Origin: Parapedobacter luteus
GTDB taxonomy: Bacteria; Bacteroidota; Bacteroidia; Sphingobacteriales; Sphingobacteriaceae
NCBI RefSeq assembly: GCF_900168055.1
Contig: NZ_FUYS01000001.1
Coordinates: 62,001 to 126,000, forward strand
Direction: 5' to 3'
DNA length: 64,000 bases
Shown here: positions 1-64,000 of the stretch, in pieces
How positions within the stretch are numbered: position 1 is the stretch's first letter
Layout of the letters: every line of letters begins with the position of its first letter
Position numbers and translations under genes: made by a program
Notes under the pieces: generated by a model
What the model was told of the DNA's origin: nothing
Database searches by the model: none
Seen by the model: only the letters and a program-made list of their open reading frames with translations

Positions 1-976
1 TGGGGAGGAAACTCCAGCCAGACACGTAGTCAGGTGCCCCAGGGCGGGGATTATAATTGCGTGGGCCGACCATGATGTTCATCACATTACCCTCGGTACA
101 AGACACACAGCCCCAGTCACCTACAGAGGTGTTGGTAAACGATATTTCAAAAATAGATTCGCTGTTGAATTTATTGGATACTTCAAACAGATCGCCGAAG
201 TTGTCAAGCAGTCTATAGCCGTATTGGCTGGTGCTGCCCGGCTCGCCATTCACTTGTGCCAACTGCTCGGCGGCGGGGCCGAATTTTTCCTGTTGCAGGT
301 AGACCTTGCCGAGCAATGCTCTGGCCGTGCCTTGCGTAGCGCGGCCCCCTTCGGTCGCTACAGGTATGGTCGGTGGAAGCGCCGGTATCGCATCAAGTAA
401 ATCTTGTTCGATAAGTGCATACACATCGACGGGGGGCGCCTGCGTGACGTTATACATTTGGTCGGTTGCTACCGGTTCCGTAAATAACGGGATATTCTTG
501 AATAAGCGTACCAAATCAAAATAAAAGTATGCCCTCAGGAATTTGGTTTCCGCCGTAAAGCGTGCTTTTTCGTTTTCGTCCATAGGAATATCAGGCAATT
601 TTTGAAGCAAGATATTGGCTCGGAAAATGCCTGAGAATCCTTTGCGCCACAACTCTTCCTGTGGCCCTTGTGCCGGGGTAAGTGAATAATCAGACCAAAC
701 CTGTAGGTTCGTCACGTCATTTGGCCCGCCACCGCCGGCATAATGATCATCTGAGGCAGCACTCACGGCGTTGATCTTGGTGACATAGCCACCGCCTTGC
801 CAGCCGACCACGTCATAAACAGCCACCAAGCCATTAAAAGCTTCCTGCCTGTTTCGGTAGTAGTTGGCTTCAAGGTCGGTCCCCCGAGGTTTCACATCAA
901 GGAAGGAATCGCTGCATGCAGTGCCCAGTAAGGCGACGGTGCAGCTGTAAAAGAAATATTTTATCGTCTTATTCAT
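1..976 (-). CDS. SusD/RagB-family outer-membrane lipoprotein, C-terminus cut by window edge
   Basis: The visible 325 residues start with a lipoprotein signal peptide (MNKTIKYFF...LLGTACSDSF, lipobox Cys at residue 21). SusD-family features follow: the PRGTDLEANYY start, the helical segment LRAYFYFDLVRLFKNIPL and TPR-like helices. SusD proteins sit on the cell surface as a glycan-binding lid over a SusC channel. The gene starts 13 bp after the stop of the SusC gene in the same direction, the standard SusC-SusD order. The C-terminal part lies beyond position 1. The substrate cannot be read from sequence; the nearby GH20 gene makes a GlcNAc-containing glycan plausible (inference). Confidence 0.93.
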   Translation of the reverse strand, partial: MNKTIKYFFYSCTVALLGTACSDSFLDVKPRGTDLEANYYRNRQEAFNGLVAVYDVVGWQGGGYVTKINAVSAASDDHYAGGGGPNDVTNLQVWSDYSLTPAQGPQEELWRKGFSGIFRANILLQKLPDIPMDENEKARFTAETKFLRAYFYFDLVRLFKNIPLFTEPVATDQMYNVTQAPPVDVYALIEQDLLDAIPALPPTIPVATEGGRATQGTARALLGKVYLQQEKFGPAAEQLAQVNGEPGSTSQYGYRLLDNFGDLFEVSNKFNSESIFEISFTNTSVGDWGCVSCTEGNVMNIMVGPRNYNPRPGAPDYVSGWSFLP

Positions 977-988
977 CGTATTCGTAGT

Positions 989-3900
989 TTAAAAGCCCAC
1001 ATTTAATCCAATCATGAATGACCGTGCTTGAGGATAAATCCCCCGGTCGATACTCATCACGCCGCCGCCTATTTCGGGGTCATAGCCCGTATACCTGGTC
1101 AGCGTAAAAAGGTTTTCGCTCATGATGTAAACCCGCGTTTTCTGCAGTCCAATTTTTCGGGATACCTGAGGTGGCAATGAATAGCCCAGCTGGAGCGTCT
1201 TCAACCTAAAATAAGCGCCATCTTCCAGGTAAAAGTCGGACGGGTTGGTGAAGTTGTCATTCGGGTCAGCATCGTTCAAACGCGGGAAGGTATTGCTGGA
1301 ACCCGGTCCAGTCCATCTGCCCAACGCTTTGCGCTGGTAGTTTGCGGTAGACATATCCAAACGGCGCAGCCCCTGGAAAATTTTATTGCCTGCCACACCT
1401 TGTCCAAAGATAACAGCATCAAAACCACGCCATGCCATGCTGATCGTAAGACCATAAGTCCAATTCGGTGTTGGGTCGCCGATGAATGTGCGATCGTCTT
1501 CGGTAATTGAGCCATCGCCGTTGACGTCGGCCCATTTGAAATCGCCGGGGCTTGCGTTGGGTTGAATTAAACCGCCTTCGCTGTTGACATAGTTGTTGAT
1601 TTCTTCTTGTGTCTGGAAGATACCGAGGGTTTGAAAGCCAAAGAAGGAATTAAACGCTTGGCCTAAAGCGGTACGCGTGATGGGATAACTGGATGACTGG
1701 AAGCTTTGACCGCCTGAAAGATAGCTTATGCCGGTTCCCAAGTTCGTTACTTCATTCTTGAGGTAAGACACATTGCCATCTACCGAAAAGCTCAATTGGC
1801 CAACTTGGTTACGGTATCCCAATTCCAGTTCTACGCCAGCATTGCGCATGTCTGCGATGTTTGCAGCCGGATTGGAAATTGCACCGACGTAGCCGGGAAT
1901 GCGCGGGTTCTGTAAAATGCCTGAGGTGACTTTACGGTACCAATCGAAGGTTATGTTGAAGTTTTGCAGCACTATGGCATCGAAGCCAATGTTTGTTTGG
2001 CTGGTCTCTTCCCATCGCAGGTCGGGATTTGATGGTGCATTGGGGCTATAGCCCACAAAATAGCTTCCGGATGTACCTATGGTATAGTTTCTGCCGCTCC
2101 CGATGGTAGATAGAAAAGCAAAATCGCCGATGTTATCATTGCCGACCACGCCATAGCCGCCCCGTATTTTCAGGGAGTTGATGATGGTGTTGCCCGTAAG
2201 GAATTCTTCATTGGATACATTCCAGCCCAGGGAAAAAGACGGAAAAACCCCATAGCGATTATTGGCGCCAAATCGGGAAGAACCATCGCGGCGTACCAAT
2301 GCTTCCGCGATGTATCGCTCTTTGTAGTTGTAATTTACCCGGGCAAAAAGAGAAGATACCGTATGACCTGATCCCTCCGAACCTGATGAATTCCGCTGAT
2401 CGGTAGGGACGTTGTAGTTGAGCGAGGCATCATCAAAATTATCGGCGGGCACATTGAAGTATGTTACACTAAGTCCGCGCGCCTGGCTATCTTTATATGC
2501 GCCTTGTCCTATAAGAAAGGTAAAGTTGTGGTCATTGAAGCCATGTGTATACGATATCGTATTTTCGAGATTCCAGTCAAACCCGCGGTTCATTCCCCTA
2601 TTGAAGGAGGTCTGTGAGCTGATGGTCGTGGGGTTGAGGTAAAAGATCGGTGTGAAGCTTTCCGAGCCCCAGTAGGACAATTTCGTGCCGAATGTGGAGC
2701 GGAATGTGAGTCCTTCGATAGGGGATATTTCCGTGTACACGTTGCCTACGATATTGTCCGACCAGCCGTTGTTGCCCAAACGGGTCTGTATATAGGCTAA
2801 GGGATTGGTCATCTCTTGGGCGACGATATCCGAAATTCCGTAGGGATTGCCAAAGGCATCGCGCACTACAGGATTATTCGCATACTTGGAAGCTGACGCC
2901 TCTGTTGGGTCGGTAATTACCGCCTTCGTGATGGGATCCAAATTGATGGCGGAACTCAACGGTCCGCCAAATTCGCTGTTTGTGTTACCCAATCCGATTG
3001 ACTTATCGTGGGCGTACCCGAGATTTTGTCCAATTTTCAGCCAACTTGTAATTTTATGTTCAGAATTGAGACGGATGTTTGTCCGTCGGTATTTGGAAAT
3101 ATCGGTGGCAACGATGCCGTCCTGGCCCAGGTATCCAAACGAGGCATAGAATGTAGAACGTTCATTACCTCCACTTATGCTGAATTCATGATTGTGCCGC
3201 TGGGCATTATCATTGAAGATTTGCTTCTGCCAATCAGTTCCAACGCCGTAGGCGGCAGGGTCGGGAAAAGGCATACTGTTTCCCGCAGCTAACGAGGCCT
3301 CGTTACGTAGCGTCGCGTATTCCGTGGCATTTAGCAGGCTCAGCTTTTTTGCTGGAGCGGAAACCCCATAAAAACCATTGTAATTAATTCTGATGCCACC
3401 TGCCTGGCCCTTTTTGGTGGTGACCAGAATAACTCCCGCTGCCGCACGCGCACCGTATATGGCTTGTGACGATGCGTCCTTTAACACTTCAATGGATTCG
3501 ATATCTGATTGATTGAGGTAGCCGATACCACCTGCATCCACGACCACGCCATCCACGACCCAAAGCGGATTATTGTTTCCAAATGTGGTGATACCCCGTA
3601 CCCGGATGGTGGAGGCTGATCCAGGCTGTCCGGAGCTTGCGGCAATGGTAAGGCCGGAGGTCCGTCCCTGGAGCGATTGTTCGATTCGCGTAATGGGCAT
3701 GGTTTCCAAGTCACTGGCTTTTACGCTGCTGATAGCACCTGTGACAACACTCTTTTTCTGTGTGCCATATCCGACAACGACGACCTCGTCTAAGGTGCTT
3801 GACTCGTCTTCCAGTGTCACATTGATGGTGCCGCTTTGCGTTACTTCAATGTGTCGTGTGACCATGCCCAATTGCCGGAAAACTAATGTCGATCCGGCTT

Positions 3901-4102
3901 CAAGAGAGATGACGTAGTTGCCATCGTCATCGGTGCTGGTTGCCATCGTTGAGCCCTGAACAGCTACCGTCACACCCGAAAGGGGCCTCCCGTCTGCCGC
4001 TGCTGTAACCTTGCCCGTCACTTGCAGGGTTTGTGCGGCAAGCACCAACGGCGACAAGCAAACACAGAGCACGATGAATGCATGTAAAACTCTTTTTTTC
4101 AT
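989..4102 (-). CDS. SusC/RagA-family TonB-dependent outer-membrane transporter
   Basis: About 1037 aa from the ATG at 4102, chosen because it gives a signal peptide (MKKRVLHAFIVLCV...LAAQ); the frame continues upstream to a GTG at 4156 but adds no signal. Domains in order: carboxypeptidase-D-regulatory-like domain (TLQVTGKVTAAADGRPLSGV), TonB-box/plug region with the SusC signature DEVVVVGYGTQKKS, then a long beta-barrel ending in an aromatic residue (MIGLNVGF). It imports oligosaccharides or peptides with its SusD partner, which follows 13 bp downstream. The length is normal for the family. The specific ligand is unknown. Confidence 0.95.
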   Translation of the reverse strand: MKKRVLHAFIVLCVCLSPLVLAAQTLQVTGKVTAAADGRPLSGVTVAVQGSTMATSTDDDGNYVISLEAGSTLVFRQLGMVTRHIEVTQSGTINVTLEDESSTLDEVVVVGYGTQKKSVVTGAISSVKASDLETMPITRIEQSLQGRTSGLTIAASSGQPGSASTIRVRGITTFGNNNPLWVVDGVVVDAGGIGYLNQSDIESIEVLKDASSQAIYGARAAAGVILVTTKKGQAGGIRINYNGFYGVSAPAKKLSLLNATEYATLRNEASLAAGNSMPFPDPAAYGVGTDWQKQIFNDNAQRHNHEFSISGGNERSTFYASFGYLGQDGIVATDISKYRRTNIRLNSEHKITSWLKIGQNLGYAHDKSIGLGNTNSEFGGPLSSAINLDPITKAVITDPTEASASKYANNPVVRDAFGNPYGISDIVAQEMTNPLAYIQTRLGNNGWSDNIVGNVYTEISPIEGLTFRSTFGTKLSYWGSESFTPIFYLNPTTISSQTSFNRGMNRGFDWNLENTISYTHGFNDHNFTFLIGQGAYKDSQARGLSVTYFNVPADNFDDASLNYNVPTDQRNSSGSEGSGHTVSSLFARVNYNYKERYIAEALVRRDGSSRFGANNRYGVFPSFSLGWNVSNEEFLTGNTIINSLKIRGGYGVVGNDNIGDFAFLSTIGSGRNYTIGTSGSYFVGYSPNAPSNPDLRWEETSQTNIGFDAIVLQNFNITFDWYRKVTSGILQNPRIPGYVGAISNPAANIADMRNAGVELELGYRNQVGQLSFSVDGNVSYLKNEVTNLGTGISYLSGGQSFQSSSYPITRTALGQAFNSFFGFQTLGIFQTQEEINNYVNSEGGLIQPNASPGDFKWADVNGDGSITEDDRTFIGDPTPNWTYGLTISMAWRGFDAVIFGQGVAGNKIFQGLRRLDMSTANYQRKALGRWTGPGSSNTFPRLNDADPNDNFTNPSDFYLEDGAYFRLKTLQLGYSLPPQVSRKIGLQKTRVYIMSENLFTLTRYTGYDPEIGGGVMSIDRGIYPQARSFMIGLNVGF

Positions 4103-4176
4103 AATGACTGAACTTATTAATATGGTTAAAAATTGGTTTTGCTTTTTTTTACACACTTGGCGCGAAAAAGCAAAGG

Positions 4177-4202
4177 CAAAGCTATCATGTAGATTTTAAC
4201 AA
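4177..4202 (-). promoter_or_regulatory. Candidate Bacteroidota promoter for susCD
   Basis: On the minus strand TAGCTTTG (4184-4177) matches the TAnnTTTG -7 consensus, with a TTG at 4202-4200 upstream as a possible -33 element (15-bp gap, slightly short). Transcription would start near 4172, about 70 nt before the chosen ATG at 4102. This also argues against the GTG at 4156 as the true start. Confidence 0.45.
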
Positions 4203-4355
4203 GACCTATCCGCTCGTTCTACAATACCCCTACAAAAATCAAAGGGGTGGGCATTTCGGCAAAAAAATACACTACAATGCCACTACAATCCGTGTATAAT
4301 ATTCTGTTTTTCAGTTGATTGTTTTTTATTTGGCGCAGGGTCAGTAAAATGGCGC

Positions 4356-7262
4356 CTATCGCTTATCATCCCGGATCTGTAGTAGAAACTCATAAAGGTT
4401 TTGCTCGGGATCCAGTTTAATTTTTTTACGCAGCCGGTACCGGCTTACCTCTACGGCTTTGATGGTAATGTTCATCAGTTGGGCAATTTCTTTTGACGAG
4501 AGATTCATGCGAAGGAAAGCGCAAAGCTTTAGTTCGTTAGGTGTTAGATCGGGATACAGCTGCTTAAGGCGAGCAAAGAACCCTTGATTGACGTGGTTGA
4601 AATGAACACTGAATTGTTCCCAATCCTCCTCGGTGCGCTCAGCCGTGCGGATAAGCCGGATAAGCTGCCTGAAATTGATGGTGCTGTCCGGAAAGTCATG
4701 TTTCTTGACCACTGCCAATATCGTTTCCTTAATCTTCGAGAGCACTTCGCCGCGTTGGATAAGGTGCATCGTCATATTGGCCAATTCCTTGTTCTTAAAT
4801 GCGATTTCTGCTTCCAGTTTTTCATTTTGAAGGCGCACGACTTCTTTTTCGCTCCTGTCAAGCTCTAATTGACTTAAGTATAACTCATGATCGTGTTTGC
4901 GTTGCAGCTTCTTTTTTTGCCATTTAAAAAGCAAGAAGATGGCCAGCCCGACCAAAACGCAATAGATCGTATGGCTTACCGGATTGCTGTACCATGGCGG
5001 GGCGATAACAAAGGAGTAGGTATCGGTATCCGATTCGTTTCCATTGCTATTCCTGGATTTTACCTTAAAAACATATTGCCCCGGAGGGAGGTTGGTATAT
5101 TCTTTTTCGCTACGGTTGCTCCAGGTAGACCATGCCCTGTCAAAACCTTCCAGCAGATAGCTAAATTCGACGTTTTCTTGCTGGTCATACAGGGTTGTCG
5201 CGAATGAAAAGTGTAGCGAATTAGATCGGTAGTGGAGCGTGGGGGTAGGTGTGTGGGGAGCCCGGTGTCCACCGTATAACACCTGCGCTTGCTCGCCGCT
5301 GTTGATTAATTTGACGCGGTTTAAAAGGATGTCAGGTTTGCTGGTGTTTTCTTTGTAGCGTTGGTAATTGAGGTGTATGGCACCCCGATTGGCACCGATA
5401 AAGATGTTCTCTTCGTTCAAGATATAGATGTTTTCAAATCCGCCCAGGATCTGCCCGTTCAATTCAGGGAAGTATGTAATATCAAACGGGATGCTGTCGC
5501 TGGGATTGGAAAAATCAGCTACTCCTAGTTTTTTATGGCTGATAAACCACACATTGCCATCTCCATCCTCTTTCAGGTACTGGATTTCCATGCCTTTGAA
5601 TCGTGGATAAAATAGTGGCGAAGGTGCAAAGCGATCGGTTTGGGTATCATACTCATAGATCCCGTCGCTGGTTGCAACGGTGATGTTGTTTTTTATAAGA
5701 AACAGGTAGTTATAGAGTGACGAAGGAAGCCCGTCATTGCTCGTGTATGTTTTCTGTAGCGTTATCCTGGAGCAGTCTTCCGATAGGTTGAACTTGAAGA
5801 TACCTCGATAGGGGTGAGAGGCCCAAACCACGTGGGCATGCTCATCATAGTAGATGAAACGCAGTGACTCGTAGGGGCCATCCACACGGCCGGCATCAAG
5901 GAACGCCTCGCCGTTGAACATCATGTGGTGTAAGCCGAGGTAAGTTCCAGCAATGAGGTGCTTGGACGGAAACACTCTTGACAACGGCTGATAAAGCCAG
6001 GTTCCGGGGACGGTATAAATTTTCCGGATCGATTGATTGACAATTTCAAACGCGCCGTCTTCATGCCCCATAAGCAGCCGGCCATTGATTTCATTGAGGC
6101 TCCACACTTGGCCTTCGGTATGATTTACCTCTGAAAAATCGGCATCGGAGAGACTGATATCCCGTTGGTTGGCATCAATCGGCGTCACATACAATCCGTT
6201 CGACGTGCCGATGTAGAGGTGTTGGTTGAACAATCGGGTGGTATAACTACTGACTGGGTTTGTTCTATTGGGGTGGATGTATTTTACTGCGCTGTTGATG
6301 CCAATGAAATCAATGCCATCATCAAGTGCCAGCCATAAGTTCCGATTGCGGTCGATAAAGACATCCCGTACATTATTCATCTGCAAGCCTTCGCCGTATA
6401 CGTATTGCTGTACCAGCCGATCATGCCTGTCGACGATCAGTACCCCAGCTGATGTGGTGCCAAATACAAACCAATCGTCGTTTACAGGTAGTCCGCAATA
6501 AATCCGGTCAGTCGAAAACAGTTCATCAAATGGCGTCTTCTTCACGATAAGCGTATCGCCTATTAAGTAAAAGAGGCCCCGTTTCAAGGTTGTGACCAAT
6601 AGGGTGTCTCCGCTGTGCGGCATGATAGCGGTTATGACATTCCCGTTTAGATCCGGGTGGTTGGTCAACGGTTTCCAGAAACCGCCTTCAAAATGCATGA
6701 TGCCCTGTCTCAGCGCTTGTGCATACAGTTTGCCTTGCACCTGTCCCAGGAATTGCCATTCGGTAGCCGGCTTATCTACGGCAATGCGGCCGTCTTTGTA
6801 ATGCAAGATCTTTGTATTGGCCCGGAAAAAGACATCAGAACCCATGACGACGATATTCCATACATCAGCAAACCGGCGCTCCGGTTGGGGGATAAGATCG
6901 ACCAAAGAGCAATATTGCAGCGTACCTGTACTGTCGGGTTGGAAATAGCCTATCTCATCTTGCCCGCCTACATAAATCCTATTGTTCGAATCTACAGCCA
7001 CGGACCTGACCACGGTGGCATTGGGCAGTGGGTAAATGTTCCAGTAACGGCCGTTGAACGTCAGCAAACCTTCGTTATTGCCAAAGTACATGATGCCGTG
7101 GCTGTCTTGTGCGATATCCCAGTTTTGCAAACCACCTTTATACTGATTGTTATTGTAATTGATAATTTGCGGAATGGCTACCCGATGTTGCGCAATGCTG
7201 CATTGGACTACAACAAAGAAAAGGCCCACAAACACAGCTCGCTTTATATGCACATTGGTCAT
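4356..7262 (-). CDS. Membrane-anchored Y_Y_Y-domain / LuxR-type HTH one-component regulator
   Basis: About 968 aa from the ATG at 7262, which begins a signal-anchor (MTNVHIKRAVFVGLFFVVVQCSIAQ). The frame runs further upstream but without a signal. Order: exported N-terminal beta-propeller repeats (two-component-regulator propeller style, e.g. WDIAQDSHGIMYFGNNEGLL), Y_Y_Y domain (LEGFDRAWSTWS...YTNLPPGQYVFKVKSRN), one transmembrane helix near residue 770 (VLVGLAIFLLF), a coiled coil, and a C-terminal LuxR-type helix-turn-helix (LTPNELKLCAFLRMNLSSKEIAQLMN). There is no kinase or receiver domain, so signal and DNA binding are in one chain. It lies just upstream of susCD on the same strand and is divergent from the GH20 gene, so it probably controls these (inference). 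Confidence 0.9.
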   Translation of the reverse strand: MTNVHIKRAVFVGLFFVVVQCSIAQHRVAIPQIINYNNNQYKGGLQNWDIAQDSHGIMYFGNNEGLLTFNGRYWNIYPLPNATVVRSVAVDSNNRIYVGGQDEIGYFQPDSTGTLQYCSLVDLIPQPERRFADVWNIVVMGSDVFFRANTKILHYKDGRIAVDKPATEWQFLGQVQGKLYAQALRQGIMHFEGGFWKPLTNHPDLNGNVITAIMPHSGDTLLVTTLKRGLFYLIGDTLIVKKTPFDELFSTDRIYCGLPVNDDWFVFGTTSAGVLIVDRHDRLVQQYVYGEGLQMNNVRDVFIDRNRNLWLALDDGIDFIGINSAVKYIHPNRTNPVSSYTTRLFNQHLYIGTSNGLYVTPIDANQRDISLSDADFSEVNHTEGQVWSLNEINGRLLMGHEDGAFEIVNQSIRKIYTVPGTWLYQPLSRVFPSKHLIAGTYLGLHHMMFNGEAFLDAGRVDGPYESLRFIYYDEHAHVVWASHPYRGIFKFNLSEDCSRITLQKTYTSNDGLPSSLYNYLFLIKNNITVATSDGIYEYDTQTDRFAPSPLFYPRFKGMEIQYLKEDGDGNVWFISHKKLGVADFSNPSDSIPFDITYFPELNGQILGGFENIYILNEENIFIGANRGAIHLNYQRYKENTSKPDILLNRVKLINSGEQAQVLYGGHRAPHTPTPTLHYRSNSLHFSFATTLYDQQENVEFSYLLEGFDRAWSTWSNRSEKEYTNLPPGQYVFKVKSRNSNGNESDTDTYSFVIAPPWYSNPVSHTIYCVLVGLAIFLLFKWQKKKLQRKHDHELYLSQLELDRSEKEVVRLQNEKLEAEIAFKNKELANMTMHLIQRGEVLSKIKETILAVVKKHDFPDSTINFRQLIRLIRTAERTEEDWEQFSVHFNHVNQGFFARLKQLYPDLTPNELKLCAFLRMNLSSKEIAQLMNITIKAVEVSRYRLRKKIKLDPEQNLYEFLLQIRDDKR

Positions 7263-7291
7263 TAGGTAATGTCGGTTAGTATATTCTTCGG

Positions 7292-7337
7292 CAAAGGTAA
7301 AGATAATTGCATAAGTTCGGTATTTTCGATAAGTTTG
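7292..7337. promoter_or_regulatory. Divergent promoter region, regulator / GH20
   Basis: Plus strand: TAAGTTTG at 7330-7337 fits TAnnTTTG, with TTG at 7307-7309 (20-bp gap), giving a start of about 7341 for the GH20 gene at 7366. Minus strand: TACCTTTG at 7299-7292 fits the same box for the regulator starting at 7262. The two promoters interleave within 46 bp. Confidence 0.5.
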
Positions 7338-7365
7338 TAACAGATACATTAAACAAACAGATCGC

Positions 7366-9633
7366 ATGACTCAATATGCACCTCGGTTGATATTGGGTTT
7401 TTGGGTTATACCGTTGATTGCGGTAATGTCTGCCCGTGCCCAACATCAGGTTTCCATCATTCCCAAACCCCAAACATTGGAAATTCACGAAGGGGAATTC
7501 GTGTTTCCGGCCAATACGCCATGTTACGCCTTTGAACCATTTCTCGAGGTTGCTGCTTTGCTGGACGATCATCCTTTTGCTGCCTTTGCACCCGTTGAGC
7601 GTATAAAGTCGCATAGGCGTATCCCGGAGGCCGGCGTACGCCTTGTTGAGGCTCGTGATATTGACAAGTTGGCGCCAGATGCATACCGGCTTCTCATCGA
7701 TACAAGCGGGATCACCATTACGGCGCATCAACCAGCTGCGATGCGTTATGGGATATTGACGTTGATGCAGCTGGCGTATACATTGCCAAACGGGGGTGTA
7801 TTGCCCGCCATGCTCATTGAGGACAAGCCCCGGTTTGGCTATCGTGGACTTCATCTTGATGTCTCGGGACATTTTTATCCCGTGTCTTTCCTCAAGAAAT
7901 TCATCGATATCATGGCACTTTACAAGTTCAACAGCTTCCATTGGCATCTTGCGGGCGGACCGGGTTGGCGCTTGGAAATCAAGCGGTATCCTGAGCTTAC
8001 GCAGAAAGCTGCCTGGCGTACGCATACCCGTTGGAAAGATTGGTGGCAAAAGGGGCGTCGTTACCTGCCTGCAGGCCACCCCAATGCCAGCGGTGGTTAT
8101 TATACCCAAGATGAGGCAAGGGACTTGGTCGCTTATGCTAAGCGAAAAGGAATCACCATCGTTCCTGAAATCGATGTGCTGGGGCATGCTGACGAAGTGT
8201 TGGCTGTATATCCGCAGCTATCGTGCACGGGAAGGCCCTATCAACACGGTGAATTTTGTATCGGCAACGAGGAGACATTTACCTTCCTGAGGCATGTGCT
8301 GGAAGAAGTCGTGGATATCTTCCCTTCTACCTACATCCATATCGGCGGCGATGAGGCCAACGGCAACGCTTGGGAAGCATGCCCTAAATGCCAGGCGTTG
8401 ATGGAGAAAAAGGGCCTGAAAGATGTCAACGAGTTGCAACGTGATGTGGTAAAACGGTTGAATACCTTTTTGCAGTCGTACGATAGGAAACTGATAGGGC
8501 CGGATGAAATTCTGGGGAAAGGGCTTCCTGCTGATGCCACGATTATGGGTTGGCGAGGTACTGTTGGTGGTATCCGAGCGGCAAATGCTGGCCATGATGT
8601 CATTATGACGCCCGATTCACACCTGTATTTTGATCATTATCAAGGCAATCCATCGACCCAGCCTGAAGCTGCCGGCGGCTACACACCAGTGCAGAAAGTC
8701 TACGGATATGAGCCTGTATCCGACGACATAGCGGCAGATAAGCGAAAACATGTGCTCGGTGCACAAGGTAATATCCGCACTGAATACATGCCTACCGCTG
8801 ACCATGTGGAATACATGGTTTTCCCGCGTGCGCTGGCGTTGGCGGAGGTGGTGTGGTCTGCATCGGCTGATCGCGATTGGAACGATTTTCAACGGCGCTT
8901 GCAGCACCACTACCCGTTACTGCAACGGTTGCATGTCAACTATTACAGGCCCTCCTATGAGGTGGATATCGCCGTAGACTTCAATGCCGATACATTGACC
9001 AATACCATATCCATGGCCACGGAGCAACGTGAGCTGGGTATTCGCTATACGACAGACGGTAAAGAGCCGGATGCCGAATCACCGGTTTACACGAAGCCCA
9101 TCGAGCTGGCCGTACCTGCGGTAGTCAAGGCAGCTTATTTTGTTGATTCTGGCCGCGTAGGGCCTGTCGCTGCGGCCAAAGCAGATATTCACAAGGCCAT
9201 TGGAAAAAGTATTACTTATCAGACGTCGTGGGATGACGCCTATCCCGCTCAGGCAGAAAGCACGCTCCTAAACGGACAGAAGGGCGGAAAACATGCTGAT
9301 GACGGCCAATGGCAGGGTTTTACAAATCATATTGACGTGACGGTAGATTTCGAGCGGCGTGAATCAATGAATAACGTAGCGATAAGCTTCCTGCAAGATC
9401 CTGCAATAAACGCCTATCAGCCCGGGGAAGTGAAAGTGCTGCTTTCGGACAATGGCAAGAATTTCCGGGAAGCAGGCACCTTAGTGAATGGCGCGTCTCC
9501 TCAAGAAAAATTCAGGCAGGTAAGAACTTTCGAATTGAAATTCGATACCGCGCAAACCGCGCGTTACCTGCGTATTGTGGCAACCAACGTACGGAATGCG
9601 TTGCTGCTTGCGGATGAAGTGGTGGTGTATTAG
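7366..9633 (+). CDS. Family 20 glycoside hydrolase (beta-N-acetylhexosaminidase)
   Basis: 755 aa with a signal peptide (ends SARAQ). Domains: GH20b-like N-terminal domain (about 26-140), GH20 catalytic barrel (about 145-500) with HIGGDEAN carrying the Asp329-Glu330 catalytic pair, a chitobiase-type C-terminal domain (IRYTTDGKEPDAESPVY), and an F5/8C-like carbohydrate-binding domain at the end. It removes terminal GlcNAc/GalNAc residues by substrate-assisted catalysis, probably in the periplasm or at the surface. It is divergent from the sensor-regulator and close to susCD, so this resembles a small polysaccharide utilization locus. Confidence 0.95.
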   Translation: MTQYAPRLILGFWVIPLIAVMSARAQHQVSIIPKPQTLEIHEGEFVFPANTPCYAFEPFLEVAALLDDHPFAAFAPVERIKSHRRIPEAGVRLVEARDIDKLAPDAYRLLIDTSGITITAHQPAAMRYGILTLMQLAYTLPNGGVLPAMLIEDKPRFGYRGLHLDVSGHFYPVSFLKKFIDIMALYKFNSFHWHLAGGPGWRLEIKRYPELTQKAAWRTHTRWKDWWQKGRRYLPAGHPNASGGYYTQDEARDLVAYAKRKGITIVPEIDVLGHADEVLAVYPQLSCTGRPYQHGEFCIGNEETFTFLRHVLEEVVDIFPSTYIHIGGDEANGNAWEACPKCQALMEKKGLKDVNELQRDVVKRLNTFLQSYDRKLIGPDEILGKGLPADATIMGWRGTVGGIRAANAGHDVIMTPDSHLYFDHYQGNPSTQPEAAGGYTPVQKVYGYEPVSDDIAADKRKHVLGAQGNIRTEYMPTADHVEYMVFPRALALAEVVWSASADRDWNDFQRRLQHHYPLLQRLHVNYYRPSYEVDIAVDFNADTLTNTISMATEQRELGIRYTTDGKEPDAESPVYTKPIELAVPAVVKAAYFVDSGRVGPVAAAKADIHKAIGKSITYQTSWDDAYPAQAESTLLNGQKGGKHADDGQWQGFTNHIDVTVDFERRESMNNVAISFLQDPAINAYQPGEVKVLLSDNGKNFREAGTLVNGASPQEKFRQVRTFELKFDTAQTARYLRIVATNVRNALLLADEVVVY

Positions 9634-9636
9634 TGG

Positions 9637-10110
9637 CTATTGCACCACCTTATTCGCGCAGGCCGAGCTGGCAAAAGCTTCAGGCTTGGCCTTGAATACA
9701 AACCCCATGCTGAGGATATATCCCATAGCATCATGCAGGGCCTGGTTAGATTTGAACATGGGGTTGGTGTTGATGTCCGCATGTACCTCCAGATCCACAT
9801 CATAACGGTCAAGCAAATCGCACAGCGCGTATGCGGTTTCGATGGAGCGCTGTACCTCAGCCAACATGCGCTCCTTAATGCTCATTTTTTGAGTTGTGCG
9901 ATCTTGATGGATGTACATAAAGCCACCTTTTTTTTCGCGTACAAATACGATAACGGTGGCGAACTCGGTGATGGCACCCTTTACTTGTGAGTCTGTGCCG
10001 ATACATACCTTAAGCTTATTGCCCAACAGGTATTCACGAGCAATGGTGGTAGATACTTCATCGAGAATGGGCTGGCGGATGGGCTCGCCGCTGAATTTTT
10101 TCCAAGTCAT
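9637..10110 (-). CDS. YkuK-family RNase H-like protein (DUF458)
   Basis: 157 aa cytosolic protein. The fold signature is KVCIGTDSQVKG near the N-terminus, followed by FATVIVFVREKKGGFMYIH, and DVDLEVHADINTNPMFKSNQALHDAMGYILSMGF, the conserved part of the YkuK/DUF458 family, predicted RNase H-like. The biochemical role is not established. It converges with the GH20 gene with a 3-bp gap. Length and start are normal for the family. Confidence 0.82.
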   Translation of the reverse strand: MTWKKFSGEPIRQPILDEVSTTIAREYLLGNKLKVCIGTDSQVKGAITEFATVIVFVREKKGGFMYIHQDRTTQKMSIKERMLAEVQRSIETAYALCDLLDRYDVDLEVHADINTNPMFKSNQALHDAMGYILSMGFVFKAKPEAFASSACANKVVQ

Positions 10111-10436
10111 ATTAGATGGGATTGAGGGATACGGAAAAGAACGTTGTTGAATACGATATAAAGTTACCGATAAAAAGCCCTTAATACCAATAACTTAGTA
10201 TTATGTTTTTATTAACAATAAGCAGGTTTTCAACACAAAAGCGCCGATAGCGGTAGCGCGAGCCGATACGCGGGCGACGCGCAGCAGACCTCAGCTTGCG
10301 GGCAGCAGGCATAAAGACCAATCCGGACGGAAATCGCATAGCGACAAATTGAAATGCTTGGCCATCGGCTGAAAACTTCTTTTCCACTTGAAATTGTTAT
10401 ACTTGCTTCGGTTTTTTGATGTCTTCATAAACATTT
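10111..10436. other. 326-bp intergenic region without a recognised gene
   Basis: This lies between two divergently transcribed genes. It contains a GC-rich stretch (about 10230-10330) embedded in AT-rich flanks. A 68-codon minus-strand frame crosses it (10181-10387), rich in Arg and without recognisable features, so I do not call it. TATACTTG near 10398-10405 is a weak -7 match for the downstream plus-strand gene. Confidence 0.4.
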
Positions 10437-11666
10437 ATGTCAAATTTTCTGAACCTCGGGTTAGCAGCACTATCCTTGCTTTGTCCATTACTCGCCTTTG
10501 GCCAAGCCAGCCATCAGGACTCCTTGGTAGTCACCGGCCTGGGGCGGTTTGACCATCAGGTGGCAGTCACCTTCAGGCCCGCATTGGTGATGCCGTCCGT
10601 GTCTTTCTTCGACGGGGCAAACCAGCGCCAGTTACCCATCAAACGTTCATGGTCTGCTCATATGAACTATTCCTTTGGTTTCCCCAGGGGCTCATTGGGT
10701 AGTCGTGTATTTTCCGGGACGTATCAAGGTATAGGTGTCGCATACTTTGATTTTGGCAACCGGTTGGAATTAGGCAGTCCCGTGGCCGCCTACATGTTTC
10801 AGCGGTCAAGAATCATGCGGATAAATTCCCGTGTTTCATTGGACTACGAATGGAATTTTGGGTTATCCGCCGGATGGCAGCCTTATCATCCTATGACTAA
10901 TCCGAATAACATCATCGTGGGTTCGGAGGTAAACGCATACCTCAATGCGGGTCTGCACATCAGGTGGAAGCCCTTACGCCGCTGGGCAGTTATGGGCGGC
11001 ATCGATGCCACCCACTTTTCGAATGGCAATACCGAGTTCCCCAATGCCGGCCTGAATACCTTGGGGGTGAAGATGGGGGTGCTGTATGATTTCTCGCCGC
11101 CGGAACCGGATGATGCGGACCAAATCTACGACAGGGAGCGGGCCGGATTTCCAAAGCATGTGAGTTACGATCTGGTCGTTTTCGGCTCCTGGAAGCGAAC
11201 GGGCGTGGATTTTTTGGGAACACAGGTGGCGTCGCCCTACAAGTACGCCGTGATAGGGGCATATTTTGCACCGATGTATAACTTTGGGTACCGGTTCCGG
11301 GCCGGCGTTTCACTGGACGCGATTTATGATGGCAGCGCGAATGTTTACACAGCGGATTACATCGCCGGTACCGACCAGGTGTTTTTTACCCCCGACAGGG
11401 ATCGGCAGATGGCATTGGGGACTTCAATCAGGGGTGAGTATGTCATGCCCATTTTCACTATCAGTTTGGGCTTAGGCGCCAATGTTTTCCATAAGGGTGG
11501 AGATTTGCGGGGCACGTACCAAGCGATAGCGTTAAAGGTGAGGGCAACGAGGAGCTTGTTTCTCCACATTGGTCATAACCTGAAGGATTTCCGTGAGCCG
11601 AACTACCTGATGTTGGGCTTAGGGTATCGCTTCGCCAACCGTACGCCCTCGTTGTTAGCAAATTAG
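10437..11666 (+). CDS. Acyloxyacyl hydrolase, PagL-like lipid A 3-O-deacylase family
   Basis: 409 aa with a signal peptide (LLCPLLAFGQ). The segment ATHFSNGNTEFPNAGLN carries the His-x-Ser and Asn/Gly pattern of the PagL active site, and the rest alternates as outer-membrane beta-strands, ending ANRTPSLLAN. Longer than Pseudomonas PagL (about 150 aa), as usual for Bacteroidota members. It would remove a 3-O-linked acyl chain from lipid A in the outer membrane. The stop overlaps the upp stop by 4 bp on the opposite strand. Confidence 0.78.
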   Translation: MSNFLNLGLAALSLLCPLLAFGQASHQDSLVVTGLGRFDHQVAVTFRPALVMPSVSFFDGANQRQLPIKRSWSAHMNYSFGFPRGSLGSRVFSGTYQGIGVAYFDFGNRLELGSPVAAYMFQRSRIMRINSRVSLDYEWNFGLSAGWQPYHPMTNPNNIIVGSEVNAYLNAGLHIRWKPLRRWAVMGGIDATHFSNGNTEFPNAGLNTLGVKMGVLYDFSPPEPDDADQIYDRERAGFPKHVSYDLVVFGSWKRTGVDFLGTQVASPYKYAVIGAYFAPMYNFGYRFRAGVSLDAIYDGSANVYTADYIAGTDQVFFTPDRDRQMALGTSIRGEYVMPIFTISLGLGANVFHKGGDLRGTYQAIALKVRATRSLFLHIGHNLKDFREPNYLMLGLGYRFANRTPSLLAN

Positions 11667-12313
11667 TTGCTATCTTTAACCCCATACGCCAGATCGCCCG
11701 CATCACCCAAGCCGGGTACAATATAGGCTTTGCTGGTAAGTTCGCTATCGATATCGCCCACCCACAGCTGGGCCTGCGGAAGATATGCCTTGACATGTGC
11801 AATCCCCTCTTCACTGGCAATGGCGGATACGATGATGAGCGATTTGACGGTGTAGTCATCCAGCAGCTCTTTGCAGGTGAGCACTGCCGTCCGCCCTGTA
11901 GCCAGCATCGGGTCAATTAAAATCAGGATGCGGTTATCCAGATTGACACTGCTTACGTATTCTTTGCGGATTTCGAAAGCACCGCTCTTCTTAGTCTTAC
12001 GGTAGGCGCCGATAAATGCGCAATCGGCCTGATCAAATACATGGAGCATGCCTTGGTGCATCGGTATTCCAGCGCGAAGAATAGCGGCAAGTACCGGCTG
12101 TTCGGGCAAGAGTGCGGTCTCGGCAATGCCCAGTGGTGTTTCAATTTCGACAGGCTCGTAGGCCAGTGTTTTACTGATTTCATAGGCAAAGATCTCGCCC
12201 AGGCGCTCGAGGTTGCGTCGAAAGCGCATGCGGTCCTGTTGTACGGCAATGTCACGTAGTTCTGCAAGAATATGATTGACGATGCTGTTTTGTTGCGTTA
12301 AGACATGGACCAT
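11663..12313 (-). CDS. upp: Uracil phosphoribosyltransferase
   Basis: 216 aa, full length. It has the PRPP-binding motif ILIDPMLATGRTA and the C-terminal uracil-binding region (PGLGDAGDLAYGVKD). Converts uracil plus PRPP to UMP in pyrimidine salvage. Cytosolic. It is divergent from uvrB. The ATG at 12313 lies only about 5 bp downstream of a TATATTTG box, so the mRNA may be leaderless. Confidence 0.95.
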   Translation of the reverse strand: MVHVLTQQNSIVNHILAELRDIAVQQDRMRFRRNLERLGEIFAYEISKTLAYEPVEIETPLGIAETALLPEQPVLAAILRAGIPMHQGMLHVFDQADCAFIGAYRKTKKSGAFEIRKEYVSSVNLDNRILILIDPMLATGRTAVLTCKELLDDYTVKSLIIVSAIASEEGIAHVKAYLPQAQLWVGDIDSELTSKAYIVPGLGDAGDLAYGVKDSN

Positions 12314-12317
12314 GTTT

Positions 12318-12356
12318 CAAATATAACGAATTCTCCGGTGCTTTTTGTTATCTTTG
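12318..12356. promoter_or_regulatory. Divergent -7 boxes for upp and uvrB
   Basis: Minus strand TATATTTG (12325-12318) for upp, and plus strand TATCTTTG (12349-12356) for uvrB, whose ATG is at 12411. Both fit the Bacteroidota TAnnTTTG box; no clear -33 TTG was found for either. Confidence 0.45.
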
Positions 12357-12410
12357 TTATCTTGGTCTTAAACAATCCAGGTCTTCCTTGGTTTTAATTG
12401 TTGTTGTCAG

Positions 12411-14444
12411 ATGAAATTCAAGCTTACCTCTGAATATACGCCTACGGGCGACCAACCTGAGGCTATCCGTCAGTTGGTTGAAGGTGTCAATGCCGGCGAA
12501 ATGTACCAGACCTTACTGGGGGTGACCGGCTCTGGCAAGACGTTCACCATTGCCAATGTTATCCAGCAAACGCAACGCCCCACATTGATATTAAGCCACA
12601 ATAAAACGTTGGCCGCCCAGCTTTACGGGGAGTTTAAGCAGTTTTTTCCGGAAAATGCGGTTAACTATTTCGTGTCTTATTACGACTACTACCAGCCGGA
12701 AGCTTACATCGCGTCCTCTAATACATACATTGAAAAGGACTTGGCCATTAATGATGAAATTGAGAAGCTGCGCTTGCGCACGACTTCGGCGCTAATGTCC
12801 GGCAGGCGCGATGTCATCGTTGTTTCATCCGTATCGTGTATTTATGGTATGGGCAATCCGGAAGACTTTTCCCGCTCGGTATTCCGTTTTGGTGTAGGTA
12901 CCACCATCAGCCGAAACGCGTTCCTGCATCGGCTCGTGGAGATCCTGTATGCCCGGACAACGACCGATTTTAAACGCGGGACATTCCGTGTCAAAGGAGA
13001 TACGGTCGATGTGTTTCCTGCCTACATGGACGAGGCTTATCGCATCTCCTTTTTTGGTGATGAAATCGATGAGCTCAGTGTCATCGATCCCATCTCGGGC
13101 AAAACGTTGGAAAGGACGGAAACCATGGCCTTGTATCCGGCTAACCTGTTTGTGACGCCACGTGAAAAGTTTGTCAACTCCCTCTGGGCGATAGGAGAAG
13201 AGCTGGAGCTACGTAAAGAACAGCTATTGTTGGATGGCAAACCTTTGGAAGCCAAGCGCCTGGAAGAACGTGTGAATTATGATTTGGAAATGATGCGTGA
13301 GTTGGGATATTGTAGCGGCATCGAGAATTATTCGCGGTTTTTCGATGGCAGGCAACCGGGAATGCGTCCGTTCTGTCTGCTGGATTACTTTCCCGATGAC
13401 TACCTGATGGTCATCGACGAGAGCCACGTGACCATCCCCCAAATCCGAGCGATGTACGGCGGAGACCGGTCACGTAAGCTTTCCTTGGTCGAATACGGTT
13501 TTCGCCTACCGGCGGCTTTGGATAACCGGCCCTTGAATTTTCCGGAGTTTGAATCGTTGGTGACGCAGACCATTTATGTGAGCGCTACGCCCGGTGATTA
13601 TGAGCTGCAGCAGACGGGAGGTGTCGTCGTGGAACAGGTCATCCGGCCCACAGGTTTGCTCGATCCGGTGATTGAAATCCGGCCGGTCATTAACCAGGTA
13701 GACGACTTGTTGGATGAGGTTGATCGTGTGACGAAGGAAGGCGGACGAATTTTGGTCACTACATTGACGAAGCGCATGGCTGAAGAATTGACCAAGTACA
13801 TGGCCAAGCTGGGCATCAGAGTGCGGTATATCCACTCCGAAATCAAGACCTTGGATCGAGTGGAGATCCTGCGTGGCCTGCGCTTGGGCGAGTTTGATGT
13901 ATTAGTGGGGATTAACCTGCTTCGCGAGGGGCTGGACCTGCCGGAGGTTACGCTGGTGGCGATCTTGGACGCCGACAAAGAGGGTTTCCTGAGGTCAGAG
14001 CGGTCGCTTATCCAAACGATTGGCCGCGCTGCCCGTAATGACAAGGGACGGGTAATCATGTATGCCGATAGCATTACCGACAGCATGCGGGTGACCATCG
14101 AGGAGACGAACCGCCGTAGAGCGAAACAAATACACTATAACGAGGAGCACGGTATTACGCCGCGTACCGTAGGCAAGTCGCGCGAAGCTATTTTAGAACA
14201 GACATCGGTTGCTGATTTTAAGGGCGGTGAAGCCAAGATCTATGTCGAGCCCGAGCCAACCAGTAGCATTGCGGCTGATCCGTTGGTGCAGTACATGAGC
14301 AAGCCGCAGATGAAGCAGGCCATTGACAAGGTGCGCAAAGATATGGAAAAGGCCGCCAAGGAAATGGACTTTCTACAAGCTGCCAAGCTGCGCGACGAGA
14401 TGTTTGCATTGGAAAAAACCTACGCCGAACTGTTCGGTGAGTAG
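12411..14444 (+). CDS. uvrB: UvrABC system protein B (excinuclease helicase subunit)
   Basis: 677 aa, full length. Walker A TGSGKT at residues 39-44, the beta-hairpin region YYDYYQPEAYI, the DESH helicase motif (VIDESHVTIPQ), IYVSATPGDYEL, the helicase C-terminal motif REGLDLPEVTLVAILDADKEGFLRS, and a C-terminal UVR domain (MEKAAKEMDFLQAAKLRDEM) that binds UvrC. It acts in nucleotide excision repair, loading onto damaged DNA with UvrA. It converges with the following gene with a 3-bp gap. Confidence 0.98.
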   Translation: MKFKLTSEYTPTGDQPEAIRQLVEGVNAGEMYQTLLGVTGSGKTFTIANVIQQTQRPTLILSHNKTLAAQLYGEFKQFFPENAVNYFVSYYDYYQPEAYIASSNTYIEKDLAINDEIEKLRLRTTSALMSGRRDVIVVSSVSCIYGMGNPEDFSRSVFRFGVGTTISRNAFLHRLVEILYARTTTDFKRGTFRVKGDTVDVFPAYMDEAYRISFFGDEIDELSVIDPISGKTLERTETMALYPANLFVTPREKFVNSLWAIGEELELRKEQLLLDGKPLEAKRLEERVNYDLEMMRELGYCSGIENYSRFFDGRQPGMRPFCLLDYFPDDYLMVIDESHVTIPQIRAMYGGDRSRKLSLVEYGFRLPAALDNRPLNFPEFESLVTQTIYVSATPGDYELQQTGGVVVEQVIRPTGLLDPVIEIRPVINQVDDLLDEVDRVTKEGGRILVTTLTKRMAEELTKYMAKLGIRVRYIHSEIKTLDRVEILRGLRLGEFDVLVGINLLREGLDLPEVTLVAILDADKEGFLRSERSLIQTIGRAARNDKGRVIMYADSITDSMRVTIEETNRRRAKQIHYNEEHGITPRTVGKSREAILEQTSVADFKGGEAKIYVEPEPTSSIAADPLVQYMSKPQMKQAIDKVRKDMEKAAKEMDFLQAAKLRDEMFALEKTYAELFGE

Positions 14445-14447
14445 GGG

Positions 14448-15341
14448 CTATAGCTGCTCCAGCAGCTCGGCGGCTTCGCTGTTATCCGGTTGGAGGGCGA
14501 GCACTTTCTGCAAGTTTTTCTGTGCAAGCTTTACCTCGCCAGCTTGGCGATAAAGCTTACTTAAACTTAAGTAACTCACCGGATCAGCTGGATACAACAG
14601 CGTATTTAACTCCAGTACATTGGCGGCTTCAGTAAGTTGCCCCTGTGCGGCAAGCGCATAGCTGTAACTGTTAAGTTCTCCGGCATTTTTAGAAACGTGC
14701 TTGATAGCTGTCGCGAGCTCGGCCAGCCGTTCTGCGGACAGTTTCTCGTTGACGTCATCCTGCTGCTGCCAGTATGTTATTGCGTAATAATTGGATACGT
14801 AGGGTTTCCCCGAAAGGATGTCAAGCAAGTCCTGTTCTAAGGAGTTGACGGGGGTTTCCACAATCCGGTTAAGCTCCTTTCCGTCTTCGTAGACGATAAT
14901 GGTCGGGATGCGATGGATAGCCTTGCCGGCCTCTTCATGCTGCGGACTTTGCTTATAAAGATCTCTGCTATTGTCAACGAAAATAAGCTTTAGCTGGGTC
15001 GTGTCAAAATTGCTGGAGTTTAACAGCTTCATCAGCCGGGGGATTTCCCGGCGGGTATCGCCACACCAGCTTCCGGCAAATACTTCTATCACCTTGCCAT
15101 CGAGGAGGGGGGCAAATTGCTTGGCCAATCCCGAATCGATGGTGTAGCCATCATAGCTGCGATCATACCATTCCCGGTAGATACCGCCTTGCATCATCGA
15201 TGGCGAACAATGGCCCAACAATACCTTTTGCCCATTGGCGCGCGTATACTCGGTGTTTACGATGGGTGTGCTTGCCGGCTGGGCGACAGCTGGCAGCGCT
15301 GAAGCAATGACCGCCAGTAGCGTGTAAAATAATTGTCGCAT
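14448..15341 (-). CDS. Exported thioredoxin-fold protein with C-terminal TPRs, redox motif incomplete
   Basis: 297 aa with a signal peptide (LLAVIASALPAVAQ). The thioredoxin-like domain has FAGSWCGDTRREIPRLMKLL: WCGDT in place of WCxxC, so only the first cysteine is kept, followed by the cis-Pro stretch HRIPTIIVYEDGKEL. The C-terminal third is TPR-like (LTEAANVLELNTLLYPADPVSYLSLSKLYRQAGEVKLAQ). The domain probably binds rather than exchanges disulfides, or acts with a partner (inference). Not part of an obvious operon. Confidence 0.8.
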   Translation of the reverse strand: MRQLFYTLLAVIASALPAVAQPASTPIVNTEYTRANGQKVLLGHCSPSMMQGGIYREWYDRSYDGYTIDSGLAKQFAPLLDGKVIEVFAGSWCGDTRREIPRLMKLLNSSNFDTTQLKLIFVDNSRDLYKQSPQHEEAGKAIHRIPTIIVYEDGKELNRIVETPVNSLEQDLLDILSGKPYVSNYYAITYWQQQDDVNEKLSAERLAELATAIKHVSKNAGELNSYSYALAAQGQLTEAANVLELNTLLYPADPVSYLSLSKLYRQAGEVKLAQKNLQKVLALQPDNSEAAELLEQL

Positions 15342-15455
15342 ACGATATTGACTACAGAATATGTAGACAAAAATAAAGAATATTCAATCATTGTCCCAAA
15401 TGATGGTATGTAATATTCTTGTAACCGGCTTCGCATTGGCGGCAGAGCAGTTCAT

Positions 15456-16718
15456 CTAATGGAATCGTTCGGGCGCGAAAGCGGCGATGTTGGCCGATGT
15501 CGTGCCGCGATGGGCGAGCTCAGACACGAGCTTCCCGGCTGCGGGCCCTAAGCTGAGTCCCATCATGCCCATTCCGCCGGCGACAATTAAATTCGATACC
15601 GTCGTTGAGCGCCCCAGGTAGGGCAACCCATCCGGCGAGCAGGGCCTGAATCCATGCCAGACAGCTTGTTCGTCCGGTACAGGCAATCGATATTCCGGAT
15701 AATATTCAGGCAATGCGTTGACGATGCCTTCCACACGGCGCATATTGACCCGGTGATTGATAGCCGCCAACTCCATCGTTCCCCCGACACGCACCTTTCC
15801 GCCCATGGGTGTGAGCGCTACCCGGGCTTCCAGCAATAGTGCCGGATGCCTTACCTTCCCTCCAAAGGCGTCCGTCATAAACGAGTACCCTTTGCCCGGC
15901 ATCAACGGAATGGAAAGCCCTGCTTTTTTGGCCAGCTCTTGCAGCCATGCGCCGGCAGCTAAGACAATGGTATCTGCGGAGAAACCTCCGCTTGTTGTCA
16001 TGACTTCTGTGATTTTCCCGCCGCTACGTGTCATGGACACCACCTCAGCATGCGGCACTAATGTGCCGCCCAGCTGTTTAATACGTTCCGTCAGCGCGCC
16101 AATGAGCGCAGGAGGGTAGAGGTGAGCATCGCTGCGGTAATGCACGGCTCCCAAAACATCCAGTTGTACATCCGGCTCAAGGGCTTGTACCGCTTCGCGC
16201 GTCAAAACGGCGACGTCAAGACCCAATGCTTTGGCTTGCTCGGCTAAGTGGATTTCTTCCTCGGCCGTTTTCTCCGTCTTATAGAGCATAAGGATGCCAC
16301 GGTGGGTGAGTCCAAAGTCTTCGCTCAATTCATCAGCAAGCGCATCATAAAGGTCTTTGCTAAGGTTATTCAGGGCAAGCAGGTGCGGCGCCGAGCGCGT
16401 GACATGATGCTCATTGGCGTGCTTAATGAATTTGAGCCCCCACGAAGCCAAGGAGCGACTCAATGTGGGCTTCACATAAAAAGGGCTTCGGCTGTTGAAC
16501 ATCCATTTGATACCCTGTGCCACGATGCCGGGGGCAGCCATGGGCGTGAAGTGGCTGGGGACGATCATGCCCGCATTGCCGTATGAACAGTTGTCCGAAA
16601 AGTCACCTTTGTCCAAAAGGGTCACCTTCCACCCTGCTTTAATCAGGTAGTATGCCGAGGCGAGGCCTATGATGCCGCTGCCGATAACGAGTGCGGTTCC
16701 TTGAGAAGGAGAAGCCAT
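15456..16718 (-). CDS. FAD-dependent D-amino-acid (D-hydroxyproline) dehydrogenase
   Basis: About 420 aa from the ATG at 16718, which directly precedes the dinucleotide fold (LVIGSGIIGLASAYYLIKAG). DadA/DAO-family features include SYGNAGMIVPSHFTPMAAPG, a C-terminal FAD contact (GGMGMMGLSLGPAAGKLVSEL) and WHGFRPCSPDGLPYLGRS. In this operon it should oxidise cis-4-hydroxy-D-proline to 1-pyrroline-4-hydroxy-2-carboxylate (pathway inference; alone it would be called D-amino-acid dehydrogenase). Last gene of the operon, 112 bp after the epimerase. Confidence 0.9.
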   Translation of the reverse strand: MASPSQGTALVIGSGIIGLASAYYLIKAGWKVTLLDKGDFSDNCSYGNAGMIVPSHFTPMAAPGIVAQGIKWMFNSRSPFYVKPTLSRSLASWGLKFIKHANEHHVTRSAPHLLALNNLSKDLYDALADELSEDFGLTHRGILMLYKTEKTAEEEIHLAEQAKALGLDVAVLTREAVQALEPDVQLDVLGAVHYRSDAHLYPPALIGALTERIKQLGGTLVPHAEVVSMTRSGGKITEVMTTSGGFSADTIVLAAGAWLQELAKKAGLSIPLMPGKGYSFMTDAFGGKVRHPALLLEARVALTPMGGKVRVGGTMELAAINHRVNMRRVEGIVNALPEYYPEYRLPVPDEQAVWHGFRPCSPDGLPYLGRSTTVSNLIVAGGMGMMGLSLGPAAGKLVSELAHRGTTSANIAAFAPERFH

Positions 16719-16723
16719 ATTTT

Positions 16724-16752
16724 GTTTACGATTACGATTTACGATACGATTT
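16724..16752. repeat. Short ACGAT-type tandem repeat
   Basis: In the 112-bp gap between the epimerase stop and the dehydrogenase start, the motif (T)TTACGAT or TACGAT recurs four times in 29 bp, immediately upstream of the dehydrogenase ATG. It may reflect slippage; no function is evident. Confidence 0.5.
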
Positions 16753-16830
16753 GCTTTAATCAACGCTGAGCGCTATCACCGAGCACCGGCTACCCACCGT
16801 CGCGTACCGGCCACTGGCCGCCGTCTCTGG

Positions 16831-17838
16831 CTAAATCACCTGAAACCCATGCGCATAGGGGTCGTCGTCATCAATGATGATGGTATTATAGCCTGTCACC
16901 ATGGCCCAGCCTTCAATGCCAGGCGCGATGGCAGGGCGGCCATCGCCAAAAGCATCGGCTACCTCATCTTCGATAGTGCCAATAAACTTAGAGCCGATAA
17001 TGCTTTCATGGACAAACCGATCACCCTTTTTGAGTTTACCCTTGGCGTGCCATTGGGCCATGCGTGCGGATGTCCCCGTGCCGCAGGGCGATCGGTCTAT
17101 TGCCTTATCGCCATAAAACACCGCATTGCGCGCTGTTGATGCCGGGTCAAGGGGCGTGCCCGTCCACTGAATATGGCTCAGCCCGCTGATATTAGCATCC
17201 TGAGGGTGTACGAATGTGTACTGATCATTTATCCGCTGGCGCAATATGCGGCTCCAGGCGATTAACTGGTCGGCTGAATGGTGCTCCAGCCCCTTGAAGT
17301 TTGGTTGAGGATCAATGATCGCATAGAAGTTGCCGCCATAAGCAACGTCTGCGGTAAGGGTACCCAGCTTGGGGCATTCAACGGTGATTCCTTCCGCTGC
17401 CAGAAAAGATTTGACGTTGGTCAATTTTACCGACGTTACCTTTTTGCCCTCTTGCGTGTAGTCGATAAGTACCAATCCAGCAGGGGTTTCGAGGCGCAAC
17501 TTGCCCGCGTTTTTCGGAATGATCAAGCCCTCCTCAATGGCGATGGTGACGGTCCCGATGGTGCCATGTCCGCACATCGGCAGGCAGCCGCTGGTCTCGA
17601 TATACAACACCCCGATATCATTGGCGGGGTCTACCGGTGGGTAAAGGATGCTCCCGCTCATCATATCATGGCCACGAGGTTCGAACATCAACCCTTTCCG
17701 TATCCAATCATAGTCCTTCAAAAAATGGAGCCTGCGCTCCATCATGTTGTTGCCCTGCAATAGCGGTCCGCCGCCTGCCACCAATCTTACCGGGTTTCCG
17801 CACGTATGCGCATCGATGCAAAAGAACGTTTTTTTCAT
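16831..17838 (-). CDS. 4-hydroxyproline epimerase (proline racemase family)
   Basis: About 335 aa from the ATG at 17838 (MKKTFFCIDAHTCGNPVRLV), the family's usual start; it overlaps the preceding stop as TGATG. Both catalytic cysteines are present: MCGHG (Cys89) and DRSPCGTGTSA (Cys252), which marks the racemase/epimerase class rather than the Ser/Thr dehydratase class. It converts trans-4-hydroxy-L-proline to cis-4-hydroxy-D-proline in the cytosol. The neighbours encode the rest of the pathway, favouring hydroxyproline over proline as substrate. Confidence 0.93.
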   Translation of the reverse strand: MKKTFFCIDAHTCGNPVRLVAGGGPLLQGNNMMERRLHFLKDYDWIRKGLMFEPRGHDMMSGSILYPPVDPANDIGVLYIETSGCLPMCGHGTIGTVTIAIEEGLIIPKNAGKLRLETPAGLVLIDYTQEGKKVTSVKLTNVKSFLAAEGITVECPKLGTLTADVAYGGNFYAIIDPQPNFKGLEHHSADQLIAWSRILRQRINDQYTFVHPQDANISGLSHIQWTGTPLDPASTARNAVFYGDKAIDRSPCGTGTSARMAQWHAKGKLKKGDRFVHESIIGSKFIGTIEDEVADAFGDGRPAIAPGIEGWAMVTGYNTIIIDDDDPYAHGFQVI

Positions 17839-19313
17839 CACAGACTGCTCTTCGTCAATTCGCCATTCACCGTACGCCAGATTCCTAACGGGTTGGCGTT
17901 TTTTAGTTCGTCCGGCAGCCATTCATCTGGCCAATTTTGATAGCTCAGCGGTCGTAAAAATCGCTTTATGGCGTCCGGTCCGACAGAAGTAAACCGGCTA
18001 TCCGTACTCGCGGGATAAGGGCCTCCATGTTGCATGGCATAGCATACCTCCACCCCCGTTGGGAAGCCATTAAGAAGCAAGCGCCCGCATTTGCCGGTCA
18101 GCACCTCAATCAGTGACTGGTGTGCGTGGATGTCCTCAGGCTCCGCCAGCACCGTTGTTGTAAGCTCTCCATGAAACGTTTTGGCGATGGCCTCGGCCTC
18201 CTGGGCATTTTCATAGGTGATGATCAATCCGAATGGTCCAAAAACTTCATGCCCCAGCTGTTCATTGGCGAGGAACTGATTAGCCGTGACCGTGGCGACG
18301 GTTGCGTTTCCGTGGGTTTCCGGCGAAGTTTCAGGGGCTTCAGCCAACACGGTTACGCCGGCTTGCGCCAATAGCGCAGCTTTGTTCTTGCAATAGGCCG
18401 AGGCAATGCCCTGATGGAGCATGGGAGCTGCGGAAGTATCCGCAATGAGTGTCTTTAAAGCATCAATAAACTGCGGTAAATCCTTATGGTTCGGCGCCAC
18501 AAAAATGCCCGGATTGGTGCAGAACTGGCCTACACCGAGTGTCAATGATGCCGCATATTGCTTTGCTACGTCGGCTGCGGCCTTTTCCAGTTTACGGGGG
18601 AGCAAAAATACCGGATTGACACTCCCCATTTCGGCAAATACTGGAATAGGTTCAGGTCGTTTTGCAGCGAGGTCATACAGCGCTTTGCCCCCCGCAAACG
18701 AACCTGTAAACCCGACGGCCTTAATCAGGGGATGAGCAACCAGGTACTGGCCGCCTTCGACGTTGTCGCTACGCACTTCGGTGAATAAACCGGTATGCAA
18801 CCCGGCACGTTGTACGGCTGCCTTAATCGCTCCGGCCATTAACGCCGAAGTTTTGGGGTGGCCAGGATGTGTCTTTACAATTACTGAGCAGCCTGCCGCT
18901 ATGGCGGATGCGGTATCTCCACCCGCGGTAGAAAAAGCAAACGGGAAATTGCTCGCCCCAAACACGGCAACCACACCCAATCCCACGGCAGTCTTCCGGA
19001 GGTCAGGCTTTGGTGGCGTGCGCTGCGTGTCAGCGGTGTCAATGCGGATGTCCAGTACCTTTTCCAGGGCATCTGCGTAGCTGCGCCATTGGAAAACTGT
19101 CCGCGCTTTCTCGCCGGCCAGCCTTGCGTCCGGAAGGTTTGTCTCCAGTTTGGCAGTATCGATAAGCTCGGGGCCCAGGGCCTCTATTTCATCCGCCACC
19201 AAATGCATAAACGCCGCGCGTTGCTTGCTGTTTATGCGCTTAAACGCCAGGAACGCCTCGTGCGCCTGCTGGACCAGTTGATCGATTTCCGATATGGGGG
19301 TATTTTCATTCAT
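17838..19313 (-). CDS. Aldehyde dehydrogenase, probable 2-oxoglutarate semialdehyde dehydrogenase
   Basis: 491 aa. Catalytic Cys265 (GVGQFCTNPG) and general base Glu228 (FAEMGSVNP), with the NAD(P)-site stretch FGASNFPFAFSTAGGDTASAIAAGC. The FAEMGSVNP form is typical of the 2-oxoglutarate semialdehyde dehydrogenase subgroup. It would oxidise the semialdehyde from hydroxyproline to 2-oxoglutarate, feeding the TCA cycle. Starts overlap as ATGA with the upstream gene and TGATG with the downstream gene, so translation is coupled. Confidence 0.93.
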   Translation of the reverse strand: MNENTPISEIDQLVQQAHEAFLAFKRINSKQRAAFMHLVADEIEALGPELIDTAKLETNLPDARLAGEKARTVFQWRSYADALEKVLDIRIDTADTQRTPPKPDLRKTAVGLGVVAVFGASNFPFAFSTAGGDTASAIAAGCSVIVKTHPGHPKTSALMAGAIKAAVQRAGLHTGLFTEVRSDNVEGGQYLVAHPLIKAVGFTGSFAGGKALYDLAAKRPEPIPVFAEMGSVNPVFLLPRKLEKAAADVAKQYAASLTLGVGQFCTNPGIFVAPNHKDLPQFIDALKTLIADTSAAPMLHQGIASAYCKNKAALLAQAGVTVLAEAPETSPETHGNATVATVTANQFLANEQLGHEVFGPFGLIITYENAQEAEAIAKTFHGELTTTVLAEPEDIHAHQSLIEVLTGKCGRLLLNGFPTGVEVCYAMQHGGPYPASTDSRFTSVGPDAIKRFLRPLSYQNWPDEWLPDELKNANPLGIWRTVNGELTKSSL

Positions 19314-20260
19314 GATGCTTGTTCTACTGCTGTATTGAGCGGTAAATTTAAGTAATCTGGCAATAACGGCCGCGTAGCAATCGCATCATCGATGATTTTT
19401 TGAATACGAGCCCGTTCTTCACCCTCCAACGTCAGCCTTGGGGCCCTGACGTATTCATTACTCAATCCTTCGGCCGTTGCCGCAAGTTTGATGTACTGAA
19501 CAAGACGTGGATGGATATCCAATTCCAACAAGGGCATAAACCACCGGTAGATGGCCAGCGCTTCATCCAATCGGCCTGCGCCGGCCAAGCGATAAATCGC
19601 TACGGTCTCCCGCGGAAAAGCGTCGACAAGGCCTGCCACGGAGCCATGGGCACCAACCAACTGGCTTTCAAGCGCGATGGTGTCTACCCCACCCAATACT
19701 TTGAACCGGTCGCCAAAGCGATTGATCATCCGGGTAATGTTGGTTAAATCGCGCGTGGATTCCTTTACGGCTTGGATGTTAGGACACTCGGCCAATTCGG
19801 CAAACATATCCACCGTCACATGGATGGCATAATCTACCGGATTGTTATAAATCATGATAGCCAGGTTCGTGGCGTTGGCAATGGTTTTGAAATAGTGCAC
19901 GACTTCCCGATCCGAAGCTTTATAACGCATGGGAGGAAGAAGCATCAACGCATTGGCACCAAGTCGCTCCGCTTCCTTTGCAATGCTCACTGCTTCTGCT
20001 GTGGTCTGTTCCGCGATGTTGAGGACCACAGGTATATGGTCTGGCACGTGCTGCTTGGCAAACACCAGCAAGTCAAACTTCTCTTGCCTGCTTAATGTGC
20101 TGGCTTCGCCCAACGTTCCTGCAATGATAAGTCCAGAAACTCCCGCATCGATTTGCGCCAAGAAATTCTTTTTAAACATTTCATAGTCAATAGCCCCATC
20201 GGCAGTAAACGGCGTTAATAGTGCAGGATAGACTCCGTGCCAAAGTGTGGTTTTGTTCAT
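19310..20260 (-). CDS. DapA-family 1-pyrroline-4-hydroxy-2-carboxylate deaminase
   Basis: 316 aa TIM-barrel of the dihydrodipicolinate synthase/N-acetylneuraminate lyase family. GTLGEAST (48-55) is the carboxylate-binding loop, Tyr138 (IMIYNNP) the proton relay and Lys166 (IQAVKEST) the Schiff-base lysine. Given its position with epimerase, D-amino-acid dehydrogenase and semialdehyde dehydrogenase, it most likely deaminates 1-pyrroline-4-hydroxy-2-carboxylate to 2-oxoglutarate semialdehyde. First gene of the operon; it overlaps the next gene by 4 bp. Confidence 0.9.
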   Translation of the reverse strand: MNKTTLWHGVYPALLTPFTADGAIDYEMFKKNFLAQIDAGVSGLIIAGTLGEASTLSRQEKFDLLVFAKQHVPDHIPVVLNIAEQTTAEAVSIAKEAERLGANALMLLPPMRYKASDREVVHYFKTIANATNLAIMIYNNPVDYAIHVTVDMFAELAECPNIQAVKESTRDLTNITRMINRFGDRFKVLGGVDTIALESQLVGAHGSVAGLVDAFPRETVAIYRLAGAGRLDEALAIYRWFMPLLELDIHPRLVQYIKLAATAEGLSNEYVRAPRLTLEGEERARIQKIIDDAIATRPLLPDYLNLPLNTAVEQAS

Positions 20261-20310
20261 GTCTTCTATTGTTATGGTATATAATGCGAAACTATTACAC
20301 CTTCATGCAT

Positions 20311-20351
20311 TTAATTAGGTGTGTGCCTGATTAATAATTGGCACAAATATA
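20311..20351 (-). promoter_or_regulatory. Promoter and operator-like palindrome of the hydroxyproline operon
   Basis: Minus-strand TATATTTG (20351-20344) is a good -7 box. Just downstream of it in the direction of transcription is an inverted repeat TTAATTAGG-N6-CCTGATTAA (20311-20334, 8 of 9 positions matching). Its position over the likely start of transcription suits a repressor or stalled-complex site; the AraC protein upstream is a candidate binder, although AraC sites are more often direct repeats. Confidence 0.5.
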
Positions 20352-20416
20352 CCATTAACCCACAGGTCAAACCACCCGCTAATTAATCAATATTGTGCAA
20401 ATTTTAACAGTCTCAG

Positions 20417-21295
20417 CTATTGGACATTGTTGAGGTATTTAGAAAGGTATTCCTTGGGGGATGCGCCGGCGACGCTTTTAAACACCCGGTTGAAGTTGGT
20501 GATGCTGTTGAACCCGCAATTGTAGGCAACGGTGGCGATTGAGTCATACTCACCGGCCGTAAGTTTTTTGCATGCTTGGTTTATCCGCATCTCATTGAGG
20601 AATGTGACGAATGTGACCCCCGTGTGTTTTTTGAAGTACCGGCAGAAGGCCTGAGGCGTGAGATGCGCTTCGGCAGCCACTTCTTCCAACGTTAGGGCAT
20701 TTTGGTAGTGATGCAAGATATAATTGTATATATTGCCCATACGCAGTCCTTCGCCATCCGTGATATGTTCCTTGCTGAATGTCGAAAGATGCTTGGGCTT
20801 CGGATTCATCTTGCAGAATGTCCTCAAAAGATGGAGAAAATTCAACATCTGATCCATGTTATTGGATGCCTTTAGTTTGAGGATATGTTTGGAAACCACA
20901 TGGAAGTGCTGCTCCGGTAGTTTGAATCCATATTTATATTCCTTTAAAAAGGCATTGAGCTGACTCAATTCGGGCAGTTGGAGGAAGTTCGCAAGATGGC
21001 CGTTTGGGTCATAAAAAACAGAAATGCTATGTACGCCTTCAGCTGATTTGTCGTCATTCAATTGACGACTGCCTTTAAACACATGCGATTGATTTGGCGC
21101 AATCATGAATATATCATTGGCCTTGAAGCTGTGCATGGTGTTTTCTGCAATTAATGTGCCCTCACCCCTGATAATCCAGATCAATTGCGCTTCTTTATGG
21201 CGGTGTAAGTGCGGGTAAAACTGAGGGATAATATCCTCCTGTATGATTACGGTCCTGTCCGGCGTCACCGGAACGGTAAATTGAAGTGTCTTCAT
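20417..21295 (-). CDS. AraC-family transcriptional regulator
   Basis: About 292 aa from the ATG at 21295 (a GTG lies one codon upstream). N-terminal cupin sensor domain (FYPHLHRHKEAQLIWIIRGEGTL) and C-terminal double HTH (LTLEEVAAEAHLTPQAFCRYFKKHTGVTFVTFLNEMRINQACKKL, then IATVAYNCGFNSITNFNRVFKSVAGASPKEYL). It sits 156 bp upstream of the hydroxyproline operon in the same direction and probably senses hydroxyproline or a breakdown product (inference). Confidence 0.93.
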   Translation of the reverse strand: MKTLQFTVPVTPDRTVIIQEDIIPQFYPHLHRHKEAQLIWIIRGEGTLIAENTMHSFKANDIFMIAPNQSHVFKGSRQLNDDKSAEGVHSISVFYDPNGHLANFLQLPELSQLNAFLKEYKYGFKLPEQHFHVVSKHILKLKASNNMDQMLNFLHLLRTFCKMNPKPKHLSTFSKEHITDGEGLRMGNIYNYILHHYQNALTLEEVAAEAHLTPQAFCRYFKKHTGVTFVTFLNEMRINQACKKLTAGEYDSIATVAYNCGFNSITNFNRVFKSVAGASPKEYLSKYLNNVQ

Positions 21296-21446
21296 CACAG
21301 TGGGTTAATAAAAAGTCATATAAATATACAGATATTAACCTTGTTTATCCAACTATTAAAACAAAAAGGTTAAAATACGGTTGTCAATAGCTAAGAATTG
21401 AACACTTGCCGCCCGAAAACATTGTCGTAAGTCATATACTTTTAGC

Positions 21447-21454
21447 TATCTTTG
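21447..21454 (+). promoter_or_regulatory. -7 box abutting the DUF4254 start codon
   Basis: TATCTTTG fits TAnnTTTG exactly and ends three bases before the ATG at 21458; TTG at 21424-21426 could be the -33 element (20-bp gap). The predicted transcription start falls at or within a base or two of the ATG, so this message may be leaderless. Confidence 0.45.
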
Positions 21455-21457
21455 ACC

Positions 21458-22063
21458 ATGATTAGCGAAAAAGCAAACGAGATATTCGATAAAGCGATTC
21501 AGGACTATCATGTACATGATCAAATCGATCGGCCGATCATAAATCCTTACCCTCCTGATTCATTGGAGCGTCTATTGTATCTGAAGTGCTGGATTGATAC
21601 GGTGCAGTGGCATATGGAAGATGAGGTCAGAAGGCCTGATATTGATCCCGTTGAGGGCTTGCGTTGGAAAAGGCGGATAGACCAGTCAAATCAAGACCGT
21701 ACGGATACCGTTGAAGATATCGATGATTACTTCGTAAGGCAATTCGCCGGCGTAATACCGGAGAAAACAGCCAGAATCAACACAGAAAGCGTTGCTTGGG
21801 CGATAGACAGGTTATCAATATTGGCGCTTAAAATCTTTCATATGCAACAACAGACGCAGCGTACGGATGCAGCGCCGGCGCATATATCGGCATGCCGAAG
21901 TAAGTTAGCCATATTGGAGGAGCAACGGTCAGACCTGTCGCAAAGTATAGACGAATTGCTTGAAGATATACAAGCGGGACGGAAATACATGAAGGTATAC
22001 AAACAGATGAAAATGTATAATGATCCGGCACTTAACCCGGTGTTATACACCGCAAGCAAATGA
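21458..22063 (+). CDS. DUF4254 protein of the LPS gene cluster
   Basis: About 201 aa from the ATG at 21458 (MISEKANEIFDKAIQDYHVHD), the usual start for this family. DUF4254 proteins are soluble, helical, of unknown function, and in Bacteroidota regularly sit beside heptosyltransferase-like GT9 genes, as here: the stop overlaps the GT9 start (ATGA, 4 bp). Helical segments with conserved WHMEDE and WKRRIDQSNQDRTD are visible. First gene of the glycosyltransferase cluster. Confidence 0.85.
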   Translation: MISEKANEIFDKAIQDYHVHDQIDRPIINPYPPDSLERLLYLKCWIDTVQWHMEDEVRRPDIDPVEGLRWKRRIDQSNQDRTDTVEDIDDYFVRQFAGVIPEKTARINTESVAWAIDRLSILALKIFHMQQQTQRTDAAPAHISACRSKLAILEEQRSDLSQSIDELLEDIQAGRKYMKVYKQMKMYNDPALNPVLYTASK

Positions 22064-23097
22064 ATGGAGCAGGGCAGCCCACACTTATAGTGATCCGGTT
22101 ATCAGCGATGGGCGATGTGGCTATGGTGGGCAGCGTATTGCACGAATTTATCCATCAACACCCCGGAGTACGTATCGTTATGGTCAGCAATGAGACGTTC
22201 AAACCTTTTTTTGCCGGCATCGGAGGTCTTGTTTTTCACCCGTTTTATCCACAGCACATCCATCGGGGTATTCCTGGATTATATCGGCTTTTTAAAGAAT
22301 TGAAGCGCTACGATCCCTCGGCCGTGGCAGATTTGCATTACAATATACGCAGCCGGTTCCTGGCATTGCTGTTCCGTATGAAAGGGATTGCCGTCAGGCA
22401 ACTCGATAAAGGCCGAAAAGAGAAAAAAGCACTGACACGGCCGTACCGCAAGGTATTGCGTCCGCTCAAACCTACTACCGAGCGTTATGCCGATGTGTTG
22501 AGAAGCTTGGGCTATCCGTTTGTATTGAGCCATCGGTTGATTCGTCGCAGGCTGCCGCTTCCCGAAACGGCGAAGCGTTTTTTTGCCCAAAGTGAAACCG
22601 GAAAAGTCATAGGTATTGCGCCCTTTGCGCAACATCAGCCTAAGGTATATCCCTTTGATCGCATGGAGGCAGTAATCGCTTATCTCAGCCAACGTGGGCA
22701 TACGGTGCTTCTTTTTGGGGGAGGACAGGCCGAACAGCGTACAGCTGAGCAATGGCAACAGCGGCATAACCATGTACAGAGCCTTGTCGGCCAATTTTCG
22801 TTGCAGCAAGAATTAGCGATCATTTCCAACCTTGACGCCATGCTGAGCATGGACTCCGCAGGCATGCACATGGCATCATTAATGGGCGTACGTGTCTTGT
22901 CTATTTGGGGAGCTACCCACCCTTATGCCGGATTTTTGGGGTATGGGCAAAGTATGGATGACTGTATTCAGGTGGATCATCCGGCGCGTCCCAGCTCCGT
23001 ATACGGCAATAAACCTTGCATGTGCGACGGAAAGGATAGTATGGAGCTTATCCCTCCCGAAATGGTCATCAATAAATTGCGGGAGATCGGGTTATGA
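22060..23097 (+). CDS. Family 9 glycosyltransferase (ADP-heptose:LPS heptosyltransferase-like)
   Basis: 345 aa GT-B enzyme. N-terminal LIVIRLSAMGDVAMVGSVLHEF and the C-terminal nucleotide-sugar region LFGGGQAEQ, followed by NLDAMLSMDSAGMHMASLMGVRVLSIWGATHP, are classic GT9/heptosyltransferase motifs. It probably adds a heptose or similar sugar to lipopolysaccharide core on the cytoplasmic face of the inner membrane. Translationally coupled on both sides (4-bp overlaps). Confidence 0.92.
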   Translation: MNGAGQPTLIVIRLSAMGDVAMVGSVLHEFIHQHPGVRIVMVSNETFKPFFAGIGGLVFHPFYPQHIHRGIPGLYRLFKELKRYDPSAVADLHYNIRSRFLALLFRMKGIAVRQLDKGRKEKKALTRPYRKVLRPLKPTTERYADVLRSLGYPFVLSHRLIRRRLPLPETAKRFFAQSETGKVIGIAPFAQHQPKVYPFDRMEAVIAYLSQRGHTVLLFGGGQAEQRTAEQWQQRHNHVQSLVGQFSLQQELAIISNLDAMLSMDSAGMHMASLMGVRVLSIWGATHPYAGFLGYGQSMDDCIQVDHPARPSSVYGNKPCMCDGKDSMELIPPEMVINKLREIGL

Positions 23098-24215
23098 ACA
23101 TCGGCTATGAAGCAAAACGCATATTCCATAATCGAACGGGGTTAGGAAACTACGGTCGCGATTTGGTACGGGCCTTGAGTGAATATCATCCAGAAAACAG
23201 GTACTACCTCTACAATCCAAAACCGGCGGAAAGCCGATTGTTTCAGGCGGATCGCGGCAATGTGTTCGAGCGGTTGCCACGCAGGTATTCGGATCGCATC
23301 TTCCATAACCTGTGGCGGCAGCGCACAGTGTTGCATGATTTAAAACGGGACGGTATCGAGCTTTACCACGGCCTGTCGGGCGAATTGCCGATGGGTTTGT
23401 CGGCCTATCCGATAAAAAGTGTGGTAACCATCCATGATCTGATTTTTGTGCGTTATCCGCAGCTGTATACGCTTATCGACCGCACCATCTATTTTCGCAA
23501 ATTCCGCCATGCTGCCCATCATGCAGACCATATCATCGCCATCAGTGAGCAGACCAAGCGGGATGTGATGGAATTTTTGAAAGTGGATGAGGCAAAAATA
23601 AGTGTGGTTTACCAAGGATGTCATCCAGCATTCAAGCAACGGTATACCGAAGCGGAGAAGCAGGCCGCCAAGGCCAAGTACGGCTTGCCCGACGATTTTA
23701 TACTGAATGTCGGCACGATAGAAGCACGTAAAAACGCATTATCGATCGTCAAGGCCATCGAGCATATTGATATACCACTGGTCATCATCGGCAGGGAAAC
23801 ACCGTATCTGGATGAAATCAAGGATTACATAGGAAAGAGGGGGATGGCGCACCGAATTTTGTTTGTACATGGAGCCACCCTGGATGATTTGGCAAAACTT
23901 TACCAATCGGCGCTTCTTTTTATTTATCCTTCCTTTTTCGAAGGGTTCGGCATTCCGATTATCGAAGCCCTGTATTCTGGCGTTCCGGTCATTACCTCTG
24001 ATACGGGCTGCTTTCCGGAGGCAGGGGGGCCGCATTCCAAATATGTTGCTCCGGATGACGTAGCAGGGCTACAGGGAGCCATCGGGGAGCTGCTGGCAGA
24101 TGGCCAGCAGCGAAATTTGATGGTAGATGCCGGTTTTGCGTACGCCCGGCGATTCGACGACAACTCCATTGCAGACGAACTGGCATCTTTGTACAAGACA
24201 GTGCTTGTGCGGTAG
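23094..24215 (+). CDS. GT4-type glycosyltransferase
   Basis: 373 aa GT-B enzyme. N-terminal acceptor domain with TGLGNYGRDLVRAL and IHDLIFVRYPQLY; C-terminal donor domain with FILNVGTIEARKN and the EX7E motif in FFEGFGIPIIEALYSGVPVITSD. It resembles mannosyltransferases of O-antigen/exopolysaccharide clusters; donor and acceptor cannot be assigned. The start overlaps the GT9 stop by 4 bp. Confidence 0.92.
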   Translation: MNIGYEAKRIFHNRTGLGNYGRDLVRALSEYHPENRYYLYNPKPAESRLFQADRGNVFERLPRRYSDRIFHNLWRQRTVLHDLKRDGIELYHGLSGELPMGLSAYPIKSVVTIHDLIFVRYPQLYTLIDRTIYFRKFRHAAHHADHIIAISEQTKRDVMEFLKVDEAKISVVYQGCHPAFKQRYTEAEKQAAKAKYGLPDDFILNVGTIEARKNALSIVKAIEHIDIPLVIIGRETPYLDEIKDYIGKRGMAHRILFVHGATLDDLAKLYQSALLFIYPSFFEGFGIPIIEALYSGVPVITSDTGCFPEAGGPHSKYVAPDDVAGLQGAIGELLADGQQRNLMVDAGFAYARRFDDNSIADELASLYKTVLVR

Positions 24216-24229
24216 TTTTTTTAATAAAC

Positions 24230-24261
24230 TTGCCTGTTTCTTAGTAAATTGCATATCTTTG
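24230..24261 (+). promoter_or_regulatory. Promoter for the second glycosyltransferase transcription unit
   Basis: TTG (24230-24232), a 21-bp spacer and TATCTTTG (24254-24261) form a good Bacteroidota promoter in the 84-bp gap, with a predicted start near 24265 for the gene at 24300. Confidence 0.6.
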
Positions 24262-24299
24262 TGACGCAAGCCTAACGTTAAACTTATAGGGATCAATCC

Positions 24300-25388
24300 A
24301 TGCGAAAAATCGGGTTCTTCAACTCGGCTAAAACCTGGGGCGGAGGCGAAAAGTGGCATTATGAAGCCGCATTGTACTTTGCTTGCCGTGGTTATTCGGT
24401 GTTTTTTTTTTCACAGGAAGGAAGTGTGTTGCAACAAAAAATCACCGAGCAGCCGGCCATTTCATTTGTGCCCTTTAATGTAGGCAATTACAGTTTTCTC
24501 AACCGGCAGAAAGTACAGGCATTAAAACACACTTTTCAGTCGCTTGGCATCGACACCCTGTTGATCAACTTGTCAAGTGACCTGAAATTGGCAGGGCAAG
24601 CCGCCTCAAAAGCAGGTGTCAAGCGCATCATTTACCGAAGGGGGAGTGCCATACCGATTAAAAACAGTTTTTTCAATAAATACGTATTTAAGCACTGGGT
24701 CACCGACATACTCGCCAACTCAGAGGCAACCAAGAAAACAATCCTGCAGTATAATGCACGGCTTTTTCCCGAGCATAAAATCAAAGTCATCTATAACCCC
24801 ATTGATGTTGAATCCTTTGTAAACACGCCTTTCGAGCCAATTTACTATAAAGCGTCCGGTGAACTGGTCATTGCCAACCTCGGACGATTAGAAGAGCAAA
24901 AGAACCAACGGTTTCTGATGTTGTTATCCGTCGAATTGGATCGGCGGGGCATAGCGCATAAGATTATCGTTGCAGGGTCCGGCAGATTGGATCGGGAGTT
25001 GAAAAAGCTGAGCAACAGCCTCAATGTAGCAGACAACATATTGTTTACCGGTTTTATCCATAATGTAAAGGATGTCTTGATGTCGTGTGATATTTTTTTG
25101 CTTCCATCATTGTGGGAAGGGTTCGGTTATGTGCTTGCCGAGGCTTCGCTATGCCGCAAGGCCATCGTCGCATTTGACATCAGCAGTAACCCTGAGCTCG
25201 TATTGCCCGATGTTTCGGGTTTTTTAGTGACCAAAAACGATGTGAAGGAATGTGCGGAGAAGGTTTGTTTATTGAGAAATAATCCGCAGCTCCGGGAAAA
25301 AATGGGGGCCGATGGCATGCTGCACATTATCAATACCTTTGAGAAAAATCGAATCATGGCTACGATAGAGGCGTACATCAATGAATGA
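24300..25388 (+). CDS. GT4-type glycosyltransferase
   Basis: 362 aa. N-terminal MRKIGFFNSAKTWGGGEKWHYEAALYF has the glycine-rich loop of GT4 acceptor domains; the C-terminal donor domain shows IANLGRLEEQKNQRFL and LLPSLWEGFGYVLAEASLCRKAIVAFD with the EX7E glutamates. First gene after its own promoter. It overlaps the next gene by 8 bp. Sugar specificity is unknown. Confidence 0.92.
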   Translation: MRKIGFFNSAKTWGGGEKWHYEAALYFACRGYSVFFFSQEGSVLQQKITEQPAISFVPFNVGNYSFLNRQKVQALKHTFQSLGIDTLLINLSSDLKLAGQAASKAGVKRIIYRRGSAIPIKNSFFNKYVFKHWVTDILANSEATKKTILQYNARLFPEHKIKVIYNPIDVESFVNTPFEPIYYKASGELVIANLGRLEEQKNQRFLMLLSVELDRRGIAHKIIVAGSGRLDRELKKLSNSLNVADNILFTGFIHNVKDVLMSCDIFLLPSLWEGFGYVLAEASLCRKAIVAFDISSNPELVLPDVSGFLVTKNDVKECAEKVCLLRNNPQLREKMGADGMLHIINTFEKNRIMATIEAYINE

Positions 25389-26472
25389 TGAGCAACACAC
25401 CATCCGCATAGCGTTGGTTGAAATAGGTGGGTCTCACGACGAGTGCTTGTACAGTCAGTGCCTTTTTCTGCAGGGGCATGCCCATGTCACGTTGGTCGTC
25501 ACCGCTGATTTGGAGGCCAGGCTGGGCGATTATCATTGGATGGCTTCTTCCACGAAGGTCTTCGGGTTTCATTCGTCGGCTTCATTCCAGTGGAAAAACA
25601 TTTGGAAGGTATACCGATATCTAAAGTCCCAGCGATTTGATCGTATAGTGTTCAATACTGCGCAGGGTGGCCTTAAGAAACTATTCGTTCTGCCGTTTCC
25701 TGAAAAAACGGTCATGCTGGGCGTCATCCACAATACCTCGAAGTTTTACACGGGAATTGGTCAAAAGCTGATTAACCGCCGTGTTAAGCGATACTTCGTC
25801 TTGAACGATTATCTGCTTCCCTCCGTATCCCGGCTGACAGGCTTACGATTTGCATCGTACTACCCGATTTTTTTCCCAGAATGGGCTTCTGCAGACACTA
25901 TCCAGAAACCTGATGGCGCATTATGGATAGGTATACCCGGGGAAGTGTCATCGAAGCGCCGGGATTATGCCGTGCTATTAGACACCTTGAAAGCTTGGAA
26001 AGAGAAGCGTGACGTCAAATTTATTCTTTTGGGAAGGCTTTCGGCTGGAGACCGCAACTGGATAATCAAGCAATTGAATGACCATCCCGACCTGAGCGCG
26101 CATATTATCTACTTCGAACAGTTTGTGCCGATTGCGACCCTTCATGCCTATATGCGGCTTTGCGATGCTGTGATGCCGTTGATTCACCCCTGCACGCAAG
26201 GATTTTCGGACTACCTAAACCATAAAATCTCTGGGGCCTTTAACCTGGCCTTTGCGTACCGGAAACCGCTGATTATCGAACAGTCATTCTCCGCTATACA
26301 AGACCTCTGCGAAAATGCCGTATTTTATGCCGGAAGCGAGTTGAAGGACACGTTTTTTACGCAGCTGATGGCAGTGCTGCCCAAGATCAAGGAAGGCGCT
26401 TACCGTCACGCAAAGTGGGCGTTCAATGCGCAGCAACAAGCTTACTTGGCGTTTACGGAAGTGAGGCCATGA
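25381..26472 (+). CDS. Probable glycosyltransferase, divergent GT-B type
   Basis: 363 aa. No strong signature, but the layout is GT-B-like: a donor-domain start (ALWIGIPGEVSSKRRDYAVLLDTL), a FILLGRLSAGDRN strand and a late YLNHKISGAFNLAFAYRKPLIIEQSF segment, typical of enzymes that pick a sugar-nucleotide in surface polysaccharide clusters. The 8-bp overlap with the preceding GT4 gene supports membership in the same pathway. The function is by context, not by motif. Confidence 0.7.
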   Translation: MNDEQHTIRIALVEIGGSHDECLYSQCLFLQGHAHVTLVVTADLEARLGDYHWMASSTKVFGFHSSASFQWKNIWKVYRYLKSQRFDRIVFNTAQGGLKKLFVLPFPEKTVMLGVIHNTSKFYTGIGQKLINRRVKRYFVLNDYLLPSVSRLTGLRFASYYPIFFPEWASADTIQKPDGALWIGIPGEVSSKRRDYAVLLDTLKAWKEKRDVKFILLGRLSAGDRNWIIKQLNDHPDLSAHIIYFEQFVPIATLHAYMRLCDAVMPLIHPCTQGFSDYLNHKISGAFNLAFAYRKPLIIEQSFSAIQDLCENAVFYAGSELKDTFFTQLMAVLPKIKEGAYRHAKWAFNAQQQAYLAFTEVRP

Positions 26473-26476
26473 TGTG

Positions 26477-27445
26477 TTAAGTCATCCCAAACATCGCCAA
26501 CAATTTTTCAATGCGATGATGGTAAGTGTGGTTTTTCAACACCTTGTCTTGCATTTTACTGATATAAGGAAGGCGGCTTTCTGGATTTGCCGTGAAGTAT
26601 CTGAATGCCTCGATAAAATCTTGCGGTGTTTCGGCTATGACAAGTTCTTCAGCCGTAAAGTACTTCCGCGCCAATGGGTTGTCGCAGATTTGGAATCCGC
26701 CCTGCATCGGCGCGGTGAAGACACGCTCGTTTACCAAAATACCGTGATGTACCTGTGCGGAGGTATGGATGCTCGGTATGACCGCGCTTTTACTATATAG
26801 CCTGTTTTTTTCTATTTCGTCGGGCTTACCTTTGTTAAACTCGGAATAATTCAGGTAGTTGTCCGAAAGTGCCTTGAGCGGGGTGATGAAGGCCTCGTAT
26901 TGATCTTTCCGGTGGCTGATATTGCCTACCCACATAAAGTCATAAGCCGGTGGTTCTTCTGGAGGGGGCACATAGGTGGATTTGTCGGCAGCGTGCAGCA
27001 ACTGGGCGAACTTCAACCCCAACTCCCGGGTATACCCTGAAAAAAACTCCTCATTGATCACCTCGTCATGCTGCGACCAAATAAGGATGTCGTGCCTGGC
27101 AGCGAGGTGTTGGAGCAGCTTTTTGGTTTCGGGTTGCAGGTGATGTATTTGGGCTTCATAGTCACACGGTTTGTAAAATTGCCCCCATATGACCAATTTT
27201 GTATCGCTATTCATTTTTCTTGGCAATAAATGAATCTTTTCCAGCGAGATGAAAATCAGGTCTGGGCGGAACCGCAGGAGCCGCCACCGATCGGAAAATC
27301 CCAATGGGCCGCTTAATCTTTTTAGGTCGAAAAAACGGCAGTCATCACCACGGTCTATGAAGGCGTTGCGGAAACCATGCGCAATGGTCTTTGCCGCAAA
27401 AGTGTAGGGGTTATCCAGTTCAAAGATGTAGGCAATCTTCAACAT
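26477..27445 (-). CDS. Glycosyltransferase, CgeB-like (Glyco_trans_1_2)
   Basis: 322 aa, on the strand opposite to its neighbours. MLKIAYIFELDNPYTFAAKTIAHGFRNAF at the N-terminus and, near the end, GILVNERVFTAPMQGGFQICDNPLARKYF followed by a YHHRIEKLL tail are characteristic of the CgeB/Glyco_trans_1_2 group. It ends 4 bp after the stop of the plus-strand gene, so both units converge here. Acceptor unknown. Confidence 0.8.
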   Translation of the reverse strand: MLKIAYIFELDNPYTFAAKTIAHGFRNAFIDRGDDCRFFDLKRLSGPLGFSDRWRLLRFRPDLIFISLEKIHLLPRKMNSDTKLVIWGQFYKPCDYEAQIHHLQPETKKLLQHLAARHDILIWSQHDEVINEEFFSGYTRELGLKFAQLLHAADKSTYVPPPEEPPAYDFMWVGNISHRKDQYEAFITPLKALSDNYLNYSEFNKGKPDEIEKNRLYSKSAVIPSIHTSAQVHHGILVNERVFTAPMQGGFQICDNPLARKYFTAEELVIAETPQDFIEAFRYFTANPESRLPYISKMQDKVLKNHTYHHRIEKLLAMFGMT

Positions 27446-27546
27446 GGGGACTGTTTGTCGTCTGTAAAAGTTACAAATAATCCTGGGGGATGTTTGCCGG
27501 TTTCGTTTCCAAGTTGTATCGAATCCCGTAGTTTTGCCGTTTTAGA

Positions 27547-28746
27547 ATGATACGTGATGCTCAAGTAAACCAGATGAAGCTACGAAAGGCAATTGAAACA
27601 ATCTCATCGTTATGGCACTACCGAAGGATACGCCGTTCACTTCGTGATATGCGTTCGCCACTGTTCTTTATTTTTCCCTCATGGCAGCTGGGTGGTTCAG
27701 AGCGTATCCATGCGGATATTATGGCGCTGGTGAAAAACAGCCGCCCCATCTGCATCATTACTACGCCACAAAGAGGCCGGGGGTTGAAAGATTCATTTGC
27801 ACAATGTGCAGACCTCATCTACCTCCGGCGATGGGGTACCAAAGCCTCGTTCAAACCCAAGATGCTTCAACATGTTGCCGAAGCGATCAACAAGCAGGCG
27901 GATTCGGTCGTTTTTGGAAGCAACAACCTGTTTTTTTATGATTTACTGCCGCTTTTGAAATCGCATGTCCGGGTCATTGATCTCACACATTCCATTACGC
28001 CTAAGCAGGAATGGTGCGAAACGTACAATTTGCCCCATGTACATCGGATAAATAGACGGGTGATATTGGGCCCCAAGACGTTAGAAGCCTTTCGTGCAAT
28101 CTATGCCGAGCATAACGTTCCCGCAGCGCTATTAGCGCGTTTTACGATTATTCCCAATAGGGCAAGCATAGCAGTCTCTTCCCAGGAGAGGGAGCTGGAT
28201 GCCCCACTGCACATCATCTTTGTTGGCCGCGATTCTGACGAAAAAAGGCCGGAACTTTTTTTCCGGATTGCGAAAGCGTGTAGCGAACGCGGTATCGATG
28301 CTCGGTTCACCGCAGTGGGGGAGTTTGGACGGATTCGACAGCCCTATATGCCATATGTTCATTTCGCGGGAGAAATTTACGAGACTGACCGGTTGGTTGC
28401 TTATTACCGTCAGGCCCATATCATCGCGATTACCTCCACATTTGAAGGGTTTCCACTGGTGCTGGTTGAAGCCATGTCGCAGGGTGTGGTGCCAATATGT
28501 ACCGATGTTGGCGAAATTCCATATTATATTTCGGCATCTCTCGAAACAGGATACGCCATTGATGGCCGTCAACCAGAAGATAAAATCATCGATGATTTTA
28601 TCGCAAAAATCAGTTTTTTGCAGGCAAATCCACGCGTATGGAAATCATATTCGTTGCATTGCCAAAAACTGGTCGATGAAAAGTTCAGCACGGAGCGGTT
28701 CGAGACCGCATATCGTAACCTATTGTTAAATGAAAAAGAAAGATGA
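27547..28746 (+). CDS. GT4-type glycosyltransferase
   Basis: 399 aa. SPLFFIFPSWQLGGSERIHADIMAL is the N-terminal GT4 loop; HIIFVGRDSDEKRPELFFRIAKAC and ITSTFEGFPLVLVEAMSQGVVPICTDVGEIP are donor-domain motifs with the EX7E glutamates. Alternative in-frame starts at MKLRKA (27574) exist. Its stop overlaps the fucosyltransferase start by 4 bp, so the two are translationally coupled. Confidence 0.92.
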   Translation: MIRDAQVNQMKLRKAIETISSLWHYRRIRRSLRDMRSPLFFIFPSWQLGGSERIHADIMALVKNSRPICIITTPQRGRGLKDSFAQCADLIYLRRWGTKASFKPKMLQHVAEAINKQADSVVFGSNNLFFYDLLPLLKSHVRVIDLTHSITPKQEWCETYNLPHVHRINRRVILGPKTLEAFRAIYAEHNVPAALLARFTIIPNRASIAVSSQERELDAPLHIIFVGRDSDEKRPELFFRIAKACSERGIDARFTAVGEFGRIRQPYMPYVHFAGEIYETDRLVAYYRQAHIIAITSTFEGFPLVLVEAMSQGVVPICTDVGEIPYYISASLETGYAIDGRQPEDKIIDDFIAKISFLQANPRVWKSYSLHCQKLVDEKFSTERFETAYRNLLLNEKER

Positions 28747-29600
28747 CGATAGTCAAGTTTTTAGGCGGGTTAGGCAACCAGCTTTTTCAATATGCTTTTT
28801 ATTTAGCACTGGAAAAAGCTTTTGGGAACGTCAAAGCCGACCTCACCGGGTATGAAAAGTATACCTTGCATCAAGGATTTGAGTTAGAACGGATATTCGG
28901 TATCAAGCTTCGCCAGGTGACCAGCTTTGAGCGCAAGCTTTATCTGCCGGAAGACCGGCGATGGCTGTGGCGTAAGCTTAGACAAATTTGTGGCACGAAG
29001 TATAGTTATGTCGAGGAGAAACAGCTTTTTCGCTACGATGGGTCAATTTTCAGTAGACCGGCAAAGCGCTATTTCTGGGGGTATTGGCAACATATCGACT
29101 ATATACGCCGTGTGGAGGACGAATTACGCAATGTGCTGGCTTTTCCGCCGATAGCTGGCCGTCGCAACGAAGAGCTGCTCGCGTGGATTGAAGACCGAAA
29201 TACCGTGTCTGTGCATGTGCGCAGAGGAGATTACATAGGCGACCCATTGTTGGGCGGTATTTGTGACGTCGCCTATTACAAGCGGGCTATCGAATACATG
29301 AAGTGCACGGTTGACGATCCGTCGTTTGTCTTTTTTTCCAATGATGCAAGCTGGTGTAAGAAAACATTTTCGCAATACGGTGCAATGTTTGTAGACTGGA
29401 ACGACGCTTACGATAGTTTTCGGGATATGCAACTGATGGCACACTGCAAACACCATATCATAGCCAACAGCAGTTTCAGCTGGTGGGGGGCGTGGTTTAA
29501 TACCTCACCATCGAAAATTATTGTCAGTCCGTCCAAATGGATAAATGGCTCGTCAGCGCAATTAGATGGTCTGATCCTTCCAAGCTTTGTCCGCTTATGA
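28743..29600 (+). CDS. Family 11 glycosyltransferase (alpha-1,2-fucosyltransferase-like)
   Basis: 285 aa. GGLGNQLFQYAFYLALE at the N-terminus, the central SVHVRRGDYIGDP (HxRRGDY, the GDP-fucose contact) and a C-terminal HHIIANSSFSWWGAWFN are the three signature blocks of GT11. It transfers fucose from GDP-fucose in an alpha-1,2 linkage onto the polysaccharide repeat or LPS. The next gene overlaps as ATGA. Confidence 0.93.
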   Translation: MTIVKFLGGLGNQLFQYAFYLALEKAFGNVKADLTGYEKYTLHQGFELERIFGIKLRQVTSFERKLYLPEDRRWLWRKLRQICGTKYSYVEEKQLFRYDGSIFSRPAKRYFWGYWQHIDYIRRVEDELRNVLAFPPIAGRRNEELLAWIEDRNTVSVHVRRGDYIGDPLLGGICDVAYYKRAIEYMKCTVDDPSFVFFSNDASWCKKTFSQYGAMFVDWNDAYDSFRDMQLMAHCKHHIIANSSFSWWGAWFNTSPSKIIVSPSKWINGSSAQLDGLILPSFVRL

Positions 29601-30604
29601 AAAGGTTACCGCTGGTTACGGTTTTTGTTCCGGTATATAATGCCGAGCGCTATATCGGCGAGACGATAAGCAGCGTGTTGAGCCAGACGTACGGCAATTT
29701 CGAGTTGTTGTTGATTGATGACGGCTCTACAGATAGCAGCGCATCGGTTATTCAATCGTTTGCCGATCCACGCATTCGCTACCTTGTGAACGCGGCGAAC
29801 AGTGGGATATCATTCACCCGAAACCGTGGCATTGCGGAAGCTCGGGGAGAATTTTTTGCGCTGCTCGATGCGGATGACGTTGCTCTGCCAGACCGGCTGC
29901 AACGACAGGTTGAGTACTTGGTGCGGCAGCCTGAGATGGCCATGTGTGGTTCCCATGCACGTCTCATCGATGCGGCGGGCGTGGAGACGGGCGAAGCTTA
30001 TGTGATGCCCACAGAGCCCGAAGAAATCAGCGCACGGCTGTTTTTTCATAATACGTTTATCAATTCATCGGTCATGTTTCGCATGGAGGCGTTGCATGCG
30101 TCTTCTGGCTATTATGGCGGATTTTCTGAAGATTACGAGATGGCAATTCAACTCAACGGCCGGTTTATGTTAGGGAATATCGATGATGCGTTGGTGCTGT
30201 ACCGGATACACGGTGCCAATTCCACCATCCGCGATTCAAGCAGGTATCGCGAAGCGGAGTACCAGCTCTTAGCTAGGATGCAAAGGGCCATCGGGCTGCC
30301 GGGGAACGAACATCAGGTGGCTATGCACCATAGCCTGCGTTTGGGTGGAGATTCCAGTGCATTTGAAATCGATGATTATTACAAACTGTTAAGTGCATTT
30401 TGGTATGCAAACGAAAAAACGGCCATGTATCCCGCAACGTTTTTCAAGAAGTTTATCTTTGAGCTTTGGTATGAGAAGATTCGCGAAAAGGCAAAACGCA
30501 GCGCCTTTTTCCTGCTATTTGCATCGCCTTTGTTTTCCTGGCGGCATATAACACCCAAAAGGTTCCGGAAAGCGTTTAAGCAGACGTTTTGGGTCGTAAG
30601 GTAG
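29597..30604 (+). CDS. Family 2 glycosyltransferase
   Basis: 335 aa from the ATG at 29597 (MKRLPLVTVFVPVYNAERYIGETISSVLSQTY), which overlaps the fucosyltransferase stop by 4 bp; an upstream in-frame start would extend deep into that gene. GT-A motifs: LLIDDGSTDSS, the DXD-like ALLDADDVALPDRL, and EDYEMAIQL as the base region. Donor and acceptor unknown. Confidence 0.92.
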   Translation: MKRLPLVTVFVPVYNAERYIGETISSVLSQTYGNFELLLIDDGSTDSSASVIQSFADPRIRYLVNAANSGISFTRNRGIAEARGEFFALLDADDVALPDRLQRQVEYLVRQPEMAMCGSHARLIDAAGVETGEAYVMPTEPEEISARLFFHNTFINSSVMFRMEALHASSGYYGGFSEDYEMAIQLNGRFMLGNIDDALVLYRIHGANSTIRDSSRYREAEYQLLARMQRAIGLPGNEHQVAMHHSLRLGGDSSAFEIDDYYKLLSAFWYANEKTAMYPATFFKKFIFELWYEKIREKAKRSAFFLLFASPLFSWRHITPKRFRKAFKQTFWVVR

Positions 30605-30623
30605 TACATCCAAAATATGATAG

Positions 30624-31637
30624 ATGAAGGAAGTGTCCAACGTTTACTTTTCAGTTATTATTTGCAGTTACCAGCCCGACGAACGGCTGTTGCAACGATG
30701 CCTATATGCTGTAGACCGGCTTACGCACCACGGATTTATCAGCGAAATATTGCTGGTAGACAACAACAGCAACCCGCCACTGGCCGGTCTTCCCATGGTG
30801 CGCGATTTCTTAGGCAAAAGGCCGAATTCAAAAATTATTGTTGCCGAGCAGCAAGGGCTGATTTATGCGCGCCTTGCCGGCATTGCACAGGCGACAGGTC
30901 AGTACATTGTGTTTTTTGATGATGACAACGAGCCGAAATCGGACTATCTGGTTGAGCTCCATGCGTTAACGGAGCGGTATCCTGCCGTCGGCGCTTGGGG
31001 GCCTGGCATCGTATCGGTTGATTTTGCAGATGGCATAGACCCGCGGATTAGGCAAGTGGCTTATGAAGCGTTCCAAGGCAAACATGCAGATTACACGGCA
31101 TTTGCTTGCCTGCGTCAGTGGCAGGGTTGCTATCCGTTTGGCACGGGGCTTTGTATTAGAGCTGATGTCTCGGTGCATTTCACGGAGCGGGTTGAAATGG
31201 GGGAATTTACAGCAACGGGACGAAGAGGCACATCCTTGGCGAGTGGCGAGGATGTGCAAATGGTCATGACCTGTATTGCACAGGGTTATGCGGCGGGCCA
31301 TTCGCCGCACTTGCAGGTGACGCATATTATTCCCGGTAAGCGTGCAGCTATGACGTACATCAAACGGCTTGCCTACGGTAGTAACGTGGCCTTTCATACC
31401 AGTATCGCTGAAGTCCTCCCCGAATATGCGGGAGTGATGAAATCCCAGGTCCATCGGCCAAGGAGGTTTGCATTCAAATCGGCGAAACGTTACCTTTTCG
31501 CCCTGTTGACAGGCAGTCCCGCCAAGATGGTCAATGCCGTCAATTATATTGGGGCCATGTCCAGCCTATACCGGCTATACCAGATGCCCATTCCAAGGAT
31601 GGTTACTGCCATCTTAAAACATGCCAGACTGCTTTAA
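30624..31637 (+). CDS. Family 2 glycosyltransferase
   Basis: 337 aa GT-A enzyme: FSVIICSYQPDERLLQRCL, LLVDNNSNPPL, and the metal-binding YIVFFDDDNEPKSDYL; SGEDVQMVMTCIAQGY contains the catalytic ED pair. Soluble, with a C-terminal helical region. It is 19 bp after the previous gene, in the same transcription unit. Substrate not assignable. Confidence 0.9.
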   Translation: MKEVSNVYFSVIICSYQPDERLLQRCLYAVDRLTHHGFISEILLVDNNSNPPLAGLPMVRDFLGKRPNSKIIVAEQQGLIYARLAGIAQATGQYIVFFDDDNEPKSDYLVELHALTERYPAVGAWGPGIVSVDFADGIDPRIRQVAYEAFQGKHADYTAFACLRQWQGCYPFGTGLCIRADVSVHFTERVEMGEFTATGRRGTSLASGEDVQMVMTCIAQGYAAGHSPHLQVTHIIPGKRAAMTYIKRLAYGSNVAFHTSIAEVLPEYAGVMKSQVHRPRRFAFKSAKRYLFALLTGSPAKMVNAVNYIGAMSSLYRLYQMPIPRMVTAILKHARLL

Positions 31638-31667
31638 CTGATTGATCACAAACTGCCCGTCCACTAT

Positions 31668-32783
31668 ATGCCAGACATCAAACAGCGTATCGATATCGTC
31701 ATCCCCTCATACCGGTTGGAAAAGGAGTATATTTTGCCCCTTATCCGTTTGCCCAAACCGGAAGGATGGGTGTTTAACTATTACATTGTCGTAGACAACC
31801 CCCAGGTTATTGTCGATGAAGAAATTGCCCGGTTGGCCGCGGCCGGCGATATTGCCTTACTCATCAACCCTACCAACCTCGGCGCTTCTACCAGTCGGAA
31901 CAGGGGGTTGGAGGCAGGGAGTGGCCAGTGGATTTTGTTCCTCGATGATGATATCAAAGCGGATGAAATGCTCCTGCACCAGTATGTAGATGCAATAGCG
32001 CGATATCCGGACGAGATTGGGTACATTGGTCTGGTGAAGTTGCCTCCGCCGCCCACAGCATTTGCCCGGGCGCTGGTTATCAATGGGTCGATGATGATAT
32101 TTGGTATAGCCGAAGAAACGGATACCTTCGCTTGGGGTGCTACGGCCAACGTGATGGTAAGGAGGGAGGCCGTCGGATCGAGCAGGTTTTCTACAGACTA
32201 TCCGAAATCTGGCGGTGGCGAAGATGTCGATTTCTTTTTGAATGTGCGGGACAACAACCATTCACGCAATTATAAAACATTGCAGGAAGCCGTCGTTTAC
32301 CATCCTTGGTGGGACGGCGGGCAGGCGTCTTTCAAGCGTCCTTTCCGGTATGGGGTAGGCAACAGTTATCTTAGCCAATTTATCCCAAAATATGCCTACT
32401 ATGATTTTCCAAATACGCCGGAAGCGCTTTTCCTGCTGTTGCTGGCATTGCCTTTCATTGCTTTTTTAGCTCCGTCCTACCTGGGGTCGTGGTTGCTGCT
32501 GTTTATCGGGATTGGTTTCGCGGAGGTCATTGCAACACTTTTCCAAGCGGCCAAGCGCAAAGCACCGTTGAGTGCAGCAGTCGCCTACTACCTGGTGCCT
32601 CTTAAGCTGGCTTATGAGACCGGTTTACTCTGGGGCAACATCGCCCGGTTTAGGTTTAAAGGGATCGGCGCTCGGTTTGAATATAAAGGCCAAGTGCGTG
32701 GCAATGGATTTTTCCGATTCAACACCTACAAGATTGTCAAGTGGGTGCTTTATTTGATTTTTTTTGTTTTGCTATTTGCTTAA
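31668..32783 (+). CDS. Family 2 glycosyltransferase with C-terminal membrane anchor
   Basis: 371 aa. GT-A domain: IDIVIPSYRLEKEYI, NLGASTSRNRGLEAGSGQWILFLDDDIKADE, and SGGGEDVDFFLNVR. The C-terminus has hydrophobic helices (FLLLLALPFIAFLAPSYLG, then SWLLLFIGIGFAEVIATLF) and a last one (WVLYLIFFVLLFA). It therefore acts at the inner membrane. Last gene of this block before the peptide cassette interrupts the glycosyltransferase cluster. Confidence 0.9.
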   Translation: MPDIKQRIDIVIPSYRLEKEYILPLIRLPKPEGWVFNYYIVVDNPQVIVDEEIARLAAAGDIALLINPTNLGASTSRNRGLEAGSGQWILFLDDDIKADEMLLHQYVDAIARYPDEIGYIGLVKLPPPPTAFARALVINGSMMIFGIAEETDTFAWGATANVMVRREAVGSSRFSTDYPKSGGGEDVDFFLNVRDNNHSRNYKTLQEAVVYHPWWDGGQASFKRPFRYGVGNSYLSQFIPKYAYYDFPNTPEALFLLLLALPFIAFLAPSYLGSWLLLFIGIGFAEVIATLFQAAKRKAPLSAAVAYYLVPLKLAYETGLLWGNIARFRFKGIGARFEYKGQVRGNGFFRFNTYKIVKWVLYLIFFVLLFA

Positions 32784-32864
32784 GCCCTGCCTTAAGTTTG
32801 TTGTGGTTACTGCTTTTCACGTACGGATAACATAAGCTGCTCCATGAAATTAAACTGAATTCAA

Positions 32865-32932
32865 TTGTCGTAAAATTTTTTGCCGTTCTCGTAAAGTTTT
32901 TCGGCAAAGAGAAAGCTTTTAACATATTTACG
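32865..32932 (+). promoter_or_regulatory. Operator-like direct repeats and weak promoter of peptide cassette A
   Basis: Two direct repeats, TTGTCGTAAAA (32865-32875) and TTCTCGTAAAG (32886-32896), have a 21-bp period, two helical turns. Exactly 28 bp further is TATTTACG (32925-32932), a poor -7 box. The same arrangement (repeat, 21-bp period, 28-bp gap, TATT box) is found upstream of the VKOR gene at 63547-63480. LytTR-type response regulators bind paired direct repeats upstream of weak promoters; a response regulator gene begins at 63654. Confidence 0.65.
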
Positions 32933-33004
32933 TTCCATATGATCAAAGAAAGGAGGACAAGAAAGAGAGGGTAAAGATCTAACAAACAAACAAATTGAAA
33001 TAAT

Positions 33005-33128
33005 AAGTTACCTGCAAGGCAGGGACTCCAAAAGGTTGGTTAGGTCGGCAAGTCTGTCGGCAATTTTTAAACCATGTAGGAATCCATTAACACATTTTTA
33101 TTGGGCCTGGAATTAAAAATTTTAGAAA
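33005..33128 (+). ncRNA. Structured 5' leader of peptide A
   Basis: Counterpart of the leaders in the downstream array. It begins with a perfect hairpin CCTGC-AAG-GCAGG (33011-33023), where the first pair is C-G instead of the U-A of the other copies, a compensatory change. A GGAATCCATT motif follows, then an AT-rich stretch ending at the ATG. Together with the region back to the predicted start near 32936 the 5' untranslated part is about 190 nt. It is more diverged than the array copies. Confidence 0.55.
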
Positions 33129-33323
33129 ATGAACATCTTAGATTTAAAGTTCGGTGAAACGCTCACCAGAGAACAGATGAAGCAAGTGATAGGAGGGGCA
33201 GTTAAATGCTTGGACACTGGTGGCGGCGAATATTACTGCAACAACGGTCTGGAACAATGTGGTCACCAATGTGGGGAAGCTTTAGGTAGTTCATGTGGCG
33301 GGTGTTTTGAAGTAATAACCTAA
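33129..33323 (+). CDS. Double-glycine-leader six-cysteine peptide A (type I)
   Basis: 64 aa. Residues 1-23 form a leader ending in Gly-Gly (FGETLTREQMKQVIGG), the pattern used by C39-peptidase ABC exporters. The 41-residue core has six cysteines spaced C-x9-C-x6-C-x3-C-x7-C-x2-C, ending CGGCFEVIT. The same type occurs at 53499 and 61442. Predicted to be secreted and to form three disulfides (inference). It is followed by a hairpin and then a GLPGLI gene. No RBS is obvious; the start is fixed by conservation with the paralogues. Confidence 0.85.
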   Translation: MNILDLKFGETLTREQMKQVIGGAVKCLDTGGGEYYCNNGLEQCGHQCGEALGSSCGGCFEVIT

Positions 33324-33357
33324 CGACGAAAGAACTTATCCGAAGCTATTCATATCG

Positions 33358-33387
33358 AACCACCTTACAACTTGGAATAAGGTGGTT
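33358..33387 (+). terminator. Hairpin after peptide A
   Basis: Perfect 10-bp stem AACCACCTTA / TAAGGTGGTT with a 10-nt loop, followed by a T-rich stretch. It lies 34 nt after the peptide stop and before the GLPGLI gene, so it probably terminates part of the transcripts and sets peptide above GLPGLI expression. Confidence 0.7.
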
Positions 33388-33433
33388 CGTTTGTATGTTT
33401 GTCTATTTATTCTTATTTGTATAATACCAGACT

Positions 33434-34264
33434 ATGTACAGAACCAGTCCATTGAAATCTGTTTTTTTTGTCGCCGGCTTACTCGTTGTCCACATTATTT
33501 GGGCTCAAGCCCCCTCCCAGAAAGGATATAAGATCTACTATGAGATGACCTTCCAGAAAGATAGTAACGATTCTAAGTTGACTTCCGAAATGACGGAGTT
33601 GTTGACCAGCGGGGGAAAATCCTTATTCCGCACAGTCCTGCAAGCGGAAAAGGACACTAACAATTACTATGTGAAATCAGCGGACAATTCGTTAGCGAAT
33701 GTTTACACCGAAGCGAGTTATCGAATCTTTAAAGACCATGAAAATCATTCCTCCCGCCGCTATGAGGTTATCGAAATTTTAGGAGGCCCTATGTGTGCGT
33801 ACATAGAATCACATGATAGCATGCGTTGGACATTGACAAGCGATACACTTACCATCCACGGCTATCTGTGTCAGCGGGCTTCGCTGCACTATGGCAACCG
33901 CGTATGGGAAGCCTGGTTTGCCCCAGACATTCCCATCAGTGACGGTCCCTATACATTTTGCGGTTTGCCGGGCTTGATTGTTCAGATCCGCGACCGCACC
34001 GGTTCATGGCTTTTTAATCTGACGCATATTGCGCATGTGCCGGCGTTTACCTTTGATCTTCCATTCCTGGAGGATGCAGAAGTAGAAGTGATAGAAAAGA
34101 TGGCCTTTTACAAACGCAAGCGGTATTATACGGACAACAGCATGGAAATCAATGAAGCGAAAGGTTCAATATGGTTTGATAACGAAGTGATGAGGCAGCG
34201 AATACTAAAAACTGCAAAAATCAATGCGGTCAAAAACAATAACTGGATAGAGTTGTACCCATAG
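33434..34264 (+). CDS. GLPGLI-family exported protein (subfamily a), partner of peptide A
   Basis: 276 aa with a signal peptide (FVAGLLVVHIIWAQ). N-terminal GYKIYYEMTFQKDS, then EMTELLTSGGKSLFRTVLQAEKDT, the central signature FCGLPGLIVQIRDRTGSW that names the family (TIGR01200/Porph_ging), and the C-terminal NNWIELYP shared by almost all copies here. The family is periplasmic or envelope-associated and its function is unknown. Closest paralogues in this window are at 52566 and 60391, which also follow type I peptides. Confidence 0.88.
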   Translation: MYRTSPLKSVFFVAGLLVVHIIWAQAPSQKGYKIYYEMTFQKDSNDSKLTSEMTELLTSGGKSLFRTVLQAEKDTNNYYVKSADNSLANVYTEASYRIFKDHENHSSRRYEVIEILGGPMCAYIESHDSMRWTLTSDTLTIHGYLCQRASLHYGNRVWEAWFAPDIPISDGPYTFCGLPGLIVQIRDRTGSWLFNLTHIAHVPAFTFDLPFLEDAEVEVIEKMAFYKRKRYYTDNSMEINEAKGSIWFDNEVMRQRILKTAKINAVKNNNWIELYP

Positions 34265-34334
34265 GTCGAAGAGGCGGAGGTTAAATGTTCCACGTACCGA
34301 TAGTCGCCGGATAGAACTTATTTTACGGATATAC

Positions 34335-34586
34335 ATGTGTGATTGTTTGCAAGCGCTTGGGAAGAAACCAGATAATGTTATTGGGGCAAAGCAATACGAA
34401 AACGGTGTGATGGAAGTGGTGCAATACAGTGGCCCCGCTAACCTACATGCGGCAAACCCTAATACCATAGAAACTTATTGGCTGTACTTCTTCGACGATC
34501 GCCTCGTGGAATGGGGCAAGCCATTGTCCGACTGGGAAATCTATGTAACGCGTATTTATGAAACAAGGTGCCGGACAGCACCGTGA
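34335..34586 (+). CDS. Small hypothetical protein, possibly 5'-truncated
   Basis: 83 aa. KKPDNVIGAKQYENGVMEVVQYS and ETYWLYFFDDRLVEWGKPLSDW read like the conserved part of small Bacteroidota lipoproteins with an assembly-lipoprotein-like fold, but here no signal peptide or lipobox precedes it. It may be a fragment of such a gene left after insertion of the peptide cassette, which lies immediately upstream. I do not assign a function. It ends 56 bp before the opposing GT10 gene. Confidence 0.5.
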   Translation: MCDCLQALGKKPDNVIGAKQYENGVMEVVQYSGPANLHAANPNTIETYWLYFFDDRLVEWGKPLSDWEIYVTRIYETRCRTAP

Positions 34587-34642
34587 TCGAAGTTTTACGA
34601 TTATTTCCATCAACTGCCCCACAGGTTCGATGGGATCTTGCA

Positions 34643-35608
34643 TCAGCTGCCCTCGAATAATTGCTGAAGCCTTTGCCGCAATAAAGCTATACGATGTGCA
34701 ATGTATTCCGCCGCCGTCGGTTTGAACTTTGGCTGCGCTAAAAACGCTGCATATTTTCTCGGGTTACGGTATAAATCTTCAACCTGCTGCGTTAAAGTCC
34801 CGACGCTGCCACGACCGTTGTAAAACAAGATAGCATCCGGATTAAGCACCTCGGGTTCCGGGTTGTTGTCGCTGCCCCAATAGATGGGAACGGTGTCGGC
34901 TTGGATCGCCTGAAAGATCTTCTCGGTGACATACCCGGGATGATTGGTGTTTTCCGGACAGATATTAAACTGGAAGGCTTGCAGAAAATGTGTTTTGTCG
35001 TCGTTATACTGCGTTTGGAGTATGTCCGTATTGGTTAAGTAAGTACCCGCGCTGGCTATTGGAGCGACGGTGCTCAGTGCTTTAAAAAGCCTGCCTCTAA
35101 TACCATTTTTATCATGACTGCATACCATGGAGCAAAACTGGCGAGCATCGATGCTTATTGGTTTCGGCAAGACAAATTGGTCAAGTGTCCGTTGGATAGC
35201 GCGCTGGGTTTGTCCGCCGCCAAAGAAATAAAATATCCATATTGGAAAACGGATGTAATTCGGGTGCCTGATGTCGTCAAACCCGAGCGATAGATCTACA
35301 TCCGGCAAGCAATGGTCCCGGTATTCATGGAAACGCCTCACGTTCTCGCCGGTATAAAATACTTTAATGCTGCTATGGCTGTCAGTTATCAGCTTTCTGG
35401 GGCCGAAAACTGAGCTTAATAAAAGCGTTCTTTCAGTGGTTAAGTATTGAGAAAAGTGTTGGCGGACAAACTGGTAGAGCCAAATTTCATCACGTTTTTG
35501 GGATGTCCAAAAGTTAAGTAGTTCGATGTGGTTTTCATCCGGCTGGTATTGATAAAACGCCGGTTGGCGGTACCATCCTAACTTTTGGAAAAAACGCTTG
35601 ATATGCAT
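34643..35608 (-). CDS. Family 10 glycosyltransferase (alpha-1,3-fucosyltransferase-like)
   Basis: 321 aa. FNICPENTNHPGYVTEKIFQAIQADTVPIYWG is the GT10 donor-site signature (ENxxxxxYVTEK), preceded by the acceptor-side domain (VFYTGENVRRFHEYRDHCLPDVDLSLGFD). It uses GDP-fucose. Reads on the minus strand, 15 bp after the GT2 gene upstream of it (stop at 35624), so the two form one unit. No GDP-fucose synthesis genes are in the window. Confidence 0.92.
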   Translation of the reverse strand: MHIKRFFQKLGWYRQPAFYQYQPDENHIELLNFWTSQKRDEIWLYQFVRQHFSQYLTTERTLLLSSVFGPRKLITDSHSSIKVFYTGENVRRFHEYRDHCLPDVDLSLGFDDIRHPNYIRFPIWIFYFFGGGQTQRAIQRTLDQFVLPKPISIDARQFCSMVCSHDKNGIRGRLFKALSTVAPIASAGTYLTNTDILQTQYNDDKTHFLQAFQFNICPENTNHPGYVTEKIFQAIQADTVPIYWGSDNNPEPEVLNPDAILFYNGRGSVGTLTQQVEDLYRNPRKYAAFLAQPKFKPTAAEYIAHRIALLRQRLQQLFEGS

Positions 35609-35623
35609 ACGATGTACGCGGTG

Positions 35624-36424
35624 CTATGCCTCAGCCAGTGCATAATAACCGTTTGCACAGCGTTTCAGCCCCAACGAAAGCACTTCTTCATAAAAGTGTT
35701 TGTTGTGCTTTTCATGTGCCCTCGAATTGAGCTCGTGGTGGATGTGGTAACAAACCGCGGCGAGTTTAAGGTGCCGCTTCTTGATGCCGTTGTTAATGAA
35801 GCGTGCAGCGAGCTCGATGTCCTCATGGCCCCAGCCGGTCAGATTGTTATTATATCCATTCACCAGTTCGAAATCCGATTTCCAGAAAGCCATGTTGCAG
35901 CCTTTTACATCGGCAGGCGACCAGGGGTTTGTTCTGATCAGCCTGGACAAAAACGGCAGCCTCACGGCATTAAAGCGGTGTTCGACCCCTTTCGACATAG
36001 AATGAAACTTAATGCGTTTGTTTTGCTGAATAAGCAGCGATGTGTCTTCGTTGACCATCGCTCGGCTTCCACGGACAAATTGCCCGGGCTTGGCTGCCGC
36101 CAAATGATCTTTTACAAAGGCGTTGTGAACGATGATATCGCCATCGATTTGGATAATGTATTCCCCTTTGGCTTCCTGTATCGCAGCATTGAGGATAATG
36201 GTCTTCCTAAACCCGTCGTCCGGATGCCATACGTGCTTGATTGGAATAGGCGAGCTGGCTTGATAGCGGTCAATCAGTAGCCGGGTTTCGGCTCGCGACC
36301 CATCATCGGCGATGATAATTTCATCAGGCATCGTGCGCTGTGCCAATAAACTCTTTAAGCACAAATCCAAAGCCTCCGGCCAATTATATGTGGATACAAT
36401 ACATGAACAAGATGGATATGCCAT
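35624..36424 (-). CDS. Family 2 glycosyltransferase
   Basis: 266 aa. CIVSTYNWPEALDLCLKSLLAQ, IIIADDGSRAETR, the metal-binding IIQIDGDIIVHNAF and a C-terminal galactosyltransferase-type segment NLTGWGHEDIELAARFINNG with its Trp-Gly-His-Glu-Asp block. First gene of the two-gene minus-strand unit with the GT10 fucosyltransferase. Confidence 0.92.
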   Translation of the reverse strand: MAYPSCSCIVSTYNWPEALDLCLKSLLAQRTMPDEIIIADDGSRAETRLLIDRYQASSPIPIKHVWHPDDGFRKTIILNAAIQEAKGEYIIQIDGDIIVHNAFVKDHLAAAKPGQFVRGSRAMVNEDTSLLIQQNKRIKFHSMSKGVEHRFNAVRLPFLSRLIRTNPWSPADVKGCNMAFWKSDFELVNGYNNNLTGWGHEDIELAARFINNGIKKRHLKLAAVCYHIHHELNSRAHEKHNKHFYEEVLSLGLKRCANGYYALAEA

Positions 36425-36643
36425 TTCTCTCGGTTTTATTAAGGGCTAACGGAATTGAATGAAGCAACGCTACACCCATTCCTGCCTTTTGTTCTTCCAC
36501 GCAACGCTGCTTTGTCTGGTATTTTGCAGGTTAGCAGCATGCCGTTAACGGAATATGGCAGAAAAAAAGGCAAAACATGTGCCAAAATTACCGACAACGA
36601 GGGCATGATTATTGTCCGAAAGTGGGTAAGAAACGAAGTAGTT

Positions 36644-37129
36644 ATGGCCAAACATTTATTCGTCATCCGGCATGCGAAATCAGATTGGAGTTTTGATGTT
36701 AGCGACTTTGACCGACCACTGAATGCCCGTGGGTTTAAAAATGCACCTCAGATGGCAATACGTTTGGGCAGCCATACCGTTCAGCCACAACAACTCGTTA
36801 GCAGCCCGGCCAAACGGGCCATCACTACGGCGCAGATATTTGCCGAGCACTTAGCGGTGCCGGTGAGTGACATCCAGACCGACAACCGTATCTATGAAGC
36901 GCTACCGGATACGTTGCTCCAAGTCATCAACGAATTGAGTGATGACTACAGCAGTGTAGCGCTTTTCGGACATAACCCCGGAATCACCCTGTTGGCTAAT
37001 TACTTGGCTAATGATGACATTTATAACGTGCCTACTTGCGGCATCGTACATATCCGGTTCGATGACATCGATGATTGGGCGTCCGTAAGCGGGGGAACAG
37101 GAATTAATGCTTGGTTTGTTTATCCATAA
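36644..37129 (+). CDS. sixA: SixA-type histidine phosphatase
   Basis: About 161 aa from the ATG at 36644 ([15 protein letters not shown]), where the catalytic RHAK motif sits at residues 9-12; the frame is open upstream but that part has no family similarity. [18 protein letters not shown] and LFGHNPGI complete the histidine-phosphatase superfamily pattern. SixA enzymes remove phosphate from phosphohistidine in phosphotransfer proteins. Stop overlaps the region just before the next start. Confidence 0.88.
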
Positions 37130-37148
37130 CGATTACCTTTATTGTCAC

Positions 37149-39155
37149 ATGCCCAATAAACTTCATAACGAAACATCGCCTTACCTACGGCAGCATCAGC
37201 ACAATCCGGTGGCGTGGTATCCATGGAGTGCGGAAGCACTGAACAAAGCCAAGGCAGAAAATAAGCTGCTCATCGTCAGCATCGGTTATTCAGCCTGCCA
37301 TTGGTGCCATGTGATGGAGCGCGAGAGTTTTGAAAACGAGGATATCGCGGCCGTGATGAACGCGCATTTCGTGTCGGTCAAAGTAGACCGCGAAGAGCGG
37401 CCCGACATCGACCAGATTTACATGATTGCCGTGCAGCTGATGACCAATCAAGGGGGATGGCCACTCAATTGCGTCTGCCTGCCCGATGGGCGGCCAATTT
37501 ATGGGGGTACCTATTTCCGCCCGGATGACTGGCGGAATGTCTTGCTGCAATTAAATGAAATGTGGCGCGAGCGGCCGGAAGTGGCCTATGACTACGCCGA
37601 TCGATTGACTGCGGGCGTCAGGCAGAGTGAGCAATTACCTATAAACCGCATCCCTGAAGCGTATTCGACAGACGATCTGCAAGCCATTGTCACGCCCTGG
37701 AAGCGCCTTTTTGACAAGCAGGAGGGCGGCTATAAGCGCGTGCCTAAGTTTCCCTTGCCCAATAATTGGTTGTTTCTGTTGCGTTATGCTGTACTGGCGC
37801 AAGATAGCGACGTGTTGGAGCATGTGCATTTTACCCTTCAAAAAATTGCTTCTGGAGGCATCTACGACCATGTGGGTGGTGGGTTCGCCCGCTACGCGGT
37901 AGATGGGCAATGGCATATCCCGCACTTCGAAAAAATGTTATATGACAATGCGCAGTTGGTCAGTCTATATGCGGAGGCTTGGCAACAGCGCCCCATTGAG
38001 CAATATAAGCGGGTGGTGGCCGAAACTTTGGAGTGGGTGCTGCGCGAAATGACCAGCCCCCAAGGCGGGTTTTACTGTGCGCTGGACGCGGATAGTGAAG
38101 GCGTGGAAGGCAAGTTCTATACGTTTCACCAATCCGAGATCGCACAAATACTGGGAGCCGATGCCGAGTTGTTTATCCGTTACTTCGGTGTTACCGAAGA
38201 AGGCAACTGGGAAGAAGAACAAACGAATGTGCTGAAAATTGATGTCGAAGCAGACAAAATGGCACATGAGGCCGGTTTTTCCACCGAAGAATGGGAAAAG
38301 TACCTTGCCCAGAGCAAACAGCGGTTGCTTGATTATCGCAGTATACGCGTGCGCCCAGGATTGGATGATAAGCTGCTTGCGTCTTGGAATGGGCTGATGC
38401 TTAAGGGGTTTGTAGATGCTTATCGGGTTTTTGATGTGCCAGCCTATTTGAAGGCCGCATTGGACAATGCGCAATTTATACGGCATTATTTGTATGCCAA
38501 AGACGGCGGCCTACTCCATCAACCCGAGGCAAATGGAAAAATAATTATGGGTTTCCTTGATGACTATGCGTGTTGCATCGATGCCTTTGTATCGTTGTAT
38601 GAAGCCACCTTCGATGAAACCTGGCTTTACGAGGCAAAACGGTTGATGGAGTATGTATTGAGCCATTTTTATGACCAAGAGGCGGCGGCATTTTATTTTA
38701 CGTCGGCCACTGCCGAAGAGCTGATTGCCCGCAAACAGGAAATTATGGATAATGTTATCCCGTCTTCTACTTCCACCATTGTTCGGCAGCTTTACCGGTT
38801 GGGCTTGATTTTTGATAAACAGCAATATATAGCTATTGGCTCGCAGGTGTTGGCCAATGTGGTGCCCCATATGGAGGCTTATGGTTCGGCCTATTCCAAT
38901 TGGGCTATACAACTGCTTGAGCAAGTTTATGGATGCTATGAAATTGTATTTACCGGTGCCGGCCATTCCGAGATGCGTAAGGAGCTCGACAACTATTACA
39001 TCCCAAACAAAATCGTATTGGGAGGAACAAAGGAGACCCTTCCGTTGTTAGCAGGGAGGGTAGGACATGCAACAAAAGCCTATGTATGCCGTAACAAAAC
39101 ATGTAGCTTGCCCGTGGAGCATGTGGAAGAACTGTTGGAATTAATTACACAATGA
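37149..39155 (+). CDS. Thioredoxin-domain / six-hairpin protein (YyaL/SSP411 family)
   Basis: About 668 aa from the ATG at 37149 ([26 protein letters not shown]), the usual family start. N-terminal DUF255 thioredoxin-like domain with [16 protein letters not shown] (CxxC), then an (alpha/alpha)6 region resembling N-acylglucosamine epimerases/six-hairpin enzymes ([34 protein letters not shown]). Widespread in bacteria and eukaryotes (SPATA20); no confirmed reaction. Probably cytosolic. Confidence 0.92.
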
Positions 39156-39195
39156 TAACTGGGGTATGCGTGCCATGCCCATAATTTTTAAAACA

Positions 39196-39693
39196 ATGAC
39201 TATAGAACCCAACAGCGTGGTGACGCTGACCTACAAACTCCACACCGTTGAAGATGGCAAGAGAACTTTTGTAGAGGAAGCCGGCAAGGACAACCCGCTG
39301 GATTTCCTGTACGGTGTGGGCATGATGTTGCCCAAATTTGAAGAAAACATAGCCGGGTTGGCGGCGGGTGATACAACGGATTTTGAACTGGCTGCGGAAG
39401 ACGCATATGGCGAAGTCAACGAGCAAGCAATCGCTTCATTGCCTATCGACATGTTTAGGGAAAGCGGCATTCCCGCCGTCGGGCAGATTTTGCCGCTGCA
39501 GGACAACCAGGGCAACCAATTCCGGGGCAAAGTGACGGAAGTCAGCCCTGAGGTGGTTGTCGTCGATCTCAATCATCCCATGGCCGGACAAAACCTGCAT
39601 TTTTCCATCGAAGTGTTATCCGTTCGTGAGGCTACGCCCGATGAACTGGCACACGGGCATTCGCATGGCCCGGATGGCTCGCACGATCATTAG
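39196..39693 (+). CDS. slyD: FKBP-type peptidyl-prolyl isomerase, SlyD-like
   Basis: About 165 aa from the ATG at 39196 (MTIEPNSVVTLTYKLHT); upstream residues are not conserved. FLYGVGMMLPKFEENIAGLAAGD is the FKBP core, with an insert-in-flap domain (EVNEQAIASLPIDMF) and a His-rich metal-binding tail (HGHSHGPDGSHDH). It acts as a proline isomerase/chaperone and may handle nickel. Confidence 0.93.
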   Translation: MTIEPNSVVTLTYKLHTVEDGKRTFVEEAGKDNPLDFLYGVGMMLPKFEENIAGLAAGDTTDFELAAEDAYGEVNEQAIASLPIDMFRESGIPAVGQILPLQDNQGNQFRGKVTEVSPEVVVVDLNHPMAGQNLHFSIEVLSVREATPDELAHGHSHGPDGSHDH

Positions 39694-39697
39694 TAAA

Positions 39698-40369
39698 TTA
39701 ACTGTTCTTTGTTGCCCTGAGCATCTCCCGTTTTCCAGGTGCTCCGGGTACTTTTTCAATAGCAAAGCCCAACGCACTCATCGCGCGTTTGAGGTGGCCG
39801 GTGATGGCGTAGGTAACGAATATACCGCCAGGTTTCAGGTATCCGCATACGTGCTTTAGTGTTTCAGCAGACCACATCTCCGGCTGGTGTACCGCCGCAA
39901 ATGCATCAAAATAGAGGACGTCAAACCGCTTGCTGGTCACAAACTGCAACACATCAGTCGTCATAACTTCCAGCGAGCTTCCGGCTGCGAATGTTTGCGC
40001 TTGCCGCTGGCTGTTGGAATAGGATGATAGAAAGGAATGCCAAACCTCCCGCCCAACGTATGCGTCATAGCCGGTTTGTGAGATGATTTCGATGGGTAGT
40101 GGGTACGCCTCCACGCCCGTATAGTCCAACGTCACGGCATGCTGGATGCAATAGTCTGCGCTCAGCAGAAAGTTAAGCCCTGTACCGAAGCCGATCTCCA
40201 GCACCGAAGCACGCCGAATAGCAGGTGACGCCAGGAAATGTTGTAATCCCATACCAAGGAATACATGCCTACTTTCCTGCACGGCACCGTGCCGCGAGTG
40301 ATAATGTTCGCCTATATCGGGATGATACAACGTTTTTGAGCCGTCCGCCGTGACAACAAATTCCTTCAT
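39698..40369 (-). CDS. mnmD: tRNA (5-methylaminomethyl-2-thiouridine) methyltransferase MnmD
   Basis: About 223 aa from the ATG at 40369 (MKEFVVTADGSKTLYHP); a TTG three codons upstream is less likely. SAM-binding motif VLEIGFGTGLNFLLS, and FDVLYFDAFAAVHQPEMWSAETL (the MnmC methyltransferase-domain signature). It is the stand-alone methyltransferase half of MnmC, completing the wobble modification mnm5s2U34. It converges with slyD with a 4-bp gap. Confidence 0.92.
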   Translation of the reverse strand: MKEFVVTADGSKTLYHPDIGEHYHSRHGAVQESRHVFLGMGLQHFLASPAIRRASVLEIGFGTGLNFLLSADYCIQHAVTLDYTGVEAYPLPIEIISQTGYDAYVGREVWHSFLSSYSNSQRQAQTFAAGSSLEVMTTDVLQFVTSKRFDVLYFDAFAAVHQPEMWSAETLKHVCGYLKPGGIFVTYAITGHLKRAMSALGFAIEKVPGAPGKREMLRATKNS

Positions 40370-40413
40370 GTTGTGCAAACATAAAATAAATCCACTACTT
40401 TAGTGACGAAAAT

Positions 40414-41682
40414 ATGGAAAGGCAGACCTCCAACTTCTTGCGTAGTTACGGCAGTATCCTGCTCTTGTTGCTCGGCATCGTGGTAGGCAGCTTTGTCGGT
40501 GGTTTTTTTCCCGGCACCGTTGTCTGGATCAAGCCTTTGGGAGACGTCTTTCTCAACCTGTTGTTCGCCGCGGTCATTCCACTGTTGTTCTTTGCCATCG
40601 CCTCGGCCGTGGCCAATATAGACGGGTCGCAGAAGCTTGGGCGGATTATCTCCACCATGGCCGGCGTATTTTTGGGCACGATTCTCATAGCGGGTGTATG
40701 CACGATTATTGCGTTGTGGTTTTTTCCCGTCGAAGCGCCGCAAGCCGTTCAGGAGCCCGCAAGTACGTTGCTCGAGGACGATCCCAATGACACGTGGGGC
40801 GATAGGCTGGTCAGGTTTGTGACGGTTGATGAATTTTATAAGTTGCTTTCTCGCGAAAATATGCTGGCGTTTGTCATCTTCTCTTTTCTTTTAGGAGTTG
40901 CTGCTCAGCGATCGGGGGAGGCAGGTGCGCCGTTCAGAAGGTTTTTGTTGTCAGCAAATGAGGTCATGAAGCATTTGCTTATGCTCATTATGAAGGTCGC
41001 TCCCCTTGGTCTTGGTGCGTATTTTGCGTATCAGGTGGGGACCATTGGCCCTGCACTCTTTGGCTTTTATGCCAAGCCATTGGGGTTGTACTATCTTTTG
41101 GGCGCATTTTATTTTGCCGTGTTTTTCAGCTTTTATGCGTATGTGGCCGCGGGCAAAACCGGCGTACGCCGGTTTTGGAAAAATAATATCCTGCCTTCCG
41201 CTACGGCTATCAGTACGTGCAGCAGTATTGCGACGATGCCAGTCAATCTTGCCGCAGCGCCCGGCATGGGCATCCCCCCCGCGGTAGCCAACGTGGTGAT
41301 TCCGCTGGGCACCACGTTGCATAAGAATGGTTCATCCATGTCCAGCATCATTAAGATCTATGTTGCTTTCGTGCTTATCGGCTGGGATTTTTTTGAACCG
41401 ATGACCTTGCTGACGGCCTTAGGCATCACCGTATTGGTCAGCATCGTAGCGGGCGGCATCCCCAATGGTGGATACATTGGGGAGATGCTGATGATATCGG
41501 TGTACGGATTGCCCACGGAAGCCATTCCTGCGGTCATGATCATCGGTACCCTCGTAGACCCTATGGCTACGGTATTGAATGCCACGGGGGATACGGTGGC
41601 GGCGATGCTGGTCAGCCGCTTCGCTTTGGGCAAGCATGCAGTGCATTCAAATGAAGGGGGAGAAGCGGATGGCATGGAATAA
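40414..41682 (+). CDS. Dicarboxylate/amino acid:cation symporter (DAACS family)
   Basis: 422 aa membrane transporter. Several hydrophobic helices, the tip-forming serine-rich SATAISTCSSIATMPVNL, and the conserved VVIPLGTTLHKNGSS and LVDPMATVLNATGDTVAAMLVSRF of the glutamate/dicarboxylate symporter (DctA/GltP) family. It takes up glutamate, aspartate or C4-dicarboxylates with sodium or protons. The 3' end overlaps arfB by 14 bp. Confidence 0.93.
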   Translation: MERQTSNFLRSYGSILLLLLGIVVGSFVGGFFPGTVVWIKPLGDVFLNLLFAAVIPLLFFAIASAVANIDGSQKLGRIISTMAGVFLGTILIAGVCTIIALWFFPVEAPQAVQEPASTLLEDDPNDTWGDRLVRFVTVDEFYKLLSRENMLAFVIFSFLLGVAAQRSGEAGAPFRRFLLSANEVMKHLLMLIMKVAPLGLGAYFAYQVGTIGPALFGFYAKPLGLYYLLGAFYFAVFFSFYAYVAAGKTGVRRFWKNNILPSATAISTCSSIATMPVNLAAAPGMGIPPAVANVVIPLGTTLHKNGSSMSSIIKIYVAFVLIGWDFFEPMTLLTALGITVLVSIVAGGIPNGGYIGEMLMISVYGLPTEAIPAVMIIGTLVDPMATVLNATGDTVAAMLVSRFALGKHAVHSNEGGEADGME

Positions 41683-42088
41683 GCAGCTCGATACGGAGGC
41701 CTTATTGCCCTATGTGCAATTTCAGACTTCCAGAAGCGGCGGCAGTGGCGGCCAGCATGTCAATAAGGTGGAAACCAAGGTCACCCTGCTGTTTGACATT
41801 GATGCCGCGCCGTTCTTTTCAGCAGACGAAAAGGAACATATCCGGAAACACCTATCGAGGCGCTTGCAAAGCAATGGATTATTGCAGGTGACCAGCCAGG
41901 AAACCCGCAGCCAACTGCAGAATAAAGAAATTGCACTGCAGAAGCTGGTTGAGCTATTGGCCAGTGCGACCCGGGTCAGGCAGCCCCGTAAAGCAACGAA
42001 GCCATCGAAGGCAGCCTTGGAAAAGCGTCTTGATGCCAAGCGGCGGCAGGCGCTGCGTAAGATCAACCGCAAAAAGGATTGGCTTTAA
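41669..42088 (+). CDS. arfB: Alternative ribosome-rescue factor / peptidyl-tRNA hydrolase ArfB
   Basis: About 139 aa from the ATG at 41669 (MAWNKQLDTEALLPYVQF). The catalytic GGQ is at residues 27-29 (SRSGGSGGQHVNKVETKV), and the basic C-terminal tail (KATKPSKAALEKRLDAKRRQALRKINRKKDWL) fits the mRNA channel of stalled ribosomes. It releases the nascent chain on non-stop complexes. Overlaps the symporter stop by 14 bp and converges with the LpxR gene with a 4-bp overlap. Confidence 0.93.
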   Translation: MAWNKQLDTEALLPYVQFQTSRSGGSGGQHVNKVETKVTLLFDIDAAPFFSADEKEHIRKHLSRRLQSNGLLQVTSQETRSQLQNKEIALQKLVELLASATRVRQPRKATKPSKAALEKRLDAKRRQALRKINRKKDWL

Positions 42089-43047
42089 AACCTGTAGCTC
42101 ATTCCCACCGAACCATAGCGATGCCTGAAAAACATTCCGGGGACCTCCTTCGTATAGAAAATGTAATGCAGGCGGAGTGTAAGCGCACTCCGGGCATACA
42201 TCACGCCAAACTGGTTGTACCACACCAAGCGCGCCGGGTCGTGTGTCACCGGCCCCTTGTCGCGCAGGAACATGCCCCCTTGGAGCGTAGCATTGTAGCC
42301 CACAAAATTCAGCAGCGGGCTGTAATAAAAAAACAGCTCATCGCCGACAGGCTTTGCCTTCGTTTGCAACCGGCTGGACGTGTAAGCGGATTGGTGGAGC
42401 GGGTTTAAACGTCCCAGCCGGATCGTCGGCGCGACGGATAATCCGGTATGATTTAAGCCCAATTTGGCTTCGGCTCCAGCCGATAGGTCAAACCATTGCC
42501 GCGCATTGCGATACAATAGTCTGCCATATTGAACCGCCGCGTCGATACCGAAGGCATTCTCCAGCTGGTATTCCCAGCCCGCGATCTCGTACAAGTTTAG
42601 CACGTTGTGGATGCCTTCCTGAAGCTGCCGTCCGAATGCACGCTGCCCGATGGTGCCGACTTCACCAGCCAAGGACACGAACGATTCGTTGGCAAAATAC
42701 CGGTCGATATCCACCGCGAGGAAAAGATAAGCCGTTATCGGCCGGTCGACCTCCTCAATGTAGCGGATGTGCGCGGTATATGCATTGTATATTTTTTGCC
42801 CGATTGTGATGCCCCAAAGCCTGTTCACCTCGTTAGGTGACAGCGAAACGCTATCGACAGTTTTGCGGATATTGAAGAAAACACCGTTTGTATAGTATTG
42901 ATCCTGTTTATTGAACAAATAAAGATCGTTGTCATTTCTGAAATTAAATTCAGATCGGGGTGTGTGTTGTGCAAGGCCTCCAGTGTAAACAAAAAATAGC
43001 ACGGCCACGGCGTAAACTTTGGGACGACTATATAGGCTGTTGATCAT
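42085..43047 (-). CDS. LpxR-family outer-membrane lipid A deacylase
   Basis: About 320 aa from the ATG at 43047 (MINSLYSRPKVYAVAVLFFVYTGGLAQ, signal peptide). FNFRNDNDLYLFNKQDQYYTNGVFF holds the conserved Asp/Asn cluster of LpxR (calcium and active site), followed by a beta-barrel ending in VGMSYRF. LpxR removes the 3'-acyloxyacyl group of lipid A at the outer surface. A second, unrelated lipid A deacylase gene (PagL-like) lies at 10437. Confidence 0.85.
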   Translation of the reverse strand: MINSLYSRPKVYAVAVLFFVYTGGLAQHTPRSEFNFRNDNDLYLFNKQDQYYTNGVFFNIRKTVDSVSLSPNEVNRLWGITIGQKIYNAYTAHIRYIEEVDRPITAYLFLAVDIDRYFANESFVSLAGEVGTIGQRAFGRQLQEGIHNVLNLYEIAGWEYQLENAFGIDAAVQYGRLLYRNARQWFDLSAGAEAKLGLNHTGLSVAPTIRLGRLNPLHQSAYTSSRLQTKAKPVGDELFFYYSPLLNFVGYNATLQGGMFLRDKGPVTHDPARLVWYNQFGVMYARSALTLRLHYIFYTKEVPGMFFRHRYGSVGMSYRF

Positions 43048-43214
43048 GAATGGTGTAGCTGTATCTCGCCGTAGCAAACATACTGATTTTTTTGATGCTT
43101 TTGGTTATAAGCTATATGCATTAGCTTATACGCTTACGACCTACTCTTCTAATTTAGAATAGTTCTAAAAAATAGCAATCAGTTGCAATATTCGTAGCTT
43201 CATTTTCCAATTCG

Positions 43215-43222
43215 TAATTTTG
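43215..43222 (+). promoter_or_regulatory. -7 box for ccmE
   Basis: TAATTTTG fits TAnnTTTG and lies 33 bp upstream of the ccmE ATG at 43256. No clear -33 TTG at the right distance was seen. Confidence 0.45.
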
Positions 43223-43255
43223 CATTCCGGTATTAATCCATTGGGGGATAATGAC

Positions 43256-43687
43256 ATGAAGAAAAGTTCGGTAATAGGAATCATCATCATTGCTATTGCT
43301 ATCGCGATGATTATTGTGATATACACAGATTCAAGTACGTATTCAACGTTCACCGAAGCGAGGGAAAAGCAAGCTGAATTATATGTGGTCGGTGTGCTGA
43401 ATAAGGAAAAGGATTTGGTCTATAATCCAACCGTAGACGCCAACCATTTTTCGTTTTATATGTATGACAACGACAGCACCGAATGCAGGGTCGTGTTCCG
43501 GGGCGCAAAGCCGCAGGACATTGAGCGTTCGGAGCAGATTGTACTGACGGGCAAAATGGTGGGGGATGAATTTCACGCCAGCAAGATTTTGATGAAATGC
43601 CCTTCTAAATATAACCAAGACGAGGTAGAGGTGACTGAGGCAACCGCTGCACAGGCTTTGAGCTTCGTTCCAACCGATAATCGATAG
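43256..43687 (+). CDS. ccmE: Cytochrome c maturation protein CcmE, CxxxY type
   Basis: About 143 aa from the ATG at 43256 (MKKSSVIGIIIIAIAIAMIIVIY, one N-terminal transmembrane anchor). The periplasmic OB-fold domain includes CRVVFRGAKPQDI and IVLTGKMVGDEFHASKILMKCPSKY. The heme-handling site reads Cys-Pro-Ser-Lys-Tyr: Cys takes the place of the His in the HxxxY of enterobacterial CcmE, as in the CxxxY CcmE group. It carries heme to the CcmF heme lyase, encoded 10 bp downstream. Confidence 0.9.
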   Translation: MKKSSVIGIIIIAIAIAMIIVIYTDSSTYSTFTEAREKQAELYVVGVLNKEKDLVYNPTVDANHFSFYMYDNDSTECRVVFRGAKPQDIERSEQIVLTGKMVGDEFHASKILMKCPSKYNQDEVEVTEATAAQALSFVPTDNR

Positions 43688-43697
43688 GACACAATAA

Positions 43698-46145
43698 ATG
43701 GATATAACGTATGTAGGTGAAAACCTGCTGCCCGGGAAAGTAGGGCAACTCTTTGTCATTCTTTCGTTTGGGACAGCATTATTGTCTTGCATCAGCTACT
43801 ATTTCGCTGCCAACCACAAAGAAGAACAGTCATGGAAAACCATTGCACGGTTTGCTTTTTGGGCAAACGTGGTGGCCGTGGTGGGTATCGGTACCTGTTT
43901 GTATTACATCATTTACAGCCACCTGTTTGAGTATCATTATGCCTGGGCCCATTCATCCAGGGCATTGCCCACCCATTACATTATTTCCAGTTTTTGGGAA
44001 GGCCAGGAGGGCAGCTTTTGGCTGTGGATGTTTTGGCAGATTGTACTGGGAATCGTGTTGGTGTTCAAGGCGAAAAGCTGGGAAAATCCCGTGATGGCGG
44101 TAGTCATGCTTTGCCAAGCTGTATTGGGCTCGATGCTTATCGGCGTCGAGATTTTCGGTGAGCGCGTGGGCAGCTCGCCATTTATTCTGCTACGGGAGGC
44201 TATACCGGGACCGATTTTTGCCAACCCGGATTACTTGACCATGGTTACCGATGGCCGGGGCCTTAATCCGTTGTTGCAGAATTATTGGATGGTCATCCAT
44301 CCTCCCACACTTTTTCTTGGCTTTGCGGCGATGATTGTGCCCTTTGCCTATGGTGTGGCCGGATTGTGGCAGCGACGATATCACGAGTGGATTACACCCG
44401 GTATCCCATGGGCGCTCTTTGCTGTCATGACGCTTGGGGCAGGTATCATCATGGGCTCGTTTTGGGCATATGAGGCGCTTAATTTTGGAGGATTCTGGGC
44501 TTGGGATCCAGTCGAGAATGCTTCGATTATTCCCTGGCTTACCCTCATTGCAGCAGTACACGTCATGGTGGCATACAAAAATTCGGGCCACTCATACTTT
44601 ACCGCTACCTTTTTGGTGCTGGTCAGCTTCGTACTCGTCATCTATGCATCGTTTCTTACCCGCAGTGGTGTGCTGGGAGAGACTTCTGTACATTCCTTTA
44701 CCGATCTGGGACTTTACTGGCAGTTGGTGGCGTTCAACGTTATCTTCCTCGGTATCATGGTCTACTTGCTGGTCAAGCACAAGAAGCGCATGCCGTCAAC
44801 ACCGAAAGAAGAAGACATCTATTCACGGGAGTTCTGGTTGTTTATCGGTGCATTGGTGCTCTCGGTCGCCTGCGTACAGATTATCTCATCGACGTCCATC
44901 CCCGTATTCAATGCTGTTTTTGGAACCAAGGTAGCTCCTCCTGTTGAGCCGGTGCAGCATTACAATAAGTGGCAGGCGGGCTTTGCTGTAGTCGTTGGCC
45001 TACTTTCGGCCTTTACGCAATTCATGAAATACAAGCGTACGGATGTACGCAAGTTTTACGCTGCGGCTATCGCATCGTTGGTTGTCGCCATGGTCGTTAC
45101 CGCCCTTGTGGTGTATATCACCGGCGTATATACCAATTTTATGTATATCCTGTTGGTGTTTTCCGCTGCCTATGCTGTTGTGGCCAATGGCAGGATATTG
45201 GGTGAGGCCATCAAGGGTAAATGGAAGCTCACCGGATCAGCAGTGGCACATATTGGGTTTGGGTTGTTGCTTATCGGTGCGCTGGTAGCTGCCGCAACAA
45301 ACGAAGTGATTTCGGTCAACAGTAGCAATTACATTGCGGTGGCAGGCTTTGACCAGGTCGAAAAACCCGGTGACAACCTCTTTCTCACCGAGGGCGAGCC
45401 CGTGCAAATGGGTGATTACCGCATCACGTACGTAGGTGATAGCGTAGCGCGCCCCAACGTATACTACAAAATCAACTATGAAAAGATAGATGAGGAAACT
45501 GGCAGGGTGACCGAGCGTTTCCAGCTTCGGCCGTTTGCACAGAACAACCCACAGATGGGGGGGCTCATCGGTACCCCGGCAACCAAGCATTACCTGACCC
45601 ATGATATATATACGTTGATCACCGCCGCGATGTCGGATGCACACCAGCAAGCCCAACCGGGTGATCAGGGAGGTTTTGAGGATTACGAAGAACCGGCTAT
45701 CTACGAAACCAATATCGGGGATACGCTGCGCTATCGCAATGGCTATATTGTGGTGGAAGGTATCAACCGCGATGCCACGGTACAGAACATCCCCCGCCGG
45801 GATGATGACGTCATTGTCGGGCTCAAGCTGAAGGTACATGCAGTGAGCGGCGAATCTTACGACGCGGAGCCTGTATTCCTGATTCGCGGAGGCAGCACAT
45901 TTGATTTATTCAAAGACGTCGAAGAGCAGGGACTGCGGCTCCGGTTCAGCAACATCATCCCGCAGAAAGATAAGCTGGAAGTCATGGTGTACCAAAAGCC
46001 GGTACCGGAGAAAAAGTGGATCGTGTTTAAGGCTATCAAATTCCCTTACATCAATTTCTTCTGGTGCGGGGCTATTGTAATGACCATTGGCTTTTTGCTT
46101 TCCATCTTCCGACGCAACAAAGAGATTAAACCCGAAAAGGTCTGA
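43698..46145 (+). CDS. ccmF: CcmF/CcsA-type cytochrome c heme lyase
   Basis: 815 aa with many transmembrane helices. The tryptophan-rich heme motif is NFGGFWAWDPVENASIIPWL, with conserved histidines such as WMVIHPPTLFLGFA; a large periplasmic domain lies before the last helix. It attaches heme from CcmE to apocytochrome c. It directly follows ccmE, and its stop overlaps the next start as TGATG. Confidence 0.92.
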   Translation: MDITYVGENLLPGKVGQLFVILSFGTALLSCISYYFAANHKEEQSWKTIARFAFWANVVAVVGIGTCLYYIIYSHLFEYHYAWAHSSRALPTHYIISSFWEGQEGSFWLWMFWQIVLGIVLVFKAKSWENPVMAVVMLCQAVLGSMLIGVEIFGERVGSSPFILLREAIPGPIFANPDYLTMVTDGRGLNPLLQNYWMVIHPPTLFLGFAAMIVPFAYGVAGLWQRRYHEWITPGIPWALFAVMTLGAGIIMGSFWAYEALNFGGFWAWDPVENASIIPWLTLIAAVHVMVAYKNSGHSYFTATFLVLVSFVLVIYASFLTRSGVLGETSVHSFTDLGLYWQLVAFNVIFLGIMVYLLVKHKKRMPSTPKEEDIYSREFWLFIGALVLSVACVQIISSTSIPVFNAVFGTKVAPPVEPVQHYNKWQAGFAVVVGLLSAFTQFMKYKRTDVRKFYAAAIASLVVAMVVTALVVYITGVYTNFMYILLVFSAAYAVVANGRILGEAIKGKWKLTGSAVAHIGFGLLLIGALVAAATNEVISVNSSNYIAVAGFDQVEKPGDNLFLTEGEPVQMGDYRITYVGDSVARPNVYYKINYEKIDEETGRVTERFQLRPFAQNNPQMGGLIGTPATKHYLTHDIYTLITAAMSDAHQQAQPGDQGGFEDYEEPAIYETNIGDTLRYRNGYIVVEGINRDATVQNIPRRDDDVIVGLKLKVHAVSGESYDAEPVFLIRGGSTFDLFKDVEEQGLRLRFSNIIPQKDKLEVMVYQKPVPEKKWIVFKAIKFPYINFFWCGAIVMTIGFLLSIFRRNKEIKPEKV

Positions 46146-46921
46146 TGAATATTGTTTTGCTTGGCAGCGGTAATGTGGCGACACATTTGGGCCGGGCGCT
46201 TGTGGATGCCGGACACCGCATCACGCAGGTATACAGCCCTACCCAAGCGCACGCCATGGTATTAGCTGATGCGGTCAATGCCCGGGCAATTGACGACCTC
46301 GCGGTCGTTGAACCCAATGCAGACGTGTATGTCATCGCTGTAAAGGATGATGCTATCGCGCAGGTGGCGGCGCAGTTGCCACCATCGTCGAACGGTATCG
46401 TCGTCCATACAGCCGGAAGCGTAGCTATGGAGGTATTTGCAGGACACGCGGAGCGGTATGGCGTCGTGTACCCTGTACAAACCTTTTCCAAGGCCAAGGC
46501 AGTTGATTTCTCGGCGGTTCCTGTCGCTGTGGAAGCTTCCGATCCGGCGACATATACCGCGCTTGCCCGGCTCGGGGAAAGTTTGTCCACCCGTGTTTTC
46601 CCCTGTGATTCGGGGCAGCGCCTTTCCCTGCATGTAGCGGCGGTGTTCGCCTGCAATTTCGCTAACCACCTGTATGCCATCGGGGCAGGCATTCTTCGCG
46701 AACACGGGCTTGATTTCGGACTTATCCGGCCACTCATCCTTGAGACGGCGGAGAAGGTGATGATGCACGAGCCTGAGGATGTGCAGACGGGGCCGGCCGT
46801 GCGCAATGACATCGGCACGATGCAGCGGCATTTGGCGCTGTTGGACGGCCAGCCTGACTTAGCCGAGCTTTACCGGAAGTTGAGCGAGCGGATTGGTCGC
46901 CAATCAGCTCTTAAAACCTGA
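46145..46921 (+). CDS. Rossmann-fold DUF2520 protein
   Basis: 258 aa. N-terminal dinucleotide-binding start MNIVLLGSGNVATHLGRALVDAG and a C-terminal helical DUF2520 domain (AAVFACNFANHLYAIGAGILREHGLDF). The layout resembles NADP-dependent dehydrogenases of the F420/pyrroline-reductase type, but the reaction is unknown. Coupled to ccmF (TGATG); the stop overlaps the opposing receptor gene by 11 bp. Confidence 0.88.
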   Translation: MNIVLLGSGNVATHLGRALVDAGHRITQVYSPTQAHAMVLADAVNARAIDDLAVVEPNADVYVIAVKDDAIAQVAAQLPPSSNGIVVHTAGSVAMEVFAGHAERYGVVYPVQTFSKAKAVDFSAVPVAVEASDPATYTALARLGESLSTRVFPCDSGQRLSLHVAAVFACNFANHLYAIGAGILREHGLDFGLIRPLILETAEKVMMHEPEDVQTGPAVRNDIGTMQRHLALLDGQPDLAELYRKLSERIGRQSALKT

Positions 46922-49565
46922 ATCGCGTCGAAACGACGAACTGCCTTGGCCTAAGTTCAAAGTACGTTTCGACCAGTTGGTAGTCGCTGGAGAATTGTTG
47001 GGTATAGCGACTATTATCTAATAGGTTCTGCGCGTTCAGCACGATGTCGGTTTTCCATTTTTTGAGGTGATAGGTGTAGGAGCAGTCCACGAAGTATTGA
47101 GGACGGATACCTTCGATATTGTTCAAGTAGTAGGCATTCTGGACGGCGAAGCTATGCCGGTCGCCGATGTGCGTGCTGGCCTGTAAAAAGTGGTTTTGGT
47201 AGACCACGGTATTGGACTCCCCCATAGCCAGCAAAGTCTTCCCATAGCCATGGACCAACTTGTACGAAAATCCAAGGAAGTGCCACTTCGAGTTGACCAC
47301 TTCAAATGAGCCGTCCCATGAACGGCTTTTGCGTTTGGCCATTACGCCATTCAACAAGTAGTCGGCCTGTCCCAAGCCGGCATTGGCCTGCAGTTTGACC
47401 ACCGTCTTACTATGGGCAAAGAAATGGCCGTAACCTGCCGATAGGCGATGCATGGTATTTCTGCCGCTGCGATTCGCGATGCTTATTACGGATTGCGCGA
47501 GTGAATCTATCGAAGTCTGAAAGAGGTAGTCCTGTATCCGGTTGGCATAGTTGTAGCTGGCGTTGGCGAAAATGCCCTTCAGGGTGTGGTTGAAGTTGTA
47601 GGAGACGGCCGTACTTACCCCTTGGTTGCTTAGTAGGCGTGCGCTGTACCGCAGGAGGCTCCGGTATGTGCTGGCAATGTAGGCGTTGTAAAAGTTGTTC
47701 ATCTCCTCGAATTGCCGGCCATAGGAAGAGGTAATCCCCAGCTCCTGCCGACTGCTCAGGGCATAACGCACCGACGCTTCCGGATTGAACGTGTTCCTCG
47801 TCACATGCCGCAACGGCCGTTCGCCTTGCTGCTCCACATCAAACAGGTGGAGGGAATAGGGAAGGTTGCCCGATAGCTTCCAATTGCCACGCTCATAGTT
47901 GAGGCGGAATCCCATGGCTAATTGCCCCCTGCTGGCCACCATATCGTTCCAATAGCCTGCGCCCAAGTCGTTAGCCTCACCATCTACGGTAGTGGTTATG
48001 CCGGTTTTTAAGGTGCTGGAACGATAATTGACCATAAGCGATGGTGTGACGGACAGCCATCCAATCCGGCGAACGAAGCTGAGTTCGTTTTCTGTACGCA
48101 GGCTTCGGTAATCGATGCGTTGCCGCATCCGTTCGTAAGGCTCGCCGTTATTCAGTGCCTCCAGCAATTGACCGGGCTGAACAACGAGGTGCTGCGGCGT
48201 CTGCATGATTTCCACATCCGACTGAATAGTGATGAGTTGCTTGCCAATGAAACGTGCCAGCGACAGATTGTTCAGCAGGCTGAAATCATCGTAGGTGCGA
48301 TTCTGCGAGATATCGTTTGCCGTATTCAGCCGCAGGGCACCGCGGTCTCTATTCCAGCGGCTGTGGTAGTTCAGTTTATTCCGCAGGTATACCTGCTTTT
48401 CGTTCTTTTCCAGCAACAGGCCAACTGTCAGATCATTTAGGCGGTAGCGGTTGTCCACGGCTTCCGTCAACAGGATTTGCTGATCCGGGGCAAACACGTT
48501 CGTGGCCGTATATCCCCGGCGTTGCCGGCGGTCATTATAGAAAGCGATATTTCCTTTGACTTCCAATCCGCTGGATAGCTTTTGAAGTGCATTTGCGCTG
48601 ATCAAGAACAGTCGGTTGTCCAGCCATTTTGCTTCATCGAAGCCAGGGCTTGTTACGTCGCGGACGGAAAGATAAGACGGACCCGGGGTATTGCCGGTGG
48701 CCGCATGGAAAAGCTGTCCGCCGGTATAAAATGGCTGCAATGTCTTTGCTGCATCGTTGCCCGTATTGTTGGTTTGGCCGCTGGCAAGCAGTTGGAACGT
48801 CTTGCCAAACACCATCGGTGTGAAGTTGACGTCCCATAAGGCGGGCAAAGCGCCGGCGCCGACACGGCCCGTGCCAGTGGTGGTCACCGGATTTTTCAAT
48901 TCCAGGTTGAGCGAGGCGCGGTCGGAGGCGACCACCGAATCCAGCACCTTGATGGGCTGGTCATTCTCCACGATCTGTACATTCTTTACGGCATCGGCCG
49001 GCAAGTTGTTATTGATCATGCCGTAGCGTCCCTCCATCAGGTCCAGGTTGTTTACCATGTACTTCTGTATAGGCTTCCCTTGATAATAAATGCGACCGTT
49101 CACCACCTCGATGCCCGGTAGTTTCTGGATGATATCCCCGATAACCCTATCCTGACGGGAGGTAAACGCATCCACGACGTAGCTGATTGTATCGCGTCGT
49201 TTATATATCGGAAAAGGAGCCACGTCTACTTCCGCCAGCTCGGTATAGCTTGCTTCCAGCTTGATCGCATGGTCTGCGGCATTATTGGCGATGATGGCTC
49301 GCCATGTCCGGTACGTTAGGTGTGAAACCGCCAGTTCGATGCTGTCTGCATTTGTTGTATTGCTGGTAAGCCGGAAAGAACCATCCGGTTTAGTCATCGT
49401 ATACCCTTTGACGGCAGGGCTTCCGATTTCTTTGTAGGTGACGCTGGCATTGCCGATGGGCCGCCCAAGTGAATCCACGACACGGCCGGAAATGACCACC
49501 TGCGCATGAAGCAGCCCATTGCTCTGCAAGCAAATGATCAGTAGGATGATGTAGCGGATATACAT
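46911..49565 (-). CDS. TonB-dependent-receptor-like outer-membrane protein with carboxypeptidase-regulatory domain
   Basis: 884 aa with a signal peptide (LLIICLQSNGLLHAQ). An N-terminal CarboxypepD_reg-like domain (VVISGRVVDSLGRPIGNASVTYKEIG) and a plug-like domain (DRVIGDIIQKLPGIEVVNGRIYYQGKPIQKYMVNNLDL) are followed by a barrel ending VVSTRFRF. It starts 4 bp after the stop of a GLPGLI gene, the same spacing as the receptor remnant behind another GLPGLI gene at 56083. It closes the peptide array and is its only intact receptor copy; it may export, import or bind the peptides (inference). Confidence 0.85.
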   Translation of the reverse strand: MYIRYIILLIICLQSNGLLHAQVVISGRVVDSLGRPIGNASVTYKEIGSPAVKGYTMTKPDGSFRLTSNTTNADSIELAVSHLTYRTWRAIIANNAADHAIKLEASYTELAEVDVAPFPIYKRRDTISYVVDAFTSRQDRVIGDIIQKLPGIEVVNGRIYYQGKPIQKYMVNNLDLMEGRYGMINNNLPADAVKNVQIVENDQPIKVLDSVVASDRASLNLELKNPVTTTGTGRVGAGALPALWDVNFTPMVFGKTFQLLASGQTNNTGNDAAKTLQPFYTGGQLFHAATGNTPGPSYLSVRDVTSPGFDEAKWLDNRLFLISANALQKLSSGLEVKGNIAFYNDRRQRRGYTATNVFAPDQQILLTEAVDNRYRLNDLTVGLLLEKNEKQVYLRNKLNYHSRWNRDRGALRLNTANDISQNRTYDDFSLLNNLSLARFIGKQLITIQSDVEIMQTPQHLVVQPGQLLEALNNGEPYERMRQRIDYRSLRTENELSFVRRIGWLSVTPSLMVNYRSSTLKTGITTTVDGEANDLGAGYWNDMVASRGQLAMGFRLNYERGNWKLSGNLPYSLHLFDVEQQGERPLRHVTRNTFNPEASVRYALSSRQELGITSSYGRQFEEMNNFYNAYIASTYRSLLRYSARLLSNQGVSTAVSYNFNHTLKGIFANASYNYANRIQDYLFQTSIDSLAQSVISIANRSGRNTMHRLSAGYGHFFAHSKTVVKLQANAGLGQADYLLNGVMAKRKSRSWDGSFEVVNSKWHFLGFSYKLVHGYGKTLLAMGESNTVVYQNHFLQASTHIGDRHSFAVQNAYYLNNIEGIRPQYFVDCSYTYHLKKWKTDIVLNAQNLLDNSRYTQQFSSDYQLVETYFELRPRQFVVSTRFRF

Positions 49566-49569
49566 GGTA

Positions 49570-50439
49570 TCATGGGTATAGTTCTATCCAGTTGTTGTCT
49601 TTTGCCATTTGGGCCGCAATTTGTTTCCGTGCCTCTTCAAGCGCTCGTTCCTCATCGGGTGCATTTTCAAATCGGAGGGCTCCAGCGGTTTTGTATACAT
49701 CGAATATGTTGGCTTGATAATGCCGCCGCTCTCTATAAAGGCGCTCTTTAGTCGCGGGGGCAAACTCGTACCAATCCTGAAAATTGATGACCACGTTCTT
49801 ATCGATATTTCTGATATTAGTCATTTCAAAACGCCAAAAGTCATTGACGTCGGATATGGAAATTATCAGGCCCGGTAGTCCCGCAAATTTATAAGGCCCA
49901 TCCTGAATGGGGATGTCAGTAGTAAACCATGCTATCCAATGTCGATTGCCGAAGTACAGGTCGGCACGTTGGCAAAGCAAGTTTGCTATGGTCATGGTAT
50001 CTGGTCTAATGTCCCAATTTAAGTCCTGCTGGTATTCTTCGTAGTAGTAGATTACTTCTTTCCCATTCAAGTTCATTCCGAAGGGCGAATCATATGTTGT
50101 TATTGTCCCTGTCTCTTTGATGACTTGGTAGTTGAATGGGTCTACGGGCCGTAAGCCTATGGTCATACTTTTAGATTTTTTTTCAGCGTAATAAACCGAA
50201 TCCGCTCTGAATTTTTTTATGGATTGAAACAAAGAAAGTCCATCATTCAGCAGCAATTCAAAGTCGAGTTGTTTGCGGCTTTCGGTATCGGTGCTATCTG
50301 TTTGATAGGTTGCTCGGTAGATGACTTGGCGGTCGAAGTGCAGCGTATCAGTATGCTGTGCGTGATAACCGGTTTTTTGGCTAAAACTGTCTTGTGTTAA
50401 ACGTATCAGGCATAATATAATCAGCAGCTTACTTTTCAT
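49570..50439 (-). CDS. GLPGLI-family protein linked to the receptor gene (subfamily b-like)
   Basis: 289 aa, signal peptide (LLIILCLIRLTQDSFSQ). The N-terminal part LHFDRQVIYRATYQTDSTD with FELLLNDGLSLFQSI is of subfamily b; the signature is FAGLPGLIISISDVNDFW and the C-terminus ends DNNWIELYP. It lies 4 bp upstream of the receptor gene and is not preceded by a peptide gene, so it may serve the receptor rather than a peptide. Confidence 0.85.
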   Translation of the reverse strand: MKSKLLIILCLIRLTQDSFSQKTGYHAQHTDTLHFDRQVIYRATYQTDSTDTESRKQLDFELLLNDGLSLFQSIKKFRADSVYYAEKKSKSMTIGLRPVDPFNYQVIKETGTITTYDSPFGMNLNGKEVIYYYEEYQQDLNWDIRPDTMTIANLLCQRADLYFGNRHWIAWFTTDIPIQDGPYKFAGLPGLIISISDVNDFWRFEMTNIRNIDKNVVINFQDWYEFAPATKERLYRERRHYQANIFDVYKTAGALRFENAPDEERALEEARKQIAAQMAKDNNWIELYP

Positions 50440-50500
50440 AACAATTATTCAAACGGTATTTGTGAACTATAAAATTAGTTTTTAGTAATCGAGTTTGCAA

Positions 50501-51271
50501 CTATTTCTCGAAAAAGTTTTTTGTATGCTGCCGCATTTCTTCGTCCACCGGCCCGATATTGCCGGCCGCTTGATTGATTTGCAACCAATTATACCGATAA
50601 TTCCATTTTCGCTTATAAAGCTCCAGTTTGTTCACTACCTCGGCGCTATGCAGAAATGTGAGGTCAACTATGAAAGCCGGCACATGTTCTATCCGCTTCA
50701 GATCAAATAGCCAAGAATCAGTCCGATCACGGATTCTGACTATCAATCCCGGCAGTCCGCAGAATTTGTAGGGCCCGTCACTGATGGGTATATCTGGGCA
50801 GAACCAAGCCTCCCACGTCCGTTTTCCAAAGGTTAGTAATGCTTTCTGACACAAAAATTTGTTGATTGTGGCCGTATCATTCGTTAATGACCAGATCATA
50901 CTATCCTGTGATTCAACGTAGGTACAGATTACTCCTCCCAGCGTTTCAACCTGCTCATAATAATGCGTTTTTTGATCGGAATAGTCTTTAAGAATACGAT
51001 ATCTTGCATTAGTTGAAATGGCTTGTTCCGAGCGTCTCTGCAAACTTTGGTAGAACAGGGCTGTATCCTGTTCCGCTTGGAGAACCGTGCGAAACAGGGA
51101 TTTCCTCCCATTGACCAGCAGTTCGGTCAATTCCGTGGTGGTAAGGGAACTTGTACTATCCTTCCGGAATGACATGTCATAGTATATTTTATACCCTTCA
51201 TGGTTCTGTGCTGCCGCGGTAAAGAAAAATAAATGTACTAGGGATATTATTATCAACAGCTTACTTTTCAT
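50501..51271 (-). CDS. C-terminally truncated GLPGLI-family protein (subfamily a)
   Basis: About 256 aa from the ATG at 51271 (MKSKLLIIISLVHLFFFTAAAQ). Very similar to the copy at 60391 up to EEMRQ, then a different tail (HTKNFFEK) and stop. The final 16 or so residues with NNWIELYP are missing. The DNA shows a deletion between two GCTG copies: GTATGCTG is joined directly to CCGCATTTC, whereas at 60340-60465 these are about 105 bp apart. Whether the shortened protein works is unknown. Confidence 0.8.
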   Translation of the reverse strand: MKSKLLIIISLVHLFFFTAAAQNHEGYKIYYDMSFRKDSTSSLTTTELTELLVNGRKSLFRTVLQAEQDTALFYQSLQRRSEQAISTNARYRILKDYSDQKTHYYEQVETLGGVICTYVESQDSMIWSLTNDTATINKFLCQKALLTFGKRTWEAWFCPDIPISDGPYKFCGLPGLIVRIRDRTDSWLFDLKRIEHVPAFIVDLTFLHSAEVVNKLELYKRKWNYRYNWLQINQAAGNIGPVDEEMRQHTKNFFEK

Positions 51272-51363
51272 AAATGATTCATTCAAATGGCAATTTATAA
51301 ACTATTAAATTAGTTTATAATAATCGGGTTTGCAACCAGTTACAAAGATATTTTTCGGCATAT

Positions 51364-52203
51364 CTATGGGTACAATTCTATCCAATTGTTGTCATCGGCC
51401 AGTCTTTTGCTGTATTCTTTCCTGCCGCGTTCGTGAGTGTATTCCGCACTTGCCGGATGGCTGAAATCGGCACCTGCCGCCTCCATGTTGGCTACCAAAC
51501 TGTTTTGGAACTGTCTTCTTTCGCGAAACAGCTTTTCTTTCGTAGCCGGGACAAATTTATACCATGACTGAAAGTTCAGAACGACGACTTTTTCCACGCT
51601 ACGGATGTTGGTGAGATCAAACTGCCAGTGCCCTTTGGTGTCTGCAATGGAAACAATCAGTCCCGGCAGGCCGCAGAATTTATAAGGGCCGTCCGGTATC
51701 GGTATTTCCGGCGCGAACCAGGCAATCCAATGGCGCTTACCGAAATAGACGTCCGCCCGTTGACAGAACAGCTTGCCTATCCGCAAGGTGTCTTCTTTTA
51801 TCTGCCATTCCAACATGTCCCGCGGTTCATCGTAATAATAAATCTCATCCACACCCTGAAGGTTGATGCCGAAAGGTGAGTCGTAGGTTTTGATCTGATC
51901 TCCCCTTTTCACGATCTGATAGTTAAACTTATGTACGGGAGTTAAATGTATCATACCGATTTGGACTTTTTTCTCGGCGAAAAAGGCTGAATCCCGTTGC
52001 CCTTTTCGAATGGACCGGAATAAGGATACTTCATCGTTAAGCAACAGCTCCATGCCGATTTCCTTCCGGCTGGCCTCGTTACTGCTATCGGTCTGATAAG
52101 TAGCTTTGTAAATAACTTGGTGGTTGAAACGTAATTCTTCTTTTTCTTGGGCAAATAACAACGAAAAGGGAATTCCAAACAATGAAACGACGTATCTAAA
52201 CAT
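51364..52203 (-). CDS. GLPGLI-family protein (subfamily b)
   Basis: 279 aa with signal peptide (LFGIPFSLLFAQ). LRFNHQVIYKATYQTDSSN, ELLLNDEVSLFRSI, YYDEPRDMLEWQIKEDTL, FCGLPGLIVSIADTKGHW and DDNNWIELYP. Over 70% alike by eye to the proteins at 56947 and 58471. A GGAGAA at about 8 bp from the ATG is a rare visible ribosome-binding site. Just upstream is a leader-only peptide relic, so this gene has lost its peptide partner. Confidence 0.87.
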   Translation of the reverse strand: MFRYVVSLFGIPFSLLFAQEKEELRFNHQVIYKATYQTDSSNEASRKEIGMELLLNDEVSLFRSIRKGQRDSAFFAEKKVQIGMIHLTPVHKFNYQIVKRGDQIKTYDSPFGINLQGVDEIYYYDEPRDMLEWQIKEDTLRIGKLFCQRADVYFGKRHWIAWFAPEIPIPDGPYKFCGLPGLIVSIADTKGHWQFDLTNIRSVEKVVVLNFQSWYKFVPATKEKLFRERRQFQNSLVANMEAAGADFSHPASAEYTHERGRKEYSKRLADDNNWIELYP

Positions 52204-52219
52204 AATTAATTCTCCTGAC

Positions 52220-52288
52220 CTAAGTAATTATAGATTTCATCGGCTCCCTGGTTAATGCTTCTCCAAAATTTAAATTTAAAATATTCAT
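52220..52288 (-). pseudogene. Relic of a peptide gene: leader only
   Basis: 22 codons, MNILNLNFGEALTREPMKSIIT. It matches the leader of the other peptides up to MKSI, then the Gly-Gly and the whole six-cysteine core are missing and the frame stops in the sequence before the GLPGLI gene. MKSI resembles the leader of peptide E (MKSISGG), so the lost core was probably type II. Confidence 0.8.
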
Positions 52289-52402
52289 GGTGAAAATTTT
52301 TAAATCACGAGCTTCCTTATTGTCAATGGAAATTCCGTGTAGTTTACAATAGCTGGCAACTCGCCAGGTTGATTGCTCTCCCGTAGCCCTCTGCCTTGCA
52401 GA
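52289..52402 (-). ncRNA. Structured 5' leader copy (relic unit)
   Basis: Same leader as in the other units: TCTGC-CTT-GCAGA (52390-52402), CTGGC/GCCAG hairpin, and the long CACGG...CCGTG-type hairpin before the ATG. It has single-base deletions relative to other copies (in GGAAATTCC and TTTACAATAG). A 20-bp remnant of the VKOR 3' end (52471-52490) lies further upstream. Confidence 0.6.
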
Positions 52403-52565
52403 TCGCATACGTTTTTAATATTCCATGTTGCTGAGTAAATAAATACAATACGCCTTTCTTTTTAGTTGTTCTATGCATTTAAGACGGTATTGGGCTATGA
52501 AGGCGGCCGAATCGTTGTCCTTTCTGGAGTGAGCCTATGCGTGAATGCGTTGGCCCGATAAACTT

Positions 52566-53384
52566 TTATGGATAACGCTCTATCCAGTTGTTATCTTTCG
52601 CGGCATGTGCCTTTGCTTTCTTAAATAATCGTTGTCGCACCGCTTCGCTTTCAAAAGGGCCTATTTTTCCAGCGGCTTCGTAAATTTCCATTTGGTTATC
52701 TCTATGGTGTCGTTTGCGTTTATAAAAATCCAACTTTCCCATAGCTTCCGCATCCTCCAGAAACCAAAGGTCGAAAGTAAAGGCAGGGACGCGTTCGATA
52801 CGGTGCAATTCAAACATCCATGACGCTTTACTGTCACGGATTCGGACAATCAATCCTGGTAATCCCCAAAATTTGTATGGGCCTTCACTGAGGGGGATAT
52901 CCGGTGTGAACCAAGCCTCCCAAAGGCGGTTACCGTAATTTAGCCAGGCTTTTTGGCATGGGTAACCGTGTATGGTCAGGGTGTCTTTTGTTAGGAACCA
53001 GCCCATACTGTCCCGGGGTTCGGCATAGGTACACATAGGACCGCCCAGTATTTCTATGACCTCATAGAAATGGCTGGCCTGGTCTTCGTGGTTTTTAAGG
53101 ATGCGGTACCTTGCACTGGTAAAAACGTTGATCAATGAGTGATCTATTTGATCCCTATGGTACCTATTGGTGTCTTTTTCAGCCTGTAAAACCGTCCGGA
53201 ACAAGGACCGGTTGTCACCGATGAGCAGTTCGGTCATCTCTGATGTCAATTGGGCGTCATTCGTATCCCGTTGGAAGGTCATGTTATAATAGACCTTGTA
53301 GCCGTCCTTAAAAGGCTGCTGTGCTTGAGCCGCCACTGTTAACATGAAAAAAACTGCTTGGATGGTAAATACTACATACTTCAT
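52566..53384 (-). CDS. GLPGLI-family protein (subfamily a), partner of peptide B
   Basis: 272 aa with signal peptide (FFMLTVAAQAQ). GYKVYYNMTFQRDTND, EMTELLIGDNRSLFRTVLQAEKDT, FWGLPGLIVRIRDSKASW and C-terminal DNNWIERYP. Best relative in the window is the protein at 33434, which also follows a type I peptide. The preceding gene (115 bp upstream) is peptide B. Confidence 0.87.
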   Translation of the reverse strand: MKYVVFTIQAVFFMLTVAAQAQQPFKDGYKVYYNMTFQRDTNDAQLTSEMTELLIGDNRSLFRTVLQAEKDTNRYHRDQIDHSLINVFTSARYRILKNHEDQASHFYEVIEILGGPMCTYAEPRDSMGWFLTKDTLTIHGYPCQKAWLNYGNRLWEAWFTPDIPLSEGPYKFWGLPGLIVRIRDSKASWMFELHRIERVPAFTFDLWFLEDAEAMGKLDFYKRKRHHRDNQMEIYEAAGKIGPFESEAVRQRLFKKAKAHAAKDNNWIERYP

Positions 53385-53423
53385 GGATTGGGGCTCATAT
53401 GCAATTGGCGTTAAGAAACTGTG

Positions 53424-53453
53424 AACCTCCTTGTAAGATTCTTAAAGGAGGTT
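53424..53453 (-). terminator. Hairpin after peptide B
   Basis: Perfect 9-bp stem AACCTCCTT / AAGGAGGTT with a 12-nt loop, between the peptide stop (53499) and the GLPGLI start (53384). Sequence differs from the other post-peptide hairpins, structure is the same. Confidence 0.65.
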
Positions 53454-53498
53454 TAATGCATGCTATGACGTGTCTACATCGTGATTTACCGATTATCA

Positions 53499-53696
53499 TC
53501 AATCTATACCACCATAACATCCCCCGCATTCGTCACCGAATGCGTCGCCACATTGCGATCCACACAAATCGAGATCGTCATGGCCGCAGGGATACGATTC
53601 TCCGTCTGTAAGCACGCATCTGACGTTGCCACCCGCTATTCCCCTCATTTCTTCCCTGCTAAGCGTTTTTCCAAAATTTAAATTTACGATATCCAT
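53499..53696 (-). CDS. Double-glycine-leader six-cysteine peptide B (type I)
   Basis: 65 aa. Leader MDIVNLNFGKTLSREEMRGIAGG-like (23 residues, ends Gly-Gly), with an Ala before GG. Core of 42 residues with cysteines C-x9-C-x7-C-x3-C-x7-C-x2-C, acidic (GHDDLDLCGSQCGDAFGDEC). Same spacing as peptide C. The GLPGLI gene at 52566 follows. Confidence 0.85.
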   Translation of the reverse strand: MDIVNLNFGKTLSREEMRGIAGGNVRCVLTDGESYPCGHDDLDLCGSQCGDAFGDECGGCYGGID

Positions 53697-53814
53697 TGGT
53701 GAAAAATTTTAAATCACGAGCTTCCTTATTGTATCAATGGAATTCCCGTGTAGTTTACAAATAGCTGGCAACATGCCAGGTTGATTGCTCTCTCGTAGCG
53801 CTCTGCCTTGCAGA
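53697..53814 (-). ncRNA. Structured 5' leader of peptide B
   Basis: Contains TCTGC-CTT-GCAGA (53802-53814), CTGGC-AACAT-GCCAG (53765-53779; loop changed from the usual AACTC, stem kept) and the hairpin with CACGGG/CTCGTG arms nearest the ATG. Here the loop carries two extra bases (AT), which extend the inner helix. The insertion would shift any reading frame. Confidence 0.65.
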
Positions 53815-53883
53815 TCATATACGTTTTGTATTCCATGTTGCTCTTAGTAAATAAATATAATACTCCTTTCTTTTTAGTTGTTC

Positions 53884-53946
53884 TGTGCATTTAAGACGTA
53901 TTTCAAATCAGCTATTGCATACATTTCCGGCAACTGATGGCCACTA
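53884..53946 (-). pseudogene. Remnant of VKOR gene 3' end
   Basis: The minus strand encodes a match to the last 18-20 codons of the VKOR-thioredoxin gene (GYQLPEVFAIADLKYILNA in the intact gene), with the stop codon altered. It precedes the leader of peptide B, exactly as the intact gene precedes the leader of peptide C. Confidence 0.7.
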
Positions 53947-53976
53947 AGCGTAAGCGTGTTTTCCGCAGCGCCGCTA

Positions 53977-55344
53977 TCAATCTAAAGCAGTCAATCTATC
54001 CAAAACCTGTTGAATGTCTGAAGATGAAGGTTTTGGTGCGCTCAAATCCACTAAAGTGAACCGTTTGTCGATCAATACATATCTTGGTATCTGCACCACG
54101 TTGTAGGCCGGCATCGAGTGGCGGTCGACAAGGCCTTCCAACGTAAAGTTTTGGTCCGTTGATTTGAGGAAATCCATCCATTTGCCGTGATCGGTGTCAA
54201 CGGATAGGCTCAGGAAAACGACATCCTTATTGTGATAAAGTGCCCCAAGGTGTTGGAAATTGGGCCGCTCTTCAATGCATGGGACGCACCAAGTCGCCCA
54301 GAAATCAATGTAGATAACTTTTCCCTCGTAATCAGACAAATGTGTTATGTTGCCACTTCCATCATGTATTTCGAAATCAACAGCCTTTTCCCCCGGTTTG
54401 AACGTTGTCAAGGCCAGCAACGATCGCTTCAAAGCGGAGGCGTACAATGGGCTTTTGACTCTGTCAATATCATTCGGGATACTGGCCAAGGCCACCGAGT
54501 CGTTCGATTCCACTCCGCGGGTTAGCGCTCTGTAAATACGGTTAGCTATTTGCCAATCTTCAAGCCGAGAGACGGCTTCAGTGTTCGTCTGCGGGTGTTC
54601 CAGGATGGTGGGAAGTATGTTTCGGTAAACCGTCAATTGAAGGAAGTTGGTATCCGCAAATTCTGTAGCATGCCGCTCGATATGGTTGGCCATGATCGCC
54701 TTAAATTTTTCGAAGTACGCCTCCACACTGTCTTGCTCAGTTTTATGTACATAGACGTAATATGAGGGGGCCATGTACAGGCTATTGATCAAATCCGCCC
54801 TGATGCGGGCATGCTCCAGCTCCCTGAACTTATCGGAAATACCATCAGTACTATCCAATACGGATGTGGCTTCCCTGGCCAAGGAAAGGATATGATCGAC
54901 GGTTTCGGAGCAGCCTTGCTTTACGGTCCTTCCGCCATCCAGATAAGACCCCGCTTTTGGCAACGGAGCACTTTTTAAATAGTCCTGTTTCCCTGCGCCC
55001 CTACCACTGAAATTTGAGTTGAATGGATCTTTTAAGTCTATCCTGACATGAATCGAATCCCCAGGCTCCAGATACAATTGGTTATAGCCGATTTTATAAT
55101 ATCCCTGATTCTCCGGCGAGAGGGCTATCTCAAATTCACCCTTATCATTTAGATTCAAATGATGACTCTCATCCAATGTTTTGAAATCACCTGTTTCTCC
55201 ATTATCAACCAAGTAGACCATTCCTTCAGCATTCGCGACTTTTCCATGAATATAGATCGTACCGGCATCCTGAGTATGCGTCCATGAAGATGGAAAAAGA
55301 AATACGGTCAAAGACAATAGGATTGAAAGTGATTTCGATATCAT
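53977..55344 (-). CDS. TlpA-family exported thioredoxin, partner of peptide D
   Basis: 455 aa with signal peptide (LSLTVFLFPSSWTHTQ). N-terminal beta-rich DUF4369-type region (IYIHGKVANAEGMVYLVDN), helical middle, C-terminal TlpA thioredoxin with FWATWCVPCIEERPNF (CxxC) and QIPRYVLIDKRF (cis-Pro). It reduces or shuffles disulfides in the periplasm. It occupies the place taken by GLPGLI genes in the other units, right after the type III peptide. Confidence 0.9.
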   Translation of the reverse strand: MISKSLSILLSLTVFLFPSSWTHTQDAGTIYIHGKVANAEGMVYLVDNGETGDFKTLDESHHLNLNDKGEFEIALSPENQGYYKIGYNQLYLEPGDSIHVRIDLKDPFNSNFSGRGAGKQDYLKSAPLPKAGSYLDGGRTVKQGCSETVDHILSLAREATSVLDSTDGISDKFRELEHARIRADLINSLYMAPSYYVYVHKTEQDSVEAYFEKFKAIMANHIERHATEFADTNFLQLTVYRNILPTILEHPQTNTEAVSRLEDWQIANRIYRALTRGVESNDSVALASIPNDIDRVKSPLYASALKRSLLALTTFKPGEKAVDFEIHDGSGNITHLSDYEGKVIYIDFWATWCVPCIEERPNFQHLGALYHNKDVVFLSLSVDTDHGKWMDFLKSTDQNFTLEGLVDRHSMPAYNVVQIPRYVLIDKRFTLVDLSAPKPSSSDIQQVLDRLTALD

Positions 55345-55386
55345 AAGATTAAGTAATTTCGTCAGATAATTTTATAGTAAAATTCA

Positions 55387-55426
55387 AAAGCAAAGTGGGT
55401 TTTATTTGGCACCCCACTTTACTTTT
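55387..55426 (-). terminator. Hairpin after peptide D
   Basis: Arms AAAGTGGG and CCCACTTT with a 13-nt loop (55392-55420), extendable by five more pairs outside one mismatch. It lies in the gap between the peptide stop (55445) and the TlpA start (55344). Strongest of the series. Confidence 0.7.
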
Positions 55427-55444
55427 AGCCATAGATTCTTCCAC

Positions 55445-55675
55445 CTAAGACCGAAGGAACTGCGTCACCGGGCCTTCATGAACACAACCCTTAATCGTTT
55501 TGTTTCGATCACTAGGGCAACTTACATCGACACATAATTGGTTTGTCCCGCAATCACTGTGTGTGCTACATCCAGCATCACAAGCATCACTACCTCCTTT
55601 AATACTTCCTCCAGTAACCTGCTTCATCTGCTCCCTGGTTAATGCTTCTCCAAAATTTAAATTTACAATATTCAT
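55445..55675 (-). CDS. Double-glycine-leader six-cysteine peptide D (type III)
   Basis: 76 aa from the ATG at 55675, fixed by the shared leader (FGEALTREQMKQVTGG, 23 residues). The core of 53 residues has six cysteines in another spacing, C-x3-C-x5-C-x5-C-x4-C-x10-C, with SDCGTNQLCVDVSCPSD, and a longer tail (VHEGPVTQFLRS). Followed by a hairpin and a TlpA-like gene instead of a GLPGLI gene. Confidence 0.83.
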   Translation of the reverse strand: MNIVNLNFGEALTREQMKQVTGGSIKGGSDACDAGCSTHSDCGTNQLCVDVSCPSDRNKTIKGCVHEGPVTQFLRS

Positions 55676-55790
55676 GGTGAAAAATTTTAAATCACGAGCT
55701 TCCTTATTGTCAATGGAATTCCCGTGTAGTTTACAAATAGCTGGCAACTCGCCAAGTTGGTTACTTTCCCGTAGCCCTCTGCCCTGCAGA
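55676..55790 (-). ncRNA. Structured 5' leader of peptide D
   Basis: TCTGC-CCT-GCAGA (55778-55790; loop changed, stem kept), the TGGC/GCCA hairpin and the long hairpin CACGGG...CTCGTG (about 55693-55726) before the ATG. The reading frame across it is open here, but not in three other copies. Confidence 0.65.
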
Positions 55791-55858
55791 TCGCATACGT
55801 TTTTAATATTCGACGTTGCTGAATAAATAAATACAATACTCCTTTCTTTTTAGTTGTT

Positions 55859-56078
55859 CTATGCATTTAAGACGTATTTCAAATCAGCTATTGCATACAT
55901 TTCCGGCAACTGATAGCCATTGACAAAAAGTGTGGCGGAGCTTTGCGATCGGCATCGAGTTGCCGATGGGCTGCTCATCCGAATCTACTACTACTCGACC
56001 GGAAATGGCCGCCTGTGCCAGGCACAGCCCGCCACTTTGCAGGAAGACAATAAGTAGGACGATGTAGCGAATAAACAT
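55859..56078 (-). pseudogene. Scar: receptor 5' end fused to VKOR 3' end
   Basis: Starting 4 bp after the GLPGLI stop at 56083, the first 40 or so codons (MFIRYIVLLIVFLQSGGL...ISGRVV...QPIGN) match the start of the receptor at 46911. Then, near 55950, the sequence switches to the VKOR gene: first the segment around GGCGGAGCTTTGCG, then, after another deletion, the last 24 codons (LFVNGYQLPEMYAIADLKYVLNA). Both genes are non-functional here. Confidence 0.75.
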
Positions 56079-56082
56079 GATG

Positions 56083-56913
56083 TTATGGGTACAGTTCTAT
56101 CCAATTGTTGTCACGATTTGATTCATTCTGGTAAAATTTCCTTGTTTTTTCCAATCGCTCGGGCTTTACACCTCTGAACCGGCCCTCTGCCGACAGTAAT
56201 TCGAATAGATTAGCTCTCAAATACACTTTCTTTTCGAAGAAATCCTTTTTATTGGTATTGAGCGGCGGCGGCCCATTTGGTGTATGCAACCAAGATTTTC
56301 CGTGCTTGTTTAGATTGATGGTTATTATATCGAACCGCCAGTGGCCTTGATCGTCATAAGCGGATAAAATTAAGCCCGGAAGGTTGCAGAACTTATAAGG
56401 GCCTTCAGGCAACGGGATATCTTGCGCAAACCAAGCGATCCACTTTCTGCCCCCCAGCGCGACTGTTGCTTTTTGGCAAAGCATATTTTCAATAATCATG
56501 GTATCTGGTTTTATTTCCCATTTTAAAATATCCTTGGGTTCTGAATAATAATAACTATGAAATAAGTCTGGATGCAATACTTCCTGATGTATAATCGAAT
56601 CTTTTTTCTTTACTATAGTATAGTGGATGTCTGTAATGTTGTCTGCATAGAACGAAGAGGGAAGACCGCCCGAATTTCCCTTTTGGGCATTATGTGCCGC
56701 GGAGTCCAGCCGACCCGTGGCAATCGTCCTGAAGATTGACACCGTGTCGTTTAATCGTAATTCAGCGTATTCGTCTTTTGTGTCGTCTTTATTGGTGCTG
56801 TCCGGTTGATACACCACTTTGTAGATGATTTCTTTATCGAATGTAATCGGATTTTCTTGAGCAGAAGCACTGATTACCAATAGAAAATATGATATTAAAA
56901 TAACGCGTATCAT
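56083..56913 (-). CDS. Divergent GLPGLI-family protein (NLPGLI variant)
   Basis: 276 aa with signal peptide (LISYFLLVISASAQ). ITFDKEIIYKVVYQPDSTN, then FCNLPGLILSAYDDQGHW: the first Gly of the name-giving motif is Asn. C-terminus RDNNWIELYP. Most diverged copy of the array; like the one at 49570 it is followed 4 bp later by a receptor start, here only a remnant. 33 bp after the preceding GLPGLI gene. Confidence 0.83.
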   Translation of the reverse strand: MIRVILISYFLLVISASAQENPITFDKEIIYKVVYQPDSTNKDDTKDEYAELRLNDTVSIFRTIATGRLDSAAHNAQKGNSGGLPSSFYADNITDIHYTIVKKKDSIIHQEVLHPDLFHSYYYSEPKDILKWEIKPDTMIIENMLCQKATVALGGRKWIAWFAQDIPLPEGPYKFCNLPGLILSAYDDQGHWRFDIITINLNKHGKSWLHTPNGPPPLNTNKKDFFEKKVYLRANLFELLSAEGRFRGVKPERLEKTRKFYQNESNRDNNWIELYP

Positions 56914-56946
56914 CCGATTTTTCAGCTTGCTATAGGAATAACGTAT

Positions 56947-57789
56947 TTATGGATAGCGCTCTATCCAGTTATTGTCATTGGCCAGTAGTTTGCTATATTC
57001 TATCCTTCCTCTTTCATGGGTATATTCCGGGCTTGCCGGATGGCTGAAATCGGCCCCCGAGGCCTCCATATTGGCCACCAGATTATCCTGAAACTCCTTG
57101 CGTTCGCGGAATAGCCGCTCCTTCGTAGCGGGTACGAACTTATACCACGACTGGAAGTTGAGTACGACGACCTTTTCCACGTTGCGGATGTTAGTCAGGT
57201 CGAACTGCCAGTGCCCTTTGGTGTCTGCAATAGATACAATCAGCCCCGGCAGGCCGCAGAATTTGTAAGGGCCATCCGGTATCGGTATTTCCGGTGCGAA
57301 CCATGCGATCCAATGGCGCCCACCGAAATGGACGTCTGCCCGCTGACAAAACAGATTGCCTATCCGCAAGGTGTCTTGTTTTATCTGCCATTCCAACATG
57401 TCCCGCGGTTCATCATAATAGTAAATCTCATCCACACCCTGAAGGTTGATGCCAAAGGCCGAATCATAGGTCTTAATTTCGGCTCCTCTTTTCAAAATTT
57501 GGTAATTAAGCTTATTTACGGGAGCCATTAGAAGTGCTGCTGTCCTTGTTTTTTTCTCCGTAAAGAAAATCGAGTCTTGCTGTCCTCGGTTGATGGATTG
57601 GAAAAGGGACATTTCATCGTTTAGCAATAGTTCCATATTGCGCTGTTTACGACTTGACACATCGTTACTATCAGTCTGGTAGCTTACCCGGTAAACCATT
57701 TGGTAGTTAAACTGCAATTTTTCCTTTTTCTGGGCAAACAGCAATGAAAAGGGAAACCCAATTAATAAAATAATGCATCTACACATCAT
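56947..57789 (-). CDS. GLPGLI-family protein (subfamily b), partner of peptide E
   Basis: About 280 aa from the first of two adjacent ATGs (57789), with GGAGAA at a proper distance; the longer frame would run into the hairpin. Signal peptide (ILLIGFPFSLLFAQ). LQFNYQMVYRVSYQTDSND, YYDEPRDMLEWQIKQDTL, FCGLPGLIVSIADTKGHW, C-terminal NDNNWIERYP. Follows peptide E (type II). Confidence 0.87.
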   Translation of the reverse strand: MMCRCIILLIGFPFSLLFAQKKEKLQFNYQMVYRVSYQTDSNDVSSRKQRNMELLLNDEMSLFQSINRGQQDSIFFTEKKTRTAALLMAPVNKLNYQILKRGAEIKTYDSAFGINLQGVDEIYYYDEPRDMLEWQIKQDTLRIGNLFCQRADVHFGGRHWIAWFAPEIPIPDGPYKFCGLPGLIVSIADTKGHWQFDLTNIRNVEKVVVLNFQSWYKFVPATKERLFRERKEFQDNLVANMEASGADFSHPASPEYTHERGRIEYSKLLANDNNWIERYP

Positions 57790-57810
57790 TAATTTCTCCT
57801 TACTGAATAG

Positions 57811-57831
57811 TGAGCCCAAGAAATGGGCTCA
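57811..57831 (-). terminator. Hairpin after peptide E
   Basis: Perfect 8-bp stem TGAGCCCA / TGGGCTCA with a 5-nt loop, 4 nt after the stop of peptide E and 21 nt before the GLPGLI start. Confidence 0.65.
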
Positions 57832-57835
57832 TTGT

Positions 57836-58030
57836 CTACGTTTCGCTTTCACCGCAGTCGGTTTCGGCACAAATTTGAGTGCAATTTTGCGGATTTGCAT
57901 CGTTGACATATACCGTGCAGCTCCAAGGGTTTAGCCCCCCTCCGCAATAGCATTCTCTGTGACCACCGGAGATAGATTTCATCTGCTCCCTGGTCAATGC
58001 TTCTCCAAAATTTAAATTTATAATATTCAT
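57836..58030 (-). CDS. Double-glycine-leader six-cysteine peptide E (type II)
   Basis: 64 aa from the ATG at 58030, fixed by the shared leader (FGEALTREQMKSISGG). A longer frame extends upstream but crosses the structured leader. Core of 41 residues with C-x-C-x8-C-x11-C-x3-C-x4-C (ECYCGGGLNPWSC ... CTQICAETDC). Nearly the same as peptide F. Confidence 0.85.
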   Translation of the reverse strand: MNIINLNFGEALTREQMKSISGGHRECYCGGGLNPWSCTVYVNDANPQNCTQICAETDCGESET

Positions 58031-58145
58031 AGTGAAAAATTTTAAATCACGAGCTTCCTTATTGTCACTGGAATTCCCGTGTAGTTTACAAATAGCTGGC
58101 AACTCGCCAAGTTGGTTACTTTCCCATAGCCCTCTGCCTTGCAGG
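58031..58145 (-). ncRNA. Structured 5' leader of peptide E
   Basis: Three hairpin elements as in the other copies: the CTGC-AAG-GCAG stem (58133-58145), the TGGC/GCCA stem, and the long hairpin with CACGGG/CTCGTG arms. Loop has AGTGAC in place of ATTGAC. Confidence 0.65.
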
Positions 58146-58214
58146 TCGCATACTTTTTTATATTTTATGTTCCTTAGTAAATAAATATAATCCTCCATTT
58201 TTAGTTATTCTATG

Positions 58215-58385
58215 TCCGTTTTACCAATCGTCCAAGGCCTGTTTGGTCGTTTGCTCGTAGCCTTTTCCGCAATCACCATAAGATGCTTGACCGGCGGAGC
58301 TTTGCGGTCGGCATCGAGTTGTCGATGGGCTGCTACTGCGCAGGCATACAATAAGTAGGATGACGTAACGGATAGGCAGTGTCAT
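58215..58385 (-). pseudogene. Scar: receptor 5' end fused to VKOR fragment
   Basis: The minus strand starts like the receptor (MTLPIRYVILLIVCLRS), then passes near 58310 into an internal part of the VKOR gene (the region corresponding to 62031-62120 of the intact gene, including GGCGGAGCTTTGCGGTCG). The junction TCG-GCATCGAGTTG is the same as in the scars at 55950 and 59850. Confidence 0.72.
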
Positions 58386-58470
58386 AAACGATATTTAAAT
58401 ACGAATTAAATTATAATTAGTTTAGTTGCACAAATTAATTGCAATTGCCAAAGAATTTTTTTCTGCACAT

Positions 58471-59310
58471 CTATGGGTACAGCTCTATCCAGTTGTTGTC
58501 GTTGGCCATCCGTTTGCTAAGCTCTTTTCTGCCCCTTTCGTGGGTATATTCCGGACTAGCTGGATGGCTGAAGTCAGATCCTTTGGCCTCCATGTTGGCC
58601 ACCAAATTGTCTTGAAACTCCCTGCGTTCGCGGAATAGCCGCTCCTTTGTAGCGGGTACGAACTTATACCACGACTGGAAGTTGAGTACAACGACCTTTT
58701 CCACGTTGCGGATGTTGGTCAGGTCGAACTGCCAGTGCCCTTTGGTGTCTGCAATGGATACGATTAGCCCGGGCAAGCCGCAGAATTTATAGGGCCCGTC
58801 AGATATCGGTATTTCGGGCGTGAACCAAGCAACCCAATCACGCCCACCGAAACGGACGTCCGCCCGTTGGCAGAACATATCGCCGATCCGTAATGTGTCC
58901 TCTTTTATCTGCCATTCCAGCATGTCCCGGGACTCTTCGTAATGATAAATCTGATCGATACCCTGGAGGTTGATATCGAACGCCGAATCATAGGTTTTGA
59001 TCAGGTTCCCCCTTTTCATGATTTGGTAATTGAACTTATTTACAGGCCGTATATAAAGCATCGCCATTGGGACTTTTTTCTCTGCGAAGAAAACCGAATC
59101 CCGTTGCCCTCGCCAAATGGACTGGAACAGGGATACTTCGTCGTTAAGCAACAGCTCCATGTTTATATCCTTCCGGGTTGCCTCGTCATTGCTGTCGGTT
59201 TGGTAGGTAACCTGATAGACGATCTGATGGTCAAAACGTAATTCCTCCTCTTCCTGGGCAAGCAAACGAGGAAGGGGAAACCAAAGCATGAAAATAATAC
59301 ATCTTGACAT
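58471..59310 (-). CDS. GLPGLI-family protein (subfamily b), partner of peptide F
   Basis: 280 aa from the ATG at 59310 (MSRCIIFMLWFPLPRLLAQ, signal peptide); the frame is open further upstream through the hairpin. LRFDHQIVYQVTYQTDSND, FCGLPGLIVSIADTKGHW, C-terminal NDNNWIELYP. Closest to the proteins at 56947 and 51364. Follows peptide F. Confidence 0.87.
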   Translation of the reverse strand: MSRCIIFMLWFPLPRLLAQEEEELRFDHQIVYQVTYQTDSNDEATRKDINMELLLNDEVSLFQSIWRGQRDSVFFAEKKVPMAMLYIRPVNKFNYQIMKRGNLIKTYDSAFDINLQGIDQIYHYEESRDMLEWQIKEDTLRIGDMFCQRADVRFGGRDWVAWFTPEIPISDGPYKFCGLPGLIVSIADTKGHWQFDLTNIRNVEKVVVLNFQSWYKFVPATKERLFRERREFQDNLVANMEAKGSDFSHPASPEYTHERGRKELSKRMANDNNWIELYP

Positions 59311-59334
59311 AATCAGTCTCTTATTTGCATTAAA

Positions 59335-59360
59335 TAGTGAGCCCGATGGACGGCCCACTA
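59335..59360 (-). terminator. Hairpin after peptide F
   Basis: 9-bp arms TAGTGAGCC / GGCCCACTA with one mismatch and an 8-nt loop, between the peptide stop (59388) and the GLPGLI start (59310). Confidence 0.55.
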
Positions 59361-59387
59361 TAAATTAATAAAATCCCTATTGTCCTT

Positions 59388-59579
59388 TTACATTGGCATT
59401 TCTCCACAGTCGGTTTCCGCACAAATTTCGGTGCAATTTTTGGGGTTACCATCATTTACGGCAACAGGACAACTCCAAGGATCAAGTCCCCCGCCGCAAT
59501 AACAATCTCTACCTCCAGTCACCTGCTTCATCTGTTCCCTGCTAAGCGTTTCTCCGAAATTTAAATTTACAATATTCAT
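59388..59579 (-). CDS. Double-glycine-leader six-cysteine peptide F (type II)
   Basis: 63 aa from the ATG at 59579. Leader FGETLSREQMKQVTGG; core DCYCGGGLDPWSC ... CTEICAETDCGEMPM with cysteines C-x-C-x8-C-x11-C-x3-C-x4-C, identical in spacing to peptide E. The cores differ mainly between cysteines, suggesting selection on the framework. Confidence 0.85.
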   Translation of the reverse strand: MNIVNLNFGETLSREQMKQVTGGRDCYCGGGLDPWSCPVAVNDGNPKNCTEICAETDCGEMPM

Positions 59580-59694
59580 AGTGAAAAATTTTAAACCACG
59601 AGCTTCCTTATTGTCACTGGAATTCCCGTGTAGTTTACAAATAGCTGGCAACTCGCCAAGTTGATTGCTCTCCCATAGCCTTCTGCCTTGCAGA
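59580..59694 (-). ncRNA. Structured 5' leader of peptide F
   Basis: TCTGC-CTT-GCAGA (59682-59694), TGGC-AACTC-GCCA (59646-59658), and the long hairpin at 59597-59630 with CACGGG/CTCGTG outer arms and TTCC/GGAA inner arms. It ends at an AT-rich stretch just before the ATG. Confidence 0.65.
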
Positions 59695-59764
59695 TCGCAT
59701 ACTTTTTTATATTTTATGTTGCTTAGTAAATAAATATAATCCTCCATTTTTAGTTATTCTATGT

Positions 59765-59930
59765 CCGTTTAATCGTCCAAGGCCTGTTTGGTCGTTTGCT
59801 CGTAGCCTTTTCCACAATCACCATAAGAAGCTTGACCGGCGGAGCTTTGCGGTCGGCATCGAGTTGTCGATGGGCTGCTACTGTGCAGGCATACAATAAG
59901 TAGGATGACGTAACGGATAGGCAGTGTCAT
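59765..59930 (-). pseudogene. Scar: receptor 5' end fused to VKOR fragment
   Basis: Almost identical to the scar at 58215-58385, with the same receptor start and the same VKOR segment and junction; a few substitutions and a small deletion near 59770. Confidence 0.72.
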
Positions 59931-60009
59931 AAACGATATTTAAATACGAATTAAATTATAATTAGTTGCACAAATTAATTGCAATTGCCAAAGAATATTT
60001 TTCGGAACA

Positions 60010-60264
60010 TCTATGGGTACAATTCTATCCAATTGTTGTCATCGGTCAGTCTTCTGCTGTATTCTTCCTGCCGCGTTCGTGAGTGTATTCCGCGCTTGCG
60101 GGATGGCTGAAATCGGCGCCTGCCGCCTCCATGTTGGCTACCAAACTGTTTTGGAACTGTCTTCTTTCGCGAAACAGCTTTTCTTTCGTAGCCGGGACAA
60201 ATTTATACCACGACTGAAAGTTCAGAACGACGACTTTTTCCACGCTACGGATGTTACTTTTCAT
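60010..60264 (-). pseudogene. Chimeric GLPGLI gene fragment with frameshift
   Basis: Starts MKS, as in the signal peptide of the genes at 49570 and 50501, then jumps to NIRSVEKVVVLNFQSWYKFVPATKEKLF, the C-terminal third of subfamily b (as at 51364). The motif GLPGLI and most of the protein are gone. A one-base deletion near 60064 shifts the frame (RKNTAED), but the downstream DNA still encodes the NNWIELYP end in another frame. Confidence 0.8.
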
Positions 60265-60390
60265 AATAGTTATTCAAACGGTATTTGCAAACTATAAAAT
60301 TAGTTTTTAATAATCGAGTTTGCAACTATTTAGCGAAATAGTTTTTTGTATGCTGATAACGAGGGGATGTTGCGTGATTGGTTCAATCAT

Positions 60391-61200
60391 CTATGGATAC
60401 AGTTCTATCCAATTGTTGTCCCTAGCCAAGTTAGCCCTACTGCTTTTTATCAGACGCTGCCGCATTTCTTCATTTACCGGTCCAATTTTCCCGGCCGCTT
60501 GGTTGATTTGCAACCAATTATACCGATAGTCCCATTTTCTCTTATAAAGCTCCAGTTTGTTCACTACCTCGGCGCTATGCAGAAATGTGAGGTCAACTAT
60601 GAAAGCCGGCACATGTTCTATCCGCTTCAGATCAAATAGCCAAGAATCAGTCCGATCACTGATTCTGACTATCAATCCCGGCAGTCCGCAGAATTTGTAG
60701 GGCCCGTCACTGATGGGTATATCTGGGCAGAACCAAGCCTCCCACGACCGGTTTCCATACACCAGTAGTGCTTTTTGGCACAGGAGTTTATTGATTGTAG
60801 ATGTGTCACTTGTCAATGACCAGGTCATACTGTCCTGCGATTCGGCATAGGTGCAGATAGCTCCTCCCAGCGTTTCAACCTGTTCATAATAATGTGTCGT
60901 TTGATTGGAATAGTCTTTAAGAATACGATATCTTGCATTAGTTGAAATGGCTTGTTCCGAGCGTCTCTGCAAACTTTGGTAGAACAGGGCTGTATCCTGT
61001 TCCGCTTGGAGAACGGTGCGGAATAGCGATTTCCCTCCACTGACTAATAATTCGGTCATTTCAGAGGTGGTAGCGGCATTCGTACTGTCCTTCCTGAACG
61101 TCATGTCATAGTAAATCTTATATCCTTCATTGTCTTGCGCTGTTGTGGTACAGAAGACTAGCTGCAGTATACTCAGCACCGTCAGCACCTTATTTTTCAT
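60391..61200 (-). CDS. GLPGLI-family protein (subfamily a), partner of peptide C
   Basis: About 269 aa from the ATG at 61200 (MKNKVLTVLSILQLVFCTTTAQ); an ATG two codons upstream is also possible. GYKIYYDMTFRKDSTN, EMTELLVSGGKSLFRTVLQAEQDT, FCGLPGLIVRISDRTDSW, and C-terminal RDNNWIELYP. Full-length sister of the truncated gene at 50501. Follows peptide C (type I). Confidence 0.88.
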   Translation of the reverse strand: MKNKVLTVLSILQLVFCTTTAQDNEGYKIYYDMTFRKDSTNAATTSEMTELLVSGGKSLFRTVLQAEQDTALFYQSLQRRSEQAISTNARYRILKDYSNQTTHYYEQVETLGGAICTYAESQDSMTWSLTSDTSTINKLLCQKALLVYGNRSWEAWFCPDIPISDGPYKFCGLPGLIVRISDRTDSWLFDLKRIEHVPAFIVDLTFLHSAEVVNKLELYKRKWDYRYNWLQINQAAGKIGPVNEEMRQRLIKSSRANLARDNNWIELYP

Positions 61201-61403
61201 CTGCATAAATGTTTTTTTAGGATGAAGATTGCAAAGTTGTTATACATTTTTCAGCGTATGGGGGTTTCATAGCGGATTATTTAGACGGTGTTACGGTAAT
61301 TAACCATGTAAATTAGTTGTAATGTAGATTTGCAGCTATTCGGAATAGAAATATCTTTTTCACGTGCTCGTTGCCGAATTACATTTCGTGAATTTAGTGA
61401 ACC

Positions 61404-61425
61404 ACCTGCTAGTTGATTAGCAGGT
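61404..61425 (-). terminator. Hairpin after peptide C
   Basis: Perfect 8-bp stem ACCTGCTA / TAGCAGGT with a 6-nt loop, 16 nt after the stop of peptide C and 200 bp before the GLPGLI start. The rest of the 235-bp gap (61207-61441) holds nothing I recognise. Confidence 0.65.
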
Positions 61426-61441
61426 AGTTCAAGAAACTTTT

Positions 61442-61642
61442 TCACTGCGGGACAACCTCAAAACATCCGCCGCACTCGCCACCAAAAACGTTGCCACAAT
61501 CAGTCACACAATCGCTCTGATCTGAATAACTACACGGATAACTTCCACCATCAGTGAGTTGACACCAAATTAATCCACCAGTAACCTGCTTCATCTGCTC
61601 TCTGGTTAGAGCTTCTCCAAAATTTAAATTTACAATATTCAT
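61442..61642 (-). CDS. Double-glycine-leader six-cysteine peptide C (type I)
   Basis: 66 aa. Leader FGEALTREQMKQVTGG (23 residues), core of 43 residues with C-x9-C-x7-C-x3-C-x7-C-x2-C, ending CGGCFEVVPQ. It is the first peptide after the VKOR-thioredoxin gene, and its position likely shows the ancestral gene order VKOR, peptide, GLPGLI. Confidence 0.85.
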   Translation of the reverse strand: MNIVNLNFGEALTREQMKQVTGGLIWCQLTDGGSYPCSYSDQSDCVTDCGNVFGGECGGCFEVVPQ

Positions 61643-61755
61643 GTGAAAAATTTTAAATCACGAACTTCCTTATTGTCAATGGAATTCCCGCGTGTTTACA
61701 AATAGCTGGCAACTCGCCAGGTTGATTGCTCTCCCGTAGCCGTCTGCCTTGCAGA
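61643..61755 (-). ncRNA. Structured 5' leader of peptide C
   Basis: TCTGC-CTT-GCAGA (61743-61755), CTGGC-AACTC-GCCAG, and the long hairpin (61659-61692). In the outer stem two changes relative to other copies (A to G and C to U) both leave G-U pairs in RNA, so pairing is kept. A one-base deletion nearby would break any reading frame. Confidence 0.65.
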
Positions 61756-61823
61756 TTGCATACGTTTTTGATATTCCATGTTGCTTAGTAAATAAATACG
61801 ATACTCCTTTCTTTTTAGTTGTT

Positions 61824-63461
61824 CTATGCATTTAAGATGTATTTCAAATCAGCTATAGCAAACACTTCCGGCAGCTGATAGCCGTTGATGAAAATAGTAG
61901 GAGTGAAGCTTATCTCCGTTTTTTCGCACCACGCTTTCATTTTTTTCAGTTGATGCCCTTGGGTTTTTGATGCTCCGTTCATGGGATATTTGGCTGCAAA
62001 CACAGCATAATCCTTTTTCGCTGCACTGTACCAGTCGTCTAAAGCCTGTTTGGTCATTTCCGCATCGCCCTTTTCGGCGATCGCCATAAGATGCTTGACT
62101 GGCGGAGCTTTGCGGTCGTTGTCACTGTCGTCTGCTGTAAAGATGATTTGGACCTGTACATCAGGATTGGTTTTGAGTATTTCCTCCAATATCGGGTGGG
62201 CCTTTGCACAAGGGCCACAGTAAGGATTGCATACTTTGATGATTTTATGGGCCGCATTCGGATTGCCGAGCGTGATGCCCAGTCCGGCGGTGGGTTCGGT
62301 GACAAATTTTTGTTTAGCTAGCAGTGCGTTGAAAAGCGCCGGATTACGCTTGAAACGAGCCAGTTCATTCCGATGCATCCGCCCTTCCTTGGCTTGCCTG
62401 AATAAGGAAATGCCCCCTGAGCTGATAGCAAACGATATAGCGAAAGCTAAGGCAAGGCGAATAACTTCCTCAAGATCTACAAGCAAGGGCGATAGGGGGT
62501 GGCTTCCTACGAAAAATGCCACCGCTTGGGCCAACAGGACGGCCTGTACAGCAAGGCACAGGACGCACCACTGTTTGGCCACGCGCCACTGGTAATATAC
62601 CGAAAAGAAAACGTATGGTGCAGCCAAGAGCGTAAGGTATCCCAGTGTCGAGTTTACTCCCCTATTAGGAATATCACTAATCAATAACGTTAATAATTGG
62701 CCGCCGAAATAGGTAAATCCAATTATGCTCCAACTGACACCAAAGAGACTGGAGGCCTTGGATTGAAGTATGGCATCACAGTTGACCTTTTTACCTCCGG
62801 AACATACCTGCTTTAGCAGCGGATTGTGCCGGTCGACTTCATGCCATAGCAGTAATGAACATACGAAAGTGCCGAATAACGAAAGTACGAGGTATACAGA
62901 CGGCCAAAGTGCATGTGTGCCCAAATGGATGGCATAGGTAGCTATCTTCATGATGGCTAAGAGCGGGAGCAATAGCGCGGCAATCGAAGCAATTATTTTC
63001 CCGCGTTGGGTTGTTTGAACATGTCTATTGTAGTCTTTTTCTGGCCTAACGGAGGAAGCATCAGCGATGAGAATTACGCCTGTGAATTTTGCGTGGAAGC
63101 TTTCGTCGGATTCTGTAATCCATTTTCCACGTTCGGGATGAAGATAAATGACGGAATTTGGGGATACCTGCTTTACCACGGTGAAAAGTGCTTGCGCACC
63201 CAATACGGGTTGTATCTGTGCGATGAACGGTCCGACGATTTGGGGTAGTTGCTGTTTCTCTATTTTTGCAGCGACTACTTCCGCGCCAAGTCCATCGAAC
63301 GTGTCATAGATGGCCAGCATGCTGGGGTAGTCCGGATGCCCTTGCAGTGTTTCTACCAGCGAACGATCTGAAATGGGAATTTTCAGGATCTTCGCATAAT
63401 TGACCGTAGCGTTCGAAGCGTTATCATAGGTGTATAATACATTTTCGATTAAGCTTTCCAT
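61824..63461 (-). CDS. C39-like / VKOR / thioredoxin fusion protein (disulfide formation)
   Basis: 545 aa. N-terminal 140 residues resemble a peptidase C39 domain (HPDYPSMLAIYDTFDGLGAEVVAAKI...LPQIVGPFIAQI...GKWITESDESFHAKFTGVILI) but without the catalytic Cys or the active-site His. Middle: about five transmembrane helices of the vitamin K epoxide reductase type, with the loop pair CSGGKKVNC and the active WCVLC. C-terminus: thioredoxin domain with CNPYCGPCAKAHPILEE and FTPTIFINGYQLPE. Such proteins create disulfides in exported substrates; the dead C39 domain could recognise double-glycine leaders (inference). First gene of the array. Confidence 0.9.
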   Translation of the reverse strand: MESLIENVLYTYDNASNATVNYAKILKIPISDRSLVETLQGHPDYPSMLAIYDTFDGLGAEVVAAKIEKQQLPQIVGPFIAQIQPVLGAQALFTVVKQVSPNSVIYLHPERGKWITESDESFHAKFTGVILIADASSVRPEKDYNRHVQTTQRGKIIASIAALLLPLLAIMKIATYAIHLGTHALWPSVYLVLSLFGTFVCSLLLWHEVDRHNPLLKQVCSGGKKVNCDAILQSKASSLFGVSWSIIGFTYFGGQLLTLLISDIPNRGVNSTLGYLTLLAAPYVFFSVYYQWRVAKQWCVLCLAVQAVLLAQAVAFFVGSHPLSPLLVDLEEVIRLALAFAISFAISSGGISLFRQAKEGRMHRNELARFKRNPALFNALLAKQKFVTEPTAGLGITLGNPNAAHKIIKVCNPYCGPCAKAHPILEEILKTNPDVQVQIIFTADDSDNDRKAPPVKHLMAIAEKGDAEMTKQALDDWYSAAKKDYAVFAAKYPMNGASKTQGHQLKKMKAWCEKTEISFTPTIFINGYQLPEVFAIADLKYILNA

Positions 63462-63479
63462 AATGGCGAATTTCTAATA

Positions 63480-63547
63480 TCGGAATATCGTGAGTTGGGG
63501 CTTATTCAGGAAAAACTTTACGAAAACAGCGCGGATTTTTACGAAAA
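63480..63547 (-). promoter_or_regulatory. Operator-like direct repeats and weak promoter of the array
   Basis: Read on the minus strand: TTTTCGTAAAA (63547-63537), 10 bp, TTTTCGTAAAG (63526-63516), then 28 bp, then TATTCCGA (63487-63480). Spacings and order are the same as upstream of peptide cassette A (32865-32932). The predicted transcript starts about 15 nt before the VKOR ATG. The site also lies upstream of the divergent response regulator. Confidence 0.65.
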
Positions 63548-63592
63548 CTGATAAAATAAGCAACACCAACCTAAAAAAATAGTTGTGTGAAC

Positions 63593-63623
63593 TTGTATTT
63601 TTATAAGTGAAAGGGTATATTTA
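63593..63623 (+). promoter_or_regulatory. Candidate promoter of the response regulator
   Basis: TTG (63593-63595), 20-bp spacer, TATATTTA (63616-63623), a 7-of-8 overall fit in type to TAnnTTTG. Start predicted about 27 nt upstream of the ATG at 63654. The direct repeats at 63516-63547 lie about 46 bp upstream of the TTG. Confidence 0.45.
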
Positions 63624-63653
63624 CCTCATATCAAGGAAGACAAGCCAAAACAC

Positions 63654-64000
63654 ATGAACAACCAAAGCTGTATTCTAATTGATGATGAACCACATGCTTT
63701 AGGGGTATTGGGGGATGTTGTACAAAAAATTCCCGGTTTGGAAGAGCGGGGCAGGCACTCCGGAGCAATAGAGGCACTTGCCGATTTAAAGGAGAAAGGT
63801 CCGGTGGATTTCGTTTTTTCAGATATCGAAATGCCCGATTTATCGGGGATTGAGGCAGCCAGGCAGCTTCGCCCGTATTGCAAATATTTGATTTTCACGA
63901 CAGCTCACAGTAAGTATGCGTTGGATGCCTTTGCTCAATTTGTGGACGGATTTCTGTTGAAGCCACTTAGCTTACCCGCGGTATTGGAATGCGTGGAAGA
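63654..64000 (+). CDS. Response regulator, receiver domain (probably LytTR type), 3' end outside the window
   Basis: The visible 115 residues form a CheY-like receiver: acidic pocket IDDEP (residues 9-13), phospho-acceptor Asp in FVFSDIEMPDLSG, Thr in IFTTAHSKYALDAF and Lys in GFLLKPLS. SDIEMPDLSG and the TTAHSKYALDAF style are typical of LytTR regulators of Bacteroidota, but the DNA-binding domain is beyond 64000. Divergent from the VKOR gene and sharing its upstream region, so it is the likely regulator of the array. Confidence 0.85.
   Translation, partial: MNNQSCILIDDEPHALGVLGDVVQKIPGLEERGRHSGAIEALADLKEKGPVDFVFSDIEMPDLSGIEAARQLRPYCKYLIFTTAHSKYALDAFAQFVDGFLLKPLSLPAVLECVE

Follow-up and report, generated by a model that had tools for sequence, protein, structure and literature searches.

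The gene array in the 64-kb window (the whole stretch of DNA that was analyzed) has as its core a conserved disulfide-peptide export locus, in which GLPGLI genes here stand in the place of TlpA and in which the cassette has been amplified. We give about even chances to the fuller reading that it represents a lineage-specific amplification of a conserved export system for acidic, disulfide-rich peptides, the exported cores of which are bound by GLPGLI proteins, as carriers or for immunity, together with an OMP. At the sequence level the locus is clearly recurrent; the core-binding role of GLPGLI is what we infer.

Five intact GG-leader peptide genes and one relic, eight GLPGLI genes and one remnant, and one TlpA gene make up the array (Table 1). 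The sequence-only reading had claimed the same number of intact and relic peptide genes, 23-residue GG leaders, six-Cys cores, and the order peptide-GLPGLI (once TlpA), and all of this was confirmed: the six peptide genes are on the minus strand, only the peptide gene at 55445 is followed by TlpA (53977-55344), and all five intact peptides, with their starts placed at the leader Met, have a 23-residue leader ending in GG, and each of their cores contains exactly six Cys. Pfam also confirmed the framing C39-like/VKOR/thioredoxin gene at 61824-63461, and the divergent response regulator, on the plus strand from 63654, was found to have a LytTR output domain. The gene at 46911-49565 owes the label TonB-receptor-like to an N-terminal CarboxypepD_reg domain; its long remainder is presumed to form a barrel. 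Four GLPGLI genes (50501, 51364, 49570, and 56083) have no intact peptide gene in front. Duplication debris lies between the cassettes: a copy of the VKOR 3' end (70% identical), repeats (including family D1), and OMP-like 5' ends spotted by eye.

TABLE 1 Genes and gene remnants of the array and associated genes in and beyond the window
Feature	Position	Strand	Basis or remark
CarboxypepD_reg + TonB-receptor-like OMP, 884 aa, barrel inferred	46911..49565	-	Pfam
GLPGLI protein, class A	49570..50439	-	TIGR01200, alignment
GLPGLI protein, class B, C-terminus altered, without the conserved tail	50501..51286	-	TIGR01200, alignment
GLPGLI protein, class A	51364..52203	-	TIGR01200, alignment
Relic peptide gene, stop within leader, before GG	52220..52288	-	
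GLPGLI protein, class B	52566..53384	-	TIGR01200, alignment
GG-leader peptide, six Cys, type 1	53499..53696	-	
TlpA/ResA-like thioredoxin-fold protein, after type 3 peptide	53977..55344	-	Profile match
GG-leader peptide, six Cys, type 3	55445..55675	-	
GLPGLI protein, divergent, nearer class A	56083..56913	-	TIGR01200, alignment
GLPGLI protein, class A	56947..57819	-	TIGR01200, alignment
GG-leader peptide, six Cys, type 2	57836..58030	-	
GLPGLI protein, class A	58471..59358	-	TIGR01200, alignment
GG-leader peptide, six Cys, type 2	59388..59579	-	
GLPGLI remnant, C-terminal part, class A-like	60046..60264	-	Repeat family D1
GLPGLI protein, class B	60391..61206	-	TIGR01200, alignment, AF2 model
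GG-leader peptide, six Cys, type 1	61442..61642	-	
C39-like (catalytically degenerate) + VKOR + thioredoxin protein, 545 aa	61824..63461	-	Pfam + alignment
LytTR response regulator	63654..64000, runs on to 64397	+	Profile match
His_kinase gene	64399-65544 (L006:1399-2544)		Directly after LytTR response regulator, beyond window
GG-leader peptide, type 1, free-standing, outside array	33129..33323	+	
GLPGLI protein, class B, paired with peptide 33129	33434..34264	+	TIGR01200, alignment

The leaders in the array are conserved (mean identity, 0.77), whereas the cores, 40 to 53 residues long, are diverse (0.31). All 10 cores of this genome are acidic, with net charges of -1 to -9, and 42 of the 52 cores found in relatives are negative (6 neutral, 4 positive). 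The latter contain 3 to 8 Cys, in an even number in 50 of the 52. The array leader resembles two GG leaders of Bacteroidota, NCBIfam leader_Chryseo (NF047798) and TIGR04149, with all matches below the curated cut-offs; for TIGR04149, a precursor of rSAM-modified RiPPs, the best score among the four own peptides scanned was 20.5 (cut-off, 25). The protein at 61824-63461 matches VKOR (5.9e-18), Thioredoxin_4 (1.2e-10), and Peptidase_C39 (1.7e-6), and all 49 VKOR proteins retain the six redox Cys. A peptidase function of its C39-like domain was rejected because the catalytic Cys (replaced by Asn in 36) and the catalytic His (a gap in 28) are absent from all 49, whereas C39 domains of ABC exporters retained both in 36 of 36.

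Within the family, 40 of 151 sampled genomes carry the C39-VKOR-Trx gene, which points to a large number of disulfide peptides; our literature search found no paper on peptides flagged in this way. At 39 of 50 loci, a GG-leader Cys peptide is encoded no more than 4 kb downstream from VKOR, compared to 1 of 192 control stretches. Without the two loci of the genome itself, 48 loci of relatives remain, which contain a GG Cys peptide (37), an ABC exporter (37), HlyD (36), TlpA (28), or GLPGLI (3). Since peptide, ABC, HlyD, and TlpA recur, the core of the array is a conserved disulfide-peptide export locus. In locus L093 the order is VKOR-peptide-GLPGLI-ABC-HlyD, with GLPGLI in the TlpA place, and gene order puts GLPGLI in that position in this genome and a few others. 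Thus, the co-occurrence in relatives that the sequence-only reading had proposed as a check was found for peptide and VKOR but only weakly for GLPGLI, and GLPGLI is not the usual partner in the VKOR loci of relatives, where TlpA is far more frequent; elsewhere, the clearest neighbor of GLPGLI is an OMP gene.

A histidine kinase gene, expected by the sequence-only reading past position 64000, was found directly adjoining the response regulator gene. The peptides might be pheromones that the cell secretes and then detects with the neighboring LytTR two-component system or via the OMP. LytTR regulators serve peptide quorum systems, the cores are acidic, and genes that by eye look like HK and RR genes also stand beside two other GLPGLI loci of this genome (L011 and L012). 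However, single-sequence profiles, which have limited reach, found a response regulator in only 7 and a histidine kinase in only 2 of the 48 VKOR loci of relatives, and several diverse cores per array are ill-suited to one sensor. We regard signaling as quite improbable.

The C39-ABC exporter that had also been expected beyond the window is present together with HlyD, about 7 to 11 kb past the window end, but an in-frame TAA interrupts its C39 domain. It is the near-complete one of the genome's C39 exporters; the other is a remnant. Together with the relic peptide gene, the GLPGLI remnant, and the repeat debris, this could mean that the locus is decaying and that its layout has little functional meaning. 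Nevertheless, five peptide genes and seven GLPGLI genes have open frames that retain the conserved motifs, the interruption of the exporter could reflect a misassembly of the draft genome, and the catalytic Cys, His, and Asp are present in all 36 ABC proteins of >650 aa in relatives; decay is an unlikely explanation. A GG-leader, disulfide-rich peptide export system, as originally proposed, is supported by the adjoining histidine kinase gene, the nearby HlyD and C39-ABC genes, the recurrence in relatives, the even Cys numbers, and the redox Cys.

Within this genome, a peptide precedes 8 of 14 GLPGLI run heads (7 GG, 1 Sec) but only 4 of 42 other genes (p 6e-4). In the seven GG pairs, class B accompanies the five type 1 peptides and class A the two type 2 peptides, and peptide and GLPGLI similarities are correlated (Mantel r 0.55; 58 of 5040 permutations as high), a coupling that tandem duplication alone can produce. 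Three pairs lie outside the array, at 33129-34264 and in loci L007 and L012, none with an OMP. It is imaginable that the peptides are bacteriocins directed against related bacteria, each GLPGLI sequestering its own peptide in the periplasm and the OMP being target or decoy. The class-matched GLPGLI after all seven type 1 and type 2 pairs tested and the conserved leaders with diverse cores would fit, and the four GLPGLI genes that lack an intact peptide gene in front might encode orphan immunity proteins. Furthermore, the locus order is like that of bacteroidetocin loci in the available part of the description (PMC6671954), the products of which kill and target BamA according to the accessible text of PMC8546649. 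The available text of PMC6671954, however, presents these loci without an immunity gene and the bacteroidetocins as basic, in contrast to the acidic cores found here. In addition, GLPGLI is missing from 45 of the 48 VKOR loci of relatives, its place can be filled by TlpA, which is no obvious immunity protein, and in three outside sets the majority of GLPGLI run heads lack an upstream peptide. On balance, we consider a bacteriocin-immunity system somewhat unlikely.

Outside this genome, GG peptides stand directly before GLPGLI in several lineages (L079, L088, L093, L147, L156, and L265), and, on a FastTree tree, GLPGLI proteins linked to GG peptides are dispersed (at least 11 changes, with L117 taken as GG-linked). 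In a set of 80 loci picked by similarity to the array's GLPGLI proteins, a small Cys peptide stood in front of 27 of the 99 run heads (26 of Sec type and 1 GG), compared to 17 of the 429 other genes (p 5e-11); leaving out four doubtful matches gives 23 of 99 (p 1e-8). Sec-type pairs occur in tandem in L130 and L152. No excess was seen in the own-family sample (peptides before 6 of 63 run heads versus 7 of the 117 other genes, p 0.38), and the phylum-wide sample gave 4 of 25 (one looks spurious) versus 3 of 65 (p 0.09). An OMP directly follows GLPGLI in 43 of 144, 44 of 71, and 4 of 9 cases in three sets, compared to 1 of 424, 6 of 135, and 0 of 27 for other genes. GLPGLI could be an OMP partner unrelated to the peptides that was trapped in the array by tandem duplication: OMP adjacency is its strongest association, and the VKOR loci without GLPGLI, the own-family result, and the duplication debris all agree with this. 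Opposed to it are the three OMP-less pairs, the GG pairs of other lineages, and the Sec-peptide excess in the 80-locus set, and we doubt this explanation. The scarcity of GLPGLI in relatives' VKOR loci, the lack of a peptide excess in the own-family sample, the phylum-wide result, the interrupted exporter, and the weak resemblance to LolA described below speak against our main reading, in which GLPGLI binds the exported core.

GLPGLI is a widespread family named after its motif only. Three array members scored 133.7, 153.5, and 138.1 bits against TIGR01200 (cut-off, 50), a genome-wide search gave 18 matches, all above 50 bits, and, among the genomes sampled, 131 of 151 in the family and 18 of 61 in the phylum have a match (above the cut-off in 111 and 14, respectively). 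Seven of the nine GLPGLI proteins in the window end in NNWIELYP or NNWIERYP, and one altered copy has no such tail. The AlphaFold (AF2) model of the protein at 60391..61206 (pLDDT 92.8, pTM 0.87) gives the predicted fold of the N-terminal "bowl" domain of PNGase F-II, with LolA-type carriers next closest: Foldseek found PNGF-II (8e-11, best), Porphyromonas gingivalis LolA3 (1.4e-5), LolA (1e-4), and MucB (1.6e-3). TM scores against LolA structures were low (0.25 to 0.36 by query length) and weaker than for PNGF-II, and a nine-sequence GLPGLI profile gave no LolA homolog among PDB sequences up to E 1. Pfam PNGase_F-II_N (PF22252) matched 91 of 123 GLPGLI members at E ≤0.01 (best, 1.4e-9), the matches of this genome's members all being below the Pfam cut-off.

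In our model of peptide export with GLPGLI as the core-binding partner, the dead C39-like domain of the VKOR protein would hold the peptide leader at the membrane, and the C39-ABC/HlyD exporter (intact in relatives, with the genome's own copy interrupted) would cut after GG and translocate the core, the Cys of which would be oxidized by VKOR-Trx. GLPGLI, with its signal peptide and predicted bowl/LolA-like fold, may then bind the mature core in the periplasm and, with the TonB-receptor-like OMP, carry it across or protect the producer from it. Because most cassettes have their own class-matched GLPGLI, new cores would arrive with their own partner. More broadly, and only tentatively, some GLPGLI proteins might be LolA-fold periplasmic receptors dedicated to small, secreted, acidic, disulfide-bonded peptides, which they would hand over to, or accept from, a matching TonB-receptor-like barrel. 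This would be a peptide-trafficking (or peptide-immunity) system of Bacteroidota with Sec and C39-ABC/VKOR as export routes, its cassettes multiplying and diversifying together. The position of GLPGLI after Cys-rich peptides that are marked for export and its carrier-like predicted structure make a possible job of GLPGLI testable, and the bowl link and the peptide cassettes merge two questions of function into one: do these proteins bind secreted Cys-rich peptides?

With the GLPGLI family (TIGR01200; Pfam PF09697, Porph_ging), the array proteins share the signal peptide, the GLPGLI motif, and a C-terminal NNPIEL-like tail, but many members elsewhere precede an OMP gene, while in the array most follow GG peptides. 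Papers found by name search report gene lists and regulation and, in their accessible parts, give no function. LolA, LolB, and MucB, whose half-barrels accommodate acyl chains or a peptide, are the next structural matches, with low TM scores and without a sequence match. The best structural and sequence match is the PNGase F-II bowl (PF22252; PDB 4r4z, 4r4x, and 7zgn), which is attached to a glycanase, whereas GLPGLI of the array is free-standing; the available text of PMC9522356 describes the bowl as a unique structure of unknown function. As far as the available description goes, the class IIf bacteroidetocin loci, with the order 5-TM protein-peptide-thiol oxidoreductase-ABC (Coyne et al. 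2019, PMC6671954), resemble the VKOR-peptide-TlpA-ABC-HlyD order of relatives, and both systems have a GG leader, a Cys-rich core, disulfide machinery, and a C39-ABC exporter gene (with an in-frame stop in this genome, uninterrupted in relatives), the thiol oxidoreductase being represented here by VKOR-Trx and TlpA. According to the same source, bacteroidetocins have leaders of 15 to 16 residues and basic cores of 42 residues with four Cys, compared to 23 residues and acidic, six-Cys cores in the array. The array further differs from the loci described there in its C39-like/VKOR/Trx fusion, its tandem cassettes with GLPGLI, and its OMP gene.

The sequence-only reading had described genes for six-cysteine peptides with double-glycine (GG) leaders, accompanied by GLPGLI genes, a C39-like/VKOR/thioredoxin gene and a TonB-receptor-like gene, which we refer to as the outer membrane protein (OMP) gene, its barrel being predicted. 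Indeed, this array is present in the genome of P. luteus examined here (4.83 Mb, 28 contigs, with the window at G000:C16:62001-126000). The array leaders are 23 residues long and end in GG; among the five peptides, mean identity is 0.77 in the leader versus 0.31 in the core, and all five cores carry six cysteines. A VKOR 3′ end, 70% identical, and similar stretches lie upstream of several cassettes, and OMP-like 5′ ends are readable by eye between cassettes; together, these traces suggest that the array may have grown by unequal recombination of a unit spanning the VKOR end, the peptide and its partner. In an upstream alignment inspected by eye for a shared operator before the cassettes, we saw duplication including the VKOR 3′ end and no proven promoter.

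Features of the array, of other loci in P. luteus and of loci in other genomes (bare coordinates are window positions; L numbers are fetched neighbourhoods, L006 being the stretch that runs past the window end)
Feature	Coordinates	Remarks
Peptide/GLPGLI array, minus strand	63461 to 46911	C39-like/VKOR/thioredoxin gene; type 1 peptide + class B GLPGLI; GLPGLI remnant; type 2 peptide + class A GLPGLI, twice; divergent GLPGLI; type 3 peptide + TlpA; type 1 peptide + class B GLPGLI; relic peptide; GLPGLI A, B, A; OMP gene
OMP-like 5′ ends	55884, 58221, 59769	by eye
Inter-cassette debris	55884-56078, 58221-58385, 59759-59930	resembles OMP 5′ ends and VKOR-Trx fragments
GLPGLI C-terminal tail, example	60391-60420	NNWIELYP
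Altered GLPGLI copy	50501-51286	tail lost
Type 1 GG peptide + class B GLPGLI	33129-34264	among glycosyltransferase-like genes (by eye); no OMP, VKOR or exporter beside it
LytTR regulator	63654	His_kinase gene directly downstream
SdpB-like protein + two small proteins	L006:4373-6248	flanked by GG peptide/TlpA units
TlpA-like gene	L006:6530-8060	by eye, in two overlapping frames
C39-ABC exporter	L006:9456-11660 (C16 about 134.5-136.7 kb)	in-frame TAA between catalytic Cys and His
Other C39 exporter	L007:11138-11676	remnant
Second locus	near C16:300 kb	class B GLPGLI, type 1 peptide, second C39-VKOR-Trx gene, exporter and HlyD remnants
Further type 1 pair (L012)		adjoins HK- and RR-like genes
Sec-exported small Cys protein, P. 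luteus	L011:3688-5779	with two GLPGLI genes, OMP gene, divergent HK-/RR-like genes (by eye)
Tandem GG peptides, relative	L072:11065-12140	three, similar, Cys-rich; neither TlpA nor GLPGLI found near
Dyadobacter loci	L091:5441-5839, L096:5567-5959	small lipoprotein-like Cys protein upstream of GLPGLI + OMP

Searching with the VKOR protein gave matches in 40 of the 151 family genomes, P. luteus included. We scored 50 VKOR neighbourhoods, 48 from relatives and the two own loci, and found a GG Cys peptide in the 4 kb downstream of the VKOR gene at 39, an ABC gene at 38, HlyD at 37 and TlpA at 28; OMP genes were found at 6, GLPGLI at 5, response regulators at 8 and histidine kinases at 2. With the own loci removed, the 48 relatives gave peptide 37, ABC 37, HlyD 36, TlpA 28, OMP 6, GLPGLI 3, response regulator 7 and histidine kinase 2. 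These counts are lower bounds, since five stretches (L062, L065, L083, L283 and L285) are clipped by contig ends and the ABC, HlyD, response regulator and histidine kinase profiles were each built from one own sequence. The peptide motif occurred in only 1 of 192 four-kb stretches taken as a null. The 52 cores from relatives have six (31), eight (14), four (five), five (one) or three (one) cysteines, and their net charge is negative in 42, zero in six and positive in four. Judged from recurrence, the peptide null and the character of the cores, the conserved entity is a predicted disulfide-peptide export locus, VKOR - peptide - TlpA - ABC - HlyD. Thus, the proposed co-occurrence in relatives stands for peptide and VKOR (37/48) but only weakly for GLPGLI, and an obligate partnership of GLPGLI with the VKOR peptide locus is ruled out (3/48).

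When 49 VKOR proteins are aligned with 36 ABC exporters of more than 650 residues, the catalytic Cys, His and Asp of the C39 peptidase are present in 36/36 exporters, whereas the VKOR proteins have the Cys in 0/49 (Asn is commonest there, in 36), the His in 0/49 (28 are gaps) and the Asp in 20/49. With Cys and His missing throughout, a role of this domain as leader peptidase is ruled out. All 49 VKOR proteins retain the Cys pair and the CxxC of VKOR as well as the CxxC of thioredoxin. No match to the VKOR protein was found among PDB sequences. The type I exporter HlyB has a dead C39-like domain to which substrate binds, and that of the VKOR protein may hold the leader during oxidation of the core.

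A histidine kinase and a C39-containing ABC exporter had been anticipated beyond position 64000; both were found, but the C39 domain of the exporter contains an in-frame TAA. Past the kinase gene follow TlpA, an eight-Cys GG peptide, an SdpB-like protein (a weak match, with 25.8 bits to TIGR04033 versus a cut-off of 178.4) accompanied by two small proteins that belong to no known family, the TlpA-like gene, perhaps broken because it is split over two frames, then HlyD, the exporter, TlpA and a GG peptide. A C39 search of the whole genome found four places: the two VKOR proteins, this exporter and the remnant one. The main reservation about our model concerns the stop in the exporter, which may reflect an error of the draft genome or a decaying array.

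The P. luteus genome has 18 GLPGLI matches. Under a strict test, a peptide gene lies upstream of 8/14 run heads, i.e., first genes of GLPGLI runs (seven GG and one with a Sec signal), versus 4/42 other genes (p = 6e-4). Outside this genome, we used three sets. Among 80 named loci, the best 80 of 553 by likeness to the GLPGLI of the array (set a), a peptide preceded 27/99 run heads versus 17/429 other genes. Of the 26 Sec-type matches in this set, 22 have 44-86 residues and four are doubtful (one of 78 and three of 130-146 residues; L090, L091, L096 and L101), but the excess persists without the latter (23/99; p = 1e-8). Their mature parts are acidic in 23/26 and have four Cys in 14. Among ten upstream peptides scanned against Pfam and NCBIfam (eight Sec, two GG), none reached the cut-off of a known family. 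A profile of the Sec-type peptides, intended to show whether GLPGLI follows them in turn, matched many signal peptides. Tandem peptide-GLPGLI pairs, as in the window, occur in two loci of set a (L130 and L152); in these Bacteroidales/Bacteroidetes MAGs, the Sec-peptide cassettes end with an OMP gene, parallel to the array. By contrast, no excess was found in 60 same-family loci from the upper part of the match list (set b; 6/63 run heads versus 7/117 other genes; p = 0.38), and a phylum-wide sample of 24 loci (set c) gave 4/25 versus 3/65 (p = 0.09), one of the four looking spurious. Across these three sets, some GLPGLI lineages have peptide partners and others do not.

GG peptides directly upstream of GLPGLI are found in Sphingobacterium griseoflavum (L088; same place as L057), S. 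chungjuense (L093; VKOR before, ABC-HlyD after), a Flavobacteriaceae MAG (L147; VKOR before, OMP after), a Chryseobacterium MAG (L156) and L265. In L079, the GG peptide likewise directly precedes GLPGLI, the two being 58 nt apart, and OMP, VKOR, ABC and HlyD follow; L075 reads VKOR, two peptides, OMP, GLPGLI, ABC, HlyD; and in Chryseobacterium antibioticum (L117), GLPGLI lies just upstream of VKOR - peptide - ABC - HlyD. Outside the own genome, the strict motif caught L093 and L265 among 187 run heads (99, 63 and 25); L088, L147 and L156 were found by looser inspection, and L075 and L079 via the VKOR set. In a FastTree phylogeny with 195 GLPGLI proteins, those linked to GG peptides (L117 included) are scattered, with at least 11 changes for the labels as observed. 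A Cys at position 143, considered as a mark of peptide partners, had no clear link to them and is present in 47% overall.

An AlphaFold2 model of GLPGLI from 123 sequences (mean pLDDT 92.8, pTM 0.87; it replaced a nine-sequence input with pLDDT 51) combines a signal helix with roughly a dozen strands and with helices at the C-terminus. Its best structural match in the PDB is PNGase F-II (4r4z, 8e-11; about 205 aligned columns), followed by a plant/insect N-glycan active PNGase (7zgn, 9e-9) and, lower, LolA proteins, ependymin-related proteins, VioE and MucB. The first match falls in the bowl domain, in agreement with Pfam PNGase_F-II_N, which matches 91/123 members with E values up to 0.01 (1.4e-9 for the best), the P. 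luteus members scoring below its cut-off. In a 2022 paper, this bowl domain is described as unique, its function being unknown (PMC9522356). One loose pattern finds an NNPIEL-type C-terminal tail in 157/237 GLPGLI proteins. Although devoid of regular secondary structure, this tail is modelled with confidence and not as a disordered end, with a mean pLDDT of 92 over residues 261-270 and a low value (54) only at residue 271. It is perhaps a docking tail. Furthermore, an OMP gene lies directly 3′ of GLPGLI in 43/144 cases versus 1/424 other genes in set a, 44/71 versus 6/135 in set b and 4/9 versus 0/27 in the own genome minus the array, which is itself closed by an OMP gene.

The ligands of LolA-type half-barrels are acyl chains and that of MucB is a peptide, so that binding of the secreted peptide by GLPGLI would, by analogy, be a natural reading. 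Starting from what is established (genes, order, recurrence, dead C39 domain, invariant redox cysteines and predicted fold), we propose that the leader would be held, the cysteines oxidized and the peptide exported, and that the core would then be bound by GLPGLI together with the OMP. Carrier and immunity factor would be two forms of this one claim. TlpA in the place of GLPGLI hints at a step after export, such as folding or hand-over, more than at immunity. Class-matched GLPGLI genes hint at immunity: in the seven GG pairs of P. luteus, the five type 1 peptides are joined to class B and the two type 2 peptides to class A. Core and GLPGLI similarity correlate across these pairs (r = 0.55; 58/5040 permutations as high), a correlation also obtainable from common descent of duplicated cassettes. 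Of the earlier proposal, a secreted disulfide-rich peptide system with GLPGLI as dedicated partners, the export locus is conserved, but only some GLPGLI lineages have peptides as partners.

In sum, the array is real and represents an amplified form of a type of peptide locus already known; it makes the role of GLPGLI, a partner family of unknown function, testable. Bacteroidetocin loci have the order 5-TM protein, peptide, thiol oxidoreductase, C39-ABC, which the order VKOR - peptide - TlpA - ABC - HlyD resembles (PMC6671954).
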